Below are positions 1-64,000 of a DNA stretch of 64,000 nt, in pieces. This DNA is from Deltaproteobacteria bacterium. Lineage in GTDB: Bacteria > Desulfobacterota > Binatia > UTPRO1. The first letter of the stretch is position 1; the number at the start of each line of letters is the position of its first letter. The stretch covers positions 1 to 64,000 of the forward strand of contig JAJCZP010000040.1 of NCBI GenBank assembly GCA_029262315.1. Direction: 5' to 3'. Both the position numbers and the translations under genes were made by a program. The notes under the pieces are model-generated. The model was not told the origin of the DNA. It made no database searches and saw only the letters and a program-made list of their open reading frames with translations.

Positions 1-3000
1 CTCGCCGACAAGATCCTGCAGTCGAAATCCGCGCTCGAAGGCGAGCGCAAACAGGTTACCGTGCTCTTCGCCGACGTGAAGGGTTCGATGGAGCTCGCCG
101 CGGAGGTCGGTGCCGAGGAGTGGCACGGCATCCTCGACCGCTTCTTCCAGATCCTGGCCGACGGCGTGCATCGCTTCGAAGGCACCGTCAACCAGTACAC
201 GGGAGACGGCGTGATGGCGCTGTTCGGGGCACCGATCGCCCACGAGGACCACGCGCAGCGCGCCTGCTACGCGGTGTTGCAGTTACGCGACGAGATCGCG
301 CGCTACGCGACCGACGTGAAGCGCGAGCATGGCCTCGGCTTCTCGGCGCGGATGGGCCTGCACTCGGGCGAGGTGGTCGTTGGGCGGATCGGCGACGACC
401 TCCGCATGGACTACACCGCGCAGGGACACACAGTCGGCCTCGCGCAACGCATGGAGGCGCTTGCCTCACCCGATACCTGCTACCTCACGGCCGCGACGGC
501 CGCGCTCGTCTCGGGCTACTTCGCGCTCGAGGATCTCGGCGAGTTTCAGGTGAAGGGAATTCGCGAGGCCGTGCGCGTGCATCGGCTCGTTGGTCCAGGC
601 GCCGCGCAGACGCGCTTCGACGTGTCACGCGCGCGCGGCCTTACGCGCTTCGTCGGGCGCAGTAACGACATGGCCACGCTCGAGGCTGCCCTGGCCGAGG
701 CTCAGGCAGGGAACGGCCAGGTTGTCGGCATCGTAGCGGAGGCCGGCACCGGCAAGAGCCGGCTCTGCTACGAGTTCGTCGAGCGCTGCCGGGCGCAGGG
801 CATCCGGGTGAACGAGGGACACGCGGTCGCGCACGGCAAAAACATTCCCTACCTGCCGATGCTCGAGGTGTTCCGCGGCTATTTTGGAATCGCCAACCAT
901 GATGACGACCGCATGGTCCGCGAGAAGATCGCCGGACGGCTGTTGCTCCTCGACGAGACCTTCCGCGCTGTCCTGCCGGTCATGTTCGAGTTCTTCGGCG
1001 TGCCGGACCCCGAGCAGCCGGTTCCCGGTATCGACCCGGATGCGAAGCAGCGCCAGCTCTACGCCGTGATGCGTCGCCTCGTGCAAGGCGACCCGGGAGC
1101 GGCCGCCGACAGCTTCGTGACCCTCATCGAGGACCTGCACTGGCTCGACCCGGCCAGCGACGCGTTTCTCACGCAGTGGGTGGAGGCGATCGCGGGCTCC
1201 AGCGCTTTCCTTTTGGTGAACTTCCGCCCGGAGTACCGGGCCGAGTGGATGCAGAAGTCGTACTACCACCAGCTGCCGCTGGCAGCCCTCGGGCCGGAGG
1301 CGATCGACGAGCTTCTGGCCGATCTCCTCGGCACCGATCCGAGCACGCACGGCCTCGCCGAGGCGGTCCACACTCGATCGGGCGGCAACCCGTTTTTCAC
1401 CGAGGAGATCGTCCGGACTCTGATCGAGTCGGGGCAGCTCGAGGGCGCGCGCGGCGCTTATCGACTCGTGACACGAGTCGAGCGTCTCGACGTGCCGGCC
1501 TCGGTCAATGCCGTGCTGGCGGCGCGCATCGATCGGCTGGCGGAACGCGACAAGCACGTGCTGCAAGCCGCCGCGGTGATCGGCAAGGAGTTCGCGGAGC
1601 CGGCCCTGCTCGCCGCCGCGGAGATCCCTCTGGAAGAGCTGCGGGCCGCGCTCGCGGCGCTCCGGGCGAACGAGTTCGTCTACGAGCGTGCGCTCTATCC
1701 CGTCGCCGAGTTCGCGTTCCGCCATCCCCTCACCCAAGAGGTGGCGCTCGGCTCACAGCTTCAGGAGCGCCGGCGCCGCACCCACGCGGCCGTGGCCCGC
1801 GCGATCGAGCACACTCACGGCGACAAGCTCGACGAGCAGGCGGCGCTCCTCGCCCACCACTGGGAAGAGGCGGCCGTACCGCTCGCGGCGGCGCACTGGC
1901 ACCGCTGCGCCGCCGCGTGGGTGGGGCGGAACGATCCAGGCGAAGGGGTGCTACGGCACATGCAGCGGGTGCTCGCGCTCACGGATACTCTCGAAACGTC
2001 GGGCGAGCGGGATGAGCTTCGACTCGAGGCCTGTCGCAGCATGCTCCTGGTGGGGGGCTGGCGCGTTGGCCTCTCGCGCGAGGAGATGCTGGCGATCTTC
2101 ACAGAGGGGCTGGCGCTGACCGAACGCGCCGGCGACGTCAGCCATATCGTCGACCTGCATGTCGGGTATGCTGCCGTGCTCGGACTCGCCGGCGACTTCC
2201 GGGGATACTACGCTGCCGCGCGTAAGGCGGCTGTACTGGTCGACGACACGGTCAGTCGAGGCGCGGCTTCCGTCGCGTTGATCAGCCAGGGATACAGCGC
2301 GCAGTGTCTCGGGCGACTCGCGGAGGCCCTCGAGTTCCACGAGCAGCTGACGCGCTTCACCGAGGGAGATCTCGTCGTCGGCATCGAGACCATCGGCTTT
2401 AACACCTGGGGCTATAGCCTGGCAGCGCGCGTAGGGATCTGCGCTTCGCTCGGCCGTCTCGACGAGGCACGAACATTGGCTCGAGAGGCGCTTGCGCTGG
2501 CGCGATCGCACGACATGCGGGAGCCGCTGATCCTGGCCCTCAACAGCTCGATCGAAGTTGCGGATTGGTCGGGCGACACCGGGCCGGGCCGCACGGCGGA
2601 CGAGGCACGGCAGCACGCCCTCGAGGCCGTCGCGATCGCCGAGCAGAGCGGCAGGCACCTCCTTCGCCAGTGGGCGTACCGTGGGCTTGGCCTGGCGCAC
2701 CTGCTGCACGGAACGTGGATCGAGGCTGGTGAGATGATGGCGGAGGCTTTGGGCACGGCGCGCAGGCACCAGACCGGCCTGGACAGCGAGGCCACCCTCC
2801 TCGCACGCCTTGCGCATGCCTACCTCGGCCAGGGAGATACGGCGCGTGCCCGCAGCATTGCAGAGGAGTCCGTCGCGTGCGCGCAACGGCAGGGAGCACG
2901 CTTCGACGAGTGCATGGGCGAGCTTGCGTGGGCGCGCGCCCTGCGGGCCGATCAAGGCATCGGCGCCTTTCGAGCGATCGAGGCGTGCCTTACGCGTGCG

Positions 3001-3186
3001 CTCGCGGTAGCACAGGAGACCGGCGGGCGCGTGATCGAGCCGCAGATCATCGAAGAACGTGCGCGTCTTGCCGCCTTGCGAGGCGACGACGCTGCCGCCG
3101 GGGAGGATCTCCGACGGGCGCGCGCCCTCTACATCGAGATCGCTGCGACGGGACACGCGGAGCGGCTGGCGCAGGAGCTACGGTGA
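1..3186 (+). CDS. Class III adenylate/guanylate cyclase fused to AAA-type ATPase and TPR region (5' partial)
   Basis: The reading frame is open from base 1, so the gene starts upstream; the GTG at 61 lies inside the conserved cyclase strand (ERKQVTVLFADVKGS, codons 15-29) and is not the start. The cyclase domain fills about codons 15-190, with both metal-binding aspartates visible, one in FADVKGS and one in YTGDGVMALFG. A P-loop ATPase follows: Walker A EAGTGKS near codon 250 and Walker B LIEDLHW near codon 377. The C-terminal half, from about codon 560, is helical and TPR-like (Ala/Leu/Arg-rich). This is the architecture of the large soil-bacterial cyclase-AAA-TPR signalling proteins (LuxR-MalT-like STAND ATPases with a cyclase sensor). 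It probably makes cAMP in the cytoplasm in response to an unknown ligand sensed by the TPR/ATPase part. The upstream missing part may hold a zinc ribbon or SAM domain, as in relatives; this is inference. Confidence 0.9.
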   Translation, partial: LADKILQSKSALEGERKQVTVLFADVKGSMELAAEVGAEEWHGILDRFFQILADGVHRFEGTVNQYTGDGVMALFGAPIAHEDHAQRACYAVLQLRDEIARYATDVKREHGLGFSARMGLHSGEVVVGRIGDDLRMDYTAQGHTVGLAQRMEALASPDTCYLTAATAALVSGYFALEDLGEFQVKGIREAVRVHRLVGPGAAQTRFDVSRARGLTRFVGRSNDMATLEAALAEAQAGNGQVVGIVAEAGTGKSRLCYEFVERCRAQGIRVNEGHAVAHGKNIPYLPMLEVFRGYFGIANHDDDRMVREKIAGRLLLLDETFRAVLPVMFEFFGVPDPEQPVPGIDPDAKQRQLYAVMRRLVQGDPGAAADSFVTLIEDLHWLDPASDAFLTQWVEAIAGSSAFLLVNFRPEYRAEWMQKSYYHQLPLAALGPEAIDELLADLLGTDPSTHGLAEAVHTRSGGNPFFTEEIVRTLIESGQLEGARGAYRLVTRVERLDVPASVNAVLAARIDRLAERDKHVLQAAAVIGKEFAEPALLAAAEIPLEELRAALAALRANEFVYERALYPVAEFAFRHPLTQEVALGSQLQERRRRTHAAVARAIEHTHGDKLDEQAALLAHHWEEAAVPLAAAHWHRCAAAWVGRNDPGEGVLRHMQRVLALTDTLETSGERDELRLEACRSMLLVGGWRVGLSREEMLAIFTEGLALTERAGDVSHIVDLHVGYAAVLGLAGDFRGYYAAARKAAVLVDDTVSRGAASVALISQGYSAQCLGRLAEALEFHEQLTRFTEGDLVVGIETIGFNTWGYSLAARVGICASLGRLDEARTLAREALALARSHDMREPLILALNSSIEVADWSGDTGPGRTADEARQHALEAVAIAEQSGRHLLRQWAYRGLGLAHLLHGTWIEAGEMMAEALGTARRHQTGLDSEATLLARLAHAYLGQGDTARARSIAEESVACAQRQGARFDECMGELAWARALRADQGIGAFRAIEACLTRALAVAQETGGRVIEPQIIEERARLAALRGDDAAAGEDLRRARALYIEIAATGHAERLAQELR

Positions 3187-3310
3187 GGGTTCCGGGAGCA
3201 GCAGCTTCCGGGCGGCGGGTTGAGTCGTCCGATTGAGATGGGGCGTGGGTCCGCGCTCCCCCTCGGTCTTGTCCGTATGCCCATTGGGGGGCGATTCGCG
3301 ACGGTAAGCT

Positions 3311-3910
3311 TCAGGCGATGAGGTAGCGTTCGAGCAACTCGACGGTGGTCTCGACCAGGGGCTCGCCGTACATTTCGGTAGTTGCGTTCGTGCTGAGCCC
3401 CGTGGACGCATTGATCACGACGAAGGTCGCTACGTCGAGATCACGCACGCGTAACTCGGCACGATGGGTTTCCAGTAGCGACCGGATGAACCCCGCGAGC
3501 AGGGTTTTCGCTTCGGTCACGCGACGTCGTAGCGCGTCGTCCGGTACATGCTCCAGTTGTCGGTACAGTTGCGGCCCGTAACTCCAAGTTTCTACTGCCA
3601 CCGTGAGCAGTCGGCGTAGTGCCGACATCAGGCTCTCTTCCGGGATACCAGTGCCGGCGCTGAAGATGGACACGACCGCTTCGATCTCGCGGTCGATCAG
3701 CCGCGCAAATACCGCATCCTTGTCATCGAAGTATTGATAGACGGATCCGACGCTCACACCGGCCCGCTCAGCGATGCGGTTGGTGGTGGCTCCAGCGTAG
3801 CCCTCTCGGATCAGAACCTGAGCCGCCGCGTCCACAATCACATTGACCGTGGTCTTAGCTCGGGCCTGTTTCGCCTGTCTTGTCAGCGACTTGGCTGATC
3901 GTCTTGGCAT
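3311..3910 (-). CDS. TetR/AcrR family transcriptional regulator
   Basis: 199 residues, the usual TetR length. The N-terminal helix-turn-helix is clear: AAAQVLIREGYAGATTNRIA, then ERAGVSVGSVYQYFDDKDAV (about residues 27-66). The GSVYQYF recognition-helix signature is typical of the family. The C-terminal part (residues 70-199) is the variable all-helical ligand-binding domain, so the inducer cannot be read from the sequence. It is transcribed divergently from the Coq4-like gene starting at 4001, with 90 bases between them. That layout, plus the hydrolase gene behind the Coq4-like gene, suggests it represses that pair and itself; this is inference. I could not pick out a convincing operator palindrome in the gap. 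Confidence 0.93.
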   Translation of the reverse strand: MPRRSAKSLTRQAKQARAKTTVNVIVDAAAQVLIREGYAGATTNRIAERAGVSVGSVYQYFDDKDAVFARLIDREIEAVVSIFSAGTGIPEESLMSALRRLLTVAVETWSYGPQLYRQLEHVPDDALRRRVTEAKTLLAGFIRSLLETHRAELRVRDLDVATFVVINASTGLSTNATTEMYGEPLVETTVELLERYLIA

Positions 3911-4000
3911 TTCCCCAGTCTCTCCCGAATGCGAGTAGCAGAATTGTGAAAACTACCTCATATTACGGCGAGCGTGAACTCCGTACGTGGAGGAACGACG

Positions 4001-4705
4001 ATGGAGACAGTTCACAAGCCGACTCGGAACCCCATTCGCATCGCAGCAGCGGCCTGGCGCCTGGTTCGGGACTTGTCCAGGACCGAGGACGCCACCCTCG
4101 TTGAGATGACGTTCATGAAGTCGCGAATGCTCCGGAAGTACGCGCGGTGGAATGAGGCTGCTCGTGCGCTACGAGCGGATCCGCGTACGCGCGATGCGTT
4201 TGAGCGCCGGCCGCGTCTCGGCGCGATCGATATCGAGGCGTTGTCACGGCTGCCCGTCGGCACGCTCGGGCAGGTCTTCGGTGCGCACCTTACTGCCAAC
4301 GGCCTGAATCCGTATATTTTCGAGCCGATCGAGGACCACTCGGATGGTGACTACGTGATGGGTCATCTCTTGGAGACGCACGACGTCTGGCACATCGTCA
4401 CCGGGTTGAGTACCGACGTTCCGGGAGAGTTTGCCATCGTAGCGTTCTACGCCGCGCAGACCGGGCTGACCACGTCATCGATGCTTCTGACGATCGGTTT
4501 CGCCAATACGACTCTGTTCGCGCCCGACGAGCTTCGCGCGCGGATGAATGGCGTAGCAAAAGGCTGGACTCTTGGAGTACGAGCCCAGCCGCTTTTCGGA
4601 ACCGACTGGAACTCGCTTTGGGGCGTGCCGCTCAGAGAAATCCGCGCGCGTTTCGGGTTGAGCGATGCAACCGACACCGGCAACGGTATCCGGGCGGTGG
4701 CCTAG
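4001..4705 (+). CDS. Coq4-family (ubiquinone biosynthesis Coq4-like) protein
   Basis: 234 residues from the ATG at 4001. That ATG is preceded by GGAGG at 3989-3993 with a 7-base spacer, so it is a better start than the in-frame GTG at 3974. The Coq4 zinc-site signature H-D-x2-H-x11-E is visible in the segment THDVWHIVTGLSTDVPGEF (about residues 122-140). Eukaryotic Coq4 organises the coenzyme Q complex and has been linked to C1 decarboxylation of the quinone ring; many bacterial homologues sit in catabolic or lipid clusters with unknown function. Here it lies between a divergent TetR gene and an alpha/beta hydrolase, so a role in hydrophobic compound metabolism rather than core quinone synthesis is possible. 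That part is inference. Confidence 0.82.
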   Translation: METVHKPTRNPIRIAAAAWRLVRDLSRTEDATLVEMTFMKSRMLRKYARWNEAARALRADPRTRDAFERRPRLGAIDIEALSRLPVGTLGQVFGAHLTANGLNPYIFEPIEDHSDGDYVMGHLLETHDVWHIVTGLSTDVPGEFAIVAFYAAQTGLTTSSMLLTIGFANTTLFAPDELRARMNGVAKGWTLGVRAQPLFGTDWNSLWGVPLREIRARFGLSDATDTGNGIRAVA

Positions 4706-4812
4706 CCGCTCAGAGAGTTTCGGCCGCTTCCTCGAGGTCCGAGTGCTCTCTCGTACGGGAGTTCGAGTCGTGCGGCGCGGGAGGATCTCGTCCCGGAAAG
4801 AGCGTGGTGAGA

Positions 4813-5721
4813 ATGGAGCACAGTCCCAAGCCCAGCTGGCAGATCAGGGTGCTGAACCGCTTCCTGCGGAGGGTGAAGAAGAATACCAGTGGCTTCGACA
4901 TCGCGCAGAGCCGGGACTTCCTGCGTCGCGTGGACCGCTTCTTCCGCGCTCCGCGGGGCGTCAAGTTCGTCGATGAGAAGGCCGCGGGAGTCGAAGGACA
5001 GTGGGTCGTCGCACCCGAGTCCGACCGCGATCGGGTGATCCTCTACCTGCACGGCGGAGGGTTTTGCCTGAGCGAGTCGCTGCTCCACAAGAGGATGGTG
5101 GCGAAGCTATGCCGGTTGTCGGGCTTCAAGGCTTACATGCCACGCTATCGCCTGGCACCGGAGCATCCTTTTCCCGCCGGTTTGGACGACTGCGTTGCGA
5201 GCTACCGATGGTTGGTGAACGCTGGCTACGCGCCCCGAAACATCGTGATAGCGGGCGACTCCGCCGGCGGTGCGTTGACGCTTTCGACGATCGGCAGTCT
5301 GCGCGACGACGGCGATCCGCTGCCCGCCAGTGGGGTGATGCTTAGCGCGGGAACGGATCTCAGCGACGAGGCTACGCCGGACACCGAACGGATTCAGCGC
5401 GACCCATTGCTGCCGTGGGATTCGCTCCAAGTGATGCGCCGTGCGTATCTCGGGAACGCTCATCCGAGGAATCCACGAGTCTCGCCGGTGTTCTATGACT
5501 ACGGCGGATTTCCGCCGCTGCTTTTCCACGTCGGGAGCACAGAGATCCTCCTCGATCACGCGACGCGCGCGGTCGCGCGTGCCCAGCTGGCCGGCGTCGA
5601 TACCCGGATCAAGATCTGGGAGGATGCGCCTCACGTGTTCCAGGCCATGGGCTTCCTGCCCGAATCCAAGATGGCCTTACGGGAGATCGCTGAGTTCGTG
5701 GCCGGGCAGGGCGCGTCCTGA
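4813..5721 (+). CDS. Alpha/beta hydrolase, hormone-sensitive lipase (family IV) type
   Basis: 302 residues from ATG 4813; an in-frame GTG at 4807 is an alternative, with a purine-rich GGAAAG at 4795-4800 upstream. The oxyanion motif HGGG is present (ILYLHGGGFCLSE), as is the nucleophile elbow GDSAGG (IAGDSAGGALTL). The acid and base are most likely in the C-terminal segments FHVGSTEILLDH and DAPHVFQAMGF, where D and H appear at the expected places. This is the bacterial HSL/family IV esterase layout, acting on short or medium acyl esters in the cytoplasm. It starts 107 bases after the Coq4-like gene on the same strand and may share its promoter and the upstream TetR control. Substrate unknown. 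Confidence 0.92.
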   Translation: MEHSPKPSWQIRVLNRFLRRVKKNTSGFDIAQSRDFLRRVDRFFRAPRGVKFVDEKAAGVEGQWVVAPESDRDRVILYLHGGGFCLSESLLHKRMVAKLCRLSGFKAYMPRYRLAPEHPFPAGLDDCVASYRWLVNAGYAPRNIVIAGDSAGGALTLSTIGSLRDDGDPLPASGVMLSAGTDLSDEATPDTERIQRDPLLPWDSLQVMRRAYLGNAHPRNPRVSPVFYDYGGFPPLLFHVGSTEILLDHATRAVARAQLAGVDTRIKIWEDAPHVFQAMGFLPESKMALREIAEFVAGQGAS

Positions 5722-5824
5722 CGATTTCGCTGGCCCTGCGTGTCGTGCCCCACGGTATGTGTCCACGAAGTGTCCACTGCGAAGGCGCATTCTCAGACGC
5801 GATCCTGGCTGCGCGGCGTTTCTT

Positions 5825-6547
5825 CTACGTGCGGCGAGCGAGGTCGGCGAATAGGTCCAGAAAACCTGGATCGTAGATCTCGTCGACGTGATTCTGGTTC
5901 CACAAGCCAGAGATGCGAACCTTCCGCCGGTCGGAGTGTTGTCCCAGCGACGTTGGCGATGCGGGATCGAGCACGCCATGCACGTGGTTGCCCAGCAAGG
6001 CGATGGCATTCCTCTCGACGAGACCGCGCTGGCTGGCTGGTCCGGGCGCGTCCTCGATCGGGAGCCACAAGAACGGCATCTGCCCGATGCAGGCACTGAC
6101 GGCCTGCTCGATCGGTGTTTCTGACTCCTGTACCTGCGCCGGGGTGAGGTGCTTCTTCCGCGCCGCATCCCCACGGGTGCGTCCCACGCCCCACGTTGGG
6201 CAACGCCTGCCATCGCGGTTCAGGAGCGCCTGGCCGACGAGGAGACGGAAGATCGAGCCGCGATGGTCGCCCGCCCCCGATTGGGTGCCCTTGTGCTGCT
6301 TGAGACGGTCCCAGAGCCTTGTCTTTGATGTTGTCGTCAGTGCGTGTGTGCCGACCCGGACGACCCGTGGGCCAGTCCCGCTCTCGGTCCGCTGCTCACC
6401 CTCCTCGAAAAAGAAGTAGACGCCGCGCATGGGCCACGGCATGCCGCCGTCGCAGTCGTGGAGCTGGCGGAACCCTCCGAGGATCCCATGCAACTCCCCG
6501 AGGAGGTCGTAGAAGCGCGTCAGATCGTGAAGTCGACTCATCGGCAT
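5825..6547 (-). CDS. GIY-YIG-like nuclease-fold protein, function unknown
   Basis: 240 residues. The N-terminal half carries what looks like a degenerate GIY-YIG core: MRGVYFFFEEGE (GVY for GIY), then RVVRVGTHALT (VRVG for YIG), then a conserved-looking block with RLKQHKG and DHRGSIFRLLVG. The middle and C-terminal parts (about 130-240) contain no domain I recognise. GIY-YIG proteins cut or bind nucleic acid; proteins of this particular type occur singly in many soil bacteria without known role. The gene is alone: a 173-base gap separates it from the lipoprotein gene upstream on the same strand, and the plus-strand hydrolase converges on it from the other side. No obvious ribosome binding site; the ATG at 6541 (second Met) is an alternative start. 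Confidence 0.6.
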   Translation of the reverse strand: MPMSRLHDLTRFYDLLGELHGILGGFRQLHDCDGGMPWPMRGVYFFFEEGEQRTESGTGPRVVRVGTHALTTTSKTRLWDRLKQHKGTQSGAGDHRGSIFRLLVGQALLNRDGRRCPTWGVGRTRGDAARKKHLTPAQVQESETPIEQAVSACIGQMPFLWLPIEDAPGPASQRGLVERNAIALLGNHVHGVLDPASPTSLGQHSDRRKVRISGLWNQNHVDEIYDPGFLDLFADLARRT

Positions 6548-6720
6548 GCCTTGTAGATCTGTAGGGTGCGTTGCGCGAGCGATCCGGTTGGCGCGTCGTC
6601 AAGGGCGTTGCTTCCGTTCTTTACCGCTCCTACCCATTGGTTCGACAGTACGCTCACCGTCTCTCGACCAGCTCCCGCAGTACCTTCGCCCCGTCGTCCA
6701 CATCCAAGTCGAGGCCGCCG

Positions 6721-7257
6721 TCAGAGCAGCCCCATCGCCACCCGCACCGTTCCGTTGCGGACGTCGATCGACTGGATGAACAGCTTCGCGGCGCGCTCGG
6801 GCGTCGAGTCGAGGCGGTAGAGTGGGATGGCGGGGAGGATCGCGGCGAGTGCGGCGGCGGCGACCTCGCGCACCGCGCCAGCATAGGCCGGGGAGAGATC
6901 GGGGACGTCAAAGCGGCGGACGACAGGGTCGAGCAAGAAGAACTCCCCGCGCTCGGGATCGTACCGCAAGCTGCCGTCGACACCCACGCGTCCCGAGTAG
7001 GCGCGCCGGCCGAGGGAGACCTGCGTGGTCAGCTCGATGCCGATGCGATCGCTGCGCTCGTCGAGCAGGATTTGCGGGTGCTCCAAGCGGAGCGCGGCAA
7101 CGAGCAGCTGCTCCTCGATCGGGAAGTCGCGGGCGACGCGTTCCTGGATGTCCGCCTGCGTGAGTTCGATGACGGTGCGCAGGGGCGAGGTGCAACTCGC
7201 GAGCAGCACGAGCGACGCGGCGACCGCCGTCCTGTAGCTGGGGATACGCATCGGCAT
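6721..7257 (-). CDS. DUF1439-like outer-membrane lipoprotein
   Basis: 178 residues from the ATG at 7257 (MPMRIP...); a second Met two codons on is equally possible. The longer open frame to 7410 adds only an Arg/Ser-rich, non-protein-like stretch, so it is rejected. The signal peptide ends in a lipobox (LVLLASC). The mature part has alternating beta/helix pattern: TQADIQERVARDFPIEEQ, then amphipathic strands (IGIELTTQVSLG, YSGRVGVDGSLRYD) and a final strand NGTVRVAMGLL. This resembles the YceB/DUF1439 lipoproteins with a tubular lipid-binding-like fold. It is divergent from the PAS kinase gene starting at 7510, with 252 bases between. Role unknown. Confidence 0.72.
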   Translation of the reverse strand: MPMRIPSYRTAVAASLVLLASCTSPLRTVIELTQADIQERVARDFPIEEQLLVAALRLEHPQILLDERSDRIGIELTTQVSLGRRAYSGRVGVDGSLRYDPERGEFFLLDPVVRRFDVPDLSPAYAGAVREVAAAALAAILPAIPLYRLDSTPERAAKLFIQSIDVRNGTVRVAMGLL

Positions 7258-7468
7258 GCCTTCGTCATACGACGGAACGGCGGCGGCGTCAGGCGGGCGG
7301 GGACACCGGCTGGAAGCGGTGCTCCGCGAGTTGGAGGCGCCGCAGGTGCGCGTGGCCGTCGTCACCGCGATGCCTCGAGCGGGTGTCGGGAGGCTGAAGC
7401 GATTCGTCACCCTCGGATCGGCCTAGACCAAGGCTCATTTGGCGACCGGCGCCGCAACGGGATTGCAG

Positions 7469-7487
7469 ATGGTAGCCGTGCTACCAT
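7469..7487. promoter_or_regulatory. 19-bp dyad upstream of the PAS kinase
   Basis: ATGGTAGC and GCTACCAT form a perfect 8-bp inverted repeat around CGT, ending 22 bases before the kinase ATG at 7510. It could be an operator for a dimeric regulator or a small 5'-leader hairpin. Seen directly; function is inference. Confidence 0.4.
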
Positions 7488-7509
7488 TGATGCCGCTAGA
7501 ATCCTCGCG

Positions 7510-9408
7510 ATGGACACTCCGGACGCGACCGAGACTCTCCTGGGTCGTATGTGGGGCGTCGCGACGGGATGGTGGGGCGCGCTTACCGGTGCATGGGGAG
7601 TGCGCGGAAACGCCCAAGAGGTGTCGCGTGATTTCTATCGGGAGATTGCGGAGAGCGCGTACGACTACATCTGGGCCGGCGACCTCGACGGTCGGATTAC
7701 GTACGTGAACGAGGCAGGCGCGAGGATCCTCGGCATGTCACCGGCCGCGCTGCGTGGGCAATCGGCGCTTGCCTACATCACGGACCATCCGGCGAACCCA
7801 CGATTCGACGCGATCAGCGCGCGGATGCTCGCGGGCGAGACGGTCCCGCCGCTTCGCGTGCAGTGGCAGACGGTGCAAGGGCCGCGGTGGGTGGAGATGG
7901 CGCCCTCGGTCATCCGCGCGCCGGACGGGGCGCCGGTCGGTATTCGCGGCATCAGTCGTGACGTGCAGGATCGGGTCGAGGCCGAGGAGCGTCTACGCGA
8001 GAGCGAGGCTGGCTTTCGTGGGTTGGTCGAGTCGGAGATGGCGATGTTCATTCGCTTCGATCTGGAGGGAAACGTAGCCTACGCGAACGATCAGATGTGC
8101 CGCACGCTCGGTGTTGCGCGGGAGGAGTTCGTCGGGAGTCCGCTCTTCGTGACCGTGCACGAGGACGATCGCGCGCAACTGCGCGCGCTGATGGAGGCGC
8201 ACCGGAACGGGCTGATCCGCGCCCACTCGGAGCATCGGCTGCGCACGCCCGAGGGATGGCGGTGGACCGAATGGGAAGGGTACGCGCTCCGCGACGCGCA
8301 CGGCCGCGTTGTCGAGATTCAGGCGGTTGGTCACGACATCGATGAGCGGAAGCAGACGGAGCGGGCGCTACGGGCGAGCGAGGCCCGCTACCGCGGACTC
8401 GTCGAGTCGCAGGAGGAGGTGGTCGTCCGACTCGATGCGAGCGGCCGCGTTACGTTCGCGAACGAGGCGTGCGAGAGGAAATTCGGCATTCCCCGCGCGC
8501 GCATCTCCGGCGAGCCGTTGCCGCTGATTCACGAGGAGGACCTGCCGGCCGTCGTCGGGGCGCTCGAGGCGATACGCGCAGCGCCGCACCGTGGCCGTGT
8601 GCAGTGCCGGGAGATGACCCCCGATGGATGGCGGTGGTTCGAATGGGACGCGGTCGCGATCTTCGAGGAGGACGCGCTGACGGAGATTCAGGCGGTCGGG
8701 CGCGACGTCACCGAGCGGCGCGCCGCTGAGGACGCGCTGCAGCGCTCGCTCGATGATCTGCGGAGGAGCCAGGATCAGCTCCGCTCCCTGGCGCAGCGCC
8801 AAGTTACCGCGCGTGATCAGGAGCGGAAGCGGCTGGGGTTCGATCTCCACGACGACGTTTGCCAGGAACTCGTCGGTATCGGCATCATGCTCGGGTCGCT
8901 CCGTCAGCAGATCGGACCGATGGCGACGGCGCCGGCCTCGCAGTTCGACCGCATCAGCGGTTACCTCGAGCAGGTGGTCGATCATCTGCGCTTGTTGGCG
9001 CGGGAGATGCAGCCCCTGCAGCTCCGCGATCTCGGACTCGAGGGCAGTCTGCGCTCCCTCGCGCAGGGCATGTCGAGCGATACCTGCACGGTCGATGCGG
9101 CCGTCGCAACGGCTGTTCCCTGTTTGGCCGAAGAAGTCGAAGTCGGCATCTACCGCATCGCGCAAGAGGCGCTCAGTAACGCGGTTCGCCATGCCGAGGC
9201 GCGCGCCATTATCGTCAGGCTGGCCGTTGACGGCGGTACGCTTCGCCTCGAGGTTGCCGACGACGGTCAGGGCTTCGATCCGGCGAGCACTACGAACGCA
9301 CTCGGGCTCGTCAGCATGGAAGAACGGGCTCTGTCGCTCGGCGGTCAGCTGACCGTGCATTCCGCACCCGGGAAGGGGACGATGCTTCGTCTCGAGTGTC
9401 CGCTGTGA
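7510..9408 (+). CDS. Sensor histidine kinase with three PAS domains (NarL/HisKA_3 type)
   Basis: 632 residues from ATG 7510. The same frame stays open back to 6571, but that stretch lies antisense to the lipoprotein gene and reads as low-complexity shadow, so it is excluded. PAS 1 is about residues 42-160, PAS 2 about 165-285 and PAS 3 about 290-410. PAS 2 and PAS 3 are clear internal duplicates (both contain GLVES, a P[ED]GWRW segment and EIQAVG[HR]D). The dimerisation/phosphorylation domain is HisKA_3 with the site His at about 447 (ERKRLGFDLHDDVCQELVG). The HATPase domain has N-box ALSNAVRHA and G-box DDGQGFD. No transmembrane segment is evident, so it should be cytosolic. No response regulator gene lies nearby, so it is an orphan kinase in this window. 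Confidence 0.93.
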   Translation: MDTPDATETLLGRMWGVATGWWGALTGAWGVRGNAQEVSRDFYREIAESAYDYIWAGDLDGRITYVNEAGARILGMSPAALRGQSALAYITDHPANPRFDAISARMLAGETVPPLRVQWQTVQGPRWVEMAPSVIRAPDGAPVGIRGISRDVQDRVEAEERLRESEAGFRGLVESEMAMFIRFDLEGNVAYANDQMCRTLGVAREEFVGSPLFVTVHEDDRAQLRALMEAHRNGLIRAHSEHRLRTPEGWRWTEWEGYALRDAHGRVVEIQAVGHDIDERKQTERALRASEARYRGLVESQEEVVVRLDASGRVTFANEACERKFGIPRARISGEPLPLIHEEDLPAVVGALEAIRAAPHRGRVQCREMTPDGWRWFEWDAVAIFEEDALTEIQAVGRDVTERRAAEDALQRSLDDLRRSQDQLRSLAQRQVTARDQERKRLGFDLHDDVCQELVGIGIMLGSLRQQIGPMATAPASQFDRISGYLEQVVDHLRLLAREMQPLQLRDLGLEGSLRSLAQGMSSDTCTVDAAVATAVPCLAEEVEVGIYRIAQEALSNAVRHAEARAIIVRLAVDGGTLRLEVADDGQGFDPASTTNALGLVSMEERALSLGGQLTVHSAPGKGTMLRLECPL

Positions 9409-9449
9409 CAACAGCGTAGGGGAAGTAGAAACCACTCCGGTCGCGATCC

Positions 9450-10157
9450 TCACTCCCTCCCGAGTGCCGCAACGACCGCCGCGATCTGTGCGCGCAGCGC
9501 GTCGTCCAGGCCGGGATGACTCTCCATGGCCTGCAGGCTGGCGGCAGCGCCGGGAAAGCCAGCGACGGCCTCGGCGATCAAGCGGGCCTCGGTATCGAGA
9601 AAGCGCCGGCGCTCGCTCTGGTCGGAGAGGATGCGTTGCGCGATTCCCTCGAGCGCTTGCTGGCGGGTCGCGGGATCGGGGGAGGCGAACGCCGCGTGCA
9701 GCAAGGTCGGCGGCAGGCGGAAGACGCCGTCGTCCCGTGCCGGCGCCGCACTCGCGCGCCTGAGCGTCCCGTCCTCGTACGCGCCGAGCACGCGCAGCCA
9801 ACCGACCCGCGGCTGTCCGGCCTCCGCGTCATGGGTTATTCCGATGAGAAAGCTCTCCCGCTGCAGGAGCCGTCGCAGCACCTCGGACAGGGGCTGCTCG
9901 TCGTAGGTGGCGGCGATCGGCCGATCGGGCGCATCGTAGGCCTGGAGATCCACTCCGGCGCGGAGACACAGGTCCTCGATGACACCGCGGAGCGAGAGGG
10001 CGTGCCCGCGCACCGTGGCCACCCCCGGACGCGGCAGGGCGATCTCGATGTCCGTCCCGATCTCGGCCTCCGCCGCGCGCCAGAGCATCGGGACGGCGAC
10101 GGCGACGCCGACGACCAGCAGGCTCGCCAGCATGATCGGCGGTCGGCGGCCCATCAT
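9450..10157 (-). CDS. Membrane-anchored protein with secretin/TonB short N-terminal (STN)-like domain
   Basis: 235 residues from the ATG at 10157, one base after the sulfatase stop, so translation is probably coupled. After a signal/anchor (PPIMLASLLVVGVAVAVPML) comes a segment like the STN domain: IALPRPGVATVRGHALSLR, then VIEDLCLRAGVDLQAYDAPD, then a stretch ending EVLRRLLQRESF. In secretins and TonB receptors this fold sits in the periplasm and mediates protein contacts. The C-terminal 100 residues are helical and HEAT-like (DPATRQQALEGIAQ, then a SERRRFLDTEARLIAEAVAG run). There is no pore or barrel domain, so it is a free-standing periplasmic adaptor. The function and any link to the sulfatase are unknown. 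An alternative start is the Met at 10154. Confidence 0.7.
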   Translation of the reverse strand: MMGRRPPIMLASLLVVGVAVAVPMLWRAAEAEIGTDIEIALPRPGVATVRGHALSLRGVIEDLCLRAGVDLQAYDAPDRPIAATYDEQPLSEVLRRLLQRESFLIGITHDAEAGQPRVGWLRVLGAYEDGTLRRASAAPARDDGVFRLPPTLLHAAFASPDPATRQQALEGIAQRILSDQSERRRFLDTEARLIAEAVAGFPGAAASLQAMESHPGLDDALRAQIAAVVAALGRE

Positions 10158-10158
10158 C

Positions 10159-12954
10159 CTACGGCAAGGTGTGGCAGCCGGCCTCACTCGGATTCGCACA
10201 GTCCGCATTCGCACAGTTGTCGCGATCGGCGATGCACTCGCTCCAATCTGCCAAGCGTGTCTTGAGATTGTTTTCGATCGCGGTGAACCCTTGCCCGAGG
10301 CAATCGAGCGACCGCGACGGGTCGGGTCCGGGATTTTCCTCGGGATTGGTGTTGACCTCGAACATCTCCTTCGGCTGCGCAACGCCGCCCACGACGTCGC
10401 CGCGCATCTTCCAGGAGCCGCCCGTCTCACACGAGTTGCACGGGGCCTCGACGAAGACACACTTCATCCCAGGCCCGCAGTCCCGGCCGCCGCTGCAGCG
10501 CGGATGGTCGCCGGGCGCCGTACACGTCTCCCCCGCCACGCCGCACTGACAGGGATCGGTTTTCTTGCCGCACGTGAGTGAGTCGCTCGACAGACAGACC
10601 TTGCCGAGCACCTGACACCACTGCTGCGGGGTCGTACACGAGGCCGTGCTCGTACACGGAATGCACGAGGCGGCCCGCACGTCGGCCTGGTAGCCGACGA
10701 GCGCGGCATTGGTCTGACCGCTCCAGGCACAGACACCGTCGTTGGCGTACAGGCCCGCCTTCGTGACCGCCGCCTTCCCCGTGCCGTGGAAGCTCGCGAA
10801 CACGACGTCTCTGACCGTGCCGCCCTCCAGCATCGGCTTCAGGTCGTGTCCGTCGAGCCGGATCTTGTCCGCGGCCTGGCACGTCGGGGCGTTGGGATCG
10901 ACTGGCGCCGCGCAGACCGTGAGCTGCCCGTTCTGGAGCGCGCCCGACCATCCTGCAAGCCCGGCAATCGTGGGGTAGAAGTCGATCTGACCGCTGATGG
11001 CTTCGTCGTCGCGTCGCCCCGCCGTCAGCGCGAGCGGTGACGTCTGCCCGGTCGGCGTCACCGTCGCAACAAAGAGCCCCGTCCGGATGCCGCCCTCGGT
11101 GACGCTCTCCTTGCCGCCTCGCAGCGCGGGCACTCCGTACCCGGAGTGCGGTCCGCCGTGATCGTTCGTGAAGAATACAACGGTCGGGCGTCCGAGTCCT
11201 TCCAGCTTCTCGCGCACGGCGCCCACCATGAGATCGATCTCCTCGAGGATCGCCCAGTAGTTGTTCGCGCCGCCGAGCGGCCGCTTCGGCCGCTGCTTCT
11301 TTATGTCGGTGTAGTGCTGCATGGTCCGCTTCGGGGCCACCAGCGCGAAGTGCGGCGCGTGCATGGAGACCATGAGAAAGAACGGGTTCGAATCGTCGGC
11401 ATGGCGCGCGATGAAGTCGCGCGCGTGGTCGCGCACGCGTCGCGTCGAGTACAGACACCCCGTCTCGAGCGTACTGCCGGAGTCGCTGCACGGCCAGAGG
11501 CGCGAGCCCGCCGCGAAACCCGGCGGCAGGGCGCCGGCCGGATAGGACGGCGGCGGCTTGGCGCCATCCTTCAGCCAGAAGAGCGGGGTCGTGGAGAGCG
11601 CGGTCGCGCTCGCGGGCTTCCGGTGCTGCTTCTCCTCCTCTCCGAGATGGTGCGGATAGCGGTACGTGCCCTTCTGTCCGATCCGTGTCGGGGCGCAGCA
11701 ATAGGGCGAGCGCTCCGCCATCGAGTGGCCGTCGAGCGGCGCGGCGCTGACGATCTCGGTGGTGCAGTAGTTGAAGTCGGGCTCGGGGCCGATGTACAGC
11801 CCGCGAAGCCCGGAGATGCAGGGACCGGTTGTCGCGCAATCGTCGTCGGAGGCACAGGAGGTTCCGGGGCTGCCCTTGCAGTAGGCGTCCGTCGGCGCAT
11901 CGCACCGGCCGCCAGGACAGTCGCCGTCGACCGTACACAGGCGATGGGCGTTGGAGGTGGAGTCGGCGCTGCAGAAGGAGCGCTGCTCGGGGCTGCACCG
12001 GAGCGGTGCGCGCCGGTAGTAGTGCCGCGAGCCGCCGCCGAAGCCGACGAACTCGTCGAAGCCCTGCGCCCACGGATCCTTGCCGGTGCCGCCGCCGAGG
12101 TGCCATTTGCCGATGAGGCCGGTGGTGTAGCAGCCCCCGCCGGTCGCGCACCCGCCGTCGAGATGACACGGGCACGGGCCGAACGCGCCGTTCTCGTCGA
12201 GGCACTCGGGCCCATCGGCCGGTACCTGGCAGCCCTGCTTCAGGAACTCGGGAAGCGTGACCTCCTCGGGCGCGAGCTCGCTGCCGTTGTCGACGAACCC
12301 GATGCGCGTAATGTGCCGCCCCGAGAACAACGAGGCCCGGGCGGGCCCGCAGCGCGCCGAGTTGGCGTACGCCCGGGTGAACATCACACCCGTCTCCCGC
12401 AGGCGCGCAAGGCCGCCGAACCCGGGCAGGATGTCGGTCGCCGGATCGCAGATCGCGCCGGCTGGCGAGCCACACGTGCCGGGGCCCGGCCCCGCGACGT
12501 CCTCGCCCTCCCAACCCTTCTTCGGATGACATTTCTCATCGGCGCTCGCGCACACCGCGGACGACGTGTAGGTGAACGCCGCGCACGTTGTCCCGCCCTC
12601 GGCCAGGTCGACGGGCAGCTCGTCCAGGCTCCCCGTGCAGGACCCGAAGGGCGGGGTGGCGCCCGAGTTCCGGAGCTTGCCCGTACTGGGGTTGGCGAAC
12701 AGCCGCGCGCTCAGCCTGTTCAGATCCGGCCTGACCAGATGCGCGGTCTTATCCACGGTCGCCGCGTCTCCGGGCGTCCACCGGAGCGGGGGCGCGAAGA
12801 ACGGGAGGTCGTCCCAGTGCATGTCGTCTGTGTAGAAGAGGACGACGTTCGTGTTCTGCGCCTCGGCCATGCGGACCGTCGTGACGCACGCCATGAGCCC
12901 CCCGACGGCGAGCGCGCAGACGGCCAGGCGTACGATCTGTCCGGTTCGTATCAT
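10159..12954 (-). CDS. Large secreted sulfatase (arylsulfatase type) with Cys-rich insertions
   Basis: 931 residues from the ATG at 12954, preceded by a GAGGGAGGGG ribosome site on the minus strand; ordinary sulfatases are 450-600. The signal peptide looks lipoprotein-like (VGGLMAC). The sulfatase core has the metal motif FYTDDMHWDD, the formylglycine signature CGPARASLFSGR (Cys about residue 202, C-x-P-x-R), GKWHLGGG and the second metal site TNDHGG. Into this are inserted Cys-rich stretches, for example around residues 110-160, 340-390 (CTVDGDCPGGRC; CASDDDCATTGPC) and a long C-terminal one (about 760-870). They look like disulfide-bonded loops. The protein should hydrolyse sulfate esters outside the cytoplasm; the substrate is unknown. 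A beta-helix protein lies 14 bases upstream and the STN-like gene is coupled downstream, forming a three-gene operon. Activation requires a formylglycine-generating enzyme not seen in this window. Confidence 0.9.
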   Translation of the reverse strand: MIRTGQIVRLAVCALAVGGLMACVTTVRMAEAQNTNVVLFYTDDMHWDDLPFFAPPLRWTPGDAATVDKTAHLVRPDLNRLSARLFANPSTGKLRNSGATPPFGSCTGSLDELPVDLAEGGTTCAAFTYTSSAVCASADEKCHPKKGWEGEDVAGPGPGTCGSPAGAICDPATDILPGFGGLARLRETGVMFTRAYANSARCGPARASLFSGRHITRIGFVDNGSELAPEEVTLPEFLKQGCQVPADGPECLDENGAFGPCPCHLDGGCATGGGCYTTGLIGKWHLGGGTGKDPWAQGFDEFVGFGGGSRHYYRRAPLRCSPEQRSFCSADSTSNAHRLCTVDGDCPGGRCDAPTDAYCKGSPGTSCASDDDCATTGPCISGLRGLYIGPEPDFNYCTTEIVSAAPLDGHSMAERSPYCCAPTRIGQKGTYRYPHHLGEEEKQHRKPASATALSTTPLFWLKDGAKPPPSYPAGALPPGFAAGSRLWPCSDSGSTLETGCLYSTRRVRDHARDFIARHADDSNPFFLMVSMHAPHFALVAPKRTMQHYTDIKKQRPKRPLGGANNYWAILEEIDLMVGAVREKLEGLGRPTVVFFTNDHGGPHSGYGVPALRGGKESVTEGGIRTGLFVATVTPTGQTSPLALTAGRRDDEAISGQIDFYPTIAGLAGWSGALQNGQLTVCAAPVDPNAPTCQAADKIRLDGHDLKPMLEGGTVRDVVFASFHGTGKAAVTKAGLYANDGVCAWSGQTNAALVGYQADVRAASCIPCTSTASCTTPQQWCQVLGKVCLSSDSLTCGKKTDPCQCGVAGETCTAPGDHPRCSGGRDCGPGMKCVFVEAPCNSCETGGSWKMRGDVVGGVAQPKEMFEVNTNPEENPGPDPSRSLDCLGQGFTAIENNLKTRLADWSECIADRDNCANADCANPSEAGCHTLP

Positions 12955-12968
12955 CGCGGACCCCTCCC

Positions 12969-14507
12969 TCACTGGCACACCGCTTCGCAGGGAAGCAGCG
13001 ATACGTCGTCGTTCGTCTCCGGCGCGACGTCGAACTGCGTCGTAATGCCGCCGGTGTCGGGATTGGCGTACAGGCAATCGCCGGCGTTGCAGCCGGCGGT
13101 GCAGTCGATGTCGAGCGTGCACGCGACGCAGCCCTGCTGATTGTCGCAACAGCCGGATTTGACGGCGCGGCCGACGAGATCGACCGTGCCGTCGTCGGTG
13201 GGCGTGTCGCCGCCCACCGAGACCAGGGCCAGCTCGTCGATCCGCAACGGCTGCGGAACGCTCCCGAGCGGGGGCAGCGCACGCGCCCGGACGACAACCT
13301 CACCGCCCTCGAAGCCGGTCGCATCGATCACGACGCTTGCCGCGAGATCGACCGTACATCCTTCGATTTGCACGGAGGCTCCGCGGCCCTCCTCGTCGGG
13401 GTCGCCGTTGTGCCCCTTAGCCTCGATGACAACGCCCTGGCCGATCGTCGTCGCCGCGCCGCCGACCAGCGTCACGGCACCACCGTCGCCACCGTTGTCG
13501 GTCGAGCTGGCCTGCAGCACGACGTTCGGAGCGACGGCCAACGCGCCGAGCGTGCGCACGGTGATGGCGCCGCCCTGCAATCCCGATCCCAGCTCGCCGC
13601 CGCGCGCGTCGATGTTGGCGTTGACAGCAGCGCCGCCGCATCCCGACTCGAGCACGACCGATCCGCCGGCCGACGTGCCGTCGCCGCCGTTCCGCCCGCC
13701 GCGTACGGAGATGCGGTCACCGAGGGTGATCGCACCGTCCGCGCCGAGGTGGATCTCGCCGCCGCTGCCGTCCGACTTATAGCCCTCGGCAAAAAGACCG
13801 CCGGTAACCTGCGTCACGACGACGTTGCCACCGGCGCGGAGATCGATGCGCCCGGCATCGGTTTCGCGTCCGTCCGCGCTCACCTTGTTGGAAATGGTGA
13901 TGTTGTCCGCGGCCGTGATGCTGATGTGCCCGCCGCCACTCACAGAGCTACCCGCGATGTGCCCGTCGGCGTGAAGTGGGCTGTTGACGACGACCGCGCC
14001 GCCGGATCGGAGCGCGATCTCCCCGCCGTTGGCCTCCGTCGCGGTCGCGCTCACGACGATGCCCTTGCCGCCCGACGCCGACGGATGGACGATGATGTCG
14101 CCGGCGGCCTCGATTACGATGCGGCTGTCGCCCTCCGCATGATCGGCGCGGAGCTGGCCGTAGAGGTCGAGCTGCCCGGTCAGCTCGAGTTGGAAACCCG
14201 ACTCGAAGCCGGTGGCCTCGATCCGATGCGAGGTGTCCACCCGGAGGTCATGGGCGCGTAGCGTGAAGCTGCCCTCGTCGACGCTGAGCTTTCCGTTCAG
14301 GTTCTTGATGCGGAGATCGCGGCCGCTGCAATCGATGAGCGAGCCCGGATCGACGTCGACGTTCGTCGTGATCTCGCACGGGCCGCTCCCCGGACAGACC
14401 GTCGCGCAGGTCGTCAGACCGATGGCGGCGCGCGTTGTCGGCAGGACCAGTGCGGCCGCGAGCAACAGCACGCGGACGGCCGAGCATGACAACCGGGAGT
14501 TCCCCAT
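12969..14507 (-). CDS. Secreted right-handed beta-helix repeat protein
   Basis: 512 residues; ATG at 14507 with GAGGAGG just upstream. Signal peptide about 1-28, then CATVCPGSGPC. Residues 60-430 are Gly/Ala/Val-rich with repeating short strands (GDIIVHPSASGGKGIVVSAT, GGEIALRSGGAVVVNSPLHA, GGHISITAADNITISNKVSA). This is the pattern of a filamentous-haemagglutinin-like or pectate-lyase-like beta-helix. The C-terminus is a compact Cys-rich tail (CCDNQQGCVACTLDIDC and following, about 465-490) that resembles the Cys-rich insertions of the sulfatase encoded 14 bases downstream. Probably a surface or periplasmic structural/adhesive protein. No catalytic motif seen. Confidence 0.75.
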   Translation of the reverse strand: MGNSRLSCSAVRVLLLAAALVLPTTRAAIGLTTCATVCPGSGPCEITTNVDVDPGSLIDCSGRDLRIKNLNGKLSVDEGSFTLRAHDLRVDTSHRIEATGFESGFQLELTGQLDLYGQLRADHAEGDSRIVIEAAGDIIVHPSASGGKGIVVSATATEANGGEIALRSGGAVVVNSPLHADGHIAGSSVSGGGHISITAADNITISNKVSADGRETDAGRIDLRAGGNVVVTQVTGGLFAEGYKSDGSGGEIHLGADGAITLGDRISVRGGRNGGDGTSAGGSVVLESGCGGAAVNANIDARGGELGSGLQGGAITVRTLGALAVAPNVVLQASSTDNGGDGGAVTLVGGAATTIGQGVVIEAKGHNGDPDEEGRGASVQIEGCTVDLAASVVIDATGFEGGEVVVRARALPPLGSVPQPLRIDELALVSVGGDTPTDDGTVDLVGRAVKSGCCDNQQGCVACTLDIDCTAGCNAGDCLYANPDTGGITTQFDVAPETNDDVSLLPCEAVCQ

Positions 14508-14652
14508 TGGACACCTCCTCGACGACGTCTCCGCCGCCGGCCTCAGCCTCGACGGCACCCGGTCGCACGCAGCCGAGATCCGTCCCGCCCAGACTCTCCT
14601 TGTCGTTGATACCCGCGAAGCGACTAGCATGTGCCCGAAGGACGACGCAAGC

Positions 14653-15327
14653 TTACGGCGTCGGTCGGTCGTCGCTCTGCATCGTATCGGATGTGGGCGA
14701 TGCAATGACGACACGCGTCATGGTCGCCCACGACACGACGAACACGCCGAGCCCGGCCACGATATCGATGACATAGTGCTGTTTGACCAGCACCGCTGAC
14801 GCGATGATGGCCAGTGCCGCGATGGTATGCGGCACCGGCCACGGCCGGCGCCAATTGAACCAGATGAACGTCGCGCAGTTCGAAGCGTGCAGACTCGGAA
14901 AGCAGTTGTTCGGCGCATCGAACCAGCGCCAGAATACGTCGGCCCAGTTGTAGGTGGCCGCCTGGTAGTAGAGGTCGCGGGGCATGCTCACGGGATAGAG
15001 CACGAAGAAGACGACGCTGATCGCAAGCTGCAGGTGCGTCACGTAGAAAAGCCGGTTCAGGCGCTCCTCGTTCTCGGAGCGCAGGACCGTCCACCAGTAC
15101 AGCGGCAGGTAGGCCACGTAGACCGGCAGGAGCACCGGCAGGAACGGCGCCAGGCGGTCGAGCACGCCGAGGGTGAGCTCCCGCGGCTCGAAGAGCGGGA
15201 AGCGATTTACGAGCTGGTAGATTGCGATGTACGGCGTCCACGCGATCAGCGGCCAGAGCCAGCCGGTCCGGAGACGGAGCACCGCCGGCCACACGCGCAT
15301 CCGCGCCGCGACGCGTGGCACGCTCAT
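14653..15327 (-). CDS. PAP2-superfamily membrane phosphatase (inositol-phosphorylceramide-synthase-like)
   Basis: 224 residues from the ATG at 15327, which overlaps the Lgt-like stop by four bases (ATGA). There are about six predicted membrane segments (WPLIAWTPYIAIYQL, FLPVLLPVYVAYLPLYWW, LQLAISVVFFVLYPV, HTIAALAIIASAVLV, IVAGLGVFVVSWATM). Catalytic motifs are FPSLHAS and KQHYVIDIVAG, the latter fitting H-x3-D. This spacing and the absence of a classic K-x6-RP motif match the PAP2_3/AUR1-like branch, which transfers or removes phospho-head-groups on lipids at the outer face of the inner membrane. Being coupled to an Lgt-like enzyme suggests lipid or lipoprotein remodelling; substrate unknown. 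Confidence 0.85.
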   Translation of the reverse strand: MSVPRVAARMRVWPAVLRLRTGWLWPLIAWTPYIAIYQLVNRFPLFEPRELTLGVLDRLAPFLPVLLPVYVAYLPLYWWTVLRSENEERLNRLFYVTHLQLAISVVFFVLYPVSMPRDLYYQAATYNWADVFWRWFDAPNNCFPSLHASNCATFIWFNWRRPWPVPHTIAALAIIASAVLVKQHYVIDIVAGLGVFVVSWATMTRVVIASPTSDTMQSDDRPTP

Positions 15328-16124
15328 GCCGCGCGCCTGCGCATGAGCACGGCACCGTACACCCCCAGAATCGCCACCGCGATCCATTGCGAGGTCGAGA
15401 GCCATCCATAGACATTCCGGTCGGGATCCGCCCGCACGAGCTCGATCAGGAGACGAAAGACGGAATACGAGGCAACGCTGTCCACGAGCACGCCGTGCGC
15501 GCCACGGCGCAGGCGCCGGTAGCTCCATCCCGCCAGCGCGAACAACGTCACGGCCGCCAGGGCCTGCGTCGGTACGACCGCGAGGCTGCGCGCGCCCTCC
15601 GCGATCGTGCCGTCGTGCAGGTGGTGAAAGTACACGACCGAGCCGGGCGCATACGTGAGCCCGAAGGTGCTGGTGCAGATCCCGTAGCAACAGCCCTGCA
15701 GGAAGCATCCCACCCGCGCGGCTCCCATGACGGCCATCAGGGTCGGCGCGTACGCGTCGACCGCCCGGCGCACCGAGACGCCGTCGCCGGCGCTCGCCAG
15801 TGCGCCGATCGGGAGGAACACGACCGCGCCATAGAGCGTCTTCGGTCCCGCCACCGGACTCAGGTAGTACGCGAGCCACGACACCCCGCGCGGCGGCAGC
15901 GCGCTGGTGTTGAGATCGAAGAGATACGCGAACAACTGCGCGCCCAGCACGGCGACGTAGGCGGCAACGACATACCGGCCGAGCAGTAGCCGGGGCACCT
16001 GGCGCGTGCCGGTGGTGCGAAACGTCGCGTACAGCACGAAGTACCCGGCGATGACGCCAAGCAGCAGCGCGGCATTCCAGACCGAGACGCTGCCGCCGAA
16101 GATGGTGATCGGAGAAGGATACAC
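15324..16124 (-). CDS. Prolipoprotein diacylglyceryl transferase (Lgt)-family membrane protein, divergent
   Basis: 266 residues from the GTG at 16124, placed 7 bases after the cytochrome stop; the open frame runs further up but that part overlaps the cytochrome gene. It has about seven hydrophobic segments and begins VYPSPITIFGGSVSVWNAAL, as Lgt does (periplasmic N-terminus then TM1). The central block MGAARVGCFLQGCCYGI replaces the canonical Lgt R-x-GN-x2-N motif: R and G are kept, but the loop is GC-x3-GCCYG, as in Lgt-like paralogues. It ends with RLLIELVRADPDRNVYGW then TM7. Because the catalytic loop differs, it may be an Lgt-like enzyme with another acceptor rather than the housekeeping Lgt. 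Operon: cytochrome, Lgt-like, PAP2. Confidence 0.75.
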   Translation of the reverse strand: MYPSPITIFGGSVSVWNAALLLGVIAGYFVLYATFRTTGTRQVPRLLLGRYVVAAYVAVLGAQLFAYLFDLNTSALPPRGVSWLAYYLSPVAGPKTLYGAVVFLPIGALASAGDGVSVRRAVDAYAPTLMAVMGAARVGCFLQGCCYGICTSTFGLTYAPGSVVYFHHLHDGTIAEGARSLAVVPTQALAAVTLFALAGWSYRRLRRGAHGVLVDSVASYSVFRLLIELVRADPDRNVYGWLSTSQWIAVAILGVYGAVLMRRRAA

Positions 16125-16131
16125 CGCCGGC

Positions 16132-18351
16132 TCAGTCCTCGAGCGCGCGCGCGACGTGCGGCAGCGCGGCCAGGTCGGGATACTCGGCCACCGCCGCACG
16201 CGCGTGGCGCCGCGCCTCGTCGCGCTCACCGAGCCGCACGTGCAACGCCACCAGCGTCTCCATCCCCTCCCGGCGCGAGCCCGGATGCCCGGCTGCCGTC
16301 TCGGCCGTCAGTCGGGCGAGGTTCGGCGCCTCGAGCTCCAGATACGCGAACGTCAACGCCCGCGCCGCGCCGGGATACTGCGGGTCGGCGCGGAGGCACG
16401 CCACCAGCTCCTCGATCGCGGCCTGCCACTCGCCGCGCTCGCCGTAGATCATGCCGAGCGCGTAGCGCGGCGGTGCGAACTGCGACTCCCGCTCGACTAC
16501 CTGCCGGAACGTCTCGACCGCCGCGTCGATGCGTCCCTGGTGTACGTACAGCATGCCGAGGTTCTGACGCGGGGGAATGCTCTCCGGCGCGAGCGCGAGC
16601 GCCTGTCGATAGGCCGCCTCCGCCGCATCGGCATTGCCGCGCGCCGCGAAGAACAGTCCGCGCATGTGATGCGTCTCGGGCTGGTCGAGTGCGGGCTCCG
16701 TCGACGCCAGCCACGCCGCCAGCGCGCGCGCCACGGTCCCACGATCGGCAGCCGGCAGGGCCTCCTCTGGTACCGCGCGGAGGCCCCAGGCGGCGTTCAC
16801 CCGCACCGCGCGCACTGAGTCGGCCGCCGCACGCACGAGCACGCGGAGTGTGGCGTCGTCGCTCACGCCGCGCTCGGCAAGTGCCCACACGGCGGCCATC
16901 CGCACGAGCGGATCCTCGTCGATCGCCGCCGCCCGCAGGGCGGCGGCGATCCGCGTGCCCTCCACCGTCGCGAGCCGCGCGGCGGCACTGGCACGCCAGA
17001 GCTCGCTCCGGCAATCGGCGAGACACGCCAGCAGACGGTCGCCAGAGGCTGCGCTGCGCTCCGCTCCACGCGCGAAGGCGCGCGCCACCTCGCGACGCGG
17101 CCCCCGCACGCCCGGATCGCCGAACCAGGTGGTCACGTGCTCAACGGACCAGGCCCCGTCGCGATCGGCGTGGCAGCGGCCGCACGCGTTCGGTACCCCG
17201 AGTTCGCGGGTCGTCGCCGGATCGGGAATCGGAAACGAGTGATCGCGCCGCAGGTCGCGCGCCATGAACATCGTCGCCGGCATGTGGCACGCAACGCACG
17301 CCGCGCCGACCGATTCCGGCGGATGGTGCGTGTGCGCCGGCGCGTCGAACGCGTCGTCGTGACACCCGAGACAGAGCGCGTTGCCCTCGGCGCGGAGGGC
17401 GCCGCTGTGCGCCTCATGACAGTCCTCGCACACCACGCCCTCGGCGTGCATCCGGCTCTGCATGAACGAGCCCCACTCGTAGCTCTCGCGCAGGAGCTGC
17501 CCGTCCGCGTGGTAGTCGCCCTCGTCGAGCAGTACCGGCTCGAAGAAGTCGAGAAACCGCTCGCCCGCCTGGAACCCCTCCGCCAGCTCGCGCCGCAGCG
17601 CGTGACACGCCGCGCACGTGTCGAGCCGCCGCGCCCCGTCGGGCGTCGGATACGCGTCGCGCTCCTCCCGCTGCCGCGCCTCCACGTGCGCGCGCCCCGG
17701 GCCGTGACACGCCTCACAGCCCACGCCGGCCTCCGCCGCCCGCGAGGCGTAGGAGCCCGCGCCCACGTCGTAGCCTTTCCGATAGTCGGTCGCGTGGCAC
17801 GCGATGCACTGCGCGTTCGCGTTCATGCCGCGCCCCGCCCAGTGCCCGAACTCACCAGGCGCGCGAGCGTCGTCCGGAAAGAGGTCGAACCACTCGTGCT
17901 TGCCGGTGTCGTACCCGATCGGCAACGCCTGCAGCTCGCCGTTCCCGGTAAGCGCAAGGTGCTGCTCGATCGGTCGGTTGCCGAGCAGCCAGGCGAGCGG
18001 AAGCTCTCGCGGGGGAACACCGCCCTCGGCGATGCGCGCCACCACTTGCCCGTCGGCCTCGAGCTCGAACGCCGCCGACGCGTCCGCTCCCCACGTCACC
18101 GTTCCGGCGTCGAAACGCGCCACCGCGTCGGTCGCCACCCTCCGCATCGCCTTCGCGTGCAGCGACTCCTGCCATGCAGCGTACTCGCGCGCATGGCAAT
18201 CGGCGCACGCCGCCGTTCCCGCGTAGGCCGCCGTGAGCGCCACCGTCATCCCGGACGCGGGGGGCGCGTCCTCCGGCACCGGGGTCGCACAGCCGCATAC
18301 GGCGAGCGCAAGCATGACCACCCGTGCGACGACACACCCGAACGCCGACAT
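16132..18351 (-). CDS. Octahaem cytochrome c lipoprotein with HEAT and TPR repeats
   Basis: 739 residues from the ATG at 18351. The signal peptide ends near LALAVCGC, fitting a lipobox. Eight CxxCH haem sites are visible in order: CADCH, CIACH, CEACH, CAACH, CEDCH, CLGCH, CVACH, CGRCH, all in the first 60 percent. A HEAT-like region follows (LATVEGTRIAAALRAA, then MAAVWALAERGVSDDATLRV). Then come TPR units (GNADAAEAAYRQALALAPES, GRIDAAVETFRQVVERES). This is a known architecture of periplasmic multihaem cytochromes with a helical scaffold, found in Planctomycetes, Acidobacteria and Deltaproteobacteria; their redox partner is mostly unknown. First gene of an operon with the Lgt-like and PAP2 genes, so the electron carrier may be tied to membrane lipid or lipoprotein processing. 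Confidence 0.9.
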   Translation of the reverse strand: MSAFGCVVARVVMLALAVCGCATPVPEDAPPASGMTVALTAAYAGTAACADCHAREYAAWQESLHAKAMRRVATDAVARFDAGTVTWGADASAAFELEADGQVVARIAEGGVPPRELPLAWLLGNRPIEQHLALTGNGELQALPIGYDTGKHEWFDLFPDDARAPGEFGHWAGRGMNANAQCIACHATDYRKGYDVGAGSYASRAAEAGVGCEACHGPGRAHVEARQREERDAYPTPDGARRLDTCAACHALRRELAEGFQAGERFLDFFEPVLLDEGDYHADGQLLRESYEWGSFMQSRMHAEGVVCEDCHEAHSGALRAEGNALCLGCHDDAFDAPAHTHHPPESVGAACVACHMPATMFMARDLRRDHSFPIPDPATTRELGVPNACGRCHADRDGAWSVEHVTTWFGDPGVRGPRREVARAFARGAERSAASGDRLLACLADCRSELWRASAAARLATVEGTRIAAALRAAAIDEDPLVRMAAVWALAERGVSDDATLRVLVRAAADSVRAVRVNAAWGLRAVPEEALPAADRGTVARALAAWLASTEPALDQPETHHMRGLFFAARGNADAAEAAYRQALALAPESIPPRQNLGMLYVHQGRIDAAVETFRQVVERESQFAPPRYALGMIYGERGEWQAAIEELVACLRADPQYPGAARALTFAYLELEAPNLARLTAETAAGHPGSRREGMETLVALHVRLGERDEARRHARAAVAEYPDLAALPHVARALED

Positions 18352-18569
18352 CGCGCGCAGGCCTATCCGGGAGCGCGCGCCGAGTCCAGGGTCATAGACG
18401 ACATGAACGCCCAGTTTGGGTTGACGCAACGTTCCGTTCTCGGACCTTGGCCTGTAGGCCCAGAGTGCAAATGTCCGCTCGTGTGGCCATTCGGGCACTT
18501 GACGATGCGGCACGGCGCAACCGTACCGGCTTCAGTTTACGAAGGGCTGCGTTCGAGCCAGCGGCCTCG

Positions 18570-20141
18570 TCAACCCAGGAGCTTGGCCGATGGGATGCAG
18601 ATCTCGAGCTCCTTCTTGGTGTCGAGACGGCCTGCGTCGAGCTGGTTCGCGAAGAACACCCCGGTGCGCTTCGTGTGCTTCGGCTGTTTCGGGGCAATTT
18701 TGACACCCTTGTCACCCACGACGAGGGGACCGCAGCCCTGCTGGGCGATCGTCTTCTTGGCGGGCGTCGCCTTGTAGCAGACGAGGTGCGAGCCGGGCTG
18801 GCCGATCGTTGCCGGTGTGATCGGCTTCGAATCGCCTTTGAAGGGGCCGCTCAGGAAGACGGGGCTGCCGGCCTTGTCGGTCGGGTTGCAGAGCTTCGTC
18901 ACGCCCTTCAGATCGTAGCGGCGCGTCTGGAACTGGTCGACAACCTCGACCTGTATCCCTTTCGGGAACTTCGGCAGCTTGGTGCCATCGGCAGCCTTCC
19001 GTTGCGGCTTGGCTTTGTAACAGAGGAAGTGGTCGACGTCGTGACTTCCTGGATCGGGCACGGTCGCCGGCACGCTCAGGTCCTTGCCGGTCGGCACCAT
19101 GAGGCTCGTCGGCTTCTTCACCTCGAGCACGAGGTCGTTGCACTGATTGACTATTCGAATGCCTTCCCGCTTGACGAACCTCGGCTCGCCCTTCGCGGCC
19201 TTTACCTGGTACTCGGTCAGATGCACCACCGGGTCGAGGATGCCCTCGCCGTTCTTGTCGCCCGGCACACCGAGGGCGAGTGGCTTCTTGATGTCGTAGC
19301 CGGCGTTGCCGAACTGATCGGTGAGCACGACCGGACCGAACTTCACGAACTTTTCCTCCCCCTTCGTGATCTTGGTCTTGTACGTCACGAAGTGGTCGAG
19401 GTCGGGAACCGTCGCCCGACAGAACGCCAACGTGCCGACCGCACCAGAGCTGCCGAAATTGGGACCGTAAATGGGAACCCGCACCGCGATCTGACACGTG
19501 TCGGGACCGAAGGTCTCCATCGCCACGCCCACGCCTGCGCCAGCGACGATCGTCCTGTTGATCGCGAAAGCTCGGTCGGCAAAGCCGCCTCCGGGGCAGT
19601 TCACGATCGTGCCGGTCGTCAACGCGGGCAGGGGCCACGCGATGTCGAGTGCGATCTCGGCGAACGCCGCCGGCCGATCGACGCTCACGGAGATGGAGAA
19701 GCTCGTCACGAACTCCAGGATGACGGTGACGGCCTGGTCGGAGTCGTTCTTAAATCCGAAGAAGTTGAAGGCGTCCTCGGCGGCGTCGCGCGTGCCACCG
19801 GGATCCGCCGTACAGGCGAAGTCGTTTGCAGCGTCGATTGCCGAGTCGACGCCATCCTCGGTCGCCGTCGACGAGCCCCCGAACGTCACCGATCCGGGCC
19901 CCGCTGCCTCGAAGACGAGTTCGGTCACTGGTGGCGCCGGATCGATGACATCAATCTCGAAGCCCGCCGGCAACTCCGGGAGGCTCAGGCCGTCGTCGTC
20001 CTGAACGTCGAGGACGCGAAGCGAGACCGAACTCGTCACGCTGGCCATGGCCGAGGCACTGGCATGGCTCGGCCCCGACCCGGCGAAGAGCGTCCCGAGC
20101 ACGATCCCTGCGAGCATAGCTATGACGTAACGGCGGCTCAA
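18570..20141 (-). CDS. Secreted protein with four tandem ~80-residue repeats (DUF7450-like)
   Basis: Start uncertain. I prefer the TTG at 20141, which gives a signal peptide (RRYVIAMLAGIVLGTLFAG) and 523 residues; ATG 20117 and the GTG at 20279 are alternatives. Residues about 30-250 form a secreted beta-rich domain with no family I know. From about 255 to the end there are four related units, each beginning like DHFVTYKTK / VHLTEYQVK / DHFLCYKAK / SHLVCYKAT. Each continues to a V-x-DQF or V-x-NQ step and ends [YL][DE][LIV]KK...L..P.[DG]K. I associate this unit with proteins annotated DUF7450, but that name is from memory. Probably extracellular; no enzymatic motif seen. Stands alone between the cytochrome operon and another repeat protein. 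Confidence 0.65.
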   Translation of the reverse strand: MSRRYVIAMLAGIVLGTLFAGSGPSHASASAMASVTSSVSLRVLDVQDDDGLSLPELPAGFEIDVIDPAPPVTELVFEAAGPGSVTFGGSSTATEDGVDSAIDAANDFACTADPGGTRDAAEDAFNFFGFKNDSDQAVTVILEFVTSFSISVSVDRPAAFAEIALDIAWPLPALTTGTIVNCPGGGFADRAFAINRTIVAGAGVGVAMETFGPDTCQIAVRVPIYGPNFGSSGAVGTLAFCRATVPDLDHFVTYKTKITKGEEKFVKFGPVVLTDQFGNAGYDIKKPLALGVPGDKNGEGILDPVVHLTEYQVKAAKGEPRFVKREGIRIVNQCNDLVLEVKKPTSLMVPTGKDLSVPATVPDPGSHDVDHFLCYKAKPQRKAADGTKLPKFPKGIQVEVVDQFQTRRYDLKGVTKLCNPTDKAGSPVFLSGPFKGDSKPITPATIGQPGSHLVCYKATPAKKTIAQQGCGPLVVGDKGVKIAPKQPKHTKRTGVFFANQLDAGRLDTKKELEICIPSAKLLG

Positions 20142-20327
20142 GATTCGCTCAGCTCGTCCGCGGGCCTGCTGGCCCAAGTGGACAACGGGCTCAGCGTCCC
20201 ATGATTGCTCGGCCGACGTCAACAGGCCGGCGACGGTGGGATCACGATCCTCGTGCGGTAGGCGCGTACGCGGTGGCACGACTGCGTCACTAGTCTCACA
20301 GTACCTCAGTGCACATGATCACCGACG

Positions 20328-21722
20328 CTACGGTGGGGGAGTGAGGCTGTTGGCGCCGGCGCCGAGCTTGGACTTGAACTTGCCGTCTACGGTCGCATTG
20401 CCGAAGTCGACGACGTCGTCACCGTCCCCAGCCTTGACGTCAACGTTGCCCATGAAGGTGGTATTGTTGCCGCTCACGTCGTTCGGGCCGTCGCCGAGCG
20501 CGAGCTTGGTCTTCCCGGGGCCGACGAAGGAGTTAACAAGGGTCAGGTCGTCGTCATGGTCGCCTCCCTTGTAGCTGAGATCCTCGCCGAGCGCGGCTCC
20601 GTCGAGGATGACGGTGTTCGACCCGTCCTTCATGGTCAGCTTGACGTCCCCGTCGACCTGCGCGGTGGTCGTGATGCTGACACCGTCATCGCCGTCGCCC
20701 CCCTTGTAGTCCAGTTTGTCGGCGAATCGGCCGCCGTCGCTCATCGCGAGGACGTTGGCTCCGTCCCCGAGTTGGAGCTTGGCCTTGCCGTGGACGATAG
20801 CCCCAGTCCTCAGAATGATCGCGTCCGCGTCGACACCGGCCTTGACGGTGAGCTTCCGTGCGACGCTCGCACCGTTCTGTAGCGTGAGATCGTTATCGTC
20901 GTCACCCAGGGAGACCTTCAGGTCGCGATCGACGCTCGCACCGTTCTCGAGGAGCACCGAGTCGTTGCCGGCGCTGGCCTTGATCTCGAGCTTGTTGCGA
21001 AGGACCGCACCACCGGTCAGCGTAACCATGTCGGGGCCGTCGCCGAGGTCGAGCTTCACCTGCTTTTCGACCACCGAGCCGTCGGCGATCGTCACAGTGT
21101 CGCCGCCCGCGCCTGCGTCGAGCCGCAACTTCCCCCCGACCTGTGCGCCCCCTGCGAGCTCGACCTCGTTGACGCCGCCTGCGAGATCGAGCTTCAGATC
21201 CTTCATGACGATGGCGGTAGCGTCGACGATCACCGAGTCAGGGCCAGTACCCGCCTCACACTGCACCTTGCCGTCGACGAGCGCGCCGTTCGTGATGTGT
21301 AGCAGGTTGGCCCCGTCGCCAAGGGAAGCGTCGAGCTTCTTTCCGACGACGGTGCCTTCCCTGACGATGACGTCGTCGCCGCCTGGGCCGAGCTCGAGCG
21401 TGAGGCCTTTGGGAATGTCGAGACCGGTGAACGTATAGCTGTTCCGACCGCCGGGGTCAGCGACGGCGACCTTCGTGATGTCGGGAAAGACGACCGCCAC
21501 ACCGGCGCCGTTCACGGTGGTGCCGTCGTTTGGCGTCACACGCACCTCGCCAGCAGTCAGACCCGCAGCGTCGAGGGTGAGCACGCTATCGTTGGCGTCA
21601 CCCTCTATGGTGAGGGTGCCGCCCTTCTGGGTGACACCGGCATTGCCGGCGACAAACGCCGCGGTGAGCGCCGGAGAGCCGAGGCTCAAACACAGGGCGG
21701 TAAGAAGGATGCGGATCGTCAT
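20328..21722 (-). CDS. Secreted ~21-residue-repeat beta-solenoid protein
   Basis: 464 residues; ATG 21722 with a GAGGT ribosome site just upstream. Signal peptide about 1-22. From about residue 95 to the end the sequence alternates two similar coils of roughly 21 residues, for example KLDLGDGPDMVTLTGGAVLR and KLEIKASAGNDSVLLENGAS. Each has a DG/GD/GND turn, a [VI]xL strand and a G-A-x-V turn. The many D/G/N at turns look like Ca-binding RTX or bactofilin-like solenoids, but the strict RTX nonamer is not present. Likely a surface or periplasmic structural protein. It is divergent from the OmpA-type gene with 188 bases between. Confidence 0.68.
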   Translation of the reverse strand: MTIRILLTALCLSLGSPALTAAFVAGNAGVTQKGGTLTIEGDANDSVLTLDAAGLTAGEVRVTPNDGTTVNGAGVAVVFPDITKVAVADPGGRNSYTFTGLDIPKGLTLELGPGGDDVIVREGTVVGKKLDASLGDGANLLHITNGALVDGKVQCEAGTGPDSVIVDATAIVMKDLKLDLAGGVNEVELAGGAQVGGKLRLDAGAGGDTVTIADGSVVEKQVKLDLGDGPDMVTLTGGAVLRNKLEIKASAGNDSVLLENGASVDRDLKVSLGDDDNDLTLQNGASVARKLTVKAGVDADAIILRTGAIVHGKAKLQLGDGANVLAMSDGGRFADKLDYKGGDGDDGVSITTTAQVDGDVKLTMKDGSNTVILDGAALGEDLSYKGGDHDDDLTLVNSFVGPGKTKLALGDGPNDVSGNNTTFMGNVDVKAGDGDDVVDFGNATVDGKFKSKLGAGANSLTPPP

Positions 21723-21910
21723 GTTACCTCGCTGTCATGCGCGCCGCCATCCGCTGCCGAGGCGACGGTCGATCTCCCGGATACATAGACGGAAACGGGG
21801 GTCCTCCGTCAAGCTCCAACGTGTCCGCGGGGCTCGTGGGCGACAATGACCGGTTGGCCGAGTCCAGGGCCCGCCTGGAGGCGATGACCGGCTGATGCTA
21901 GTTTGCACGA

Positions 21911-22957
21911 ATGCGTACCTACCCTGTGTTTCTTGGTTTCCCCGTCCGTCATCGCGCGCGCGGATTCCATTCGAGCCGTGCGCTCATGGCAGCTAGCGTG
22001 GCTGTTCTGCTACTGGTTTCCCTGCCCGCCCCAGCGGCGGCCGCCGATGTCGAGGGCAGCGCCGACCACCCGGCGATCTCCCGCTACCCCGACTCCGAGA
22101 TTACCCACTATCGCGTGTTCAATCACACGCCCTACAAGATCGCCGTCGGACCGGTCACGGGCTATCGCCACATCGACGACTGGGTCGAGACCGAGGGACG
22201 GCTGACCCGCGTCTTCTACACGATCGAGAACGGCAAGACCGTCAGCGACGTGTACGCGAACTACGATCGCGCGCTCAAGGACGCAGGCTTCGAGATTCTT
22301 GCTCAGGGTTTCTTTGCCCAGCACAACGTCAAAAAGGACGTCGGGGGACGCAGCTTCATCGGTGTCGCCCAGCTGCCGAATCCAGCGCTGGAGGGATCCG
22401 CCGCGATACTGAACGCGGGCACGTCCACGAGCGGCGGCGCCGGCTACATTGCCGCAAAGAAAGATCGCAATACCGGACCGCTCTATCTGGTGATGATGTT
22501 CGAGCAGCACAGCGCTAAGACGGTCGGCTATCTCATCGACGTCATCGAAGCGCAGGCGGCGGAAACCGGGCTCGTGACGGTCGACGCCGCGGCCATGGGC
22601 AAGGACATCGATGCACGCGGCCGCACGGTGCTGCGCGGGCTCTATTTCGACACCGACCAGGCGACGATCAAGGCAGAGTCGAAGCCGGCGCTCGATGAGA
22701 TCGCGAAGCTCCTCCGGGCTCGGGCCGAGATGCAGGTCTACATCGTCGGCCATACCGACGCGGACGGCTCGCTCTCCCACAACATGCAGCTCTCGGCGGC
22801 TCGTGCCAAGGCCGTGACGGATGCGTTGGCCGGAGACTACGCGATCGACGCGGCTCGTCTCGATCCGCACGGCGTCGGACCGCTCTCCCCACTCGACAGC
22901 AACGCCGGTGACGCGGGCAAGGCGGAGAACCGCCGCGTCGAGATGGTGGAGCGCTGA
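21911..22957 (+). CDS. OmpA-family protein with N-terminal DUF4892-like domain
   Basis: 348 residues from ATG 21911. A better signal peptide starts at the ATG at 21986 (MAASVAVLLLVSLPAPAAAA), so that may be the true start. The mature N-terminal half (DHPAISRYPDSEITHYRVFN; RVFYTIENGKTVSDVYANY) resembles the DUF4892 domain. The C-terminal domain is OmpA/peptidoglycan-binding: LRGLYFDTDQATIKAES, the D and R residues that hold diaminopimelate in VYIVGHTDADGS and NMQLSAARAKAV, and the final ENRRVEMV. It should anchor the outer membrane or a periplasmic lipoprotein to peptidoglycan. There is no beta-barrel segment, so it is a DUF4892-OmpA soluble or lipid-free version. Monocistronic by spacing. Confidence 0.9.
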   Translation: MRTYPVFLGFPVRHRARGFHSSRALMAASVAVLLLVSLPAPAAAADVEGSADHPAISRYPDSEITHYRVFNHTPYKIAVGPVTGYRHIDDWVETEGRLTRVFYTIENGKTVSDVYANYDRALKDAGFEILAQGFFAQHNVKKDVGGRSFIGVAQLPNPALEGSAAILNAGTSTSGGAGYIAAKKDRNTGPLYLVMMFEQHSAKTVGYLIDVIEAQAAETGLVTVDAAAMGKDIDARGRTVLRGLYFDTDQATIKAESKPALDEIAKLLRARAEMQVYIVGHTDADGSLSHNMQLSAARAKAVTDALAGDYAIDAARLDPHGVGPLSPLDSNAGDAGKAENRRVEMVER

Positions 22958-23004
22958 GAGGCGAGGTCCGGACTCGCGCGGCGGAGGGCGCTCACGGCCG
23001 ACTT

Positions 23005-23035
23005 CATGTGCTCTCCAAGCTACAAGTAGCACATG
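23005..23035. repeat. 8-bp inverted repeat between the OmpA-type and epimerase genes
   Basis: CATGTGCT (23005-23012) and AGCACATG (23028-23035) are perfect complements around 15 bases; a nested GCTA-CAAG-TAGC stem is the alternative fold. There is no U-run, so a regulatory dyad is as likely as a terminator. Confidence 0.3.
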
Positions 23036-23130
23036 GCGCAAGGGGGAATATGTAGGTGTCTCCGCTGGCGATAGCCTTTCGGCCAAGCGGGCACTAGACC
23101 TCGCGGCCCACGCCGGTAAGAATAGGCCGG

Positions 23131-24150
23131 ATGAGGGTGCTGGTAACCGGCGCGGCAGGGTTCATTGGGTCCTTCACGTCCCAACGGTTGCTCGATCGCG
23201 GTGACGAGGTCATCGGGCTCGACAATCTCAACGACTATTACGACCCGAATCTCAAGAAGGCGCGGCTGGCGCGACTCGAGCGCAGCCCTGGCTTCCGGTT
23301 TGTGAAGATGGACCTCGCGGATCGCGAGGGTACGGCCAAGCTCTTCGCGACGGCTGGGATCGACCGGGTGGTGCACCTGGGTGCTCAGGCGGGCGTACGG
23401 TACTCGATGGAGAACCCGCACGCCTACGTCGACAGCAACGTCACCGGCACGCTCAACATGCTGGAGGGCTGCCGCTACAACAACGTTACGCACATGGTCT
23501 ACGCCTCGACCAGTTCGGTTTACGGGGCGAATACGACCATGCCGTTCTCGGTGCATCAGAACGTCGACCATCCGCTCTCCCTGTACGCCGCGACGAAGAA
23601 GTCGACGGAGCTGATGGCGCACACCTACGCCACGCTCTACGGCCTCCCGCTCACGGGCCTGCGGTTCTTTACGGTGTATGGCCCGTGGGGCCGGCCGGAC
23701 ATGGCGCTCTTCCTGTTCGCCAAAGCGATCCTCGAGGGTCGGCCGATCGACGTGTTCAACCACGGTCACCACAAGCGCGACTTCACGTACGTCGAGGACA
23801 TCGCCGAGGGGGTCGTGCGCGCGCTCGATCGCGTGGCCATTCCCGATCCCGCGTGGAGCTCCGATGCCCCGGATCCGAGCACCAGCACCGCGCCCTACCA
23901 GCTCTACAACATCGGCAACAGCCAACCGGTCGAGCTCATGCACTACATCGAACTGCTCGAGCAACGGCTCGGCCGGAAGGCCGAGAAAAACATGCTCCCG
24001 CTCCAGCCGGGCGACGTCCCGGACACCTGGGCGGATGTCGAAGACCTAGCGCGCGACGTCGACTACCGGCCCGCCACCCCTGTCGAGGTCGGTGTCGCAC
24101 GGTTCGTCGACTGGTACCTCGAGTACTACGGCGTCGATCTGAAGCGCTGA
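23131..24150 (+). CDS. NAD-dependent epimerase, UDP-glucuronate 4-epimerase type
   Basis: 339 residues, matching the 330-345 of UDP-glucuronate 4-epimerases. The Rossmann motif GAAGFIG is at residues 7-13. The catalytic S-Y-K set is seen in [10 protein letters not shown] and [13 protein letters not shown], and [10 protein letters not shown] is the usual SDR element of this group. It interconverts UDP-glucuronate and UDP-galacturonate for capsule or lipopolysaccharide. It lies alone here, without other sugar genes, which is common for this enzyme. Start ATG 23131 gives the expected N-terminus directly before the Rossmann strand. Downstream 24206-24231 holds a hairpin-like inverted repeat. Confidence 0.93.
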
Positions 24151-24205
24151 CGCAGGCGTTCAGGCACCGGTGTCCTTCGGGATCGTGGAGTGTGACGATC
24201 CCTTT

Positions 24206-24231
24206 CCGCCATGGGCGTAGTACCATGGCGG
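24206..24231. repeat. 9-bp inverted repeat after the epimerase
   Basis: CCGCCATGG (24206-24214) and CCATGGCGG (24223-24231) are perfect complements with an 8-base loop, and TTT/AAA can extend the stem past a single G bulge. No U-tract follows on the plus strand, so it is a weak terminator candidate. Confidence 0.4.
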
Positions 24232-24291
24232 GAAAGAAGAATGACCCTATGTAGCCGCCTCGGCGATCGCAGGGATTGACTCGACCCGAAG

Positions 24292-24337
24292 TCGGAGGAT
24301 CATACCGGACACAATCGGAGGATCATACCGGACACAA
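24292..24337 (+). repeat. Perfect 23-bp tandem duplication at the start of the deazaflavin-type gene
   Basis: The 23 bases at 24292-24314 are repeated without a change at 24315-24337. Each copy contains GGAGG, and the second ends in the A of the ATG at 24337. It looks like a recent slip or duplication of the ribosome-site region. Confidence 0.9.
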
Positions 24338-24816
24338 TGGGAATGTATCATCGATTGGTTGAGAGCATGGTGAAGACACGCGCGGGTGGGTGGGCCTTCC
24401 TGCACGTCTTCAATCCCTTGGACCGCCGCCTCCTGCGGTGGACGAACGGAGCGATCAGCACCGGTCTGGGGACGGACTTCGCTGACAATGAGGTGCTCCT
24501 CGGATGCACCGGCGCGAAGAGCGGAACGCCGCGCGACGTGCCTCTCCTGGCCACTCCGTTGAACGAGAGCTGGATTCTGATCGCATCGGCCGCCGGGCAT
24601 GCGGAGAATCCGGCCTGGTACTACAACCTGAAGGCACACCCGGAGTGCTCCTTGCTCGTGCGCAAGCGGGGCGAATCACGGTTCACGGCCCGAGAGCTGG
24701 ACGGGGAAGAGCGCGCGCGCGCGTGGGCCGCCGCGAACGCGCAGTACGACGGTTTCACGACCTACCAAGGGCGAACCGAGCGCCGCATCCCCGTGATGCT
24801 GCTCGAGCCGCGGTAA
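24337..24816 (+). CDS. Deazaflavin (F420)-dependent nitroreductase-family protein
   Basis: 159 residues. The pattern is that of the DDN/split-barrel family: LLRWTNG, LLGCTGAKSGTPRDVPLL, ILIASAAGHAENPAWYYNLK, HPECSLLVR. G-x-KSG and the NPAWYxNLxAxP block are the hallmark of F420H2-binding Ddn relatives. Such enzymes reduce nitro or quinone-like compounds using F420, and F420 genes are reported in Binatota and Actinobacteria. Cofactor use here is inferred from family. The start could be ATG 24337 or 24343; the GGAGG copies in the 23-bp tandem repeat lie 15 bases off the first ATG, a long spacing. No neighbour obviously belongs to its pathway. A second family member is at 59170. Confidence 0.85.
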   Translation: MGMYHRLVESMVKTRAGGWAFLHVFNPLDRRLLRWTNGAISTGLGTDFADNEVLLGCTGAKSGTPRDVPLLATPLNESWILIASAAGHAENPAWYYNLKAHPECSLLVRKRGESRFTARELDGEERARAWAAANAQYDGFTTYQGRTERRIPVMLLEPR

Positions 24817-25083
24817 CGGTTCGCAGGGCCCATCGCCACACCGACGACCGCCGCTACACCGCGTGCCCCATGGTGCTGTTCCGGCCGGGTTGAATAGGTC
24901 CACACCGCAATGCGAACGCCGGAGGAGAGGCGACCCATCTCTGCCCAAAGTTCCCGCAGCGTTCGCCACTAATTTGGGCGCGTTCGCACCGTGCCGCGAG
25001 CGATACCCCGAGATTCCGGCGTCCGTGGTGGTCTGGCCCGCTCATTGCTTCCGTCCCTGCCGAGCCGTACGAGCAGTGTAGCC

Positions 25084-27036
25084 ATGCCCAGCGATATCGA
25101 CCAGGTCCTGCAGAGCATCCATGCATGCCGTCTGAGCTCCGACGGCGGCGCACCCGCCGCCAACCTTCCGGAGCTGAGCCAGACCGAGGCCGATCGCTAC
25201 GGAATCTGCGTCATCACGGTCGACGGGTCGACGCACGCGGTCGGCGATAGCACGGCCGCCTTCACCATGCAGTCGATCGCAAAGCCGTTCGTCTACGGCA
25301 TGGCGCTCGAGGAACTCGGGCTCACATTGGTGCGACGACGGATCGGCGTGGAGCCGACCGGCAACCCGTTCGACTCGGTCCCTGGCCGCGACGAGGTCGC
25401 CGCACGCCGCTTCAACCCGATGGTGAACGCGGGCGCCATCGCCACCACCAGCCTCATTCAGGGGCGAACGCTCGAGGGGCGCTGGGAGCGCATGCGGTCC
25501 GCGTTCGGCCGGTACCTGTGCCGGAACGTCCGCACCGATGAGCCCGTGCTCACGGCGAAACGCCACGCCGACCACGCGACCCGCGGACTGGCCCATTTGA
25601 TGTGCGCCGAAGGCATGGTGGACGGAGCCATCGACGACGTCATCGAGCTCTACTTCCGGCAGTGCTCGGTGCGAGTCGACTGTCACGACCTCGCGCTCAT
25701 GGCCGCGACGCTCGCCAACGGCGGCCGCAATCCGGTCTCGGGCGAGCTGGCGATTTCACGGCGCCACGTGCGACACGTCTTGAGCGTCATGTTCAGTAGC
25801 GGCATGTACGACTTCTCGGGCCAGTGGGCGTACCGCGTTGGCCTGCCCGCAAAGAGTGGGCTCTCGGGCGCGATCCTCGCGGTGGTCCCGGGCCGCTTCG
25901 GGGTCGCCGTCTATTCGCCGCGACTCGGCGACCACTCGAAGAGCGTGCGCGGCGTCGAGACTTGTGAGGATCTGGCGCGCAGGCTCAAGCTGCACGTCTT
26001 CGAGGCGGGCCCGCCGGCGCAGCGTCGCCGCGCGATCTCGGTCGGCAGCCCCGTGTTCGAGGAGACGCTGCAACGGTTGCATACGACGCATCAAGGCCTG
26101 ACCACGGGCCACGTCTACGTCAGCGATCCGAGCGTGGCACGCACGCACGGAGCCCAGTTCGGCATTTGCGCGGTGTCCATCGACGGGCAGACGTGCGGCG
26201 TCGGAGACGCAGACGTCCCGTTTCTGATCCAGTCCATCTCCAAGGTCTTCACGTACGGGCTCGCGCTCGAGGATCATGGCCGGGCCGCGGTGCTCGCAAA
26301 GGTCGACATCGAGCCGACGGGACACGCGTACGACTCGATGATCCGCGTCGAGAAACGCTCGAAGCGGCCCTACAACCCCATGGTCAACACGGGAGGCATC
26401 GCGACGGCCAGCCTCGTCCACGGCAACAACCCGGCGGAGCGCCTGAGTCGCATTCTGTCCATGTACGCGCGCTACGTCGGTCACCCGGTGTTCGTAGACA
26501 CCCCAGCCTTCCTTGCCGAGCAGGCGAGCAACCATCGCAACCGCTCCATCTCCTACCTGCTGCGGCACTTCGACATGATCGAGGGTCCGGTCGAACACGT
26601 GCTCGATTTGTACCTGCAGCAGTGCTCGGTGCTCGTGACGGTACGCGACTTGGCCCTGATGGCGGCCACGCTGGCCAACGACGGCGTGAATCCGGTCACG
26701 GGCGAGCGCGCCATTGCCGCCGACTACGTACGCGACATGCTCACGGTCATGTGTACGTGCGGCATGTACGATTTCTCGGGCGAGTGGGCCTTCAACGTGG
26801 GATTCCCTGCCAAGAGCGGCGTCGGCGGCGGCATCATCGTCGTCGTGCCCGGATCCATGGGACTCGCCGTCTTCTCTCCGCCGCTTGACGAGCACGGCGC
26901 GAGCGTCCGGGGCGTTCGCGTGTGCGAGGACCTGTTCATGGAGCTCGGAATCCACCCCTTCGAGCCGACCGGACGTCGGCCGGCGCCGCTCACGAGCGTA
27001 TCGACGTCTGCGTCGGGTGCGCAATTGAGCGCGTAG
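25084..27036 (+). CDS. Tandem two-domain glutaminase (serine-type, penicillin-binding fold)
   Basis: 650 residues from ATG 25084: two full glutaminase A domains, about 1-315 and 340-640, in one chain; usual glutaminases are about 310 residues with one domain. Domain 2 has the complete active site: S384-x2-K387, N435, E479, N486, Y510, Y562, V580. These line up without gaps with S66, K69, N117, E161, N168, Y192, Y244 and V262 of E. coli YbaS (numbers from memory). Domain 1 keeps S64, K67, N115, Y190 and Y242, but has K159 for the Glu and T166 for the Asn, L260 for the Val, and lacks the YIP-type Tyr (NLPEL). So domain 1 probably cannot hold the substrate amino acid in the usual way. Deamidates glutamine in the cytoplasm (no signal peptide). 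20 bases before asnB, so one operon. Confidence 0.9.
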   Translation: MPSDIDQVLQSIHACRLSSDGGAPAANLPELSQTEADRYGICVITVDGSTHAVGDSTAAFTMQSIAKPFVYGMALEELGLTLVRRRIGVEPTGNPFDSVPGRDEVAARRFNPMVNAGAIATTSLIQGRTLEGRWERMRSAFGRYLCRNVRTDEPVLTAKRHADHATRGLAHLMCAEGMVDGAIDDVIELYFRQCSVRVDCHDLALMAATLANGGRNPVSGELAISRRHVRHVLSVMFSSGMYDFSGQWAYRVGLPAKSGLSGAILAVVPGRFGVAVYSPRLGDHSKSVRGVETCEDLARRLKLHVFEAGPPAQRRRAISVGSPVFEETLQRLHTTHQGLTTGHVYVSDPSVARTHGAQFGICAVSIDGQTCGVGDADVPFLIQSISKVFTYGLALEDHGRAAVLAKVDIEPTGHAYDSMIRVEKRSKRPYNPMVNTGGIATASLVHGNNPAERLSRILSMYARYVGHPVFVDTPAFLAEQASNHRNRSISYLLRHFDMIEGPVEHVLDLYLQQCSVLVTVRDLALMAATLANDGVNPVTGERAIAADYVRDMLTVMCTCGMYDFSGEWAFNVGFPAKSGVGGGIIVVVPGSMGLAVFSPPLDEHGASVRGVRVCEDLFMELGIHPFEPTGRRPAPLTSVSTSASGAQLSA

Positions 27037-27056
27037 ATCGGTAAGGAGGCGCGATC

Positions 27057-28577
27057 ATGTGTGGCATTGCCGGCATCTGGGGCGACATCAAGGACACACC
27101 GCTGGCGTCGATGATGGACAAGCAGCTGCACCGGGGGCCAGACGGCGACGGCGTGTTCCGGAGTCCCGGCACGGGCAGTCTCGGTCACGTGCGCCTGTCG
27201 ATCATGGATCCGGAGGCCGGTGCGCAGCCCATCTTCAGCGAGGATCGCACCAAGGCGCTCGTCGCCAACGGCGAGATCTACAACCACGTGCAGCTGCGCA
27301 GCGCACTCACCGGGATTCACCAGTTCCGCTCGGACAGTGACAGCGAAGTGGTCGTGCACATGTTCGAGGAGATGGGGAGCGATCTCGTCGCGCGACTCGA
27401 CGGTGCGTTCGCCATTGCGCTGGCCGATGGGGACCAGCTGCTGCTCGCCCGCGACCCCGTCGGTATCAAGCCCCTGTACTACGGGTACACCGACGACGAG
27501 GGCACGACGGGCCCCATGGTCTTCGCCTCGGAGCTGAAGGCGATGCCGGCCGGTGTCCGGCGCGTCTTCGAGTTTCCCGCCGGGACGTACTTTCATTCCG
27601 AGGAAGGCTTTCAGACGTACTACACCGTGCCGAGCCGCGAGCCGGCCGGCGGCGACGGCCGTGCCCCCGAGGATTACGCGAGGCTGGTTCGTGAGACTCT
27701 CGAGCAGGCCATCACCAAGCGCCTGATGAGCGACGTTCCACTGGGCGCCTTCCTCTCGGGTGGGCTCGACAGCAGCATCATCGCGGCGGTGGCCCGGCAG
27801 CACACGCCGCGTCTCCATACTTTCTCTGTTGGTATCAAGGGCTCGCGTGATCTCGACGCCGCGCGCATGGTCTCGCGACACATCGACTCCGTCCATCACG
27901 CCTACAGCTACACGATCGACGACGTCCTCGCCGCGCTCCCCGAGATCATCTATCACCTGGAGTCGTTCGATCGGGATCTCGTCCGGAGCGCGATTCCCAC
28001 GTACTTCTGTGCTCGGATGGCCGCGCAGCACGTCAAGGTGATTCTCACCGGCGAGGGCGCCGACGAGCTGTTTGCCGGCTACTCGTACCACAAGCAGATC
28101 GACACGCTGCCGGCGCTGCACAAGGAGCTGCACCGCTCGATCACACGTCTCCACAACATCAACCTCCAGCGCGTCGATCGCATGACCATGCGGCACTGCG
28201 TCGAGGGGCGCGTGCCGTTTCTCGACGTCGCCATGATCGAGCTCGCACAGGACATCCCGCCGCAGCTGAAGCTGTACGAGACCGCATCCGGGACACGGAT
28301 CGAGAAGTGGATTCTCCGGAAGGCGTGTGAGGATCTCCTTCCGCCCGAGATCGTGTGGCGCGACAAGGAGCAGTTCGACGAGGGCAGTGGCACCGTCGAC
28401 CTCGTCCCAGGCATCACCGCCCACGCGCTCGAGCGCCTGAACCCCACGCGCTACATGGCCGAGCACGCCGACGCACGTCTCCACTCGGCGGAGGAGTGTC
28501 TCTACCATCTGATCCTGACCGAGGTCTTCGACGACCCGGCGATCGTGCTCGAGAACGTCGGGCGCTGGCAGGGCTAG
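27057..28577 (+). CDS. asnB: Asparagine synthetase B (glutamine-hydrolysing)
   Basis: 506 residues (E. coli AsnB is 554). The N-terminal glutaminase starts MCGIAGIWG, with the catalytic Cys exposed after Met removal, and contains RGPDGDG and NGEIYNH. The C-terminal ATP-PPase synthetase carries the PP-loop SGGLDSS, the GEGADELFAGY loop and RMTMRHCVEGRVPFLD. Start ATG 27057 has a perfect GGAGG (TAAGGAGGCGCGATC). The reaction is Asp + Gln + ATP to Asn + Glu + AMP + PPi. It follows the tandem glutaminase by 20 bases. That is an odd pairing, because a free glutaminase would compete for glutamine; regulation or ammonia supply between them is possible (inference). Confidence 0.96.
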   Translation: MCGIAGIWGDIKDTPLASMMDKQLHRGPDGDGVFRSPGTGSLGHVRLSIMDPEAGAQPIFSEDRTKALVANGEIYNHVQLRSALTGIHQFRSDSDSEVVVHMFEEMGSDLVARLDGAFAIALADGDQLLLARDPVGIKPLYYGYTDDEGTTGPMVFASELKAMPAGVRRVFEFPAGTYFHSEEGFQTYYTVPSREPAGGDGRAPEDYARLVRETLEQAITKRLMSDVPLGAFLSGGLDSSIIAAVARQHTPRLHTFSVGIKGSRDLDAARMVSRHIDSVHHAYSYTIDDVLAALPEIIYHLESFDRDLVRSAIPTYFCARMAAQHVKVILTGEGADELFAGYSYHKQIDTLPALHKELHRSITRLHNINLQRVDRMTMRHCVEGRVPFLDVAMIELAQDIPPQLKLYETASGTRIEKWILRKACEDLLPPEIVWRDKEQFDEGSGTVDLVPGITAHALERLNPTRYMAEHADARLHSAEECLYHLILTEVFDDPAIVLENVGRWQG

Positions 28578-28644
28578 CGCCCTGGGCCCCGCCTTGTCTC
28601 CGGCGCGGGATTTCGGCGTTGGGTTCCTGTGTCCCTGCGCTCCC

Positions 28645-28673
28645 TTGAACGTACGCCCGGGGTAGGGGATAGT
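28645..28673 (+). promoter_or_regulatory. Possible sigma70-type promoter of the vWA gene
   Basis: TTGAAC (28645-28650), 17 bases, then GATAGT (28668-28673), ending 50 bases before the ATG at 28724. Five of six and four of six consensus positions match. Weak but well placed. Confidence 0.35.
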
Positions 28674-28723
28674 CCTTGCGGGTCTTTACCTAATGGCGTG
28701 CAACCGACACTAAGGAGAATCGC

Positions 28724-29974
28724 ATGAAGAAAGCACTCATCGCCCTGCTGCTGCTGGGGAGTCCGACCTTCGTCATGAGCCAGGTTAGTCCATCTAGCGT
28801 GGACATATCGCTTGCCCCGGGCGACTCGTTCGAGGTTGCGCTGGATGTGTCGACCGCGAGTGTACCGTTGGTGCTGGACATCGTGTTCGTCATCGACGAC
28901 ACGGGGAGCATGCACAACGAGATCGCGGCAATCAAGGCCGGAGCCACCACGTTCATGACCGACATTCAAGCCGTCGCCGATGCCCACTTCGGTGTGGTGA
29001 GCTTCGACGATCCCGCGTCGGACACCGTCTTGCACCACAACCTTTCCGGTGATGTGGCCGCCGTGCAGGCGGCCCTCAATCCCATCGTCGCCTCCGGGGG
29101 CGGCGATTGTCCCGAGTTTGCCATTTCGGGAATTTCCACGGCGGCCGATCAGATGACCTGGCGTGCGAATTCCGAACGCATCATCTTCCTCGTTACCGAT
29201 GCGGGGGTCAAAGACGCGAACATTCCCGCAAACAATCTGGTAGACACCCTCGCCACGCTGGATGCCGAACGCATCACCGTCAACACGCTGGCTCACGTGA
29301 GCGGCTGCTTCTACCTCGATCCGATCTATCAGGATCTCGCCGATGAAACGGGGGGTGTCGTGGAGTATGGATTGACGGCAGCGGACAACCCACTGACCTT
29401 CATGCTCGACATCCTGGCACTGAATCTCAGCACGACCACGGTGATCCCCACGCCGCAATCCTGCGCCCCCCTGACGATCACGACGGCGCCTGCGGAATCG
29501 ACGGTGAACTCTGGGGACATCGCGAGCTTCGATCAAACGATTCTTGCGCCGGCGGGTCCGTTCACGACCGTTAGCTGTACCGTCGACATTCTGAATCAGA
29601 ACGGCCTGGTGATCGGTACGCAATCGGTCACGGTCGAGCCGGCGGACAACGTCCCGCCGGAGATCCTCAGCATTTCGGCGTCCCCCGATTCGCTGTGGCC
29701 TCCCAATGGGAAGATGAGGGACGTGGTCGTCTCGGTGGAGGCGACCGACAACTCCCGCGATGACCCCAGCTGTAGTGTCGTGACCGTCAGCGGCGATGCC
29801 GGAGACAGCGGCGACTATGAGATCACGGGCCCGCTGTCGCTAGAACTGCGCGCCAAGCGTACGGGAAAGGGCGATGGCCGCACCTATACCGCCACGGTCG
29901 AATGTGTCGACGCCGCTGGCAACGCCGCGGCTGCCACCGTTGACGTGGTGGTCCCCCACGATCAGCGGCGGTAG
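28724..29974 (+). CDS. Secreted von Willebrand factor A-domain protein
   Basis: 416 residues; ribosome site GGAG nine bases before the ATG (TAAGGAGAATCGCATG). Sec signal peptide about 1-19 (KKALIALLLLGSPTFVMS). The vWA domain covers about 50-240. Its MIDAS loop is DDTGSM (about 58-63), with Thr in place of the first Ser, followed by VVSFDDP and FLVTDAGVKD. After it comes a beta-rich Ig-like region to the end (VEPADNVPPEILSISASPD, then SLWPPNGKMRDVVVSVEATD). The PP-x-I-x4-A-x-P-x-x-LWPPNG element is common in such secreted repeats. It could bind a ligand through a divalent metal. Extracellular role unknown. Confidence 0.8.
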   Translation: MKKALIALLLLGSPTFVMSQVSPSSVDISLAPGDSFEVALDVSTASVPLVLDIVFVIDDTGSMHNEIAAIKAGATTFMTDIQAVADAHFGVVSFDDPASDTVLHHNLSGDVAAVQAALNPIVASGGGDCPEFAISGISTAADQMTWRANSERIIFLVTDAGVKDANIPANNLVDTLATLDAERITVNTLAHVSGCFYLDPIYQDLADETGGVVEYGLTAADNPLTFMLDILALNLSTTTVIPTPQSCAPLTITTAPAESTVNSGDIASFDQTILAPAGPFTTVSCTVDILNQNGLVIGTQSVTVEPADNVPPEILSISASPDSLWPPNGKMRDVVVSVEATDNSRDDPSCSVVTVSGDAGDSGDYEITGPLSLELRAKRTGKGDGRTYTATVECVDAAGNAAAATVDVVVPHDQRR

Positions 29975-30280
29975 CGTCCGTCTCTGAGGAGTACGGCTTG
30001 GCCAACGTAGGCACCGGGCACGACGCTCGGTGCCTACGTTTGTCGGCCGTTGCGTGAGTGGGAGCGCTTCCGCACCTGGAACGCCGGCAGCGGTCCGGGT
30101 GCGCTTCCGGGTCTGTCAACGCATTGCCTAGTGCTCGCGGTTGCTGTTCCAGCGGATCGGTCGCGCGGAAACCAGGACGGCGGGGTCTCGGGCATCGACG
30201 CGGATCGGGGTCGCATGGGCTAGCGCGATCTGACCAGCGCTGGGTGAGTGGTGAGGGGAGGCATCGATCGCATCCCCGGG
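29975..30280. other. Intergenic region between vWA gene and DUF1326-like gene
   Basis: About 300 bases between converging genes. Apart from the terminator at 30004-30040, I see no gene or repeat in it; no ribosome site or coding bias stands out. Confidence 0.6.
30004..30040 (+). terminator. Likely bidirectional terminator after the vWA gene
   Basis: A perfect 13-bp stem: AACGTAGGCACCG (30004-30016) pairs with CGGTGCCTACGTT (30028-30040) around an 11-base loop. It lies 29 bases after the stop and is followed by T and G bases. It also faces the converging DUF1326-like gene. Confidence 0.75.
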
Positions 30281-30844
30281 TCAGCCACCGGGTGGGGCGG
30301 CGGCCTCGATCCTGGCCGTAAAGCCGTTGGTTCCCGTGTACTCGAACTGCTTGTCCTCCGCATCGTGTTTCAGAACTACGGTCCGGTACTGCGTGTGATC
30401 GCGCAAGGGAGGAGCCGGGAAGTCAGGCGCCGGAAGATTCTCGATCTTGATGGGTTTGCCGTTCTTCCCCTTCATGAGTTGGATCTCGGCCCTGGTGTTC
30501 GGAGTGGAGATCGTCATCCTCTCGGGAAAGCGCTCCACGGAGATGGGGGCGTTCTTGACCTCGAGCACGTTCTCGATGGTGAAGAAGTCCTCGAACGTCG
30601 GCAGCAGCTTCACGGCCGCCTCGGTCTGTGCATCGTCCGCCTCGCCGGTGACGTAGAACTTGATCCAGTCCCCGCCGCGATAGACGGCGAGCACGTCGAC
30701 TCCATCGAGTCGCACGTCTCCGCTCGGGCGTCCTAGGTGCTGGCGCGCTTTGTTGAGGGATCGACCGTTCCTGGCTATGGGGTCCTGTGCCTGCCGCCGG
30801 AAGCGAGGACCGTCGCGGGCGTTCTCGACGCGAACGCCTGCCAC
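30281..30844 (-). CDS. DUF1326-like protein, apparently missing its N-terminal part
   Basis: 187 codons, but only the part from about base 30723 down (RPSGDVRLDGVDVLAVYRGG onward) looks protein-like. The first 40 codons are Arg/Gln-rich and lie antisense to the start of the TMTC-like gene. What remains matches the C-terminal two-thirds of DUF1326 as I know it: LDGVDVLAVYRGGDW, LPTFEDFFTIENV, ERMTISTPNTRAEIQLM, NGKPIKIENLPAPDFP, and YTGTNGFTAR near the end. The N-terminal domain, which normally carries the conserved cysteines in this family, is absent. It may be a remnant cut by rearrangement next to the TMTC gene, or a short version with a start near 30723. No catalytic role can be assigned. 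Confidence 0.55.
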   Translation of the reverse strand: MAGVRVENARDGPRFRRQAQDPIARNGRSLNKARQHLGRPSGDVRLDGVDVLAVYRGGDWIKFYVTGEADDAQTEAAVKLLPTFEDFFTIENVLEVKNAPISVERFPERMTISTPNTRAEIQLMKGKNGKPIKIENLPAPDFPAPPLRDHTQYRTVVLKHDAEDKQFEYTGTNGFTARIEAAAPPGG

Positions 30845-32655
30845 CCGCGGCCGTAGGATCGCCGCTGCCTACCGGGTGGCTTCGCGAGTTCCTCGGCGGG
30901 GTCGGGCTCCTTGGGCTGGTAGTCGCGGTGTACGTACCCGCCATGCACGGCGGGGTGCTCTGGGACGACGGGGCGCTCATCTTCGAGAACCGTCTCGTTC
31001 GCGCTTGGGACGGACTCACGGGGATCTGGGCCGGCACGCAGCCGTGGGTGCTCACCCAGTCGATGCAGTGGCTGCAATGGCGTCTCTGGGAGGACAGTAC
31101 GACCGGCTACCACCTGGTGAACGAGATGCTGCACGGTGCCGCGGCAATCGTGATGTGGCGCGTGCTCCGGCGTCTCGCGGTTCCAGGTGCGTTCGTCGTG
31201 GCGGCGCTCTTTGCCGTGCATCCGGTGGCTGCTGCTTCAGTTGGCTGGGTGTCCGAGCAGAAGAACACGCTCTCCTTGCTGCTCTTCGCGATCACGATCT
31301 TGGCGTGGCTGCGCTTCGAAGCCGGTGAGGGCCGATGGCTGTACGGCATTGCTCTCGCGACCTTCCTACTGGCGCTGCTCGCGAAGACGTCGGTCGTCAT
31401 GGGGCCAGTCGTCCTGCTCGGGTTGGCGTGGTATCAGCGCGGCAACGTGACCGCGGTCGATGTTCGGCGCACGCTTCCGTTCTTCGCGCTGGCGCTGGCG
31501 CTCGGTCTGGTGACCGTTTACGTGCAGCACGCCTCCGGACCGCTGGCGCGCGACGCCGACCTGGCGGCGCGCCTCGCGGCTGCGGCGTGGTGTATTTGGT
31601 TCTACCTCTTCAAGGCGCTCGCTCCGGTGCAGCTGGCGATGATCTATCCGCGCTGGCAGGTCTCCGCCGCCCACCCGGTGGCCTGGTTGCCACTCGTTGC
31701 CCTGCTCGCCGTGCTTGGGTTGGCCTGGTGGCGCCGGGATGGATGGGGGAGGGCGGTGCTGGCAGGGCTCGGCTACATGGTGGTCATCCTGCTTCCGGTG
31801 CTCGGCCTGATTCCAATGACATATCATCAGCATTCGCTGGTCGCCGATCATCTGGCGTACCCGGCGCTGATCGCGCCACTCGCACTCTTCGTGGGCGCGG
31901 TCGCGACCGCGGTGGGCCGGGCGCGGCGAGCTCGTGATGCGGGCGCGGCGGGCGTCGTGCTCGCGGTCCTCGCTGTCGGTACGCTCGCGCTGCTCACGTG
32001 GCAGCGGGCGCATGTCTATCAGGACGCGCGCACGCTCTGGACCGACTCGCTTGCCGTCAATCCGGAGGCGTGGGCCGCGCACGGAAACCTCGCGCTTGCT
32101 CTCTCCGATCAAGGCGCGCTCGGCGAGGCAAAGACGCACTATCGGGAAGCGCTCCGCCTGAAGCCGGACTACGCGATCGCGCACAACAACCTCGGGCTCG
32201 TGCTGGCGCGCGAAGGTGACGAGACGGCGGCCGCCGATCACTACCAGCGCGCCATCGCGCTCAATGCGGCGTACGCGGAGGCCCACAGCAACTTGGGGAA
32301 CCTCCGACGTCTGCAGGGCCGCCTCGAAGAAGCCGAGGCGTTCGCGCGGCGCGCGCTCGCGATCGATCCCGACTACGCTCAAGTCTACAACAATCTCGGC
32401 CTGGTCGTTGCCGCCCAGGGGCGGCATGAAGAGGCCATCGGGCACTACCATGCGGCGACGCAGCTGCGGCCAGATCTTGTCGAGCCGCACCACAACCGGG
32501 GGATCTCGTTGCTCTCGGAGGGCCGGCTCGGCGAGGCTGCCGTGGCGTTTCAGGCGGCGCTCGCCCTGGCGCCCGACTCGACGGCGACCCGCCAGGGACT
32601 GGCGATCGTGCGCGCCGAACAGCGCAAGCGAGGAGCGACGGCCCCGTCGCGTTGA
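30787..32655 (+). CDS. TMTC-like polytopic membrane protein with C-terminal TPR repeats
   Basis: 622 residues if the GTG at 30787 is used; the first 30 residues are Arg/Pro-rich and overlap the minus-strand gene, so a later start is possible. The first membrane segment begins at about residue 38 (GVGLLGLVVAVYVPAMHGG), followed by GVLWDD, the acidic pair typical of GT39/TMTC glycosyltransferases. About ten hydrophobic segments run to residue 410. Then TPRs: NPEAWAAHGNLALALSDQGA, KPDYAIAHNNLGLVLAREGD, DPDYAQVYNNLGLVVAAQGR and others. Related to bacterial TMTC-type proteins, some of which transfer mannose from lipid-linked donors. Likely acts at the inner membrane with the TPR in the periplasm or cytoplasm. 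Substrate unknown. Confidence 0.85.
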   Translation: MPAAGSEDRRGRSRRERLPPAAVGSPLPTGWLREFLGGVGLLGLVVAVYVPAMHGGVLWDDGALIFENRLVRAWDGLTGIWAGTQPWVLTQSMQWLQWRLWEDSTTGYHLVNEMLHGAAAIVMWRVLRRLAVPGAFVVAALFAVHPVAAASVGWVSEQKNTLSLLLFAITILAWLRFEAGEGRWLYGIALATFLLALLAKTSVVMGPVVLLGLAWYQRGNVTAVDVRRTLPFFALALALGLVTVYVQHASGPLARDADLAARLAAAAWCIWFYLFKALAPVQLAMIYPRWQVSAAHPVAWLPLVALLAVLGLAWWRRDGWGRAVLAGLGYMVVILLPVLGLIPMTYHQHSLVADHLAYPALIAPLALFVGAVATAVGRARRARDAGAAGVVLAVLAVGTLALLTWQRAHVYQDARTLWTDSLAVNPEAWAAHGNLALALSDQGALGEAKTHYREALRLKPDYAIAHNNLGLVLAREGDETAAADHYQRAIALNAAYAEAHSNLGNLRRLQGRLEEAEAFARRALAIDPDYAQVYNNLGLVVAAQGRHEEAIGHYHAATQLRPDLVEPHHNRGISLLSEGRLGEAAVAFQAALALAPDSTATRQGLAIVRAEQRKRGATAPSR

Positions 32656-32864
32656 CGCCCGGGGGGTGGCGCCTCCCGGTGAGAGGAGGGCCCGATGCCG
32701 CTGTCGGGGCACAACGCGGTTCACTGCCGCGCCGGCTGGCAGCAGAAGAACTCGTGAAGCTCCGCGAAGGCATACGGCGTGTGAGCGCTGTTCCCCGCGT
32801 GGCAGGAGACGTTCGCGAGATCGTCGTCCGCTGGTTCGAGCTCGCTTTACTGGGAGGCGCTCGT

Positions 32865-33821
32865 GTGGCGAACTGCACGGCCATGGTACGTGCGAAGTGG
32901 GGGTCGGGTACGGCAACGAGGCGTTGGGCGACGACAGCGGCGGTCGGGATGATCTTTGCGCTCGGCTGTGCGCCTGGCACGGACACCGAGACGGCGCCGC
33001 GAACCGTTGAGCCTGCCTCGCGGCCCGCGACGAAGTCGCTGCGCGTTTCGATGATGGCGCTGCACCAGATGGGCGGTGTGCCGCCCGGCTGGAAGCTCAC
33101 GCCGCCTCCGGGCGATGTCGAGGTCGGACGGCAGACCTTCGTCGATCTGGGCTGCCACTCGTGCCACCGGGTCGAGGGTGAGGCCTTCGCGGAGGACACC
33201 GACGGCGTCGGACCGGAGCTAACGGGCATGGGCGCGCACCATCCGCCCGGTTACTTTGCCGAGGCGATCCTGAACCCCGACGCGATCTTGATCGAGGGCC
33301 CCGGCTACATCTCGGAGGACGGGCGCTCTGCGATGCCGAGCTACCCGGATCTCACGGTCCAGCAACTCGGCGATCTGGTCGCCTACATCGCGAGTCTGAA
33401 GACGGGCGGTCCGCACGCCGGCCATGTGATGGGGGGCGGGCAGGCGCGGCGCCGGAACCGCCAGCGTCCGCCCGCGCCCGAGGGGCCGGCACGGGCCTTC
33501 TTCACGCAGGCCTACGAGGTGAAGCAGGGGAGTCTCCCGGCGTTCGAGGAGTGGTTCCAGCGTGAGGGGGCGGCCAAGTTCTTCGCCTACCCAGGCCTGG
33601 TCTCGATCGACACGTACGTGGACGAAACGAAGCGGGGCCCCGGCATCATCACGATCTTTGGCTTCACCGACAAAACGTCCTTACAACGGTTTGGTGGCGA
33701 CCTCAGGAAAGATCGGCCCGCGCTCGAGATCGATGAGTTCGTGGGCCCGCACGATCACCAGCGTTCCGACCAGCCGCCCGTTTACAGGGTCCCGAGCCTG
33801 AGTGCCGAGCGCCCAGGTTGA
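32865..33821 (+). CDS. Lipoprotein cytochrome c domain fused to an EthD/Dabb-like barrel domain
   Basis: 318 residues from GTG 32865, chosen because GGGAGG (32852-32857) lies 7 bases upstream; ATG 32883 is the alternative. Lipoprotein signal: VGMIFALGC (Cys about residue 33). One haem site CHSCH (about 100), then a cytochrome c type fold with the probable axial Met in SEDGRSAMPSYPDL and a final LVAYIASLK helix. After a basic linker (GGGQARRRNRQRPP) comes a small alpha/beta barrel-like domain: AFFTQAYEVKQGSLPAFEEW, IDTYVDETKRGPGIITIFGF, similar to EthD/Dabb/antibiotic monooxygenase ferredoxin-like folds. So it is a membrane-anchored electron carrier joined to an accessory fold; partner unknown. 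Confidence 0.75.
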   Translation: MANCTAMVRAKWGSGTATRRWATTAAVGMIFALGCAPGTDTETAPRTVEPASRPATKSLRVSMMALHQMGGVPPGWKLTPPPGDVEVGRQTFVDLGCHSCHRVEGEAFAEDTDGVGPELTGMGAHHPPGYFAEAILNPDAILIEGPGYISEDGRSAMPSYPDLTVQQLGDLVAYIASLKTGGPHAGHVMGGGQARRRNRQRPPAPEGPARAFFTQAYEVKQGSLPAFEEWFQREGAAKFFAYPGLVSIDTYVDETKRGPGIITIFGFTDKTSLQRFGGDLRKDRPALEIDEFVGPHDHQRSDQPPVYRVPSLSAERPG

Positions 33822-33894
33822 GGCGCGGCTTGCCAGGCGGAGAACCTGATCGCGCGCCTCTCCCGTTTAGAGGCTGGCGGATGTCGCCGCATGC

Positions 33895-34650
33895 TTAGGC
33901 GCCCGGTGTCGCGATCGGTGTCGGTGCGCTGTCGGAGTCCCTCTCCGAGCCCCGCCTCACCATGCAACCGAAGGAGCTGTTCACCGTAGTGCGTGAGCGC
34001 GCTTGATTGAGCTGCACGCGAAGGCCCATCGCGTTCGTTACCCCGTGGTGCATGGATGACCAGTAGAAGTCGTCGCCCTCGTCCACCGTGCCCAGGATCA
34101 GCGCCGGGGGAATGGTTTGTAGCTCGGCGAGCGTCGGCAGCCGCCAATCGCAGTTTCCGGCGAAGCACGTACCTCCGCTCAGTCCGTTCGCCGCCGCCAG
34201 GAGGCTCGTGTAGATCGTGCCATCCGCTGCGGAGCCGCCCGCACCGCCGGCGCTCCACGAGTAGGAATTGTCCCTATCGTGGACGCTGCCCTCATCCGTC
34301 TTTTGCTCCCACTGGAGCCCGGTCAGACGATCCGTTAGCGTCCCGTCCGCATTGTCCTCGTAGCGCTCATCGTCACACGTCGCGCCGCTGCCGCTCGCTC
34401 TCTTCTGGAGCTTTGCCCAGGTGGCATCGTACTTCGCTTGGCACTTCGCGGTCGCCGCCACGAACTTGGTGAAATCGCTGCCGCTGTTGAAGGCCCCGGT
34501 CGCTTTGTGATGACACTGCGCGTACTTGGCGGCAGCGAAGTAGCGCCCCTTCTGGCACTTCTGCTCAGGCGTCCGGCCCGCGTCGGCCGCGTGCACGAGC
34601 AGCACGGTCGTGGCAACCATTGCGACAGAGAACCGTTTGGACGCGCGCAT
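33895..34650 (-). CDS. Secreted Cys-module protein with DUF1566 (Lcl C-terminal-like) domain
   Basis: 251 residues from ATG 34650 with GGAGG upstream (CAAGGAGGGACTCATCATG). Signal peptide about 1-25. A Cys/Lys helical segment follows, with C32, C46, C70 and C92; C70 to C92 has exactly 21 residues between and a Lys at position 10, the same spacing as in three other proteins of this window. Then comes the DUF1566/Lcl-type domain: EDNADGTLTDRLTGLQWEQK, NCDWRLPTLAELQTI, DDFYWSSMHHGVTNAMGLRV, as found in secreted attachment and fimbrial-like proteins. Likely extracellular or outer surface. Divergent from the DUF1329 gene. Confidence 0.8.
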   Translation of the reverse strand: MRASKRFSVAMVATTVLLVHAADAGRTPEQKCQKGRYFAAAKYAQCHHKATGAFNSGSDFTKFVAATAKCQAKYDATWAKLQKRASGSGATCDDERYEDNADGTLTDRLTGLQWEQKTDEGSVHDRDNSYSWSAGGAGGSAADGTIYTSLLAAANGLSGGTCFAGNCDWRLPTLAELQTIPPALILGTVDEGDDFYWSSMHHGVTNAMGLRVQLNQARSRTTVNSSFGCMVRRGSERDSDSAPTPIATPGA

Positions 34651-34929
34651 GATGAGTCCCTCCTTGAGGGTCGCCGGAGCCGAAGTTGAGTACGCTAGCC
34701 AAGGCCGGAGGACCTGTCCACTTCCAGGTTCATCTCACGGGAGCCATTTCGGCGGAGGGCGCGCGCGCTCCGGCGCAGGCAGTCCGCGGAGAGCACCCGG
34801 GCGCTGCTGTAGCGACCGGAGAGGCTTCGAATGGGTCTGGAGGGGCCGCGCTTGAACCATCCACAAGAAACATGAGACAAGGCGGGGCTAACCGCGCCGA
34901 TCTAATCCCGAGGCGCAAGGAGCCGTAAG

Positions 34930-36192
34930 ATGGTGAAACCAACGGTCATACTCGCCGCGCTGACGGCAATCTGGGTCCTCACTGCATCCCCCGTCCGGGC
35001 AGACGTTCAGCCGGGGGACCGGATCACGATGGAAAACGCCGAGAAGGTGAAGGACCTGGTCTCGCCCGCCATGTACTGGTGCGTGCAGCACGGGTTCCCG
35101 ATGACTATCGTAGAGCCGAAGCCGATCTCCCTGCGCTCCGCCTTCCTCGAGGCAACGGAGAAGTACTCATCGCAAGTGCGGCTGGCCGAGGATGGGCTGT
35201 CGCTCAAGAATTTCGTCGCCGGTCGGCCGTTTCCGAACGTCACCGCCGAGGATCCGCTGGCCGCCGTCAAGATCATGCAGAACTACAGCTTCTCGCTCGC
35301 GTTCGACGATCTCGATGGCCGCAACTTCGACGCCGACACCGGACCGATCTCGCTGGATCGCCCACTGCAGGTGGAGCGCCACTTCCTCATGGAACACTTC
35401 ATGAGGCTGTACTACGTCGGGCGGCTCTACGTGGACCCAAAGCCCTCGTGGCCGAACGAAGAGGGCTATCATTATAAAGAGACCCTCAAACCCATGATCG
35501 AGCCGTTCGATCTGAAGGGTGTCGGCTTCACCTACTATCGCTATCTCGACCCGAAACGCCAAGACGATAGCTGGCTCTATCTCCCGTCGCTCCGTCGTGT
35601 CCGCCGCCTCTCCACGGCGCAGCGCTCGGACGCGCTCTTTGGCCAGGATACGGACCAGGACAGCTACGGCGGGTACGCCGGGCAGATAGCGTGGATGGAC
35701 TGGAAGCTGCTCGGCGAACAGGAGGCGCTAGCCGCCGTCCACGCCGAGGTCTTCCCCGTCGAGTGGGCGGAGGGCGCCGCGGACTGGGCCTTCGACAGCG
35801 AGTGGGAGAAGCGCGACGTCTGGGTCGTCGAGGGCGTGTCGAAACTTCCCCAGTACGCGTACTCGAAGCGCGTCCTGTACGTCGACAAACAGCTCTATCT
35901 CACACCCTACGCCGATATGTACGACCGTGGCGGCGAGCTCTGGAAGATCTGGGTGAACAACATCAAGTTCGCCAAGGAGCCGTTCGCCGGAAGTCCGCTG
36001 ACCTATGACGAGGAGACGCCCTTCGTTCCCGGCATCGTGATGGTCGACATCCAGCTCGAGCACGCCACCAAGGGGTCGGTACCCAGTCACCGATTCCCGG
36101 GTCAGCCCGGGATCTACTGGCACCAGGGTGATGATGGGTACGTGAACGAGGAACAGTTTACCATCGCGAAGCTGATCGCCTCGGGGCGCTGA
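34930..36192 (+). CDS. DUF1329-family outer-membrane-related protein
   Basis: 420 residues; ATG 34930 has AAGGAG 8-9 bases upstream. Signal peptide about 1-25. The block DSWLYLPSLRRVRRLSTAQR then SDALFGQD (about 210-240) is the DUF1329 signature and is shared with the LolA-like protein at 43378 (DMWLYLPELGRVRQL, then QSDSLFGSD). The barrel-like C-terminus contains DRGGELWKIWVNNI and DIQLEHATKGSVPS. DUF1329 proteins are periplasmic LolA/LolB-like shuttles often encoded with DUF1302 outer-membrane proteins and thought to move lipids or hydrophobic substrates. Here it is monocistronic, and the DUF1302 gene lies 5.6 kb away in another operon. Confidence 0.88.
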   Translation: MVKPTVILAALTAIWVLTASPVRADVQPGDRITMENAEKVKDLVSPAMYWCVQHGFPMTIVEPKPISLRSAFLEATEKYSSQVRLAEDGLSLKNFVAGRPFPNVTAEDPLAAVKIMQNYSFSLAFDDLDGRNFDADTGPISLDRPLQVERHFLMEHFMRLYYVGRLYVDPKPSWPNEEGYHYKETLKPMIEPFDLKGVGFTYYRYLDPKRQDDSWLYLPSLRRVRRLSTAQRSDALFGQDTDQDSYGGYAGQIAWMDWKLLGEQEALAAVHAEVFPVEWAEGAADWAFDSEWEKRDVWVVEGVSKLPQYAYSKRVLYVDKQLYLTPYADMYDRGGELWKIWVNNIKFAKEPFAGSPLTYDEETPFVPGIVMVDIQLEHATKGSVPSHRFPGQPGIYWHQGDDGYVNEEQFTIAKLIASGR

Positions 36193-36564
36193 TCAAAGGC
36201 GCGCCAACCTACGGGGATCCGCCGCGTTCGTCCCGTATGTCCGAAGGTCGACGGTAGCGGACGCGACGGGCGGCTAGGGCAGGACCGTCAGGCTCGCGGT
36301 GCCCTCCGCGGCCTGACTCATCCGCGCGTCGAACGACGCGAGCACCCGTGCGCCGACGAGATCGGCATGATCCTGGTCGCCTTCGCGTGCGCGCCGCGTC
36401 AATACGCGAAGCGCGTGCGCGATAGCAGGAATCCCGGTTCTTTGTGCTGCGAACCTGTGAATTTTGCTGGAAAAACGGGGGCGTTTCATGCGATGAGTGT
36501 GGGAACGCTCGGGCATGAGTCCGGCTATCAACGCGCTACTCCCGACGACTTGGAGGACGACCCC
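36193..36564. other. Intergenic region upstream of the PHP protein
   Basis: Not clearly coding. It has an AT-richer patch around 36455-36475 (GTGAATTTTGCTGGAAAAACG), probably the promoter area of the gene at 36565. A minus-strand reading of 36274-36430 looks like a protein tail, but I could not support it (see rejected items). Confidence 0.5.
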
Positions 36565-39500
36565 ATGATCAAGAACCTGACAGGCGCCCGTGTCGCTGCG
36601 CTGGCTATTGCACTGCTTTTCGGTTGGGGGGCAGGCGCCCAGGCCGCCACACCGGAAGGGAAATGCAGCGCCTCGTTGATCAAGGAAGCCGGGAAGTACG
36701 TCAAGGCGCGGACCAAGACGCTCACCAAATGCAACGACAGCCAGCTCAAGGCGAAAGCTGGCTTCAACGGATTGCAGGGTGGTCTTTGCCGGAGCAACGA
36801 CGGCAAGACGCAGGAGAAGCTCGACAAGGCCGAGGCCAAGTTTCAGGCTGCCGTCGACAAGCAGTGCGGCGGGAGCGGCAAGAGTTGTCAGGACGGTGAT
36901 GCGCTCGATCTCGACGACCTGGCCATCGGGTGGGGGCCGGGTGGCGGCTTTGGCGGCAACTGTCCAGGTTTCGAGGACGTGGACAGCTGTGCGTTCGTGA
37001 TCGATGACTGCGGCGGCGTGAGCTCGAGCGGGAGTGGCGTGAGTGATTGCCTGCTCTGCATCAACGACGCGGCGGTCAACCAGGCGATGGACCTGGTCTA
37101 TGGCGATCTCGATCCGACGAACTTCGGCGCCGCCGATGATCCCGAGAAGACCCGCAACAAGTGCCAGCAGGCGCTCGTCAAGTCGTCGGCGAAGTTCCTG
37201 CTCGCGAAGTCGAAGATTCGCGGCAAGTGCTGGGCCTCGCTCGACAAAGGCAAAGCCGGATTCAGTTCGTCCGACGAACTGGGCTGTATCGACGCATCGG
37301 GCAAGACCGACGCCAAGATCGCCAAGGCCGAGTCGAAGAAGATCGCCGGTATCTGCAAGAAGTGCGGTGGCCCCGGGAAAGCGTGCGCGGAGACGATGGG
37401 GCCGGCAACCGCGCTGGTGCTCGGGGATAGTCTCGCGGACGACCTCGATCCGCAGACCGAGATCGGTTTCGGCCTCACGTGTCCCGACGTCACGCTTCCC
37501 TATGTGCCGAACACCAACTGCGGCACCCTCGATGACCTCACCAGCGGCACCGCGGCTGACGTGATCGATTCGTCGGAAGAACTCGTCCGCTGCATCGACT
37601 GTGTGCTGGAGTTCAAGGTCGACTGCATCGATCGGGCCACCGCGCCGCACCGCGAGGCATTTCCCGACGAGTGCACTGTGCTCGCCAAGGCTCAAGCGTT
37701 CGAGATCACAGATCCCAGCGACCTGATCGGCGGTAAGCTCGCGCGTGGGCAGACCGGCGACTACATGATCAGGAACGGCAAGATTCGCGTCATCATCCAG
37801 AAGGCGGGCCGCAACTTTTCCGGCTCAGTTGGTCAGTACGGTGGCAACCCGATCGACGCCGATCTGGTGCGTGCTCCGGGCGATCCCGGCAACGATCTCT
37901 TCGAGGAGTGGGCGTTCCTGATCAACACCGAGAACACGGCGAACCACACGAGTGTGATCGTGGTCAATGACGGCACCAACGGCAATCCTGCCGTGATTCG
38001 CGCCACCGGTCCAGATGATCTTCTGGATCGTATCAACCCGAGCAGCGTCGTGGCGGATTTCGGACTGCCATTCCCGGCACCGCTCGACGACACCGATCAG
38101 CCGGTCGAGGTGAGTACCGACTACATTCTGGACCGGGGCACGGACGCCCTACGCATCGAAACCACGGTGACCAACACCAGCGGTGCCGCGATTGATCTCT
38201 TCCTCGGCGACTTCCTGGCCGGCCTTGGGCAGGAGGTCTTCCATCCGGGCTACGGCTACGGCGAGCCGCTGGCGACGACCGCGTGCGGCGTAGGCGCCGC
38301 CTCGCCGTGCGACTTCTGGGCCTACGCGGGCGAGGGGGAGAAGGGGGGGGTGTCGTACGGCTACATTCAGACGACGCCCGGCTCGACCACGTTCAACACG
38401 ACCGGCGTGCAGATCAGTCTCCTGGGCGCCAATGCGGTGCTCGCGCTGGTCGGCGTCCAGACGCCGAACTTCACGATCGATCCCGCCGCCAGCGTGACCG
38501 TGACACGCCACATGGCGATCGGTGACGGTGATGTGGCTTCTGTGTTGGACATCCGGAATCAGCTGACCGGACTTGATGTCGGAACGGTGTCTGGCCAGGT
38601 CACCGTCGGCGGCGTGGGCACCGAGGGCGTCGAGATCTCCGTGCTCAGTCAGGATCCGGCGGAAGGGCCTGGTACCACAGTGAACGTGGTCTCCCAGTTC
38701 CGCACCGATGCCAATGGTGACTACGAAGGCACGCTGCCGGTGGGTGACTACGAGCTCACCGCCCACAAAGAGGGGCATCTCTTCGGCGCGCCGAGTGCGG
38801 TGCCGCTGGTCATGACGTCGGGGGCGAGCCTAGTGCAGAACTTCACGATCGCTCCCCCAGCGACGCTCAACGTCGACGTCGTCGACCACAACGCCGCTCC
38901 GATTGGGGCGCGCGTCACGCTGGTGGGCTTCGATCCTTCGGTGGATCCGGGGAACAGCCAGCTCGTTCTCGGCCTCGTCCAGAACGACACGGCTGTCTTC
39001 GGTGACATCACGAAGGATCCCTTTCCCTACGGGATCGCGAGCATCCACCACGTGGATCCGAGCGGATCGATCTCCATCTCGCTCGAGCCCGGCGACTACC
39101 GCGCGGTGGTGTCGCACGGCACGGAGTACTCGGCGGACAGCTTCGATTTCACCGCTGTCTCCGGCGTCGCGACGAACCTGAGTGCGACCGTGGCCGAGGT
39201 GATTGACACTACGGGCTTCGTCTCGATGGACATGCACGTCCACTCCTTCGATAGCCCCGACTCGGCCGTCACGCGGCGCGAACGGATTCTGAGCATGATC
39301 GCGGAAGGGATCGACTTCTTCACGCCGACCGAGCACGAAGTCCGCGCCGACTTCAGTGGCGACATCGCCGACCTGGGTGTCGGGGCGCTGATCTCGGTTG
39401 CTCCCGGAAACGAGATCACCCCATTCGACTATGGCCACTTCGGCGCCTTCCCGGTGACGGTCGATCCGAATCTGCCAAACGGTGGTGCCATCGACTGGGG

Positions 39501-40587
39501 CCGTGCGGCACCTGCCGGCATGGACTTCCCAGTCTACGGCGCCTTCGGGCTGACCCCCGGGGAGATCTATGACGCCGTCGCACTCGATCCGGGGACGGAA
39601 ACGATGACCATCAACCACGTCGCGAGCTTCTTCGATGGAGGTCTGCGCTTCGATACTGGCATAGCGCCGCCGAAATCCTTCGGCGATCCGACGGACTTCC
39701 GACTGGACCCGAGTGTGCTCAATTTCTGGGACGACGATTTCACGGCACTCGAGATCTGGATCGCCACCAGCCGCGGCCAGATCTTCGACAGCTTTCTCGG
39801 AGAGAATACGGGCAACTGGTTCAATCTGCTGAACCAGGGGCGCGTCCGGACGGGCACCGCCTCGTCGGATACCCACACGCTCTACAGTGTGTTCTCGGGC
39901 TTCCCGCGGACGTACGTGCCGGCGGTGACGGACGATCCATCGCTGCTCGGCGGGATTGCTGAAGATCTGGCGATCGATCTGAACAGCGGCCGCGCGATTG
40001 GCTCGGCGGGTCCGTTCCTCCGCGTCAGCGTCGAGGGCGATCCGAACGAAGTGGGTGGGCTCGGCCTGAGCGAGGATACGCTCGTCAAGGCGATCGGCAC
40101 CTCGGCGACGATCACCGTCGAGATCCAGAGTCCGGACTGGGCGCCGTTCGATACCGTTGAGTACTACGTGAACAGCGCGCCGATTCCAGACACGACGGGG
40201 CGCGCAGGCTTGCCGCCCTTGTACCGCTCGTGTCCCGACGTGATCCAGACCGATGGTGTCGACTTCAGCGTGACGTCCGTCGCGGTGAACGGGGCAACGC
40301 GCCTGGAGGCGACGAGCACTCTGGCGCTTACCGGATTGTTGGAAGACACCTGGGTGGTGGCGATCGTTCGTGGCACGGACGGCGTGTCCTGTCCGATGTT
40401 CCCGGTAGTGCCGCACAGTCTGAGCGCCGCGGCGAATCCAACGCTGGCCGATCTCAAAACCTGCACCTTGGGTGCGGGCGAGCTCGGGATTCCAGCGATG
40501 GCGTTCGCGAACCCGGTATTCGTCGACGTGGATGGGAACGGCGTATTCGATCCGCCGGGCCTGGCGTTCGGCGTTTCGTGTCCGTAA
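36565..40587 (+). CDS. Large secreted PHP-domain metallohydrolase (CehA/McbA-like) with duplicated N-terminal Cys modules
   Basis: 1340 residues from ATG 36565 with GGAGGA at 36552-36557. Signal peptide about 1-27. The N-terminus has two copies of a Cys/Lys helical module: C34-x21-C56-x18-C75-x25-C101, and again C200-x21-C222-x18-C241-x25-C267, with Lys at position 10 of each 21-residue gap. Between the copies lies a Cys-rich loop (about 130-170). Residues about 380-680 form a beta-rich domain of unknown type. Two carboxypeptidase-regulatory-like beta domains follow (about 690-870). Then the PHP/CehA-type domain from about 885: MDMHVHSFDSPDS with D889, H891 and H893, EGIDFFTPTEHEVRADF, and a later NHVASFF. 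It should be an extracellular metal-dependent phosphoesterase or hydrolase. It precedes the HEAT-repeat gene by 5 bases. Confidence 0.85.
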   Translation: MIKNLTGARVAALAIALLFGWGAGAQAATPEGKCSASLIKEAGKYVKARTKTLTKCNDSQLKAKAGFNGLQGGLCRSNDGKTQEKLDKAEAKFQAAVDKQCGGSGKSCQDGDALDLDDLAIGWGPGGGFGGNCPGFEDVDSCAFVIDDCGGVSSSGSGVSDCLLCINDAAVNQAMDLVYGDLDPTNFGAADDPEKTRNKCQQALVKSSAKFLLAKSKIRGKCWASLDKGKAGFSSSDELGCIDASGKTDAKIAKAESKKIAGICKKCGGPGKACAETMGPATALVLGDSLADDLDPQTEIGFGLTCPDVTLPYVPNTNCGTLDDLTSGTAADVIDSSEELVRCIDCVLEFKVDCIDRATAPHREAFPDECTVLAKAQAFEITDPSDLIGGKLARGQTGDYMIRNGKIRVIIQKAGRNFSGSVGQYGGNPIDADLVRAPGDPGNDLFEEWAFLINTENTANHTSVIVVNDGTNGNPAVIRATGPDDLLDRINPSSVVADFGLPFPAPLDDTDQPVEVSTDYILDRGTDALRIETTVTNTSGAAIDLFLGDFLAGLGQEVFHPGYGYGEPLATTACGVGAASPCDFWAYAGEGEKGGVSYGYIQTTPGSTTFNTTGVQISLLGANAVLALVGVQTPNFTIDPAASVTVTRHMAIGDGDVASVLDIRNQLTGLDVGTVSGQVTVGGVGTEGVEISVLSQDPAEGPGTTVNVVSQFRTDANGDYEGTLPVGDYELTAHKEGHLFGAPSAVPLVMTSGASLVQNFTIAPPATLNVDVVDHNAAPIGARVTLVGFDPSVDPGNSQLVLGLVQNDTAVFGDITKDPFPYGIASIHHVDPSGSISISLEPGDYRAVVSHGTEYSADSFDFTAVSGVATNLSATVAEVIDTTGFVSMDMHVHSFDSPDSAVTRRERILSMIAEGIDFFTPTEHEVRADFSGDIADLGVGALISVAPGNEITPFDYGHFGAFPVTVDPNLPNGGAIDWGRAAPAGMDFPVYGAFGLTPGEIYDAVALDPGTETMTINHVASFFDGGLRFDTGIAPPKSFGDPTDFRLDPSVLNFWDDDFTALEIWIATSRGQIFDSFLGENTGNWFNLLNQGRVRTGTASSDTHTLYSVFSGFPRTYVPAVTDDPSLLGGIAEDLAIDLNSGRAIGSAGPFLRVSVEGDPNEVGGLGLSEDTLVKAIGTSATITVEIQSPDWAPFDTVEYYVNSAPIPDTTGRAGLPPLYRSCPDVIQTDGVDFSVTSVAVNGATRLEATSTLALTGLLEDTWVVAIVRGTDGVSCPMFPVVPHSLSAAANPTLADLKTCTLGAGELGIPAMAFANPVFVDVDGNGVFDPPGLAFGVSCP

Positions 40588-40592
40588 GGGCG

Positions 40593-41807
40593 ATGCTTCC
40601 TTCCCTGCTCCTGGTCCTGCTCGTCGGGACCGCGGGGGCGGGGGAGGCGCCCCATAGCCTGCGCGAGTTCGTCGAGCAGTCCTCCTGGATTGTGATTGCG
40701 AACGTCGTGGCAACCGAGTCGTACGCGGACGGGCAGATCTTCGTGCATCGGCTGGAGATCGTCCGCAGCGTGCAGGGGCCACAGCTGGAGGCGCTGCGTG
40801 TGGTCGAAATCAAGAGCTCCTCGCTCCGCGAGTACGAGGCGGGCCAGCGGGTACTGGCGTTTCTGCAGCCGACGCCCGCCCACTCGCTCCTGCGGAAGAA
40901 TCTACCGAAAGGTGAGTACAAGGCGACGGTCGCGGGACGCCGCGGGGCAGGGCCAATCGCGTCCGCGGCCGACGCGATCGCTGCCGAGGTCGTGGCCGGG
41001 TACCGCGAGCTGGACCCCGAGCAGGAACCGGGGCGCGCTCTCGTGCTCCGCCAGCTGGCGGCGGGGCAGAAGGTACTGGCCACGGACGCTGTGGATCAAC
41101 TCACTCGGCGCCGTGCGTTGCTCGCAACCCTCGACGAGCTCGACGTTGCAGCGTTTCGCGCCTGCCTCGAGTCGAACCACGTGGCCCCCGCAACCAAACA
41201 GCGGCTGACGGAGCTCCTGGCCGCGGAGAAGACCGTAGGTGCGCTGGCGCTCTTGACCGCCTGGAAACCCGCCACGCCCGGCCTGCGAGCGGCGCGTGCC
41301 GAGGCGCTGGCCCAGCTGGGCGCGCCGCCGTCGGTGGAAGAGACCTACGCGCTGCTCAAGCATCCCGATGAAGAAATCCGGCGCTTCGCCGTCGCCGAGA
41401 TCGCGCGCAGCCAGGATGCGGAAGGCGTCCCTCTGCTCGAGAGCACGATCCGCACTGATCCCGCTTCTAGCGTGCGCGTTGCGGCGGCGGAGGCCCTCGG
41501 CCACGTCGATACCCACGACGCCGCCGTCGCGCTCGAGACCAGCTTCGGCAACGAAGATCCACGGGTACGGGTCGCATCCGCCGCGGCGTTGAAGGACATG
41601 ACCGATCCGGAGGTGGACGTCGCGCTCAAGCGTATCGTCCGTGGCGCTGGTGAGTACGACCTGCAGGCCCGTGCCCTGCTACTGCTTTTCGTTCGTGGTG
41701 CGGCCCCCGAGGATCCGGAAATCGCGCGCCTGATCCAAGGGCACCCCGACCCGCGCATTCGCAAGCTGGCCGACCAGAAGATCTCCCAGGGGATGGGTCA
41801 CCCCTGA
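40593..41807 (+). CDS. Secreted HEAT-repeat protein
   Basis: 404 residues from ATG 40593, five bases after the PHP gene, so the two form an operon. Signal peptide about 1-16 (LLLVLLVGTAGAGEAP). The first 130 residues are a beta-rich domain (SSWIVIANVVATESYADGQI; IVRSVQGPQLEALRVVEIKS). From about 185 on there are HEAT-like helical pairs: LLKHPDEEIRRFAVAEIARS, IRTDPASSVRVAAAEALGHV, SFGNEDPRVRVASAAALKDM. HEAT arrays are protein-binding scaffolds; a role in holding or presenting the PHP enzyme outside the cell is a reasonable inference. No catalytic motif. Confidence 0.85.
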   Translation: MLPSLLLVLLVGTAGAGEAPHSLREFVEQSSWIVIANVVATESYADGQIFVHRLEIVRSVQGPQLEALRVVEIKSSSLREYEAGQRVLAFLQPTPAHSLLRKNLPKGEYKATVAGRRGAGPIASAADAIAAEVVAGYRELDPEQEPGRALVLRQLAAGQKVLATDAVDQLTRRRALLATLDELDVAAFRACLESNHVAPATKQRLTELLAAEKTVGALALLTAWKPATPGLRAARAEALAQLGAPPSVEETYALLKHPDEEIRRFAVAEIARSQDAEGVPLLESTIRTDPASSVRVAAAEALGHVDTHDAAVALETSFGNEDPRVRVASAAALKDMTDPEVDVALKRIVRGAGEYDLQARALLLLFVRGAAPEDPEIARLIQGHPDPRIRKLADQKISQGMGHP

Positions 41808-41836
41808 GCTGCCTCTTCGGCGGTATCGTCCTGGCG

Positions 41837-43375
41837 TTACAGGAACAGGCGCATGCCGAGGCGTACCCCGTCGTAGTCGCGATACTGCCCGAGGGCTTGG
41901 TTGCGGCTGCCACCGATGAAGCGCGCGCCGAGCAGCACGTGCCAGCGCGGCATGACCTTGTACGTGAGCTGAGGCCACACGTAGTAGTCGCCATAGTTCG
42001 GCATGTAGGCGATCTTGAGTTCGGCACGGAGGCGCTCGTCGAGGAAACTTTGGCGGTAGGTGAAGCCGAGTGTGTGCTGGACAGCGTCGGAGATCAGGCG
42101 TGAGTCGTGGTCGAAGATCACTTCCTCGAGTAGCTGGAAGAGCAAGAAGGTGCCGGCAAGCGCGGTGCTGCCCACGAGCTGTTCGGACAGCAGCTCGCTG
42201 ACGACAAGGTCGACGCCGACACCATACTGGAACATGTCGCGTTCGAGTTCCGAGGGGCCAAGCGGCACGTCGACCTGCTCTGCCGTACCACTGCGTGCGA
42301 CCCGCATGGCGGCCTCTTCGACCACCAGCAGGGCCCCTTCACCCGAGGTGAGCTCCTCCTGGAGGAGTGTCGAGTGAAAGCGACCCGTAATCCATGCTGC
42401 TTCGGCGCGGAGCGCCAGGAGCCAAAGGGGAGTCGCGAAGTCGAAGCCGAGCGCCGTAATGCGGTGCAGACTCGGAGCGATCTCGACGCTGGCAAGGATA
42501 TCCGCCGGACGGGCGGGAATCCCGGTCGGGGTGACGTTGGCGGTCGTCCGGACTCCGAACGTCGCGGTCTTGTCGAAACCATGAAAGAGGGCGAGCGAGA
42601 ACTCGCTCCCACGCCAGAAGCGGGTCAGGCGGATGCCGACGTCGGAATTGGCGAGCGTCCACGCGGGAGGATCGACATCGAGGTAGCGTGTACGTGTCGG
42701 GAGCGGGCCGAGCGAGGTTTCGACCACGCTGGGAATGCGGAGGAGAGGCGGAAACCAGCGGTCTTTCTCGTTGGGAAAGCGATACGCTGTGTAGGTCGGA
42801 CTCCAGACGAAATCGAGTGTCCATGGGCCACGGAATCCAAGGATTCGAAGCGCCGGGATGCCGATTTTGCGCTCCAGTTCAGGGCGGAAGAAGAACTCCG
42901 TCTGATCCTCAGGGTTCAGATGATCGGTCGGCTGAATCTCATCGAGCTGTCCCCACGAGATTTTTTGCAGGCCGACTCGTACCTCGAGGCTCTCGAAGAA
43001 CGTTTCCAGATAGACTTCGTCGAAGTCCAGGAACAGGTCGCGGTTGGGGTAGACTTCATCCAGCGGCAGTACCGGATTGCTGCCGCGTGGATCGCCGACC
43101 TTGCCGTCGAAACCACCGTCAATACGCGCCACGAGCCGAAAGCGTTTCGTGTGCGTTGCCTGGAAGGCCAGGGTGAACCTCGTCGAAGGGTCCTCGTGCG
43201 GCGTGTCGTCATCGAGACGAATGACGTTCCAGACGTCGACCCACCCGCCGAGGTCGACGTCGGTGTCCCCGAGCGCGAGCGCCGCCGCGGAGGCCGTGGC
43301 CGTGGCGCACATCGCGTTCAGCACCAGGAATCCCACGATGATCCGGAAGGATCGGGGTCCACGGCGACGGAGCAT
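41837..43375 (-). CDS. DUF1302-type outer-membrane beta-barrel protein
   Basis: 512 residues; ATG 43375 begins two bases after the stop of the LolA-like gene. Signal peptide about 1-31 (RIIVGFLVLNAMCATATASA). The mature protein has alternating amphipathic strands and features of the DUF1302/alginate-export-type porins: LGDTDVDLGGWVDVWNVI, VYPNRDLFLDFDEVYLETFF, VGLQKISWGQLDEIQPTDHL, NPEDQTEFFFRPELERKIG, and a C-terminal aromatic strand ending RLGMRLFL. The ISWGQLDEIQPTD block is characteristic. Likely a passive or assisted outer-membrane channel for hydrophobic compounds, working with LolA/DUF1329-type periplasmic shuttles. Last gene of the operon that begins with the DAACS fusion. Confidence 0.85.
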   Translation of the reverse strand: MLRRRGPRSFRIIVGFLVLNAMCATATASAAALALGDTDVDLGGWVDVWNVIRLDDDTPHEDPSTRFTLAFQATHTKRFRLVARIDGGFDGKVGDPRGSNPVLPLDEVYPNRDLFLDFDEVYLETFFESLEVRVGLQKISWGQLDEIQPTDHLNPEDQTEFFFRPELERKIGIPALRILGFRGPWTLDFVWSPTYTAYRFPNEKDRWFPPLLRIPSVVETSLGPLPTRTRYLDVDPPAWTLANSDVGIRLTRFWRGSEFSLALFHGFDKTATFGVRTTANVTPTGIPARPADILASVEIAPSLHRITALGFDFATPLWLLALRAEAAWITGRFHSTLLQEELTSGEGALLVVEEAAMRVARSGTAEQVDVPLGPSELERDMFQYGVGVDLVVSELLSEQLVGSTALAGTFLLFQLLEEVIFDHDSRLISDAVQHTLGFTYRQSFLDERLRAELKIAYMPNYGDYYVWPQLTYKVMPRWHVLLGARFIGGSRNQALGQYRDYDGVRLGMRLFL

Positions 43376-43377
43376 AG

Positions 43378-44223
43378 CTACGGCGTGCGTTCCAAGTGTC
43401 GCTTCGTCAGTCGAGTGCAGGGCAGGGGTGCATCGTAGTCGACATCGAGCAGCGTCACCTCGGTGCGATGCTCGCGTTGGTGATTCTCCATGGTGAATCT
43501 GAACGGCGTCGGAACGCCCTGCTTGATGCGGATGTCGTCGGCCCGGCCGGTCTTGAGCAGTGCCCCGTCACGGTCGTGGTAGGCGAACCGCACCGGGAGC
43601 GAGAATCCCTTGCTTATCCAGGTGACGATTCGGCTGTAGCGCTCGGGAAGCAGGGGGATGCTCTCGACCACGAAAGTCTCCGCGTCATCGATGCTCTCGA
43701 TGCGGAGCAGGCGGTGGGTTCGGAGGTCGACCGGGACCGGCGCGAGATCGGCGTAGCTCACGTCCGAGCCGAACAAGCTGTCGCTTTGGGCGAAAGGATT
43801 GAGCTGCCGAACACGACCCAGCTCTGGCAGATAGAGCCACATGTCGGGGGCACGGTCCGGGTAGCTATGGGTGAGGATCGCCGACCCCGCGAGGTCTGGA
43901 GGGTCATGAACCAAGACCAACGCGCGCGCGTGCGCGCCGCAGCGCTTGCGATAGAAGTTCGCGGTTCGGAACGTTTGCGCCCCCGCCCGGTCGACCATCC
44001 GGAACTGGTAGCGCTTCCGGGCACCGTCACCACGTGCGCGGACTGCCTGCATCCGGCGCATCACATCCCGGCCCGTGACCGTTTCGGAACTCGCCGAGAC
44101 TGGAAGCGCGAGGGCAACCACCGTGGCAACTGCTCCCACAGTTGCGAATCGACCCCACCTAATCTTCCCGCGGTTGCGAAAGGCCCGCCGGAAACCCGTT
44201 TGCGGCGTCTGGTTTGCGTGCAT
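43378..44223 (-). CDS. Outer-membrane lipoprotein-sorting (LolA-like, TP0789-type) periplasmic protein
   Basis: 281 residues from ATG 44223 (ribosome site GCAGGGAG upstream); the longer frame to 44547 overlaps the glutaminase gene and is not used. Signal peptide ends about residue 48 (ALALPVSASSET). The mature part contains SETVTGRDVMRRMQAVRARG, FRTANFYRKRC, DMWLYLPELGRVRQL, QSDSLFGSD and IVTWISKGFSLPVRFAYHDR. This is the TP0789/outer-membrane lipoprotein-sorting fold that acts as a hydrophobic-cargo carrier. It lies 46 bases after the glutaminase homologue and 2 before DUF1302. LolA-like plus DUF1302 may form an envelope transport route; the link to the amino-acid genes upstream is only positional. 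Confidence 0.85.
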   Translation of the reverse strand: MHANQTPQTGFRRAFRNRGKIRWGRFATVGAVATVVALALPVSASSETVTGRDVMRRMQAVRARGDGARKRYQFRMVDRAGAQTFRTANFYRKRCGAHARALVLVHDPPDLAGSAILTHSYPDRAPDMWLYLPELGRVRQLNPFAQSDSLFGSDVSYADLAPVPVDLRTHRLLRIESIDDAETFVVESIPLLPERYSRIVTWISKGFSLPVRFAYHDRDGALLKTGRADDIRIKQGVPTPFRFTMENHQREHRTEVTLLDVDYDAPLPCTRLTKRHLERTP

Positions 44224-44269
44224 GTCGACTCCCTGCTCGTTGCGATAATCTGCAAGGAATGAGCCAGCC

Positions 44270-45421
44270 CTAGTCCGCCGGGGTCCCCGACGGCTCGAGA
44301 ACAGCCTCCGCTGGTCGGGCCAGGACGTGTAGGCCCCACTGCTCGGACAGGTCGCGAAGGGCGGCGACGCCACGGACGCTGTTCCCGCTGGGATCGAGCG
44401 GGGGGGAGTAGACCGCGATACCGAACCGTCCCGGCACGACTGCGATGATGTTGCCGCTGACACCACTCTTCGCGGGGAGGCCGACCCGCGAGAACCACTC
44501 GCCGGCGCTGTCGTAGAGCCCGGCCGTGACCATGGCCGAGAGGACATGCGGTACGTGCGCGCGCGGCAGCGCGCGCTCGCCCGTAGTGGGATTGGTGCCG
44601 GCGTTGGCGAGCGTCGCGGCCATGATGGCGAGACGGCGTGCCGATACCTCTTGCGAGGTCGACCTGAGATAGCGTGCGACGACGGCCTGGATGCCGTCCC
44701 GATCCGGAACCTCGAAGCAATGGGGGCCGGCGTCTCCCCGGCAGGGGACGTGAAAGAGACCCTCGGTCAACAGGCTGTACGCGAGCGCGCGGCTGCCGGC
44801 GCTGTGCGCGATCTCATAGTCGTAGATCTCGTCGAGGACGGCCACGTCGGTCCCGGCATAGCGAGCAAACGTGTCGCTCACCCTTTGCCACTTCTCGGCC
44901 CGGCTGCGGCCACGGATCATGGCCGTTGTCGCGATAGCTCCGGCACTGACCATGGGGTTCTCGAGGCGACGGGGGCGGATCGCCGCGGCGATCAAGGAGT
45001 CGAAGGGCAGCCCGGTTGCGTTCACCCCGACCTTGGCGAGCATCGTGTCGAGCCCGTGATCCTCGAGGGCGAGGCCATAGGTGAACGGCTTGGCCGTCGA
45101 CTGAATGGGGAACCTGCGCTCGGCGTCGCCAGCCATGAACACTTCACCGGAGACCGTCACCAGCGCGATGCCGAACCAATCGGGGTCCACGTGGTCCGCG
45201 CCTGATTGGTAGACCTCGCCGTTCCGGTTGTCTCGGTGGGCCGCGAGGAGGGCGGTCAGCGTCGCCTCGACGTTCGTGGTCCCGGCGAGTGTGACGGGCG
45301 CGCGGGCGAGGATGGGACTCGCCGGCCGCTCAACAGGGCTACACGCAACCAGCGTGAGGAGCAGCCAGAGCGGCGCGAAGCGTGCCCTTGCCGCCGAGGG
45401 AGAGAGGGGAGCCCGCCGCAT
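44270..45421 (-). CDS. Predicted lipoprotein glutaminase homologue with altered active site
   Basis: 383 residues; ATG 45421 lies one base after the transporter stop, so translation is coupled. Lipobox LLTLVAC (Cys about residue 27) points to the periplasm or outer membrane; glutaminases are normally cytosolic. Fold and motifs are those of glutaminase A: S108-x2-K111 in IQSTAKPFTYG, GLYDSAGEW, VGLPAKSGVSGN. Glu is conserved (E203), but the two substrate-binding Asn positions are Ser (S159 in NPMVSAGAI; S210 in GSRALAYSL), judged against the tandem glutaminase at 25084. A Cys pair (CRGDAGPHC, about 228-236) sits in a loop absent from the other copy. It may still deamidate an amino acid or have another substrate. 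Its neighbour carries a glutamate/aspartate-type transporter, which fits a periplasmic release-and-import route (inference). Confidence 0.8.
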   Translation of the reverse strand: MRRAPLSPSAARARFAPLWLLLTLVACSPVERPASPILARAPVTLAGTTNVEATLTALLAAHRDNRNGEVYQSGADHVDPDWFGIALVTVSGEVFMAGDAERRFPIQSTAKPFTYGLALEDHGLDTMLAKVGVNATGLPFDSLIAAAIRPRRLENPMVSAGAIATTAMIRGRSRAEKWQRVSDTFARYAGTDVAVLDEIYDYEIAHSAGSRALAYSLLTEGLFHVPCRGDAGPHCFEVPDRDGIQAVVARYLRSTSQEVSARRLAIMAATLANAGTNPTTGERALPRAHVPHVLSAMVTAGLYDSAGEWFSRVGLPAKSGVSGNIIAVVPGRFGIAVYSPPLDPSGNSVRGVAALRDLSEQWGLHVLARPAEAVLEPSGTPAD

Positions 45422-45422
45422 G

Positions 45423-47570
45423 TCAGTCGACCCACCCGAGGACGTTTCGGAGGATGGACCAGCGCGGCTCGCGCTGCGTCGCGTTGCTGCCTTCCATCCA
45501 GGTGTGAAAAAGGCTGTCGATCGTGCCGCTGGATTTCTGGATCTCGATCCAGGCGTTCAGGTAGGCGAGGAGCTTGGCATCGCCATCGGCCACCGGGTAG
45601 GCGTTCGAGAGCGTAACGGGGTTGGGAAGTGGGACGACCACTGAAAAACGGGGGTATACCAGCGTCCACGCCGAACCCGCCTCCGCCGAGTACAGCATCG
45701 CATCGAAGGTGCCGGCCTCCGCCCTGAAGAACTCGCGGGGCGAATCCAGTGCGGTCACCTGGGCATCGGGGAGCGTCGCCCGCATCCGTTCTTCGAAATA
45801 GCCGAACCCCGGCACTCCGATTTTCAGGGAGGCCTGCCGCGCATAAATCTCCGACCTCCGCGAGAAGTGTTCACGGTCGTGGTCTTGCACGATGAACGCC
45901 AGGGTCGTGTCGAGATACGAACGGGAGAAGGTAACGCGGCGCGCGCGTTCTGGGGTCACGCCTATGCCCGACATCAGGAGATCGACTCGTCCCTCGCGCA
46001 GAGCGCGCCCCTGGCTGCCGCGTTCCAGTCGGACGAACTCGATCGACACGCCGAGGTCGTTTGCCAGTCGATGTGCCATCTCGATATCGAAGCCGACGAG
46101 CCGCCCAGCTTCGTTCATGAAGGCCCAGGGGAGCGCGTCTCTCAGATAGCCGACACGCAGGAAGCCGCGCTTCTCTATCTCGTCGAGGCGGGAGCGGCCG
46201 GCGGTGCGTGGTAGGGGGTCGGGAAGCGAGGTGAGCACCTTCGAAGGTGCGGGCGGCATCGACAGCTCCATCTCCGCGAACATCTCATAGCCCTTGTATC
46301 CACTGTCGATCGCGTAGGTGAAGAAAACGTGGATGCCGCTGAGGAGGGCAACGGCGAGGAGCACCGTGAGGGCCGCATGCGTCAGGAGGCGGCCACGGCG
46401 AATGGAGAGCTGTCCGGCCATCGCTGCGCCGCCGAGGACCGCCAGCGTGATCGTCTGCATCGCCGACAGAAGGGTTGCGAACCGACCCGTGATCACGTCG
46501 ATGGTCACGAAAAGGCGAAAGACGTCGGCCGGGATACGGAACATGTCCAAGAGGAAAGGAACCCCCACGTAGACACCGCCGAAGAGGCTCACGAGGCCAG
46601 ACACGAGTAGGTTCGGGTACTGCGTGAGCGATTGGGGGGCGCCTGCGAACCAGCCGGCGAAGAGGACGAAGCCCAGCGAGAGCAGCGTACCCTGAGTTGG
46701 GAAGTTGAACGAGGCAGGGACGATGATCTCGGCGGCGCCATCCGCCTCGGCATCGTCGATCCCCCCGGCACGGAGCAGCTCTTTGCTGCGCTCGGCGATG
46801 AGTGGGAGCACCACCATCATATTGCCCGTCGCGAAGGCGGTGACGAGCGCATCTCGGGTCTGGCCGACGACTTGCCAATAGGTGAGTCGGGTCAGGCTCG
46901 TAATCAGCATCGGCAGTGTCCACAAGGCCAGCAAGAGACAGAGTGAGATGTGCGTCGCCAGAAACACCTGCAGGCGTCCGAGCTCGCCCACGTCCATCGT
47001 GCCGGCCGCGCTCGCCGCAATGGCGAATACGCCGTAGGGCGCGAGCCGCACGACGCCGTTGGTGACCGCGGACAACGTCGCGAGCAATGTCTCGAGCGTA
47101 TCGAGCAGGGTGTCCTTCTTCTCGACGCCGATCAGCGCGACGCCCATCGCGATGCTGAACAACACGACGGCCGGGACGACCGAGGCGGAGAGCGCATAGA
47201 ACGGATTCGTGGGGATGTAGAGCTCGACGAAGTCGAAGCTCGATTCGTCCTGCACCAAGGATGCGCTGAAGAACGAAGCCGACTCCCAATCCGGAAAGGC
47301 AATCGGAATCAGTGGTACTAGCAAGAGCACGATCGCCCACAGAATGAGCAGGATCGTTCCGGCGCGGCGTGCCATCGAGACGGCCTGTGCCGGCGTCAGC
47401 CGCCCGATCCCGCCGATCAGGGAGACCGTCATGTACGGGAGCACGGTCATCTGCAACAGGCCTACAAAGGCGGCTCCCGCGACCGCCAGTGGCGCGGCCA
47501 TCTCGCCGACGAAGACTCCGGCGAAGATGCCGAGACCGAGACCGATCAGTACCTGTGTGGAGAGGGTCAT
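45423..47570 (-). CDS. DAACS-family symporter fused to a type 3 periplasmic solute-binding domain
   Basis: 715 residues. Residues about 1-430 are a dicarboxylate/amino acid:cation symporter of the GltP/GLT-1 type: FVGLLQMTVLPYMTVSLIGG (TM2 area), YIPTNPFYALS, TLETLLATLSAVTNGVVRLA. The usual Ser-rich HP1 tip is TAFATGNMMVVLP, and NMDGT is not found (FNFPTQGT instead), so the binding site has changed. A single hydrophobic segment at about 405-425 leads into SBP_bac_3 (about 465-690): RLDEIEKRGFLRVGYLRD, LVGFDIEMAHRLANDLGV, GRVDLLMSGIGVTPER. SBP_bac_3 binds polar amino acids, so a transporter carrying its own binding domain is likely. First gene of a coupled set with the lipoprotein glutaminase homologue. 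Membrane protein. Confidence 0.85.
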   Translation of the reverse strand: MTLSTQVLIGLGLGIFAGVFVGEMAAPLAVAGAAFVGLLQMTVLPYMTVSLIGGIGRLTPAQAVSMARRAGTILLILWAIVLLLVPLIPIAFPDWESASFFSASLVQDESSFDFVELYIPTNPFYALSASVVPAVVLFSIAMGVALIGVEKKDTLLDTLETLLATLSAVTNGVVRLAPYGVFAIAASAAGTMDVGELGRLQVFLATHISLCLLLALWTLPMLITSLTRLTYWQVVGQTRDALVTAFATGNMMVVLPLIAERSKELLRAGGIDDAEADGAAEIIVPASFNFPTQGTLLSLGFVLFAGWFAGAPQSLTQYPNLLVSGLVSLFGGVYVGVPFLLDMFRIPADVFRLFVTIDVITGRFATLLSAMQTITLAVLGGAAMAGQLSIRRGRLLTHAALTVLLAVALLSGIHVFFTYAIDSGYKGYEMFAEMELSMPPAPSKVLTSLPDPLPRTAGRSRLDEIEKRGFLRVGYLRDALPWAFMNEAGRLVGFDIEMAHRLANDLGVSIEFVRLERGSQGRALREGRVDLLMSGIGVTPERARRVTFSRSYLDTTLAFIVQDHDREHFSRRSEIYARQASLKIGVPGFGYFEERMRATLPDAQVTALDSPREFFRAEAGTFDAMLYSAEAGSAWTLVYPRFSVVVPLPNPVTLSNAYPVADGDAKLLAYLNAWIEIQKSSGTIDSLFHTWMEGSNATQREPRWSILRNVLGWVD

Positions 47571-47669
47571 GGGTGCGCGACTACCAATCGTGGCCCGTTC
47601 TCGGATCCCTCTCGGGATGGTGCCGCCTCGTTGCGCCGAGGACGCAGCGGACGGGAAGCCGTCCTCGAG

Positions 47670-48593
47670 CTATCCGTCCAGGGGATAGGTGACCCCGGTG
47701 AGCTCTTGGGAGGTTGCCCACAGTCGCTGTTGCAGGTCCGCGTCGTGGGACCTCCTGCTGGACGTGACAGGGACCGGATAGCCGCCGAGTTCTCCGACGC
47801 CGCCCGGGCCGTAGTATTGGCCGCCCGTGGCGCTCTTGTCGGTCGCGGCACGCAGCGTGGGGAGTGCGCCCATCGCGGCGGATTGTGCCAGGGGCAGGAA
47901 GAGGGCTTCGGCCCCAGCGCGGATGATCGTGGGAAGGTTCCGGATGAGCTCGGTGCTCGATACGCCGGGGTGGGCGGCGAATGCGTTGGTCGCCGCCCGC
48001 GCCCTCGAGAGTCGCCGCTGCAACTCGTAAGTGAACAGCAGGTTGGCGAGCTTCGATCGGCCATAGGCGGCGACGCGGTTGTAGGCGTTGTGGCAGTGGA
48101 GGTCGTTGAAGTCGATCGTGGACAGGATCCGATGACCCATGCTGCTCACCGTGACGATCCGCGAATCTTCGACGGCGAGCATGCGATCGAGAAGAAGCCC
48201 GGTGAACGCAAAGTGGCCGAGGTGGTTGGTGCCGAACTGCAACTCGAACCCGTCCGCGGTCGAACTGCGCGGTGTGTACATGACCCCCGCGTTGTTCACG
48301 AGCAGATCGATCCGGTCGGTGTTGGATCGTAGATGCTTCGCGGTCCTGCGGACGGAGTCCAAGGACGAAAGGTCCAACTCCTCGAGAGTGACCTGAGCGT
48401 TCGGGACCTCAGCCGTGATCGCGGCCATCGCGGCGTTTCCCTTGACGGTATCGCGTACGGCGAGGACGACCGTCGCTCCATGGGACGCCAGGGCCTTGGC
48501 TGTTTCCAAGCCGAGTCCCGTGTTGGCGCCGGTGATCACGGCGAGCTTGCCGCGTTGGTCCGGGATGTCGTCTTGGGTCCAGTGCTTGGCCAC
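47670..48593 (-). CDS. Short-chain dehydrogenase/reductase (retinol dehydrogenase/WWOX-like)
   Basis: 307 residues from the GTG at 48593, with GAGGGAGAG upstream. NADP-binding GANTGLG, NNAGVMY, SSMGHRI, and the catalytic Y-x3-K in AYGRSKLANLLF. Ser is at the expected place in TVSSMGH. The long C-terminus with HPGVSSTELIRNLP and QYYGPGG is usual for this SDR group (oxidoreductases related to retinol dehydrogenase and WWOX). Substrate unknown. On the minus strand, 99 bases upstream of the DAACS gene, so it might start the operon. A C-terminal MarR-like fragment lies just beyond its start, on the other strand. Confidence 0.92.
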   Translation of the reverse strand: MAKHWTQDDIPDQRGKLAVITGANTGLGLETAKALASHGATVVLAVRDTVKGNAAMAAITAEVPNAQVTLEELDLSSLDSVRRTAKHLRSNTDRIDLLVNNAGVMYTPRSSTADGFELQFGTNHLGHFAFTGLLLDRMLAVEDSRIVTVSSMGHRILSTIDFNDLHCHNAYNRVAAYGRSKLANLLFTYELQRRLSRARAATNAFAAHPGVSSTELIRNLPTIIRAGAEALFLPLAQSAAMGALPTLRAATDKSATGGQYYGPGGVGELGGYPVPVTSSRRSHDADLQQRLWATSQELTGVTYPLDG

Positions 48594-48660
48594 GAACTGC
48601 TCTCCCTCGCAGGGTCGGTCGGCGACTTGTAGCGGCAGCTTCGCGGAGCGGCAAACGCAT

Positions 48661-48837
48661 GTTCCGGGCGCCCTCTCCAAGCAAGTGACTCCAGCCGTCA
48701 AAGCGCTGCATCGATCGCAGTGGGGCTCGCTCACGACAGCCGAGCTGCGCGAGCTGCGTCGCCTGCTCGCCAAGACGCTGTGGGGTGACGCCGCGGTGGC
48801 TGAACGACACCCCCTGGAGGCACTACCTCTCGGATAG
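48661..48837 (+). pseudogene. C-terminal remnant resembling a MarR-family regulator
   Basis: The plus-strand frame reads GALSKQVTPAVKALHRSQWG then SLTTAELRELRRLLAKTLWG, stop at 48837. This looks like the last helices of a MarR protein (LTxAELxxLxxLLxK). The winged-helix part that should precede it would fall inside the SDR gene on the other strand, and that stretch does not read as MarR, so only the tail survives. No start or ribosome site. It may be what is left of the divergent regulator of the SDR. Could be chance; moderate confidence. Confidence 0.4.
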
Positions 48838-49019
48838 GCGAGGCCGACGACAACGGCAGCTGGCGCACCGGGCCTGCCGCGTCGCGTCAACGCGAGGCCT
48901 ATGCTGAGGGCCGCGCTCTTCGGAGTTGCGTCGCGTATGGCCGTGGCGCTAGAAACGCGAAGCGTGTAGCTCGCGTGAAGTCTGACCATTTCTGGCCATC
49001 GACCGATTAGGAGGAATCC
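48838..49019 (+). other. Leader region of the large hydrolase gene
   Basis: Together with 48594-48837 this is the 426-base gap between the divergent SDR and hydrolase genes. Apart from the MarR-like tail I see no gene. AGGAGGA at 49010-49016 is the ribosome site for the gene at 49020; no clear promoter boxes. Confidence 0.5.
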
Positions 49020-51950
49020 ATGTCCGTGCCCCGTTTCCTGACCAGTGTCAGCGCGCTTCTCGTCGCTGGCGTTTTCGGCCTTGCGGTAGTTGCGACGGCT
49101 GCCGTCCAAAGCAAAGACGAGCAGAAATGTACCAACACCGTGCACAAGAACGGGGCCAAGTCCTCGAAGATCGTCAACAAGGACGCGCAGAAGTGTCTGA
49201 AGAACTTCGCCAAGGGCAAGGCGTTCGATGCGGCGAATCCGGCCATCGATACGTTGGAGGAATGCCTGGTCAACGATGCCAAGGGGAAGGTGCAGAAGCA
49301 GGAGGACAAGGCCGCCGACGCGTTCGGCAAGTTCTGTAGTCCGCCGCCAGAGTTTGGTGTGACCGATGCGGGCATCGTGAATGCCGCTGCCGTGACGAGA
49401 GAAGGCGATGTCGTCCACGACGTCTTCGGGCCGGATCTCGATGCGGGCCAGATGGTCTCCAACGGCGACATCGGCGACGCTGCGGATGCTGCCAAGTGTC
49501 AGCAAAAGGTACTGAAGACGGTCTCGAAGTGTCTGCAGACGCGCGAGAAAGAGTTCTTGAAGTGTGCCAAGAGCGGTCTGAAAGATGGCAGCATTGACGA
49601 TATCGGCGACCTCGAGTCGTGTTACGACGGCACGGACCCCGCGAAGATCCAGAAGAAGTGCGCGGGTATTCCTGGCCAGGGCATGCAGAAGGACGTGCAG
49701 AAATGTACCGCGACGGTCGAGGATCGGACGTTGTCGGAGATGTTCCCCGGGTGCGGGGCGGACGACGTTGCCAGCGTCACGCTTTGTCTGGACGAGGCGG
49801 CGCGCTGTCGTTTCTGCCAGTCCGCCAATGCGGCGGCGGGTGCCAACCGCGACTGCGACCTCTTTGACGACGAGCTCGCGAACGCGAGCTGTGCGGAGGC
49901 CGACCCATGTGAACCCTTGAACGCCCTGCATTGTCTCCTGCCCTATCCCTCGTCGACCTTCCTTGAGGCGGGCGCCACCTCGACCGGCTTGCAGGTCAAC
50001 ATCCCGGATGAGGGTCTGCCGACGGTGACGCCGCCGCTCGTCGCCGATCCGTTCAACGAGCTCGACGGTTTCAATCCGATGGGCGCGGCGATCATGCACT
50101 TCCCGCAGGGCGTCGATCCCGAGCTTTCCGGCGCCGCGCATTTGCTCGAGCCGGGCTGCTGCGGGCAGCCCGTCGGCCCGCCGTGGATCGACACACGCGC
50201 CCATACCGATCGCTCCCTCGACCCGAATAGTCCGAGCATCCTGATCAACGCGACCACTGGAGAGCATATTCTGCACTTCATCGAGCCCGACGGACGCAGC
50301 GAGGGGGATGTGTCGCAGCAGGTGCTCTTCCTGCGACCAGGGGTCAGCTTGGAGGCCGGGACGCGCTACATCGTGGCGATGCGCGATCTGAAGGCATCGA
50401 ACGGTGACGACGTCGTTGCCGAGGCGCCGTTTGCCGCGCTGCGCGACGGTACGGGCACGACGAGCGTTGCCACCGAGAGCCGCCGTGCGTACTACGAGGC
50501 CGACATCTTTCCGCAGCTCATCGCGGCGAATGTTCCGCGCGAGGATCTCGTTCTCGCGTACGACTTCACGACGCAAAGCGAGAAGCAGCTGACGCGCCAG
50601 ATGCTGGCCATGCGCGATCAGGGGTTGGCCTACGCTGACGCGATTCACGCCGACCCGAACGAGGTCAACTTCACGACCACCATCGTTACCGAGAATGACT
50701 GCAACGATCCCGGTGAGGTCATCTGGCGGCACGTCAACGGCACGTACGAGGCCCCGCTCTTTCTCACCGCGGTGCCGACGCTGGCGGGTGGAAACGTCCC
50801 GCAGCATTCGGTCGATCCGAACGACATCCCGGTCCAGAACGGCACCATGGATGCCAACTACGACATTACGATTCCGTGTAGTGTCCACGATCCGAATACG
50901 CCGTCGCGCCCGGTCGTGATGGGGCACGGTATTTTTGGCACCGCCGCGAGTATGGTGCTGGGCGTCCCGCAAGGGCTTGCCACCGAGGGCCCGTGGACCT
51001 ACCTCGCCGGCGGCACCGAATGGCTCGGCCTCTCGAATGGCGGCGCCGGGCAGCTCTGGGTCGCGGGAAGTATTGTTGGGCTCGGCGCGAGCCAGCTCAA
51101 CAACTTTGCCGCATTCCCGGATCGGCTCCGTCAGGGCATGTCCAACCAGTTGGTGCTTGGACGCATGATGAAGCTGGGTACCTTCAACCGGGACGCGGCG
51201 TTCCAGCTCGGGGGCGGTCAAGGTGTCTTTCCGGGCGCGGGCGAGGAGATGTACTACCACGGCATCAGCCTCGGCGGGATCATGGGCACGTACTTCTCGG
51301 GGCTGACGCCCGATGTCGAGCGCTTCAGCGTCGACGTGCCGGCCGCAAACTTCGGGTGCTTGTTGCAGCGTTCGACGCAGTTCTCCCTCTTCGAGTCGCT
51401 GTTGCCTCCGATCGGATTGAGTGCGGGGCTCGAGCAGGCCCTTGGCACCGGCGCGCTCATTCACGAGCTTTGGGTGTCGGCGGAGCCGGCGAGCTTGGTC
51501 CGCCACATCACGAGCGATCCGTTGCCTGGCAGCGGCGGTCCGAGCAAGCTCCTCCTCACGGTGGGTTGGCTCGACAAGCAGGTCTCGAACACGTGCACCG
51601 AGATCTTGGCGCGCACGATGGGCATTCCGAACGTCCAATCGGTGCAACAGGGTCTAGTGGGCATTCCTGATTCGGCAGGACCCGAGGACTCGGCCCTGGT
51701 GATCTACGACACCGGATTCTTCGATCTGTTCAACCCGGCGCACCAGGTGCACATCCCGGCGCTCTCGAACAAGATCCCGACGGGCGTCTGCGATCCGCAC
51801 AACGGTCCACGGTCGACACCCGCGGCGAGGCTGCAGATTCTGAACTTTCTGCAGCCTGGAGGCGTAGTCACGAACTTCTGTACGGGTGCCTGCGACGCCG
51901 TCGATGTCGTCGAGTCGCCGAACTTCGTGTGCGATCCGAATAATCCGTAG
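49020..51950 (+). CDS. Large secreted alpha/beta hydrolase with N-terminal Cys modules
   Basis: 976 residues; AGGAGGA sits just before ATG 49020. Signal peptide about 1-28. Two Cys/Lys helical modules: C37-x21-C59, and C160-x21-C182-x18-C201, each with Lys at position 10 of the 21-residue gap. The same spacing is seen at 33895, 36565 and 58078. From about 300 a large beta-rich and hydrolase region follows, with VVMGHGIFGTAASM (oxyanion-type HG) and nucleophile elbow YHGISLGGIMG (Ser about residue 750, G-x-S-x-G). Acid and base are probably in the later LLTVGWLDKQV and PAHQVHIPAL segments. An extracellular esterase or lipase is the most likely type; substrate unknown. A strong terminator follows at 51965. 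Confidence 0.8.
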   Translation: MSVPRFLTSVSALLVAGVFGLAVVATAAVQSKDEQKCTNTVHKNGAKSSKIVNKDAQKCLKNFAKGKAFDAANPAIDTLEECLVNDAKGKVQKQEDKAADAFGKFCSPPPEFGVTDAGIVNAAAVTREGDVVHDVFGPDLDAGQMVSNGDIGDAADAAKCQQKVLKTVSKCLQTREKEFLKCAKSGLKDGSIDDIGDLESCYDGTDPAKIQKKCAGIPGQGMQKDVQKCTATVEDRTLSEMFPGCGADDVASVTLCLDEAARCRFCQSANAAAGANRDCDLFDDELANASCAEADPCEPLNALHCLLPYPSSTFLEAGATSTGLQVNIPDEGLPTVTPPLVADPFNELDGFNPMGAAIMHFPQGVDPELSGAAHLLEPGCCGQPVGPPWIDTRAHTDRSLDPNSPSILINATTGEHILHFIEPDGRSEGDVSQQVLFLRPGVSLEAGTRYIVAMRDLKASNGDDVVAEAPFAALRDGTGTTSVATESRRAYYEADIFPQLIAANVPREDLVLAYDFTTQSEKQLTRQMLAMRDQGLAYADAIHADPNEVNFTTTIVTENDCNDPGEVIWRHVNGTYEAPLFLTAVPTLAGGNVPQHSVDPNDIPVQNGTMDANYDITIPCSVHDPNTPSRPVVMGHGIFGTAASMVLGVPQGLATEGPWTYLAGGTEWLGLSNGGAGQLWVAGSIVGLGASQLNNFAAFPDRLRQGMSNQLVLGRMMKLGTFNRDAAFQLGGGQGVFPGAGEEMYYHGISLGGIMGTYFSGLTPDVERFSVDVPAANFGCLLQRSTQFSLFESLLPPIGLSAGLEQALGTGALIHELWVSAEPASLVRHITSDPLPGSGGPSKLLLTVGWLDKQVSNTCTEILARTMGIPNVQSVQQGLVGIPDSAGPEDSALVIYDTGFFDLFNPAHQVHIPALSNKIPTGVCDPHNGPRSTPAARLQILNFLQPGGVVTNFCTGACDAVDVVESPNFVCDPNNP

Positions 51951-51964
51951 TTCCGAAGCATGCC

Positions 51965-52000
51965 GCGCCCGCCCACGCGCCACGTAGCGTGGGCGGGCGC
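51965..52000 (+). terminator. Strong hairpin between converging genes (bidirectional terminator)
   Basis: A perfect 14-bp stem: GCGCCCGCCCACGC (51965-51978) with GCGTGGGCGGGCGC (51987-52000), loop 8. It lies 15 bases after the hydrolase stop and before the end of the converging 52118 gene. No U-run, but the stem is very stable. Confidence 0.7.
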
Positions 52001-52117
52001 AGCACCGTCAGCTTTCCGGCGTACGGACTGCGCCGGTCGTCACCGTCCCTCGTAAGGTCGGGTGCGGCCGCGGAGATCCGTGAGCGGGTCCTCGGCCAGG
52101 ATGAGCACAACCCTTGA

Positions 52118-54634
52118 TCACCGCAGGGGCGCTGGGCAGCTCGCGATCTGCTCAGCGGCGGCGGCGTCGCCGGGCCGCTGACGCTGGCGAAGTGCGATCG
52201 CCCGATCGACCCTCTTGGCTTCGCAGGGGTCGGAGACGAAGCTCGCCGCGGAGCCCCGCCAGCTGCGGTACTCGGCGTTGCGTTCCACCCGGATCTCGGC
52301 AGGCGACTTGTTGGGGCCGCCGATGGGATACGTGAAGATGGAGAAGCCGAATCCCGATCCGGAAAACTTCGGAATCGAGAAGTCGACGATCGTGCGGTCG
52401 TCAGTGACGGGCGCATGGTCCGCGACCATGCTTCGCACGTCATCGTCGTCGAGCAGGAGGAACGACAGAACCCCATACGCGTTCTCGAGCCCCATCGCGG
52501 CGAGATCCTTCTGTATCATCGGGGGGCTCAGTCGCGCCTGGACGTGCGCGACATCGACGGTCAGCCTACGCGTGCTACCGACGAGCAGGATCGAGGTGGT
52601 CGACAGCTGCTGCCATACCGAGACCACGGGGAAAGCGTCGGTGAATGCACGCATCAGATGCGCGCGATCGTCCCTGGTCACTTGAATTGTCGGGATCCAT
52701 TGCACGACGATGCCGTCGCTGTTCAGTCGCTGGCGGGCCAGATCGTAGAACTCGCGGGTGTAGAGGTTCACCACGCCGGCGGTGAAGATGTTTGGTGGTT
52801 CGAGGGAGATGACATCGTAGGTGCGATCCGTCCCGAGGAGATAGTTCCGTCCGTCTTCGATGATGAGATGGACGTTCGGATTGTCGAGGACGCCCTCGTT
52901 GGTCCAGAAGTACGAGGACGCTTCGCGCACGTGGGGGCTCAGTTCGACGACATCGATGCGCTCCGGAGCATGGCGTGCCAGTGCCAGAACGGAATTGCCG
53001 GATCCGTAGCAGATATGGAGCACCTGCCGCGGTGCCGGGTGCAGCAGCATCGGCAGATGCCCGAAGTAGAGATTGACAGGCAAGGTGTTCGTCCCGGCCG
53101 CACCACGGCCGTCGGAATAGATGAGGCCCCGGCTCCCGGTGTCCGTCCGTTCGACGACAGCCACCGTGTCACTCGCTCCCTCGCGATAGGACAGCACCTT
53201 GTTCTTGGCCGGGAACGGATTGATCGAGTCCAGAAAGAGGCGGTGGGAGATGCCCACGTGAATCGCAACGGCGGCCACGAGTGCCACGGGGATCGCGGCC
53301 GCCCGAAGCGGGTGGAGACCGATGCGTGCCCACACCCTTGCCGCGATCAGGAGATTCAGGGCCGCGAGGGCGACGAGCGAGTGTCGGACGCCCAGCAAGG
53401 GGATGGCGGCGAAGCCGATCAGGATCGCCCCGGCGATGTTGCCCGCGGTGTTGCTCGCGTACAGCGAGCCCACGCTGTCGCCGATGCTCCGGTGCCTCTG
53501 GTGATAGGCGGCAACGCCGAACGGGAACATTGCACCCATGAAAAAGGTGGGGGGGAGGAGTACCACACTGGCTTCGACCAGCATCGCGGCGACGGCGCTC
53601 GGGAATCCGCCGATAGCCTCGCCGCCCACCGTTGCGAGGCCGATCATGCGCAGGTGCGGGAACGCCAAGAGTCCGACCACAGTCGTCGCGGCGACGCCGA
53701 CCTGGCACACCACGATACCGCGCATCGGCTCGGCGAGTGTGCCTGCGAGTCGCGAGGCCGCCGCGCTCCCGAGTGCCACCCCGAGAAGGTAGACCGAGAG
53801 CATCAGGCTGAAGGCATAGGTGCTGCTCTTCAGATGGACGAGGAGCGCGCGGGTCCACAGCACCTCGTAGCCGAGCGCGGTGAGGCCAGCGAGGAAGAAG
53901 ACTCCGAGGATGAAACGCTGGTCGGGATGCCACGTGCCGGACGCTGCGACGGGCGCGGCAGGATACTCGACCGCGTGCCTGCGTCGGCGCCAGGCGATGA
54001 CGGCGGCGGCGATCGCGAGGTTCAGCGCGGCGGCGACGTACAGGGAATTCCGCACGCCCACGGCGGCAAGTAGTACGAACCCGGCTAGGAAGCACCCGCT
54101 GACGGCGCCAGCAGTATTGACCGCGTACAGGATGCCGGTGCCCGTCGCCGCGTGCATGCGTGCGCGTTCGATCACGCGTGCGAGGAGGGGCAGGGTGCCA
54201 CCCATGAGGAAGGTCGGGACGAGGAGCAGCAGCATGCTGAGGGCGATTCGGAATACGTTCAGTCCGGAGGGGCCGAGGTGCGAAAATGCCCAGACATAGG
54301 CCGGTTGGGTGGCCTCGAAGAGCCAAGGGGTCATCGCCGCGTAGAGGCCAATGAGCGCTTCGATGACGCCGTACGCCAGGAGCGGATCGCGCCAGCGCTG
54401 GGTCCACCGCCCGATCAGATAGGACCCCAAGCCGAGGCCGGCCATGAATGAGCAGACAACGGCGGAGATCGCGAAAATGCTCACGCCGATCACGAGCGTC
54501 AGCATTCGTGCCCAGACGACCTGATAGATCAGGCCGGCCGCGCCGGAGAGGAAGAAGAGCGCCAGCATGAGAGCGAGCTCGGCGCCCGCTTCGCGGCGGG
54601 TGCTGGCGAACGATGGCGACATGGGCGATGGCAT
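52118..54634 (-). CDS. Membrane-bound spermidine synthase-like protein with MFS-type transporter domain
   Basis: 838 residues from ATG 54634 (a second Met four codons on is possible). The first part has about 12-14 hydrophobic segments with MFS-like loops (GAAGLIYQVVWARMLTLVIG; FMAGLGLGSYLIGRWTQRWR; VPTFLMGGTLPLL). From about residue 535 a SpeE-like methyltransferase fold follows: HICYGSGNSVLALARHAPER (SAM-type glycine loop), then RIDVVELSPHVREA, and LNSDGIVVQWIPTIQV. This fused architecture is common and usually has no proven polyamine role: the aminopropyl-transfer acidic residues are not clearly in place. It occurs near exopolysaccharide or lipid genes, and here it is divergent from two GT39-like proteins. 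Substrate unknown. Confidence 0.88.
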   Translation of the reverse strand: MPSPMSPSFASTRREAGAELALMLALFFLSGAAGLIYQVVWARMLTLVIGVSIFAISAVVCSFMAGLGLGSYLIGRWTQRWRDPLLAYGVIEALIGLYAAMTPWLFEATQPAYVWAFSHLGPSGLNVFRIALSMLLLLVPTFLMGGTLPLLARVIERARMHAATGTGILYAVNTAGAVSGCFLAGFVLLAAVGVRNSLYVAAALNLAIAAAVIAWRRRRHAVEYPAAPVAASGTWHPDQRFILGVFFLAGLTALGYEVLWTRALLVHLKSSTYAFSLMLSVYLLGVALGSAAASRLAGTLAEPMRGIVVCQVGVAATTVVGLLAFPHLRMIGLATVGGEAIGGFPSAVAAMLVEASVVLLPPTFFMGAMFPFGVAAYHQRHRSIGDSVGSLYASNTAGNIAGAILIGFAAIPLLGVRHSLVALAALNLLIAARVWARIGLHPLRAAAIPVALVAAVAIHVGISHRLFLDSINPFPAKNKVLSYREGASDTVAVVERTDTGSRGLIYSDGRGAAGTNTLPVNLYFGHLPMLLHPAPRQVLHICYGSGNSVLALARHAPERIDVVELSPHVREASSYFWTNEGVLDNPNVHLIIEDGRNYLLGTDRTYDVISLEPPNIFTAGVVNLYTREFYDLARQRLNSDGIVVQWIPTIQVTRDDRAHLMRAFTDAFPVVSVWQQLSTTSILLVGSTRRLTVDVAHVQARLSPPMIQKDLAAMGLENAYGVLSFLLLDDDDVRSMVADHAPVTDDRTIVDFSIPKFSGSGFGFSIFTYPIGGPNKSPAEIRVERNAEYRSWRGSAASFVSDPCEAKRVDRAIALRQRQRPGDAAAAEQIASCPAPLR

Positions 54635-54765
54635 GACGACAGACGCGTTCCACCGGCGTCCATAGCCGACCCAGAATCTGCAGTCGAACGGGGCGTAGCC
54701 GTGTCGAGGCGTGTTCGCTGTGCCGGCCAGCCGACAGTCCGCGGGTTTCGTCCCACCGTCGATCG

Positions 54766-56274
54766 GTGAAGAACTCTTTGCTACCTTCTGGTCCGTCGCT
54801 CGTTTCGCTCGAGCGCCTGCGAGTGCGGATGCCGCGAAGAAAGCCAGATCGTCGAACGGCGCGACCCAAGAGCCTTCCTCCGAGGCGCCCGGTGTCTCTG
54901 CACGCGCCGGCGGTGGGACTCCTGCTCGTCTTCCTCGTGCTGGGCGCCGCGTACCTCTTTGCGGTGCCGATGTTCGAAACGCCGGACGAGCCTTCGCATC
55001 TGGAATACATCGCATTCCTCAGTACGGTGGGCAGGCTGCCGATCTACGGCGCTCGTCCCGAGGTCCCCGGCGAGGGGATGCAGCCACCGCTTTCCTATGT
55101 CGTCTCTGTACCGCTCTTTCGCGCCCTGGTCGGTGCGAGCCCGATGCTGCTGGGGGAGCTGCATCGACTGAACCTCTCGATGTACGACTACGACCTCGAC
55201 GCCGTCGGCTCCAACGAGTTGCTCTACCACTCGAGTTCCCGACTCCGCCCTCCCTACTACTTCACCCCGAAAGCTGAGCTCAGGTATCTGCGCCATATGC
55301 GCTGGCCCTCGCTTCTGTTCGGGGCGGTGGCGCTCGTCTGTACCTATTGGGCAGCGGTGCGCCTCTTCGCTGATCCTGCCGTTGCGATCCTCGTCGCGGG
55401 CCTGCTCGGGCTGAGTCCGCAGTTTCTCTTTCGAAGCGCGTGTGTCAGCAACGATGCGGCCGCGGCGGCGATTGGTGCCGCCATCCTCTTGGTCGTGGCG
55501 ATCGCCCTGACGGATCCGGCGGGTGTCCGGCGTTCGCACTATCTCTGGGCGGCATTGTTGGCGGGCGTCGGGTTGCTTACCAAAGTCTCGCTGCTGGTGG
55601 GGGCGGCGGTCGCGATTGCGACGATCTTCTGCCTCGACCGTCGGAGCAACCGAGTGCGCGTTGCGGACGCCGGTCTCGGCGTCGTCGCGGGTTTGCTGAT
55701 CGTCGCGCCGTACCTGGCGTGGAATCTGGAGCACCATGGGGATCTGATGGGCCTGGGGGTGCTCTGGCGGACGGCGGCGCAGCTTACCCCACACGAGGAG
55801 TTTGGCGGGCTCGGGGGCTACTTTGCCGGCATGTATTGGCGCTGGACGTTCGAGTCGTACTGGAGTCGATTCGGATGGCTGAACGTCTATCCGCCGAACT
55901 GGGTGTATCTCGCGTTCCATGCGTTGACGTGGCTAGGCGTGCTGGGATTCGCCCGGTCGTGGTATGCCGCACGACACCAGGACGCTCATCGGACGGCGCT
56001 GCGCCTGTATCTAGCGGCGACGATTCTCGCGACGCTTGCCATGCACATTTATCTCAACGTTCGCGTACCACAGCCACAGGGACGCCATCTCCTGCCGGTG
56101 GCGCCGGAGATCGCCTGTGTGCTCGCCATGGGGCTTGTCTCGTGGACGACGAGAATGCGGCACGGCGCGGCGTGGCGCGTGACGGCGTGTGTGCTCGGAC
56201 CGCTTCTCGGCGTCGCCGTGTTCTGCCTGCTGCAAGTGATCGTCCCAGCCTATGCGCTCGGGGGTCGGCCGTGA
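54766..56274 (+). CDS. Polytopic membrane glycosyltransferase-like protein (DUF2142/GT39 type)
   Basis: 502 residues from GTG 54766; ATG 54829 is an alternative and may be better (MPRRKPDRR). After a basic N-terminus there are about ten membrane segments. The loop ETPDEPSHLEYI right after TM1 is the DUF2142/PMT-like signature, the acidic residues being the expected catalytic site. It probably transfers a sugar from a lipid carrier on the periplasmic face. The next gene, of a similar kind, starts with GTG overlapping this stop (GTGA), so they are translated together. They are divergent from the MFS/spermidine-synthase-like gene. Acceptor unknown. Confidence 0.8.
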   Translation: MKNSLLPSGPSLVSLERLRVRMPRRKPDRRTARPKSLPPRRPVSLHAPAVGLLLVFLVLGAAYLFAVPMFETPDEPSHLEYIAFLSTVGRLPIYGARPEVPGEGMQPPLSYVVSVPLFRALVGASPMLLGELHRLNLSMYDYDLDAVGSNELLYHSSSRLRPPYYFTPKAELRYLRHMRWPSLLFGAVALVCTYWAAVRLFADPAVAILVAGLLGLSPQFLFRSACVSNDAAAAAIGAAILLVVAIALTDPAGVRRSHYLWAALLAGVGLLTKVSLLVGAAVAIATIFCLDRRSNRVRVADAGLGVVAGLLIVAPYLAWNLEHHGDLMGLGVLWRTAAQLTPHEEFGGLGGYFAGMYWRWTFESYWSRFGWLNVYPPNWVYLAFHALTWLGVLGFARSWYAARHQDAHRTALRLYLAATILATLAMHIYLNVRVPQPQGRHLLPVAPEIACVLAMGLVSWTTRMRHGAAWRVTACVLGPLLGVAVFCLLQVIVPAYALGGRP

Positions 56275-57827
56275 CCGACCGCGGTCACCGAATGCGCGTC
56301 GGGACCTTGATCGCGGTCTTGCTCGTGAGCCATGTGTGGATGAACGAGGCCCGCATCCCGTTCGGCAATCCCAACGTCCTCAGCCGGGTGTACTTGGCAC
56401 TTGCCATGGCGGGCGACGGGATGTTCCGTATCGATCGGTGGGTGGAGGCGACTGACATCCAGGACAAGGCCCAGTACGGCGGGCACACGTATTCGGACAA
56501 GGCCCCGGGGGCGTCCTTGCTCTTGGTGCCACTAGCCGCATTGCTGCGGGTCGTGCTCGGGGAGTCCGACGTGTACCTCCTAGCGTTCTGGCTTCGTCTG
56601 CTTGGGTTGTCGTTGCCGGTCGTGGGCTTCTGGCTTGCTGCACGTGGGTATTTTGCGCACCTCACCGACGACCGGCATGCGGCGGATGCCCTGGTGGCGG
56701 CGGGCGCGCTCGGCACCGTGTTCTTCATCTACGCGACCGAGCTGTTCGCCCATGCCACGGCGGGCATGCTGCTGTTCGCGTCGTATCTGCTCGTTCGTGC
56801 GGTCGTGGTTCGACCAGAGACTTCGCGAAAGGACCTCCGCTGCTTAGCCGCTGGGGCGATCGCAGGCCTGGCCTTCACGGTCGACTATGTCGTCGTGCTG
56901 GCGGTCCCGGTGCTCTTCCTGTGGCTCGCGCGGGCAAGTGCTCGTTCGTGGCGGCACGTGTGCTTGTTCGCCGCCGCGTGCGCACTGCCGCTGGTGGGCT
57001 GGATGGCCTACAACGTGACGTGCTTCGATCATCCGTTGCGTGTCGGCTTTCACTTTCACGCCGACAGCGACTACGGGCAGCAGTACCGTAGCGGCTTCCT
57101 GGGCGTACAGCTGCCGAGCGGCGCGGATCTCTGGCTCTTGCTGTTGTCGCCCGCGCGCGGGCTGTGCTTTCTGTCGCCGATGCTCCTGCTCGCGGTTGTC
57201 GGATGGCGCCGGCAGTGGCGGAGCCGGACGGCGCGCGCCGATGCCGCGATCTCCGCAGCGATTGTCGGCGCCATCGTACTCTTCGCGGCGACGACCATAG
57301 ACCCAGGAGGAGGCTGGGCCGTGTCGAGCCGGTATCTGACGGCGACGGTGCCGTTCCTGTTGATCGGCGTCGCGGGCTGGCTACGCAAGGCCGAGGCGTG
57401 GGCAGTTGCGGTCTATGCCGGGCTCGCGCTCGTCGGGCTGACGTTGGTGCCACTCGCCGCGGCGACGTTTCCGGTCTTCCCGCACGGTGTGGAGAATCCG
57501 ATCTTTGAACTGGCGTGGCCGTTGCTGCGTGCGGGGTATGTGATGCCGAGCGTGGGGTCGGAGAGTCTCGGCCTCGTCGCGCTCGTGCCGTTCTTCGTGT
57601 GTTTCGCGGGCGCGGCGCTCTTCCAGCTCGACCTGGTACGGCGGCGCGCAGGCGTCGGGGCACTGGCGGCGAGTTTCGTCATCGCGATCATGATCATCAC
57701 CGTACAGGCCACGATTCCGGAGCGCGCCGCGCGCGCGGGGTGGCGACGCTACGCGGTGGAGTTCGCACTCGAGGGCCTGGGGCACGACGCCGAAGCGGCG
57801 CGCTACGGTGCGACCGGTCACCTTTGA
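56271..57827 (+). CDS. Polytopic membrane protein, GT39-like, coupled to the gene upstream
   Basis: 518 residues from GTG 56271, which overlaps the previous stop by four bases; the upstream open frame is a shadow of that gene. About 11-12 hydrophobic segments. The N-terminal loop carries RIPFGNPNVLSRVYLA and IDRWVEATDIQDKAQYGGHT, then SDKAPGASLLLVPLAALL. The DKAPG element after the first loop is typical of bacterial GT39/DUF-type mannosyl or arabinosyl transferase relatives. Later: FDHPLRVGFHFHADSDYGQQ, and PSGADLWLLLLSPARGLCFL. Envelope glycan assembly is likely; the sugar is not known. Confidence 0.75.
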   Translation: MTDRGHRMRVGTLIAVLLVSHVWMNEARIPFGNPNVLSRVYLALAMAGDGMFRIDRWVEATDIQDKAQYGGHTYSDKAPGASLLLVPLAALLRVVLGESDVYLLAFWLRLLGLSLPVVGFWLAARGYFAHLTDDRHAADALVAAGALGTVFFIYATELFAHATAGMLLFASYLLVRAVVVRPETSRKDLRCLAAGAIAGLAFTVDYVVVLAVPVLFLWLARASARSWRHVCLFAAACALPLVGWMAYNVTCFDHPLRVGFHFHADSDYGQQYRSGFLGVQLPSGADLWLLLLSPARGLCFLSPMLLLAVVGWRRQWRSRTARADAAISAAIVGAIVLFAATTIDPGGGWAVSSRYLTATVPFLLIGVAGWLRKAEAWAVAVYAGLALVGLTLVPLAAATFPVFPHGVENPIFELAWPLLRAGYVMPSVGSESLGLVALVPFFVCFAGAALFQLDLVRRRAGVGALAASFVIAIMIITVQATIPERAARAGWRRYAVEFALEGLGHDAEAARYGATGHL

Positions 57828-58077
57828 CAGCGTGCGGGTCGTGTCGAGCGCCGCGTCGAGATGTCCAGAGTCGTTCGTTCCAAACAAGCGTGAATTTACG
57901 TACGTCAGGCGGTACGTCGTTTTCGATTGATATCGCGCTTCTGGGTGTGGCAGACCTTGGAGTCGAGACAGTGCCGTCCCCATCGTGGGGTGTCTTTTCG
58001 TGCTCCTCCCTCCTGCCGTTCAGCCCGCGAGGTGCCCGGGAGGACAGGTCAGCCTGCAGCACAAGGAGGAGCGAGTC

Positions 58078-59088
58078 ATGCTGAGATACGCCCAAGCCAC
58101 CGTCCTTGCCGCCGCCGTTCTGTTGATGCCGGTCGGGAGTTCGGCCGGCATCAAGGAAGTCGCTCGGTGCCAGAAGAAGTTCGCCAGTCAGGGGGCGCGG
58201 TTCGCCCAGCGCGTCATCACCGCCACACTGAAGTGCTCGGCCGAGATCGCGGAATGCCAAGTTCAGTGCGAGGAAGGAGTCTTTGGGCCCCCGTGTTCGT
58301 CGAACCCTCCGCCGTGCTGCGATCCCGATGATCGGAACTCGAACGCTACGTTCGGGGAATGTATGGATGAGGCCGACGAAGAATGCGCCAAGCAAGATGC
58401 GAAGATCGACAAGTTCGAGATCAAGAAGGTCGAGAAGATCACGACGGCCTGCTCGCCCCTTACCCTGGACGAACTGTGCGGATCGACCGGCAACGGCCTG
58501 AACTTCGAAACGTTGAACGCGGGCTGCTTGGCCCTCGATCCGAGCTACGTCTGCAGTCTGACCAATCTGGTGGAGTGCATCGGGGGACCTCTCGAGCGTC
58601 AGCTGGTCGATCAGATCAGCGCTATCCTCGATCCCCGATTGCCGTCCGCTATCGCGGCCGCGGGGTTGCAATCGTCGTTCCCGGGCGTCCCCGTTGCGCG
58701 CAAGGTCCAAGGGGACGTTGCCGCGGGCAAGGTCGACGTGTGGGCGATCTCGGGGCAGGCGGGAGCTGTCATCAAGGCGCGGGTCCTGACGCGCAACGAC
58801 AACGGGAATGGTACCGCCAGCCTGGCGCCGGATCTCATCCTGTTGGGCGGCGATGCCGCCACGCCCGTAGGCGAGACCAACGTCGTCAGCTCGAGTTGTA
58901 GCGTGCCGCCGGCGTGCGGTGCGAGCTGTCCACTGGCGACCCGTACGCTGCCGTCGTCGGGGACCTTTCATTTCGCGGTCGGGGGCGTGCCGGCGCTCGC
59001 GGGTTGTCCCGGGGGAGCCTACCGGTTGGTCGTCGTGAGCCCGGATGGTGCGGTTCCGACGCTGGTGTTCGACGACATCGATCCGTAG
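58078..59088 (+). CDS. Secreted protein: N-terminal C-x21-C module and C-terminal PPC-like region
   Basis: 336 residues; the start at 58078 is set by a perfect AAGGAGG ribosome site (ACAAGGAGGAGCGAGTCATG). Signal peptide about 1-23. C31-x21-C53 with Arg at position 10, then a Cys-rich stretch (CSSNPPPCC, then CMDEADEECAKQDAKIDKFE) to about residue 125. Residues 220-336 are beta-rich (GDVAAGKVDVWAISGQAGAV, LPSSGTFHFAVGGV, AYRLVVVSPDGAVPTLVFDD), resembling a bacterial pre-peptidase C-terminal (PPC)-like domain. Likely extracellular. Stands alone, followed by a hairpin at 59106. Confidence 0.72.
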   Translation: MLRYAQATVLAAAVLLMPVGSSAGIKEVARCQKKFASQGARFAQRVITATLKCSAEIAECQVQCEEGVFGPPCSSNPPPCCDPDDRNSNATFGECMDEADEECAKQDAKIDKFEIKKVEKITTACSPLTLDELCGSTGNGLNFETLNAGCLALDPSYVCSLTNLVECIGGPLERQLVDQISAILDPRLPSAIAAAGLQSSFPGVPVARKVQGDVAAGKVDVWAISGQAGAVIKARVLTRNDNGNGTASLAPDLILLGGDAATPVGETNVVSSSCSVPPACGASCPLATRTLPSSGTFHFAVGGVPALAGCPGGAYRLVVVSPDGAVPTLVFDDIDP

Positions 59089-59105
59089 CCTTCGGAGCCT
59101 GCGCT

Positions 59106-59142
59106 CGGGCACGGTTCCCCGGTTGCACGGGGACCGTGCCCG
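59106..59142 (+). terminator. Hairpin terminator after the Cys-module protein
   Basis: CGGGCACGGTTCCCCG (59106-59121) pairs with CGGGGACCGTGCCCG (59128-59142) with one bulged T and a 6-base loop; 17 bases after the stop. No U-run follows. Confidence 0.65.
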
Positions 59143-59169
59143 TCGCTGGGGGCCGCAAGCGTCTTGACG

Positions 59170-59724
59170 ATGCCATCCCCGTCCGTTCTAAGCGGCGCTG
59201 CCCGCATGTCGATGGAGCGCAGAAAGAGCGAGCAGCCGCGGCAGGTAGCATCCACGACTTCTCCGTTCGTCATCTGGTTCTCGACAACCCCGTTGGCGAC
59301 ATGGGTCGTGAAGCATATTGCATCGCGGCTCGATCCAGTCATCTTCAGGGCGACCCGCGGTCGGCTGACGTCGATGGGGGTCCCTACGATGCCGATGCTA
59401 ACACTGACCGCGCTCGGGCGGCGCTCGGGTCGGCCGCGCTCGGTTCAGCTCGCGTACGTCGCGTACGACGGCGACTACTTGGTTGCCGCAAGCGCGATGG
59501 GACAGGCGAAGCATCCCGCGTGGCGGTACAACGTCGAGGCGAACCCCCAGGTGCAGATCCAGGTTCGCGGCGAACGCTTCGCGGCCGAGGCGACAGTGCT
59601 GACCGATGCGGAAAAGCGAGATGTTTGGTCAGCGATTCGGAAGGCGATTCCGCAGATCACCGTGTACGAGGCGCGGACGGCTCGGAACATTCGCGTTGTA
59701 CGTTTGCGGCGCCGCGCCGCCTAG
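59170..59724 (+). CDS. Deazaflavin-dependent nitroreductase-family protein
   Basis: 184 residues from ATG 59170; TTG 59164 and ATG 59206 are alternatives and no good ribosome site decides. Family features: RGRLTSMGVPTMPMLTLTAL (the loop before the phosphate-binding K/R), GRRSGRPRSVQLAYV, YLVAASAMGQAKHPAWRYNV, then NPQVQIQVRGERF. This is the split-barrel F420-binding Ddn group, second copy in the window (also 24337; the two are only distantly alike). Probable role: F420H2-dependent reduction of a small molecule. Cofactor inferred from family. Confidence 0.8.
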   Translation: MPSPSVLSGAARMSMERRKSEQPRQVASTTSPFVIWFSTTPLATWVVKHIASRLDPVIFRATRGRLTSMGVPTMPMLTLTALGRRSGRPRSVQLAYVAYDGDYLVAASAMGQAKHPAWRYNVEANPQVQIQVRGERFAAEATVLTDAEKRDVWSAIRKAIPQITVYEARTARNIRVVRLRRRAA

Positions 59725-59817
59725 TCAGCGGCGCGTCACGCGATGGCTTTCGCGCGTCGTTGCGTGTCATCCCGGGCCTCTTCAAAGTCGGAGCGCGGTC
59801 GGCTATCGTCGCTCGCT

Positions 59818-60171
59818 ATGTGGATGACAGTCGCGGCGGTTTCCGGTGCGCTCGCCGTCGTGTTCGGCGCGTTCGGCGCCCATGGCTTGCGGGGCCGGGT
59901 GAGTGCCGATCAACTTGGGGCGTGGACGACGGCGACGCAGTACCACCTGCTCCATAGCGTGGTGCTCTTGGCGCTGGCGTTGTTCGCGGCCGAGGCGGGT
60001 CGATCGATGCGTCTGAGCGGGAGCCTGTTCACAGCGGGCATCGTGCTCTTCTCGGGGTCGATCTATCTGCTCGTGCTAACGGAGCAACGCTGGCTCGGGC
60101 CGGTCACGCCGCTCGGCGGGCTCTGTCTGATCGCCGGGTGGGTGTCGCTGCTCTGGTGGACGCTCGACTAA
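59818..60171 (+). CDS. DUF423 membrane protein
   Basis: 117 residues from ATG 59818, the standard DUF423 length. Four membrane segments. The family motif is clear at the N-terminus: SGALAVVFGAFGAHGLRG, then WTTATQYHLLHSVVLLALAL, and FTAGIVLFSGSIYLLVLT near the middle. DUF423 (YgdD-type) has no established function; it is found across bacteria. A longer frame from 59743 adds an Arg/Ser-rich stretch and is not used. Converges with the acyltransferase gene. Confidence 0.93.
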   Translation: MWMTVAAVSGALAVVFGAFGAHGLRGRVSADQLGAWTTATQYHLLHSVVLLALALFAAEAGRSMRLSGSLFTAGIVLFSGSIYLLVLTEQRWLGPVTPLGGLCLIAGWVSLLWWTLD

Positions 60172-60195
60172 TCCGGGATCACGCGGCGATCGGGA

Positions 60196-61089
60196 TCACC
60201 CGCCGCTGACGGCGGTGGAGGTTGGTGGCGCGCCTATCCGGTGTGCCCACGGTGGTGGGTTGTCCAGATCCAGATCGTGGGGGCCGTGCGGCGTGCCGAG
60301 CTGGTTCGGGGGCCAGCTCGGTTGCCAGTCGGGCCGGAAGCCGAAGCGTCGCGAAGGGGGCGTACCGAGGACGTCGTAAACGCGATGAGTCAGCTCGAGG
60401 AGCTCGTGTTCGAGGTGCTGCCGAAAGGTTTCGAGCTCGGCGTCGGTCGCGTCCGGTGCGATCCAGTAGGGTCCCGACGCGAGGGTGATCCGCCGATTGA
60501 AGGGGAGCGGAATCTGGGCCCGATCCCACGTGGGCAGCGTGATACCCCAACGATACCGGGTGCGCACGCAGATGAGGGGCGCCTGGCAGGCGAGACCGAT
60601 CGAGGGGCCACCGACTTTGAGCTTGTGTACCGGACCCCGCGAGCCATCGACCGTAAGCCCGTACATGACCCGATGGTGTGTCTCCATGTGCTCGATCAGG
60701 GTCGGGAGCACGCGGCGCTTGCGCGAGCCCGAACCGGAGCCGCCGCGCAGGATGACGAAATTACAGCGCCGCAGCATCTCCGTGATGATGTTCCCGAAAT
60801 CGCTGACACTGGCCAGGGTGTGTCCGTGGAACTGTCGGTAGTTGTAGGCGACCGAAAACACTTCTTGGTGCCAGAGGAGTGCGATCACGCGATCATGACG
60901 CTCGACGGCCCCGATGATGAGCTTGGTGAGGGTGTCGCCGTCATGCCTCGACGTCACTTCTACGAGGCGCATGTAGGCCATGTAGAGACGCGGGAGGAGG
61001 ATGACCATCAGCGCGATCAGTCGCCCACTGATCCAGCGGCGCAGGCGGGTTCGCCAGCGCTTCTTTCGCGGCGGTGTCGCCGCGCTCAT
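60196..61089 (-). CDS. Lysophospholipid acyltransferase-like (DUF374) protein
   Basis: 297 residues; its ATG overlaps the GST stop by four bases (ATGA), so translation is coupled. DUF374 signature: an N-terminal membrane segment (LIALMVILLPRLYMAYM), IALLWHQEVFSVAYNYRQ (H-x-E), VSDFGNIITEMLRRCNFVIL, RGGSGSGSRKRRVL, and GLTVDGSRGPVHKLKVG followed by CQAPLICVR. In DUF374 the DG-x-RGP block is standard. It is thought to acylate a lipid A or other glycolipid precursor, related to LpxL/PlsC-type transferases. The very C-terminus is Pro-rich. Confidence 0.85.
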   Translation of the reverse strand: MSAATPPRKKRWRTRLRRWISGRLIALMVILLPRLYMAYMRLVEVTSRHDGDTLTKLIIGAVERHDRVIALLWHQEVFSVAYNYRQFHGHTLASVSDFGNIITEMLRRCNFVILRGGSGSGSRKRRVLPTLIEHMETHHRVMYGLTVDGSRGPVHKLKVGGPSIGLACQAPLICVRTRYRWGITLPTWDRAQIPLPFNRRITLASGPYWIAPDATDAELETFRQHLEHELLELTHRVYDVLGTPPSRRFGFRPDWQPSWPPNQLGTPHGPHDLDLDNPPPWAHRIGAPPTSTAVSGG

Positions 61090-62003
61090 CCCTCGACGGC
61101 CGCCACGACATAGTGCTCGCGCGGAAAGTGCACGACGATCTCGCCCGCGCGGGGATCGTGGCGTCGGACTGCAATGTGATGGGCCGAGGACGACACCAAC
61201 TCTCCCTCGACGGGATCGCGCCCGAAGCTCTCGTGGACCACGGACACGCGATCGCCGGGCTTGCGTTCGTTGGGGTCGGCCGGGTCGTGCGCGGTCGGGC
61301 TCGTCGGCGTCGCCGCCTGTGCGATCGCGACGGCGTCCGCACCGCTGAGATCAGTGAACTCGCCGTGGCCGAAGGCTTCGATCCGATCCATCCAGGCTCG
61401 GAGCGCCGCGTGGGGCTCGAGGAGCATCGCGGTCTGCGGCAGGCTCCGGAGGGCGAACAATGGGTGGAAGAGGGCGAAGTCCCCGAGGCAGGCGTCGTCG
61501 CCCAGCAGGAATGGGCGGCCATGCTCCAGCTGGCGCTCGACGATCGCCAGCTTTGCTCGGAGATGGTCGCGCTTGGACGGCAGGGATTCCAGCATCTTGC
61601 CGATGTCGAAGCCGTCGTCGAACATCGTCGCGCGATCCTCGATGAACCCGTCGGGGAAGACGCTGCCGCTCGCGCCGGCCATGAGCACCGCGAGCATGAA
61701 AAGCTCCTGCTGCCAGGCGGCGAGCATCACGCCGGCGGCACGCGTTTGGGCTGGGTAGAGCGTCGGCGTGGGCTGGCGCTCCTCCAGCGCGAGGGCGATG
61801 CAATCCGTGTCGCAGTAGATGTCCGCACCGATCTGCAGAACTGGGGTCTTCCGATAGCCGCCGGTCAGCGCTGTCAGGTCGGGTTTGGGCGCCACAATCG
61901 GAATCTCCACCGACTTCCACGCCAACCCCTTGAAGCCGAGAATCCGGCGAATCTTTTCTGCGTAGGGTGAGATCCAATAGTGATGCAGGATGATGTCGGC
62001 CAC
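61086..62003 (-). CDS. Glutathione S-transferase family protein with C-terminal extension
   Basis: 305 residues from the GTG at 62003, chosen because GAGGAGG lies seven bases upstream; the frame extends to 62021. N-terminal thioredoxin-like domain: DIILHHYWISPYAEKIRRIL, GGYRKTPVLQIGADIYCDTD (cis-Pro in TPVLQIG; SNAIL-like CDTDCIA). The helical C-terminal GST domain is about 85-230, with LLGDDACLGDFALFHPLF. There is a further 80 residues of beta-rich extension (PGDRVSVVHESFGRDPVEGE, HFPREHYVVAAVEG), not usual in GSTs. Coupled to the DUF374 acyltransferase. Confidence 0.85.
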   Translation of the reverse strand: MADIILHHYWISPYAEKIRRILGFKGLAWKSVEIPIVAPKPDLTALTGGYRKTPVLQIGADIYCDTDCIALALEERQPTPTLYPAQTRAAGVMLAAWQQELFMLAVLMAGASGSVFPDGFIEDRATMFDDGFDIGKMLESLPSKRDHLRAKLAIVERQLEHGRPFLLGDDACLGDFALFHPLFALRSLPQTAMLLEPHAALRAWMDRIEAFGHGEFTDLSGADAVAIAQAATPTSPTAHDPADPNERKPGDRVSVVHESFGRDPVEGELVSSSAHHIAVRRHDPRAGEIVVHFPREHYVVAAVEG

Positions 62004-62598
62004 GAAACTCCTCCTCGTCACGGTGCGCGTGCGGCTGCAACCATACTCTGTGCGCCGCTGTCGAGGAACCGATGGGGCAGGCAGCGTGCGTGACGCCGCG
62101 CCGCGACCGTGCGTCCGCGGGGAAGGTTACATCCGGATCACGGCCAGGCTGTCGCTGTCATGCGAACTGCCGTGTGGTCGTGCGCGAGTCGTCTACGCGG
62201 AAGTGTAAGTACCCCCCTTGCGGGTAGAGGTCCGCGGGAGTACCACTTTGAGTTGGATCTGTCTCTCCAGTAGTGGATCCGGCCCGGCGCCGCGCGCACG
62301 GCGCCGGGCCTCTCTCCTTGGCGCCAGCGACCCTTGATTGCGCTCGATTTCAATCCAAGCGCCGGGCTTTGCTAGGGGCTCCAAGTAAGTTTCTGATCCG
62401 CTCCTGCCTACGACTCCTTTGCTGCTGCTGACTACTGATGGTCCGGGGCACCGGCGCGCCCCGTTACGGTCGCGCCGGTGCTCCCTCTCCGCGCCGGACC
62501 CTCCCGCGAATGCCCCCCCACTCCAAGGGGTACGCGGGCGGCGGGACGGAGATTTCGAGATCTTCGCTGTGGTCCCTTCTAGCGGGTCTGAATGAAAT
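62004..62598. other. Long intergenic region, divergent
   Basis: No protein gene that I can support. It contains a plus-strand hairpin terminator at 62281-62310, and hairpin-like CCCCCC/GCGGG elements around 62209-62245. A transcript ending at that terminator and starting inside this region is possible, since the GST gene reads away from it. Confidence 0.5.
62281..62310 (+). terminator. Intergenic hairpin terminator on the plus strand
   Basis: A perfect 12-bp stem GGCCCGGCGCCG (62281-62292) with CGGCGCCGGGCC (62299-62310), 6-base loop, followed by TCTCTCCTT. No gene on the plus strand ends here. Confidence 0.6.
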
Positions 62599-62613
62599 AA
62601 ACAAGACTTGTTT
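62599..62613. promoter_or_regulatory. 15-bp palindrome upstream of the HTH-regulator gene
   Basis: AAACAAG-A-CTTGTTT is perfect and AT-rich in a GC-rich genome, directly before the -35 box. Good operator candidate for autoregulation. Confidence 0.55.
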
Positions 62614-62615
62614 GG

Positions 62616-62645
62616 TTGTCAAATGGAAACTGATTGGTCTATTCT
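62616..62645 (+). promoter_or_regulatory. Promoter of the HTH-regulator gene
   Basis: TTGTCA (62616-62621), 18 bases, TATTCT (62640-62645). Transcription would start near 62652, three bases before the ATG, so the message may be nearly leaderless. Confidence 0.5.
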
Positions 62646-62654
62646 GGGCGTGCC

Positions 62655-63449
62655 ATGAAACGCCGGGACACCGTACTCAAGGGAATCAAGGAGCTTTTCT
62701 ATGAGACCCGGGTACTTAGTGGCCGCGAATACACGATCAAGCGCTTCGCCAAGGAGGTGCTCGAGGGCGCGGTCGACCCCGTCATGCTCGGATACATCGA
62801 GAAGGGCACGCGATTCCCGAACGAGGCCTTGGTTCGTCGGCTCGCGGCTGTGCGCGATGAGCCAGCCCCGCCGTTACTCGCGGTCCTGTATCGCGATCGA
62901 ATGTTGCACGCCTTCGGGAGGGAGTTGCGTCGGGCGCTCCACGACCCGAAAGCGGTCGAAGGCATTGCGGATGCCGATCTCGCCGTGCAGGTGAGTCGGG
63001 CAGTGGCCGCGCTCCCCGATGATGGCAGTTGGGTGCCGGCGCGTACGTGGCGCGCTCGCATCGCTGGAGCCCTGCGCGACAAATCGCGTGGCTCCGACGT
63101 GACGCGCGTCGTGGACATCCTACGTGAGCGGAACCTGGTCGAGCAGGAGAAGGGGCGCGTACGCCGCGTGGCGCGGCACTACGTCGCGGCAACGCCGGAA
63201 GAGCGCCGCGCGTTGGCAATGGAATTCGCCGCGATATTTTCAAAGGCATTGCTGGACAAAGTCGCGTTGCCGGACACCTCCGATACGACGTTCCTGCGCA
63301 ATCACTTCCTGCACATCGATCGGGCCCGTCTGCCCGAGTTCTACGTCCGACTCGAGGAAGCCGCGCGCGGGCTGGCGGAGGAGTTCGCCGACGACGCGGG
63401 CGCTGGCACGGACTTTCTCAACATTCTATTGGTCGGCACACCGGTCTGA
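62655..63449 (+). CDS. Putative HTH transcriptional regulator (TIGR02147/DUF4423-like layout)
   Basis: 264 residues from ATG 62655 (the frame opens at 62634, but no ribosome site is seen for either). The N-terminal 65 residues look like an XRE-type HTH: IKRFAKEVLEGAVDPVMLGY then IEKGTRFPNEALVRRLAAVR. The middle (about 125-175) could be a winged helix with DVTRVVDILRERNLVEQEKG, and the C-terminus is helical (about 190-264). This HTH-winged-effector order is like the TIGR02147/DUF4423 group, but the identity is weak. It starts a two-gene operon with the lipoprotein 12 bases downstream, which it could regulate. The 15-bp palindrome lies just upstream. Confidence 0.5.
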   Translation: MKRRDTVLKGIKELFYETRVLSGREYTIKRFAKEVLEGAVDPVMLGYIEKGTRFPNEALVRRLAAVRDEPAPPLLAVLYRDRMLHAFGRELRRALHDPKAVEGIADADLAVQVSRAVAALPDDGSWVPARTWRARIAGALRDKSRGSDVTRVVDILRERNLVEQEKGRVRRVARHYVAATPEERRALAMEFAAIFSKALLDKVALPDTSDTTFLRNHFLHIDRARLPEFYVRLEEAARGLAEEFADDAGAGTDFLNILLVGTPV

Positions 63450-63461
63450 GGGAATCGAGCA

Positions 63462-64000
63462 ATGAACGTCGACATGCGAGCCGCACGCGCGAAACTGGCC
63501 ACCGCCCTGATGATTGCGGTCTGCTGGGCTATCGCCGGATGTGGTGGCAGCGGTTCGAGCGGTTTCGATAGCGTGTCCCGGGCCATCGCCCAGGCCATCG
63601 ACGACGAAGCCTGCGTCGCGTTTGATGGTCAAACGTTTTGTGCGTCAGGTGTCGAGGCCGAGACCACAGAGTTCGAAGGAGCGTCGGTTGTCATCAAGGC
63701 TCCCGACGCGCCGCTGCTGTGCGACGGACACACGCTAGGGGTCGCATGCGCGGCGTCGCTCGACTTTACTACTGAAGGGTTCATGCGGGTGAATAGCCTC
63801 CTGGCCGCGGTGAGCGAGAGCGAGGAGGGGCCGTGGACGCTGGTGCCCCTGGAGGCGACCGACGAGGCGATCGGCCCACGTCGCGTGACGATCTTGGTTC
63901 CCGGGCAGCTTGATGCCACCACGCCGAGTCCGTTCATTGCCGCGGTGTTGGTCTACGCGGGCGTCCCGCCAGATGTGCTGCCAGAGACCGCGCCACGTCT
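63462..64000 (+). CDS. Lipoprotein of unknown function (3' partial)
   Basis: Starts at ATG 63462, 12 bases after the HTH gene stop, with GAGGGA upstream, and runs off the window (about 179 codons seen). Signal peptide with lipobox WAIAGC, Cys about residue 26. After a GGSGSSG linker it reads AIDDEACVAFDGQTFCASGV, then LLCDGHTLGVACAASLDFTT, PWTLVPLEATDEAIGPRRVT. Four cysteines in the first 100 mature residues could make disulfides. I do not recognise the family. It is probably periplasmic or outer-membrane, in an operon with the putative regulator. Confidence 0.75.
   Translation, partial: MNVDMRAARAKLATALMIAVCWAIAGCGGSGSSGFDSVSRAIAQAIDDEACVAFDGQTFCASGVEAETTEFEGASVVIKAPDAPLLCDGHTLGVACAASLDFTTEGFMRVNSLLAAVSESEEGPWTLVPLEATDEAIGPRRVTILVPGQLDATTPSPFIAAVLVYAGVPPDVLPETAPR

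What the first reader, a model, noticed from the sequence alone, without database searches (positions are those of the whole stretch)
33895..59088. A C-x21-C helical Cys/Lys module shared by four different secreted proteins
Directly after the signal peptide, or soon after, four proteins carry [KR]C-x9-[KR]-x11-C with exactly 21 residues between the cysteines: 36565 (twice, C34/C56 and C200/C222), 49020 (twice, C37/C59 and C160/C182), 58078 (C31/C53) and 33895 (C70/C92). In three of these repeats a further Cys follows at +19, and in the two 36565 repeats another at +26. A basic residue at position 10 and a Lys just before the second Cys recur. The C-terminal parts are unrelated: PHP metallohydrolase, alpha/beta hydrolase, PPC-like region, Lcl-like domain. 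This is modular shuffling of what I think is an undescribed disulfide-held helical hairpin, perhaps for surface attachment or partner binding.
Basis: partly seen in the sequence, partly recalled or inferred. Interest (0 to 1): 0.82.

Follow-up and report, generated by a model that had tools for sequence, protein, structure and literature searches.

The report
Lysine-rich, cysteine-stapled hairpin module on secreted proteins
One soil-type bacterium carries about 70 secreted proteins that share an undescribed, lysine-rich, cysteine-stapled helical hairpin module, attached at either end to dozens of unrelated enzymes and other domains, so it looks like a reusable attachment part in a little-known bacterial group.

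Summary
C-x21-C is the first arm of a two-arm Cys/Lys helical hairpin. Two hairpins, each followed by a Cys-rich spacer, form a ~300-aa tandem module. In the window's own genome a hairpin profile finds 135 hairpins in 72 ORFs; all 134 with an intact first arm have the second Cys at exactly +22. The module sits after the signal peptide, at the exact C-terminus, or alone. Its 66 partner regions fall into 44 unrelated clusters, with one clear module swap. No Pfam, NCBIfam or PDB family covers it. It occurs in 48 of 148 genomes of the class, which I identify as Binatota through a relative in the same family, order UTPRO1; no hit was found elsewhere in a sample of the phylum. Lysine is 17% of hairpin residues against 1% of the rest of the same proteins, in 11-residue-periodic stripes. 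Protein 33895 was read in the wrong register: its C70/C92 is arm 2 of a distant short-armed type. Best reading: a disulfide-stapled basic tether for secreted proteins. The fold type is well supported; disulfides and function are untested.

The parts
36565..40587 (+). Secreted protein 36565: signal peptide, two type-A hairpin units (tandem module), C-terminal CehA/McbA-type PHP metallohydrolase
36661..36888 (+). 36565 hairpin 1 (C34-x21-C56 arm 1, C75, arm 2 to C101, C108), type A
   Evidence: HMM iE 5e-19 (its own row is in the training set); AF2 helices over both arms
36889..37158 (+). 36565 spacer 1, Cys-rich (C133, C142, C149, C162, C165), homologous to spacer 2
   Evidence: alignments A1 and A7; downstream matches to profile positions 66-140 in other copies
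37159..37386 (+). 36565 hairpin 2 (C200-x21-C222, C241, C264/C267, C274), type A
   Evidence: HMM iE 3e-22; AF2 arms pLDDT 76-86
37387..37674 (+). 36565 spacer 2 (CPDV...C...CIDCVLEFKVDC...DEC), end of the module
   Evidence: the same end motif is the exact C-terminus of other copies
39214..40200 (+). 36565 CehA/McbA family (PHP) metallohydrolase region
   Evidence: NCBIfam NF038032 E 3.7e-21, 75.9 bits against cut-off 80
49020..51950 (+). Secreted protein 49020: signal peptide, two type-C hairpins, ~670-aa C-terminal part with no Pfam match
49125..49337 (+). 49020 hairpin 1 (C37-x21-C59, C82, C106), type C
   Evidence: type-A HMM iE 2.5e-7, type-C HMM 3.6e-16 (its own row is in the type-C training set)
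49494..49706 (+). 49020 hairpin 2 with an extra mid-helix rung: C160-x10-C171-x10-C182 / C201-x12-C214-x14-C229
   Evidence: type-C HMM 4.2e-6; the same ladder in L096, L146, L133, L139
58078..59088 (+). Secreted protein 58078: signal peptide and one type-B hairpin unit, ~160-aa tail without Pfam match
58165..58452 (+). 58078 hairpin: arms C31-x21-C53 and C103-x21-C125, inner Cys C60 and C95 matching the type-B ladder, loop insertion with four more Cys
   Evidence: type-B HMM iE 6.6e-4, decoys 13 or worse; own-genome relatives are type-B proteins
33895..34650 (-). Secreted protein 33895: short-armed (type D) hairpin plus Lcl_C domain; only a distant relative
34375..34560 (-).
33982..34344 (-). 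33895 Lcl_C domain
   Evidence: Pfam PF07603 E 5e-12

Best explanation
The C-x21-C segments are first arms of an undescribed extracytoplasmic module: an antiparallel two-helix hairpin, probably stapled by a ladder of disulfides between the arms (C1-C4 and C2-C3, plus inner rungs in types B and C), followed by a Cys-rich spacer and usually duplicated into a ~300-aa tandem. The arms carry lysine stripes with 11-residue periodicity and give each hairpin a median net charge of about +9. The module is fused to unrelated secreted enzymes, beta-propellers and repeat proteins at either end. I infer that it works as a rigid basic tether, holding exported proteins at the cell surface or in the matrix by multivalent binding to an anionic polymer or to a common surface partner. 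Supported by sequence: homologous family, tandem architecture, shuffling, likely export, helical arms, cationic stripe. Inferred: the disulfide pairing, surface location and binding target. The confidence given is for the whole statement including the tether role; for a new shuffled helical-hairpin module alone I would say 0.9.
For: 135 hairpins in 72 own-genome ORFs, and Cys at exactly +22 in all 134 with an intact first arm, while the C2-C3 loop varies from 7 to 32 residues. Types A, B and C are homologous (hhalign 98-99%; column-shuffled type-D controls at most 1.4%). Signal-peptide-like starts in 65 of 72 ORFs against 24% of control ORFs. In most C-terminal copies the stop lies 1-5 residues after the last Cys. 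66 partner regions in 44 clusters; L116 (type A) and L123 (type B) share 76%-identical ~520-aa partners, and L107 carries the module at the other end of the same partner family. Lys 17.1% in hairpins against 1.0% elsewhere in the same proteins; Lys at -1, 6, 10, 17, 21, 28 in 66-84% of arms. AF2 helices at the arms: residues 4-36, 54-75, 167-201, 221-241 and 2-32, 52-72 with block pLDDT mostly 76-86.
Against: Overall AF2 confidence is low (pLDDT 54 and 67) and no coordinates could be inspected, so C-C distances were not tested. No anchor, cell-wall motif or partner receptor was identified. Nothing in the sequence shows where the proteins end up or what they bind. The hairpin HMM was trained on C-x21-C copies, so 134/134 is partly ascertainment.
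Confidence: 0.5

Rival explanations
1. The module is an export or recognition tag for a secretion machine such as the type II system, which recognises the folded hairpins and carries the fused protein across the outer membrane.
For: It sits at either end of many unrelated exported proteins; a type II secretin is in the genome (GspD over cut-off at G000:C268); its Cys-rich fold would form in the periplasm.
Against: GspD occurs in 134 of 143 class genomes, including families f2, f5 and f9 where the A1 profile found no module, so the machine does not track the module. Stand-alone module proteins exist.
Confidence: 0.15
2. The module is an oligomerisation device: lysine-striped hairpins of different proteins pack together, or onto an acidic partner, into assemblies on or outside the cell.
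For: 11-residue-periodic straight helices, tandem duplication, one ORF with four hairpins (L098), many paralogues in one genome.
Against: Same-charge stripes (about +9 per hairpin) disfavour self-association unless an acidic partner exists; none was identified.
Confidence: 0.15
3. The module is a redox or metal-binding domain: clustered Cys such as ICKxCGGxDKxC bind a metal or exchange thiols.
For: C-x2-C and CGG-x3-C clusters are conserved in type-A second hairpins.
Against: Types B and C lack the CGGxDKxC cluster while keeping the arm Cys; the proteins are probably exported, where thiols would be oxidised.
Confidence: 0.1
4. The shared spacing is coincidence among lysine- and cysteine-rich proteins.
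For: The segments are compositionally biased (Lys, Ala, Cys).
Against: 0 of 2000 shuffles reach the six observed motifs; profile-profile and decoy controls; 72 ORFs in one genome.
Confidence: 0.01

Closest known systems
[quoted passage not shown]
   Same: Two helices, each with two Cys, forming an antiparallel hairpin held by an inner and an outer disulfide, as in TRIAP1 Cys18-Cys37 and Cys8-Cys47 (PMC12114033). The proposed C2-C3 and C1-C4 pairing here has the same topology.
   Different: Arms are 22 residues between Cys, not 10; bacterial, with Sec-type signal peptides; very lysine-rich; fused to enzymes; no Pfam match of module members to CHCH. I read it as an analogy, not a homologue.
Lcl_C domain proteins (PF07603)
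   Same: 33895 carries a true Lcl_C domain.
   Different: Lcl_C is only the partner of 33895; the hairpin lies outside it and occurs without it.
C-terminal sorting tags (MYXO-CTERM, PEP-CTERM)
   Same: A shared tail on many unrelated secreted proteins of one genome.
   Different: Here a ~300-aa folded Cys module, also found at the N-terminus or alone, and the listed tails show no terminal hydrophobic segment with a basic end.
Modular secreted-enzyme accessory domains (dockerin- or carbohydrate-binding-module-like logic; from general knowledge)
   Same: A module shuffled among extracellular enzymes at either end, often next to Thr/Pro-rich linkers.
   Different: No sequence or fold match; target unknown.

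Membership tests
Twin CX9C / CHCH | Two helices each with C-x9-C | tested here: not met
   First arm is C-x21-C in 134 of 134 hairpins
Twin CX9C / CHCH | Antiparallel helical hairpin with inner and outer disulfides | tested here: inconclusive
   AF2 helices on both arms; Cys ladder consistent; disulfides and geometry not testable without coordinates
Twin CX9C / CHCH | Profile match to CHCH family models | tested here: not met
   No CHCH family among Pfam hits of 30 members at E<=0.1
Twin CX9C / CHCH | Mitochondrial intermembrane-space import through Mia40 | tested here: not met
   Bacterial genome, signal-peptide-like N-termini
Any Pfam or NCBIfam family over the module | Model score above the curated cut-off over the hairpin | tested here: not met
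   only isolated weak single-member hits to unrelated models
Known fold in the PDB | Sequence-profile or Foldseek match | tested here: not met
   no match at E<=0.001 (the models are of modest confidence)
MYXO-CTERM / PEP-CTERM tag | C-terminal hydrophobic segment followed by basic residues | tested here: not met
   C-terminal tails listed end in YPxEC-type or other polar sequences
Hairpin family described here (types A-C) | 33895 belongs to it | tested here: inconclusive
   Not significant with the A-C HMMs; distant type-D profile link 92%

The most novel reading that the evidence does not exclude
A bacterial class has built its own general-purpose extracellular attachment system: a long-armed, disulfide-laddered, lysine-striped hairpin module recognised by a common surface polymer or receptor and used to display dozens of unrelated enzymes, comparable in logic to the dockerin or type IX tail systems but with an unrelated fold.
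Probability: 0.3. Interest if true: 0.85.

Novelty: new variant of a known kind. Interest (0 to 1): 0.62.

Why it matters
About 70 genes in a 5.9-Mb genome carry the module, so it is one of the largest shared features of this organism's secreted proteins, yet no curated family covers it. Recognising it would annotate a large part of the secretome of a class with few or no cultured members and separate real enzymatic domains from the shared module. It also gives a clear test of how such bacteria keep enzymes at their surface. The 22-residue (two 11-residue repeats) stapled arm is an unusual and easily testable design for a stable extracellular helix.

Tried and rejected
The chance explanation is rejected. 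CHCH membership is rejected on spacing and profile. A first related-loci query with A1 failed because no stretch was conserved enough; a tighter alignment found five loci. That scan used only two peptide patterns, so it is weak evidence for absence from other phyla. A Fisher test of mid-helix Cys co-occurrence gave p = 0.001, but its automatic pairing was noisy and the sequences are related, so I use the ladder only as consistent evidence. Type II secretin presence does not track the module. The plasmid search and paper searches found nothing relevant.
Full report
OBSERVATION. All six [KR]C-x9-[KR]-x11-C segments are present at the stated places. Shuffled versions of the four proteins' N-terminal parts give 0.03 motifs on average and none of 2000 reached six. 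The partner labels hold for PHP (NCBIfam CehA/McbA, E 3.7e-21, slightly under its cut-off) and Lcl_C (Pfam E 5e-12), but no Pfam or NCBIfam model recognises the C-terminal parts of 49020 or 58078.

HOW BIG IT IS. Searching the window's own genome (5.92 Mb, 99.96% complete) with the N-terminal 249 aa of 36565 gave 57 matches, many spanning nearly the whole query. A profile of 30 copies (A1) gave 100 matches at E<=0.01. Around these I fetched 57 regions. A single-hairpin HMM found 135 hairpins in 72 open frames, nearly all in pairs about 150-170 residues apart, and four in one frame (L098).

ANATOMY. The unit is a ~75-residue hairpin followed by a ~70-residue Cys-rich spacer, and the standard module is two units in tandem, about 300 aa. 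The second spacer ends in a conserved C.dCVteF.vDC...VP...YPxEC motif. The second spacer matches the first-spacer part of the profile in several proteins (extra matches to positions 66-140 just downstream), which supports an internal duplication. In all 134 hairpins with an intact first Cys, the second Cys is at exactly +22, while the loop to the third Cys varies from 7 to 32 residues. Because the HMM was built from such copies, part of this constancy is ascertainment, but the loop freedom shows that the arm length is specifically constrained. Three types exist. Type A (66 hairpins) ends in CGGxDKxC. Type B (32) has an added inner Cys pair at +29 and 7-8 residues before the third Cys. Type C (36) covers the rest, some with mid-helix Cys at +11. 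A, B and C are homologous by profile-profile comparison (98-99%), while column-shuffled type-D controls reach at most 1.4%.

CYS LADDER. In type B and in 58078 the two arms have equal Cys spacing (C31-x21-C53 and C103-x21-C125, with inner C60 and C95). In the second hairpin of 49020 and its relatives, an extra Cys at +11 on arm 1 is matched by a Cys 13 residues into arm 2. Both are what an antiparallel hairpin stapled C1-C4 and C2-C3 with extra rungs would give. This is consistent, not proven.

LYSINE STRIPE. Hairpins contain 17.1% Lys and 5.4% Arg; other parts of the same proteins contain 1.0% Lys and 3.2% Arg. Median net charge is +9 per hairpin, positive in 99%. On arm 1, Lys occupies -1, 6, 10, 17, 21 and 28 relative to the first Cys in 66-84% of copies, that is two interleaved 11-residue repeats. 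The 22-residue Cys spacing equals two such repeats, so the helix is probably straight, with both Cys on one face. This part is inference.

STRUCTURE. With ten unit-level rows it gave pLDDT 67, pTM 0.68, arms at 2-32 and 52-72 with block means mostly 76-86. Foldseek against the PDB found nothing at E<=0.001 for either model. The overall models are modest; only the helix boundaries of the arms are used here.

WHAT IT IS ATTACHED TO. Signal-peptide-like starts occur in 65 of 72 frames against 24% of control frames (a heuristic). The module lies after the signal peptide in 38 frames, at or near the C-terminus in 22, alone in 7, mid-protein in 5. In most C-terminal copies the stop follows the last Cys by 1-5 residues, so the boundary is sharp. 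Pfam partners include PQQ propeller, sulfatase, trypsin, lysyl oxidase, CHRD, beta-helix/NosD, SGL, TSP3 and cytochrome c7. The 66 partner regions form 44 sequence clusters. L116 (type A module) and L123 (type B module) share 76%-identical ~520-aa partners, and L107 has a relative of that partner with the module at its C-terminus. This is direct evidence of shuffling, and it suggests that types A and B do the same job.

33895. Its hairpin is C32-x13-C46 / C70-x21-C92. It matches the N-terminal part of pectinacetylesterase-like proteins of the same genome (E 2e-5; PAE E 4.9e-12). That short-armed type D is a possible distant relative (92% by hhalign) but 33895 does not score with the A-C models.

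DISTRIBUTION. 48 of 148 genomes of the class have it at E<=1e-5, in about ten families including all five sampled relatives of the same family, and it is not found in families such as f5 and f9. In 395 genomes spread over the phylum, only class members matched at E<=1e-10. Named carriers are Deltaproteobacteria-labelled MAGs and 'Polyangiaceae bacterium UTPRO1'. UTPRO1 gives the same match coordinates as G005, a member of the window's own family. UTPRO1 is an order of the Binatota (PMC8262859), so I place the window there. The scan of other phyla used only two peptide patterns and does not prove absence.

KNOWN FAMILIES. No Pfam or NCBIfam model covers the module and there is no PDB sequence match (best E 0.87). 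The nearest known design is the twin CX9C/CHCH hairpin (PMC12114033), which shares the proposed topology but not spacing, location or profile.

MECHANISM. I favour a stapled, basic, rigid tether that keeps exported proteins at the surface or in the matrix. Shown by sequence: shuffling, likely export, cationic helical arms. Inferred: disulfides, location, target. Rivals are a secretion tag, an oligomerisation device and a redox or metal site. The type II secretin occurs in 134 of 143 class genomes and so does not track the module.

VERDICT. A real, undescribed, large family of shuffled secreted modules.

Noticed in passing
L164, L167, L168, L169, L170 (own genome C47, C180): Pectinacetylesterase-like secreted hydrolases with two tandem short-armed Cys/Lys hairpins (type D) after the signal peptide; the same N-terminal type as 33895.
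   Followed up: partly
L105, L108, L111, L114, L116, L118, L119, L120, L123, L127 and L107: A ~500-aa partner family (13 members in one genome, often ending FCVxP...INxxxGLPGxGR); the one member scanned on its own (L105) matched no Pfam model, and the family occurs with module types A, B and C.
   Followed up: partly
L098 3-2210 (-): An open frame with four hairpins (two tandem modules) and Thr/Pro linkers, running to the contig end.
   Followed up: no
G002:C2:3403-4047: A strong module match in a relative has an in-frame TAG inside, possibly a pseudogene or an assembly error.
   Followed up: no
window 45423-47570 (-): One frame encodes a sodium:dicarboxylate symporter domain fused to a family 3 solute-binding domain, next to a glutaminase gene at 44270-45421.
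   Followed up: no
window 34930-36192, 41837-43375, 43378-44244: DUF1329/LolA-like proteins and a weak DUF1302 match around the module genes, resembling outer-membrane lipid or substrate handling sets.
   Followed up: no
class families f5, f9, f2: Whole families of the class show no match to the module profile while having GspD; a comparison of carriers and non-carriers could reveal the binding partner.
   Followed up: no
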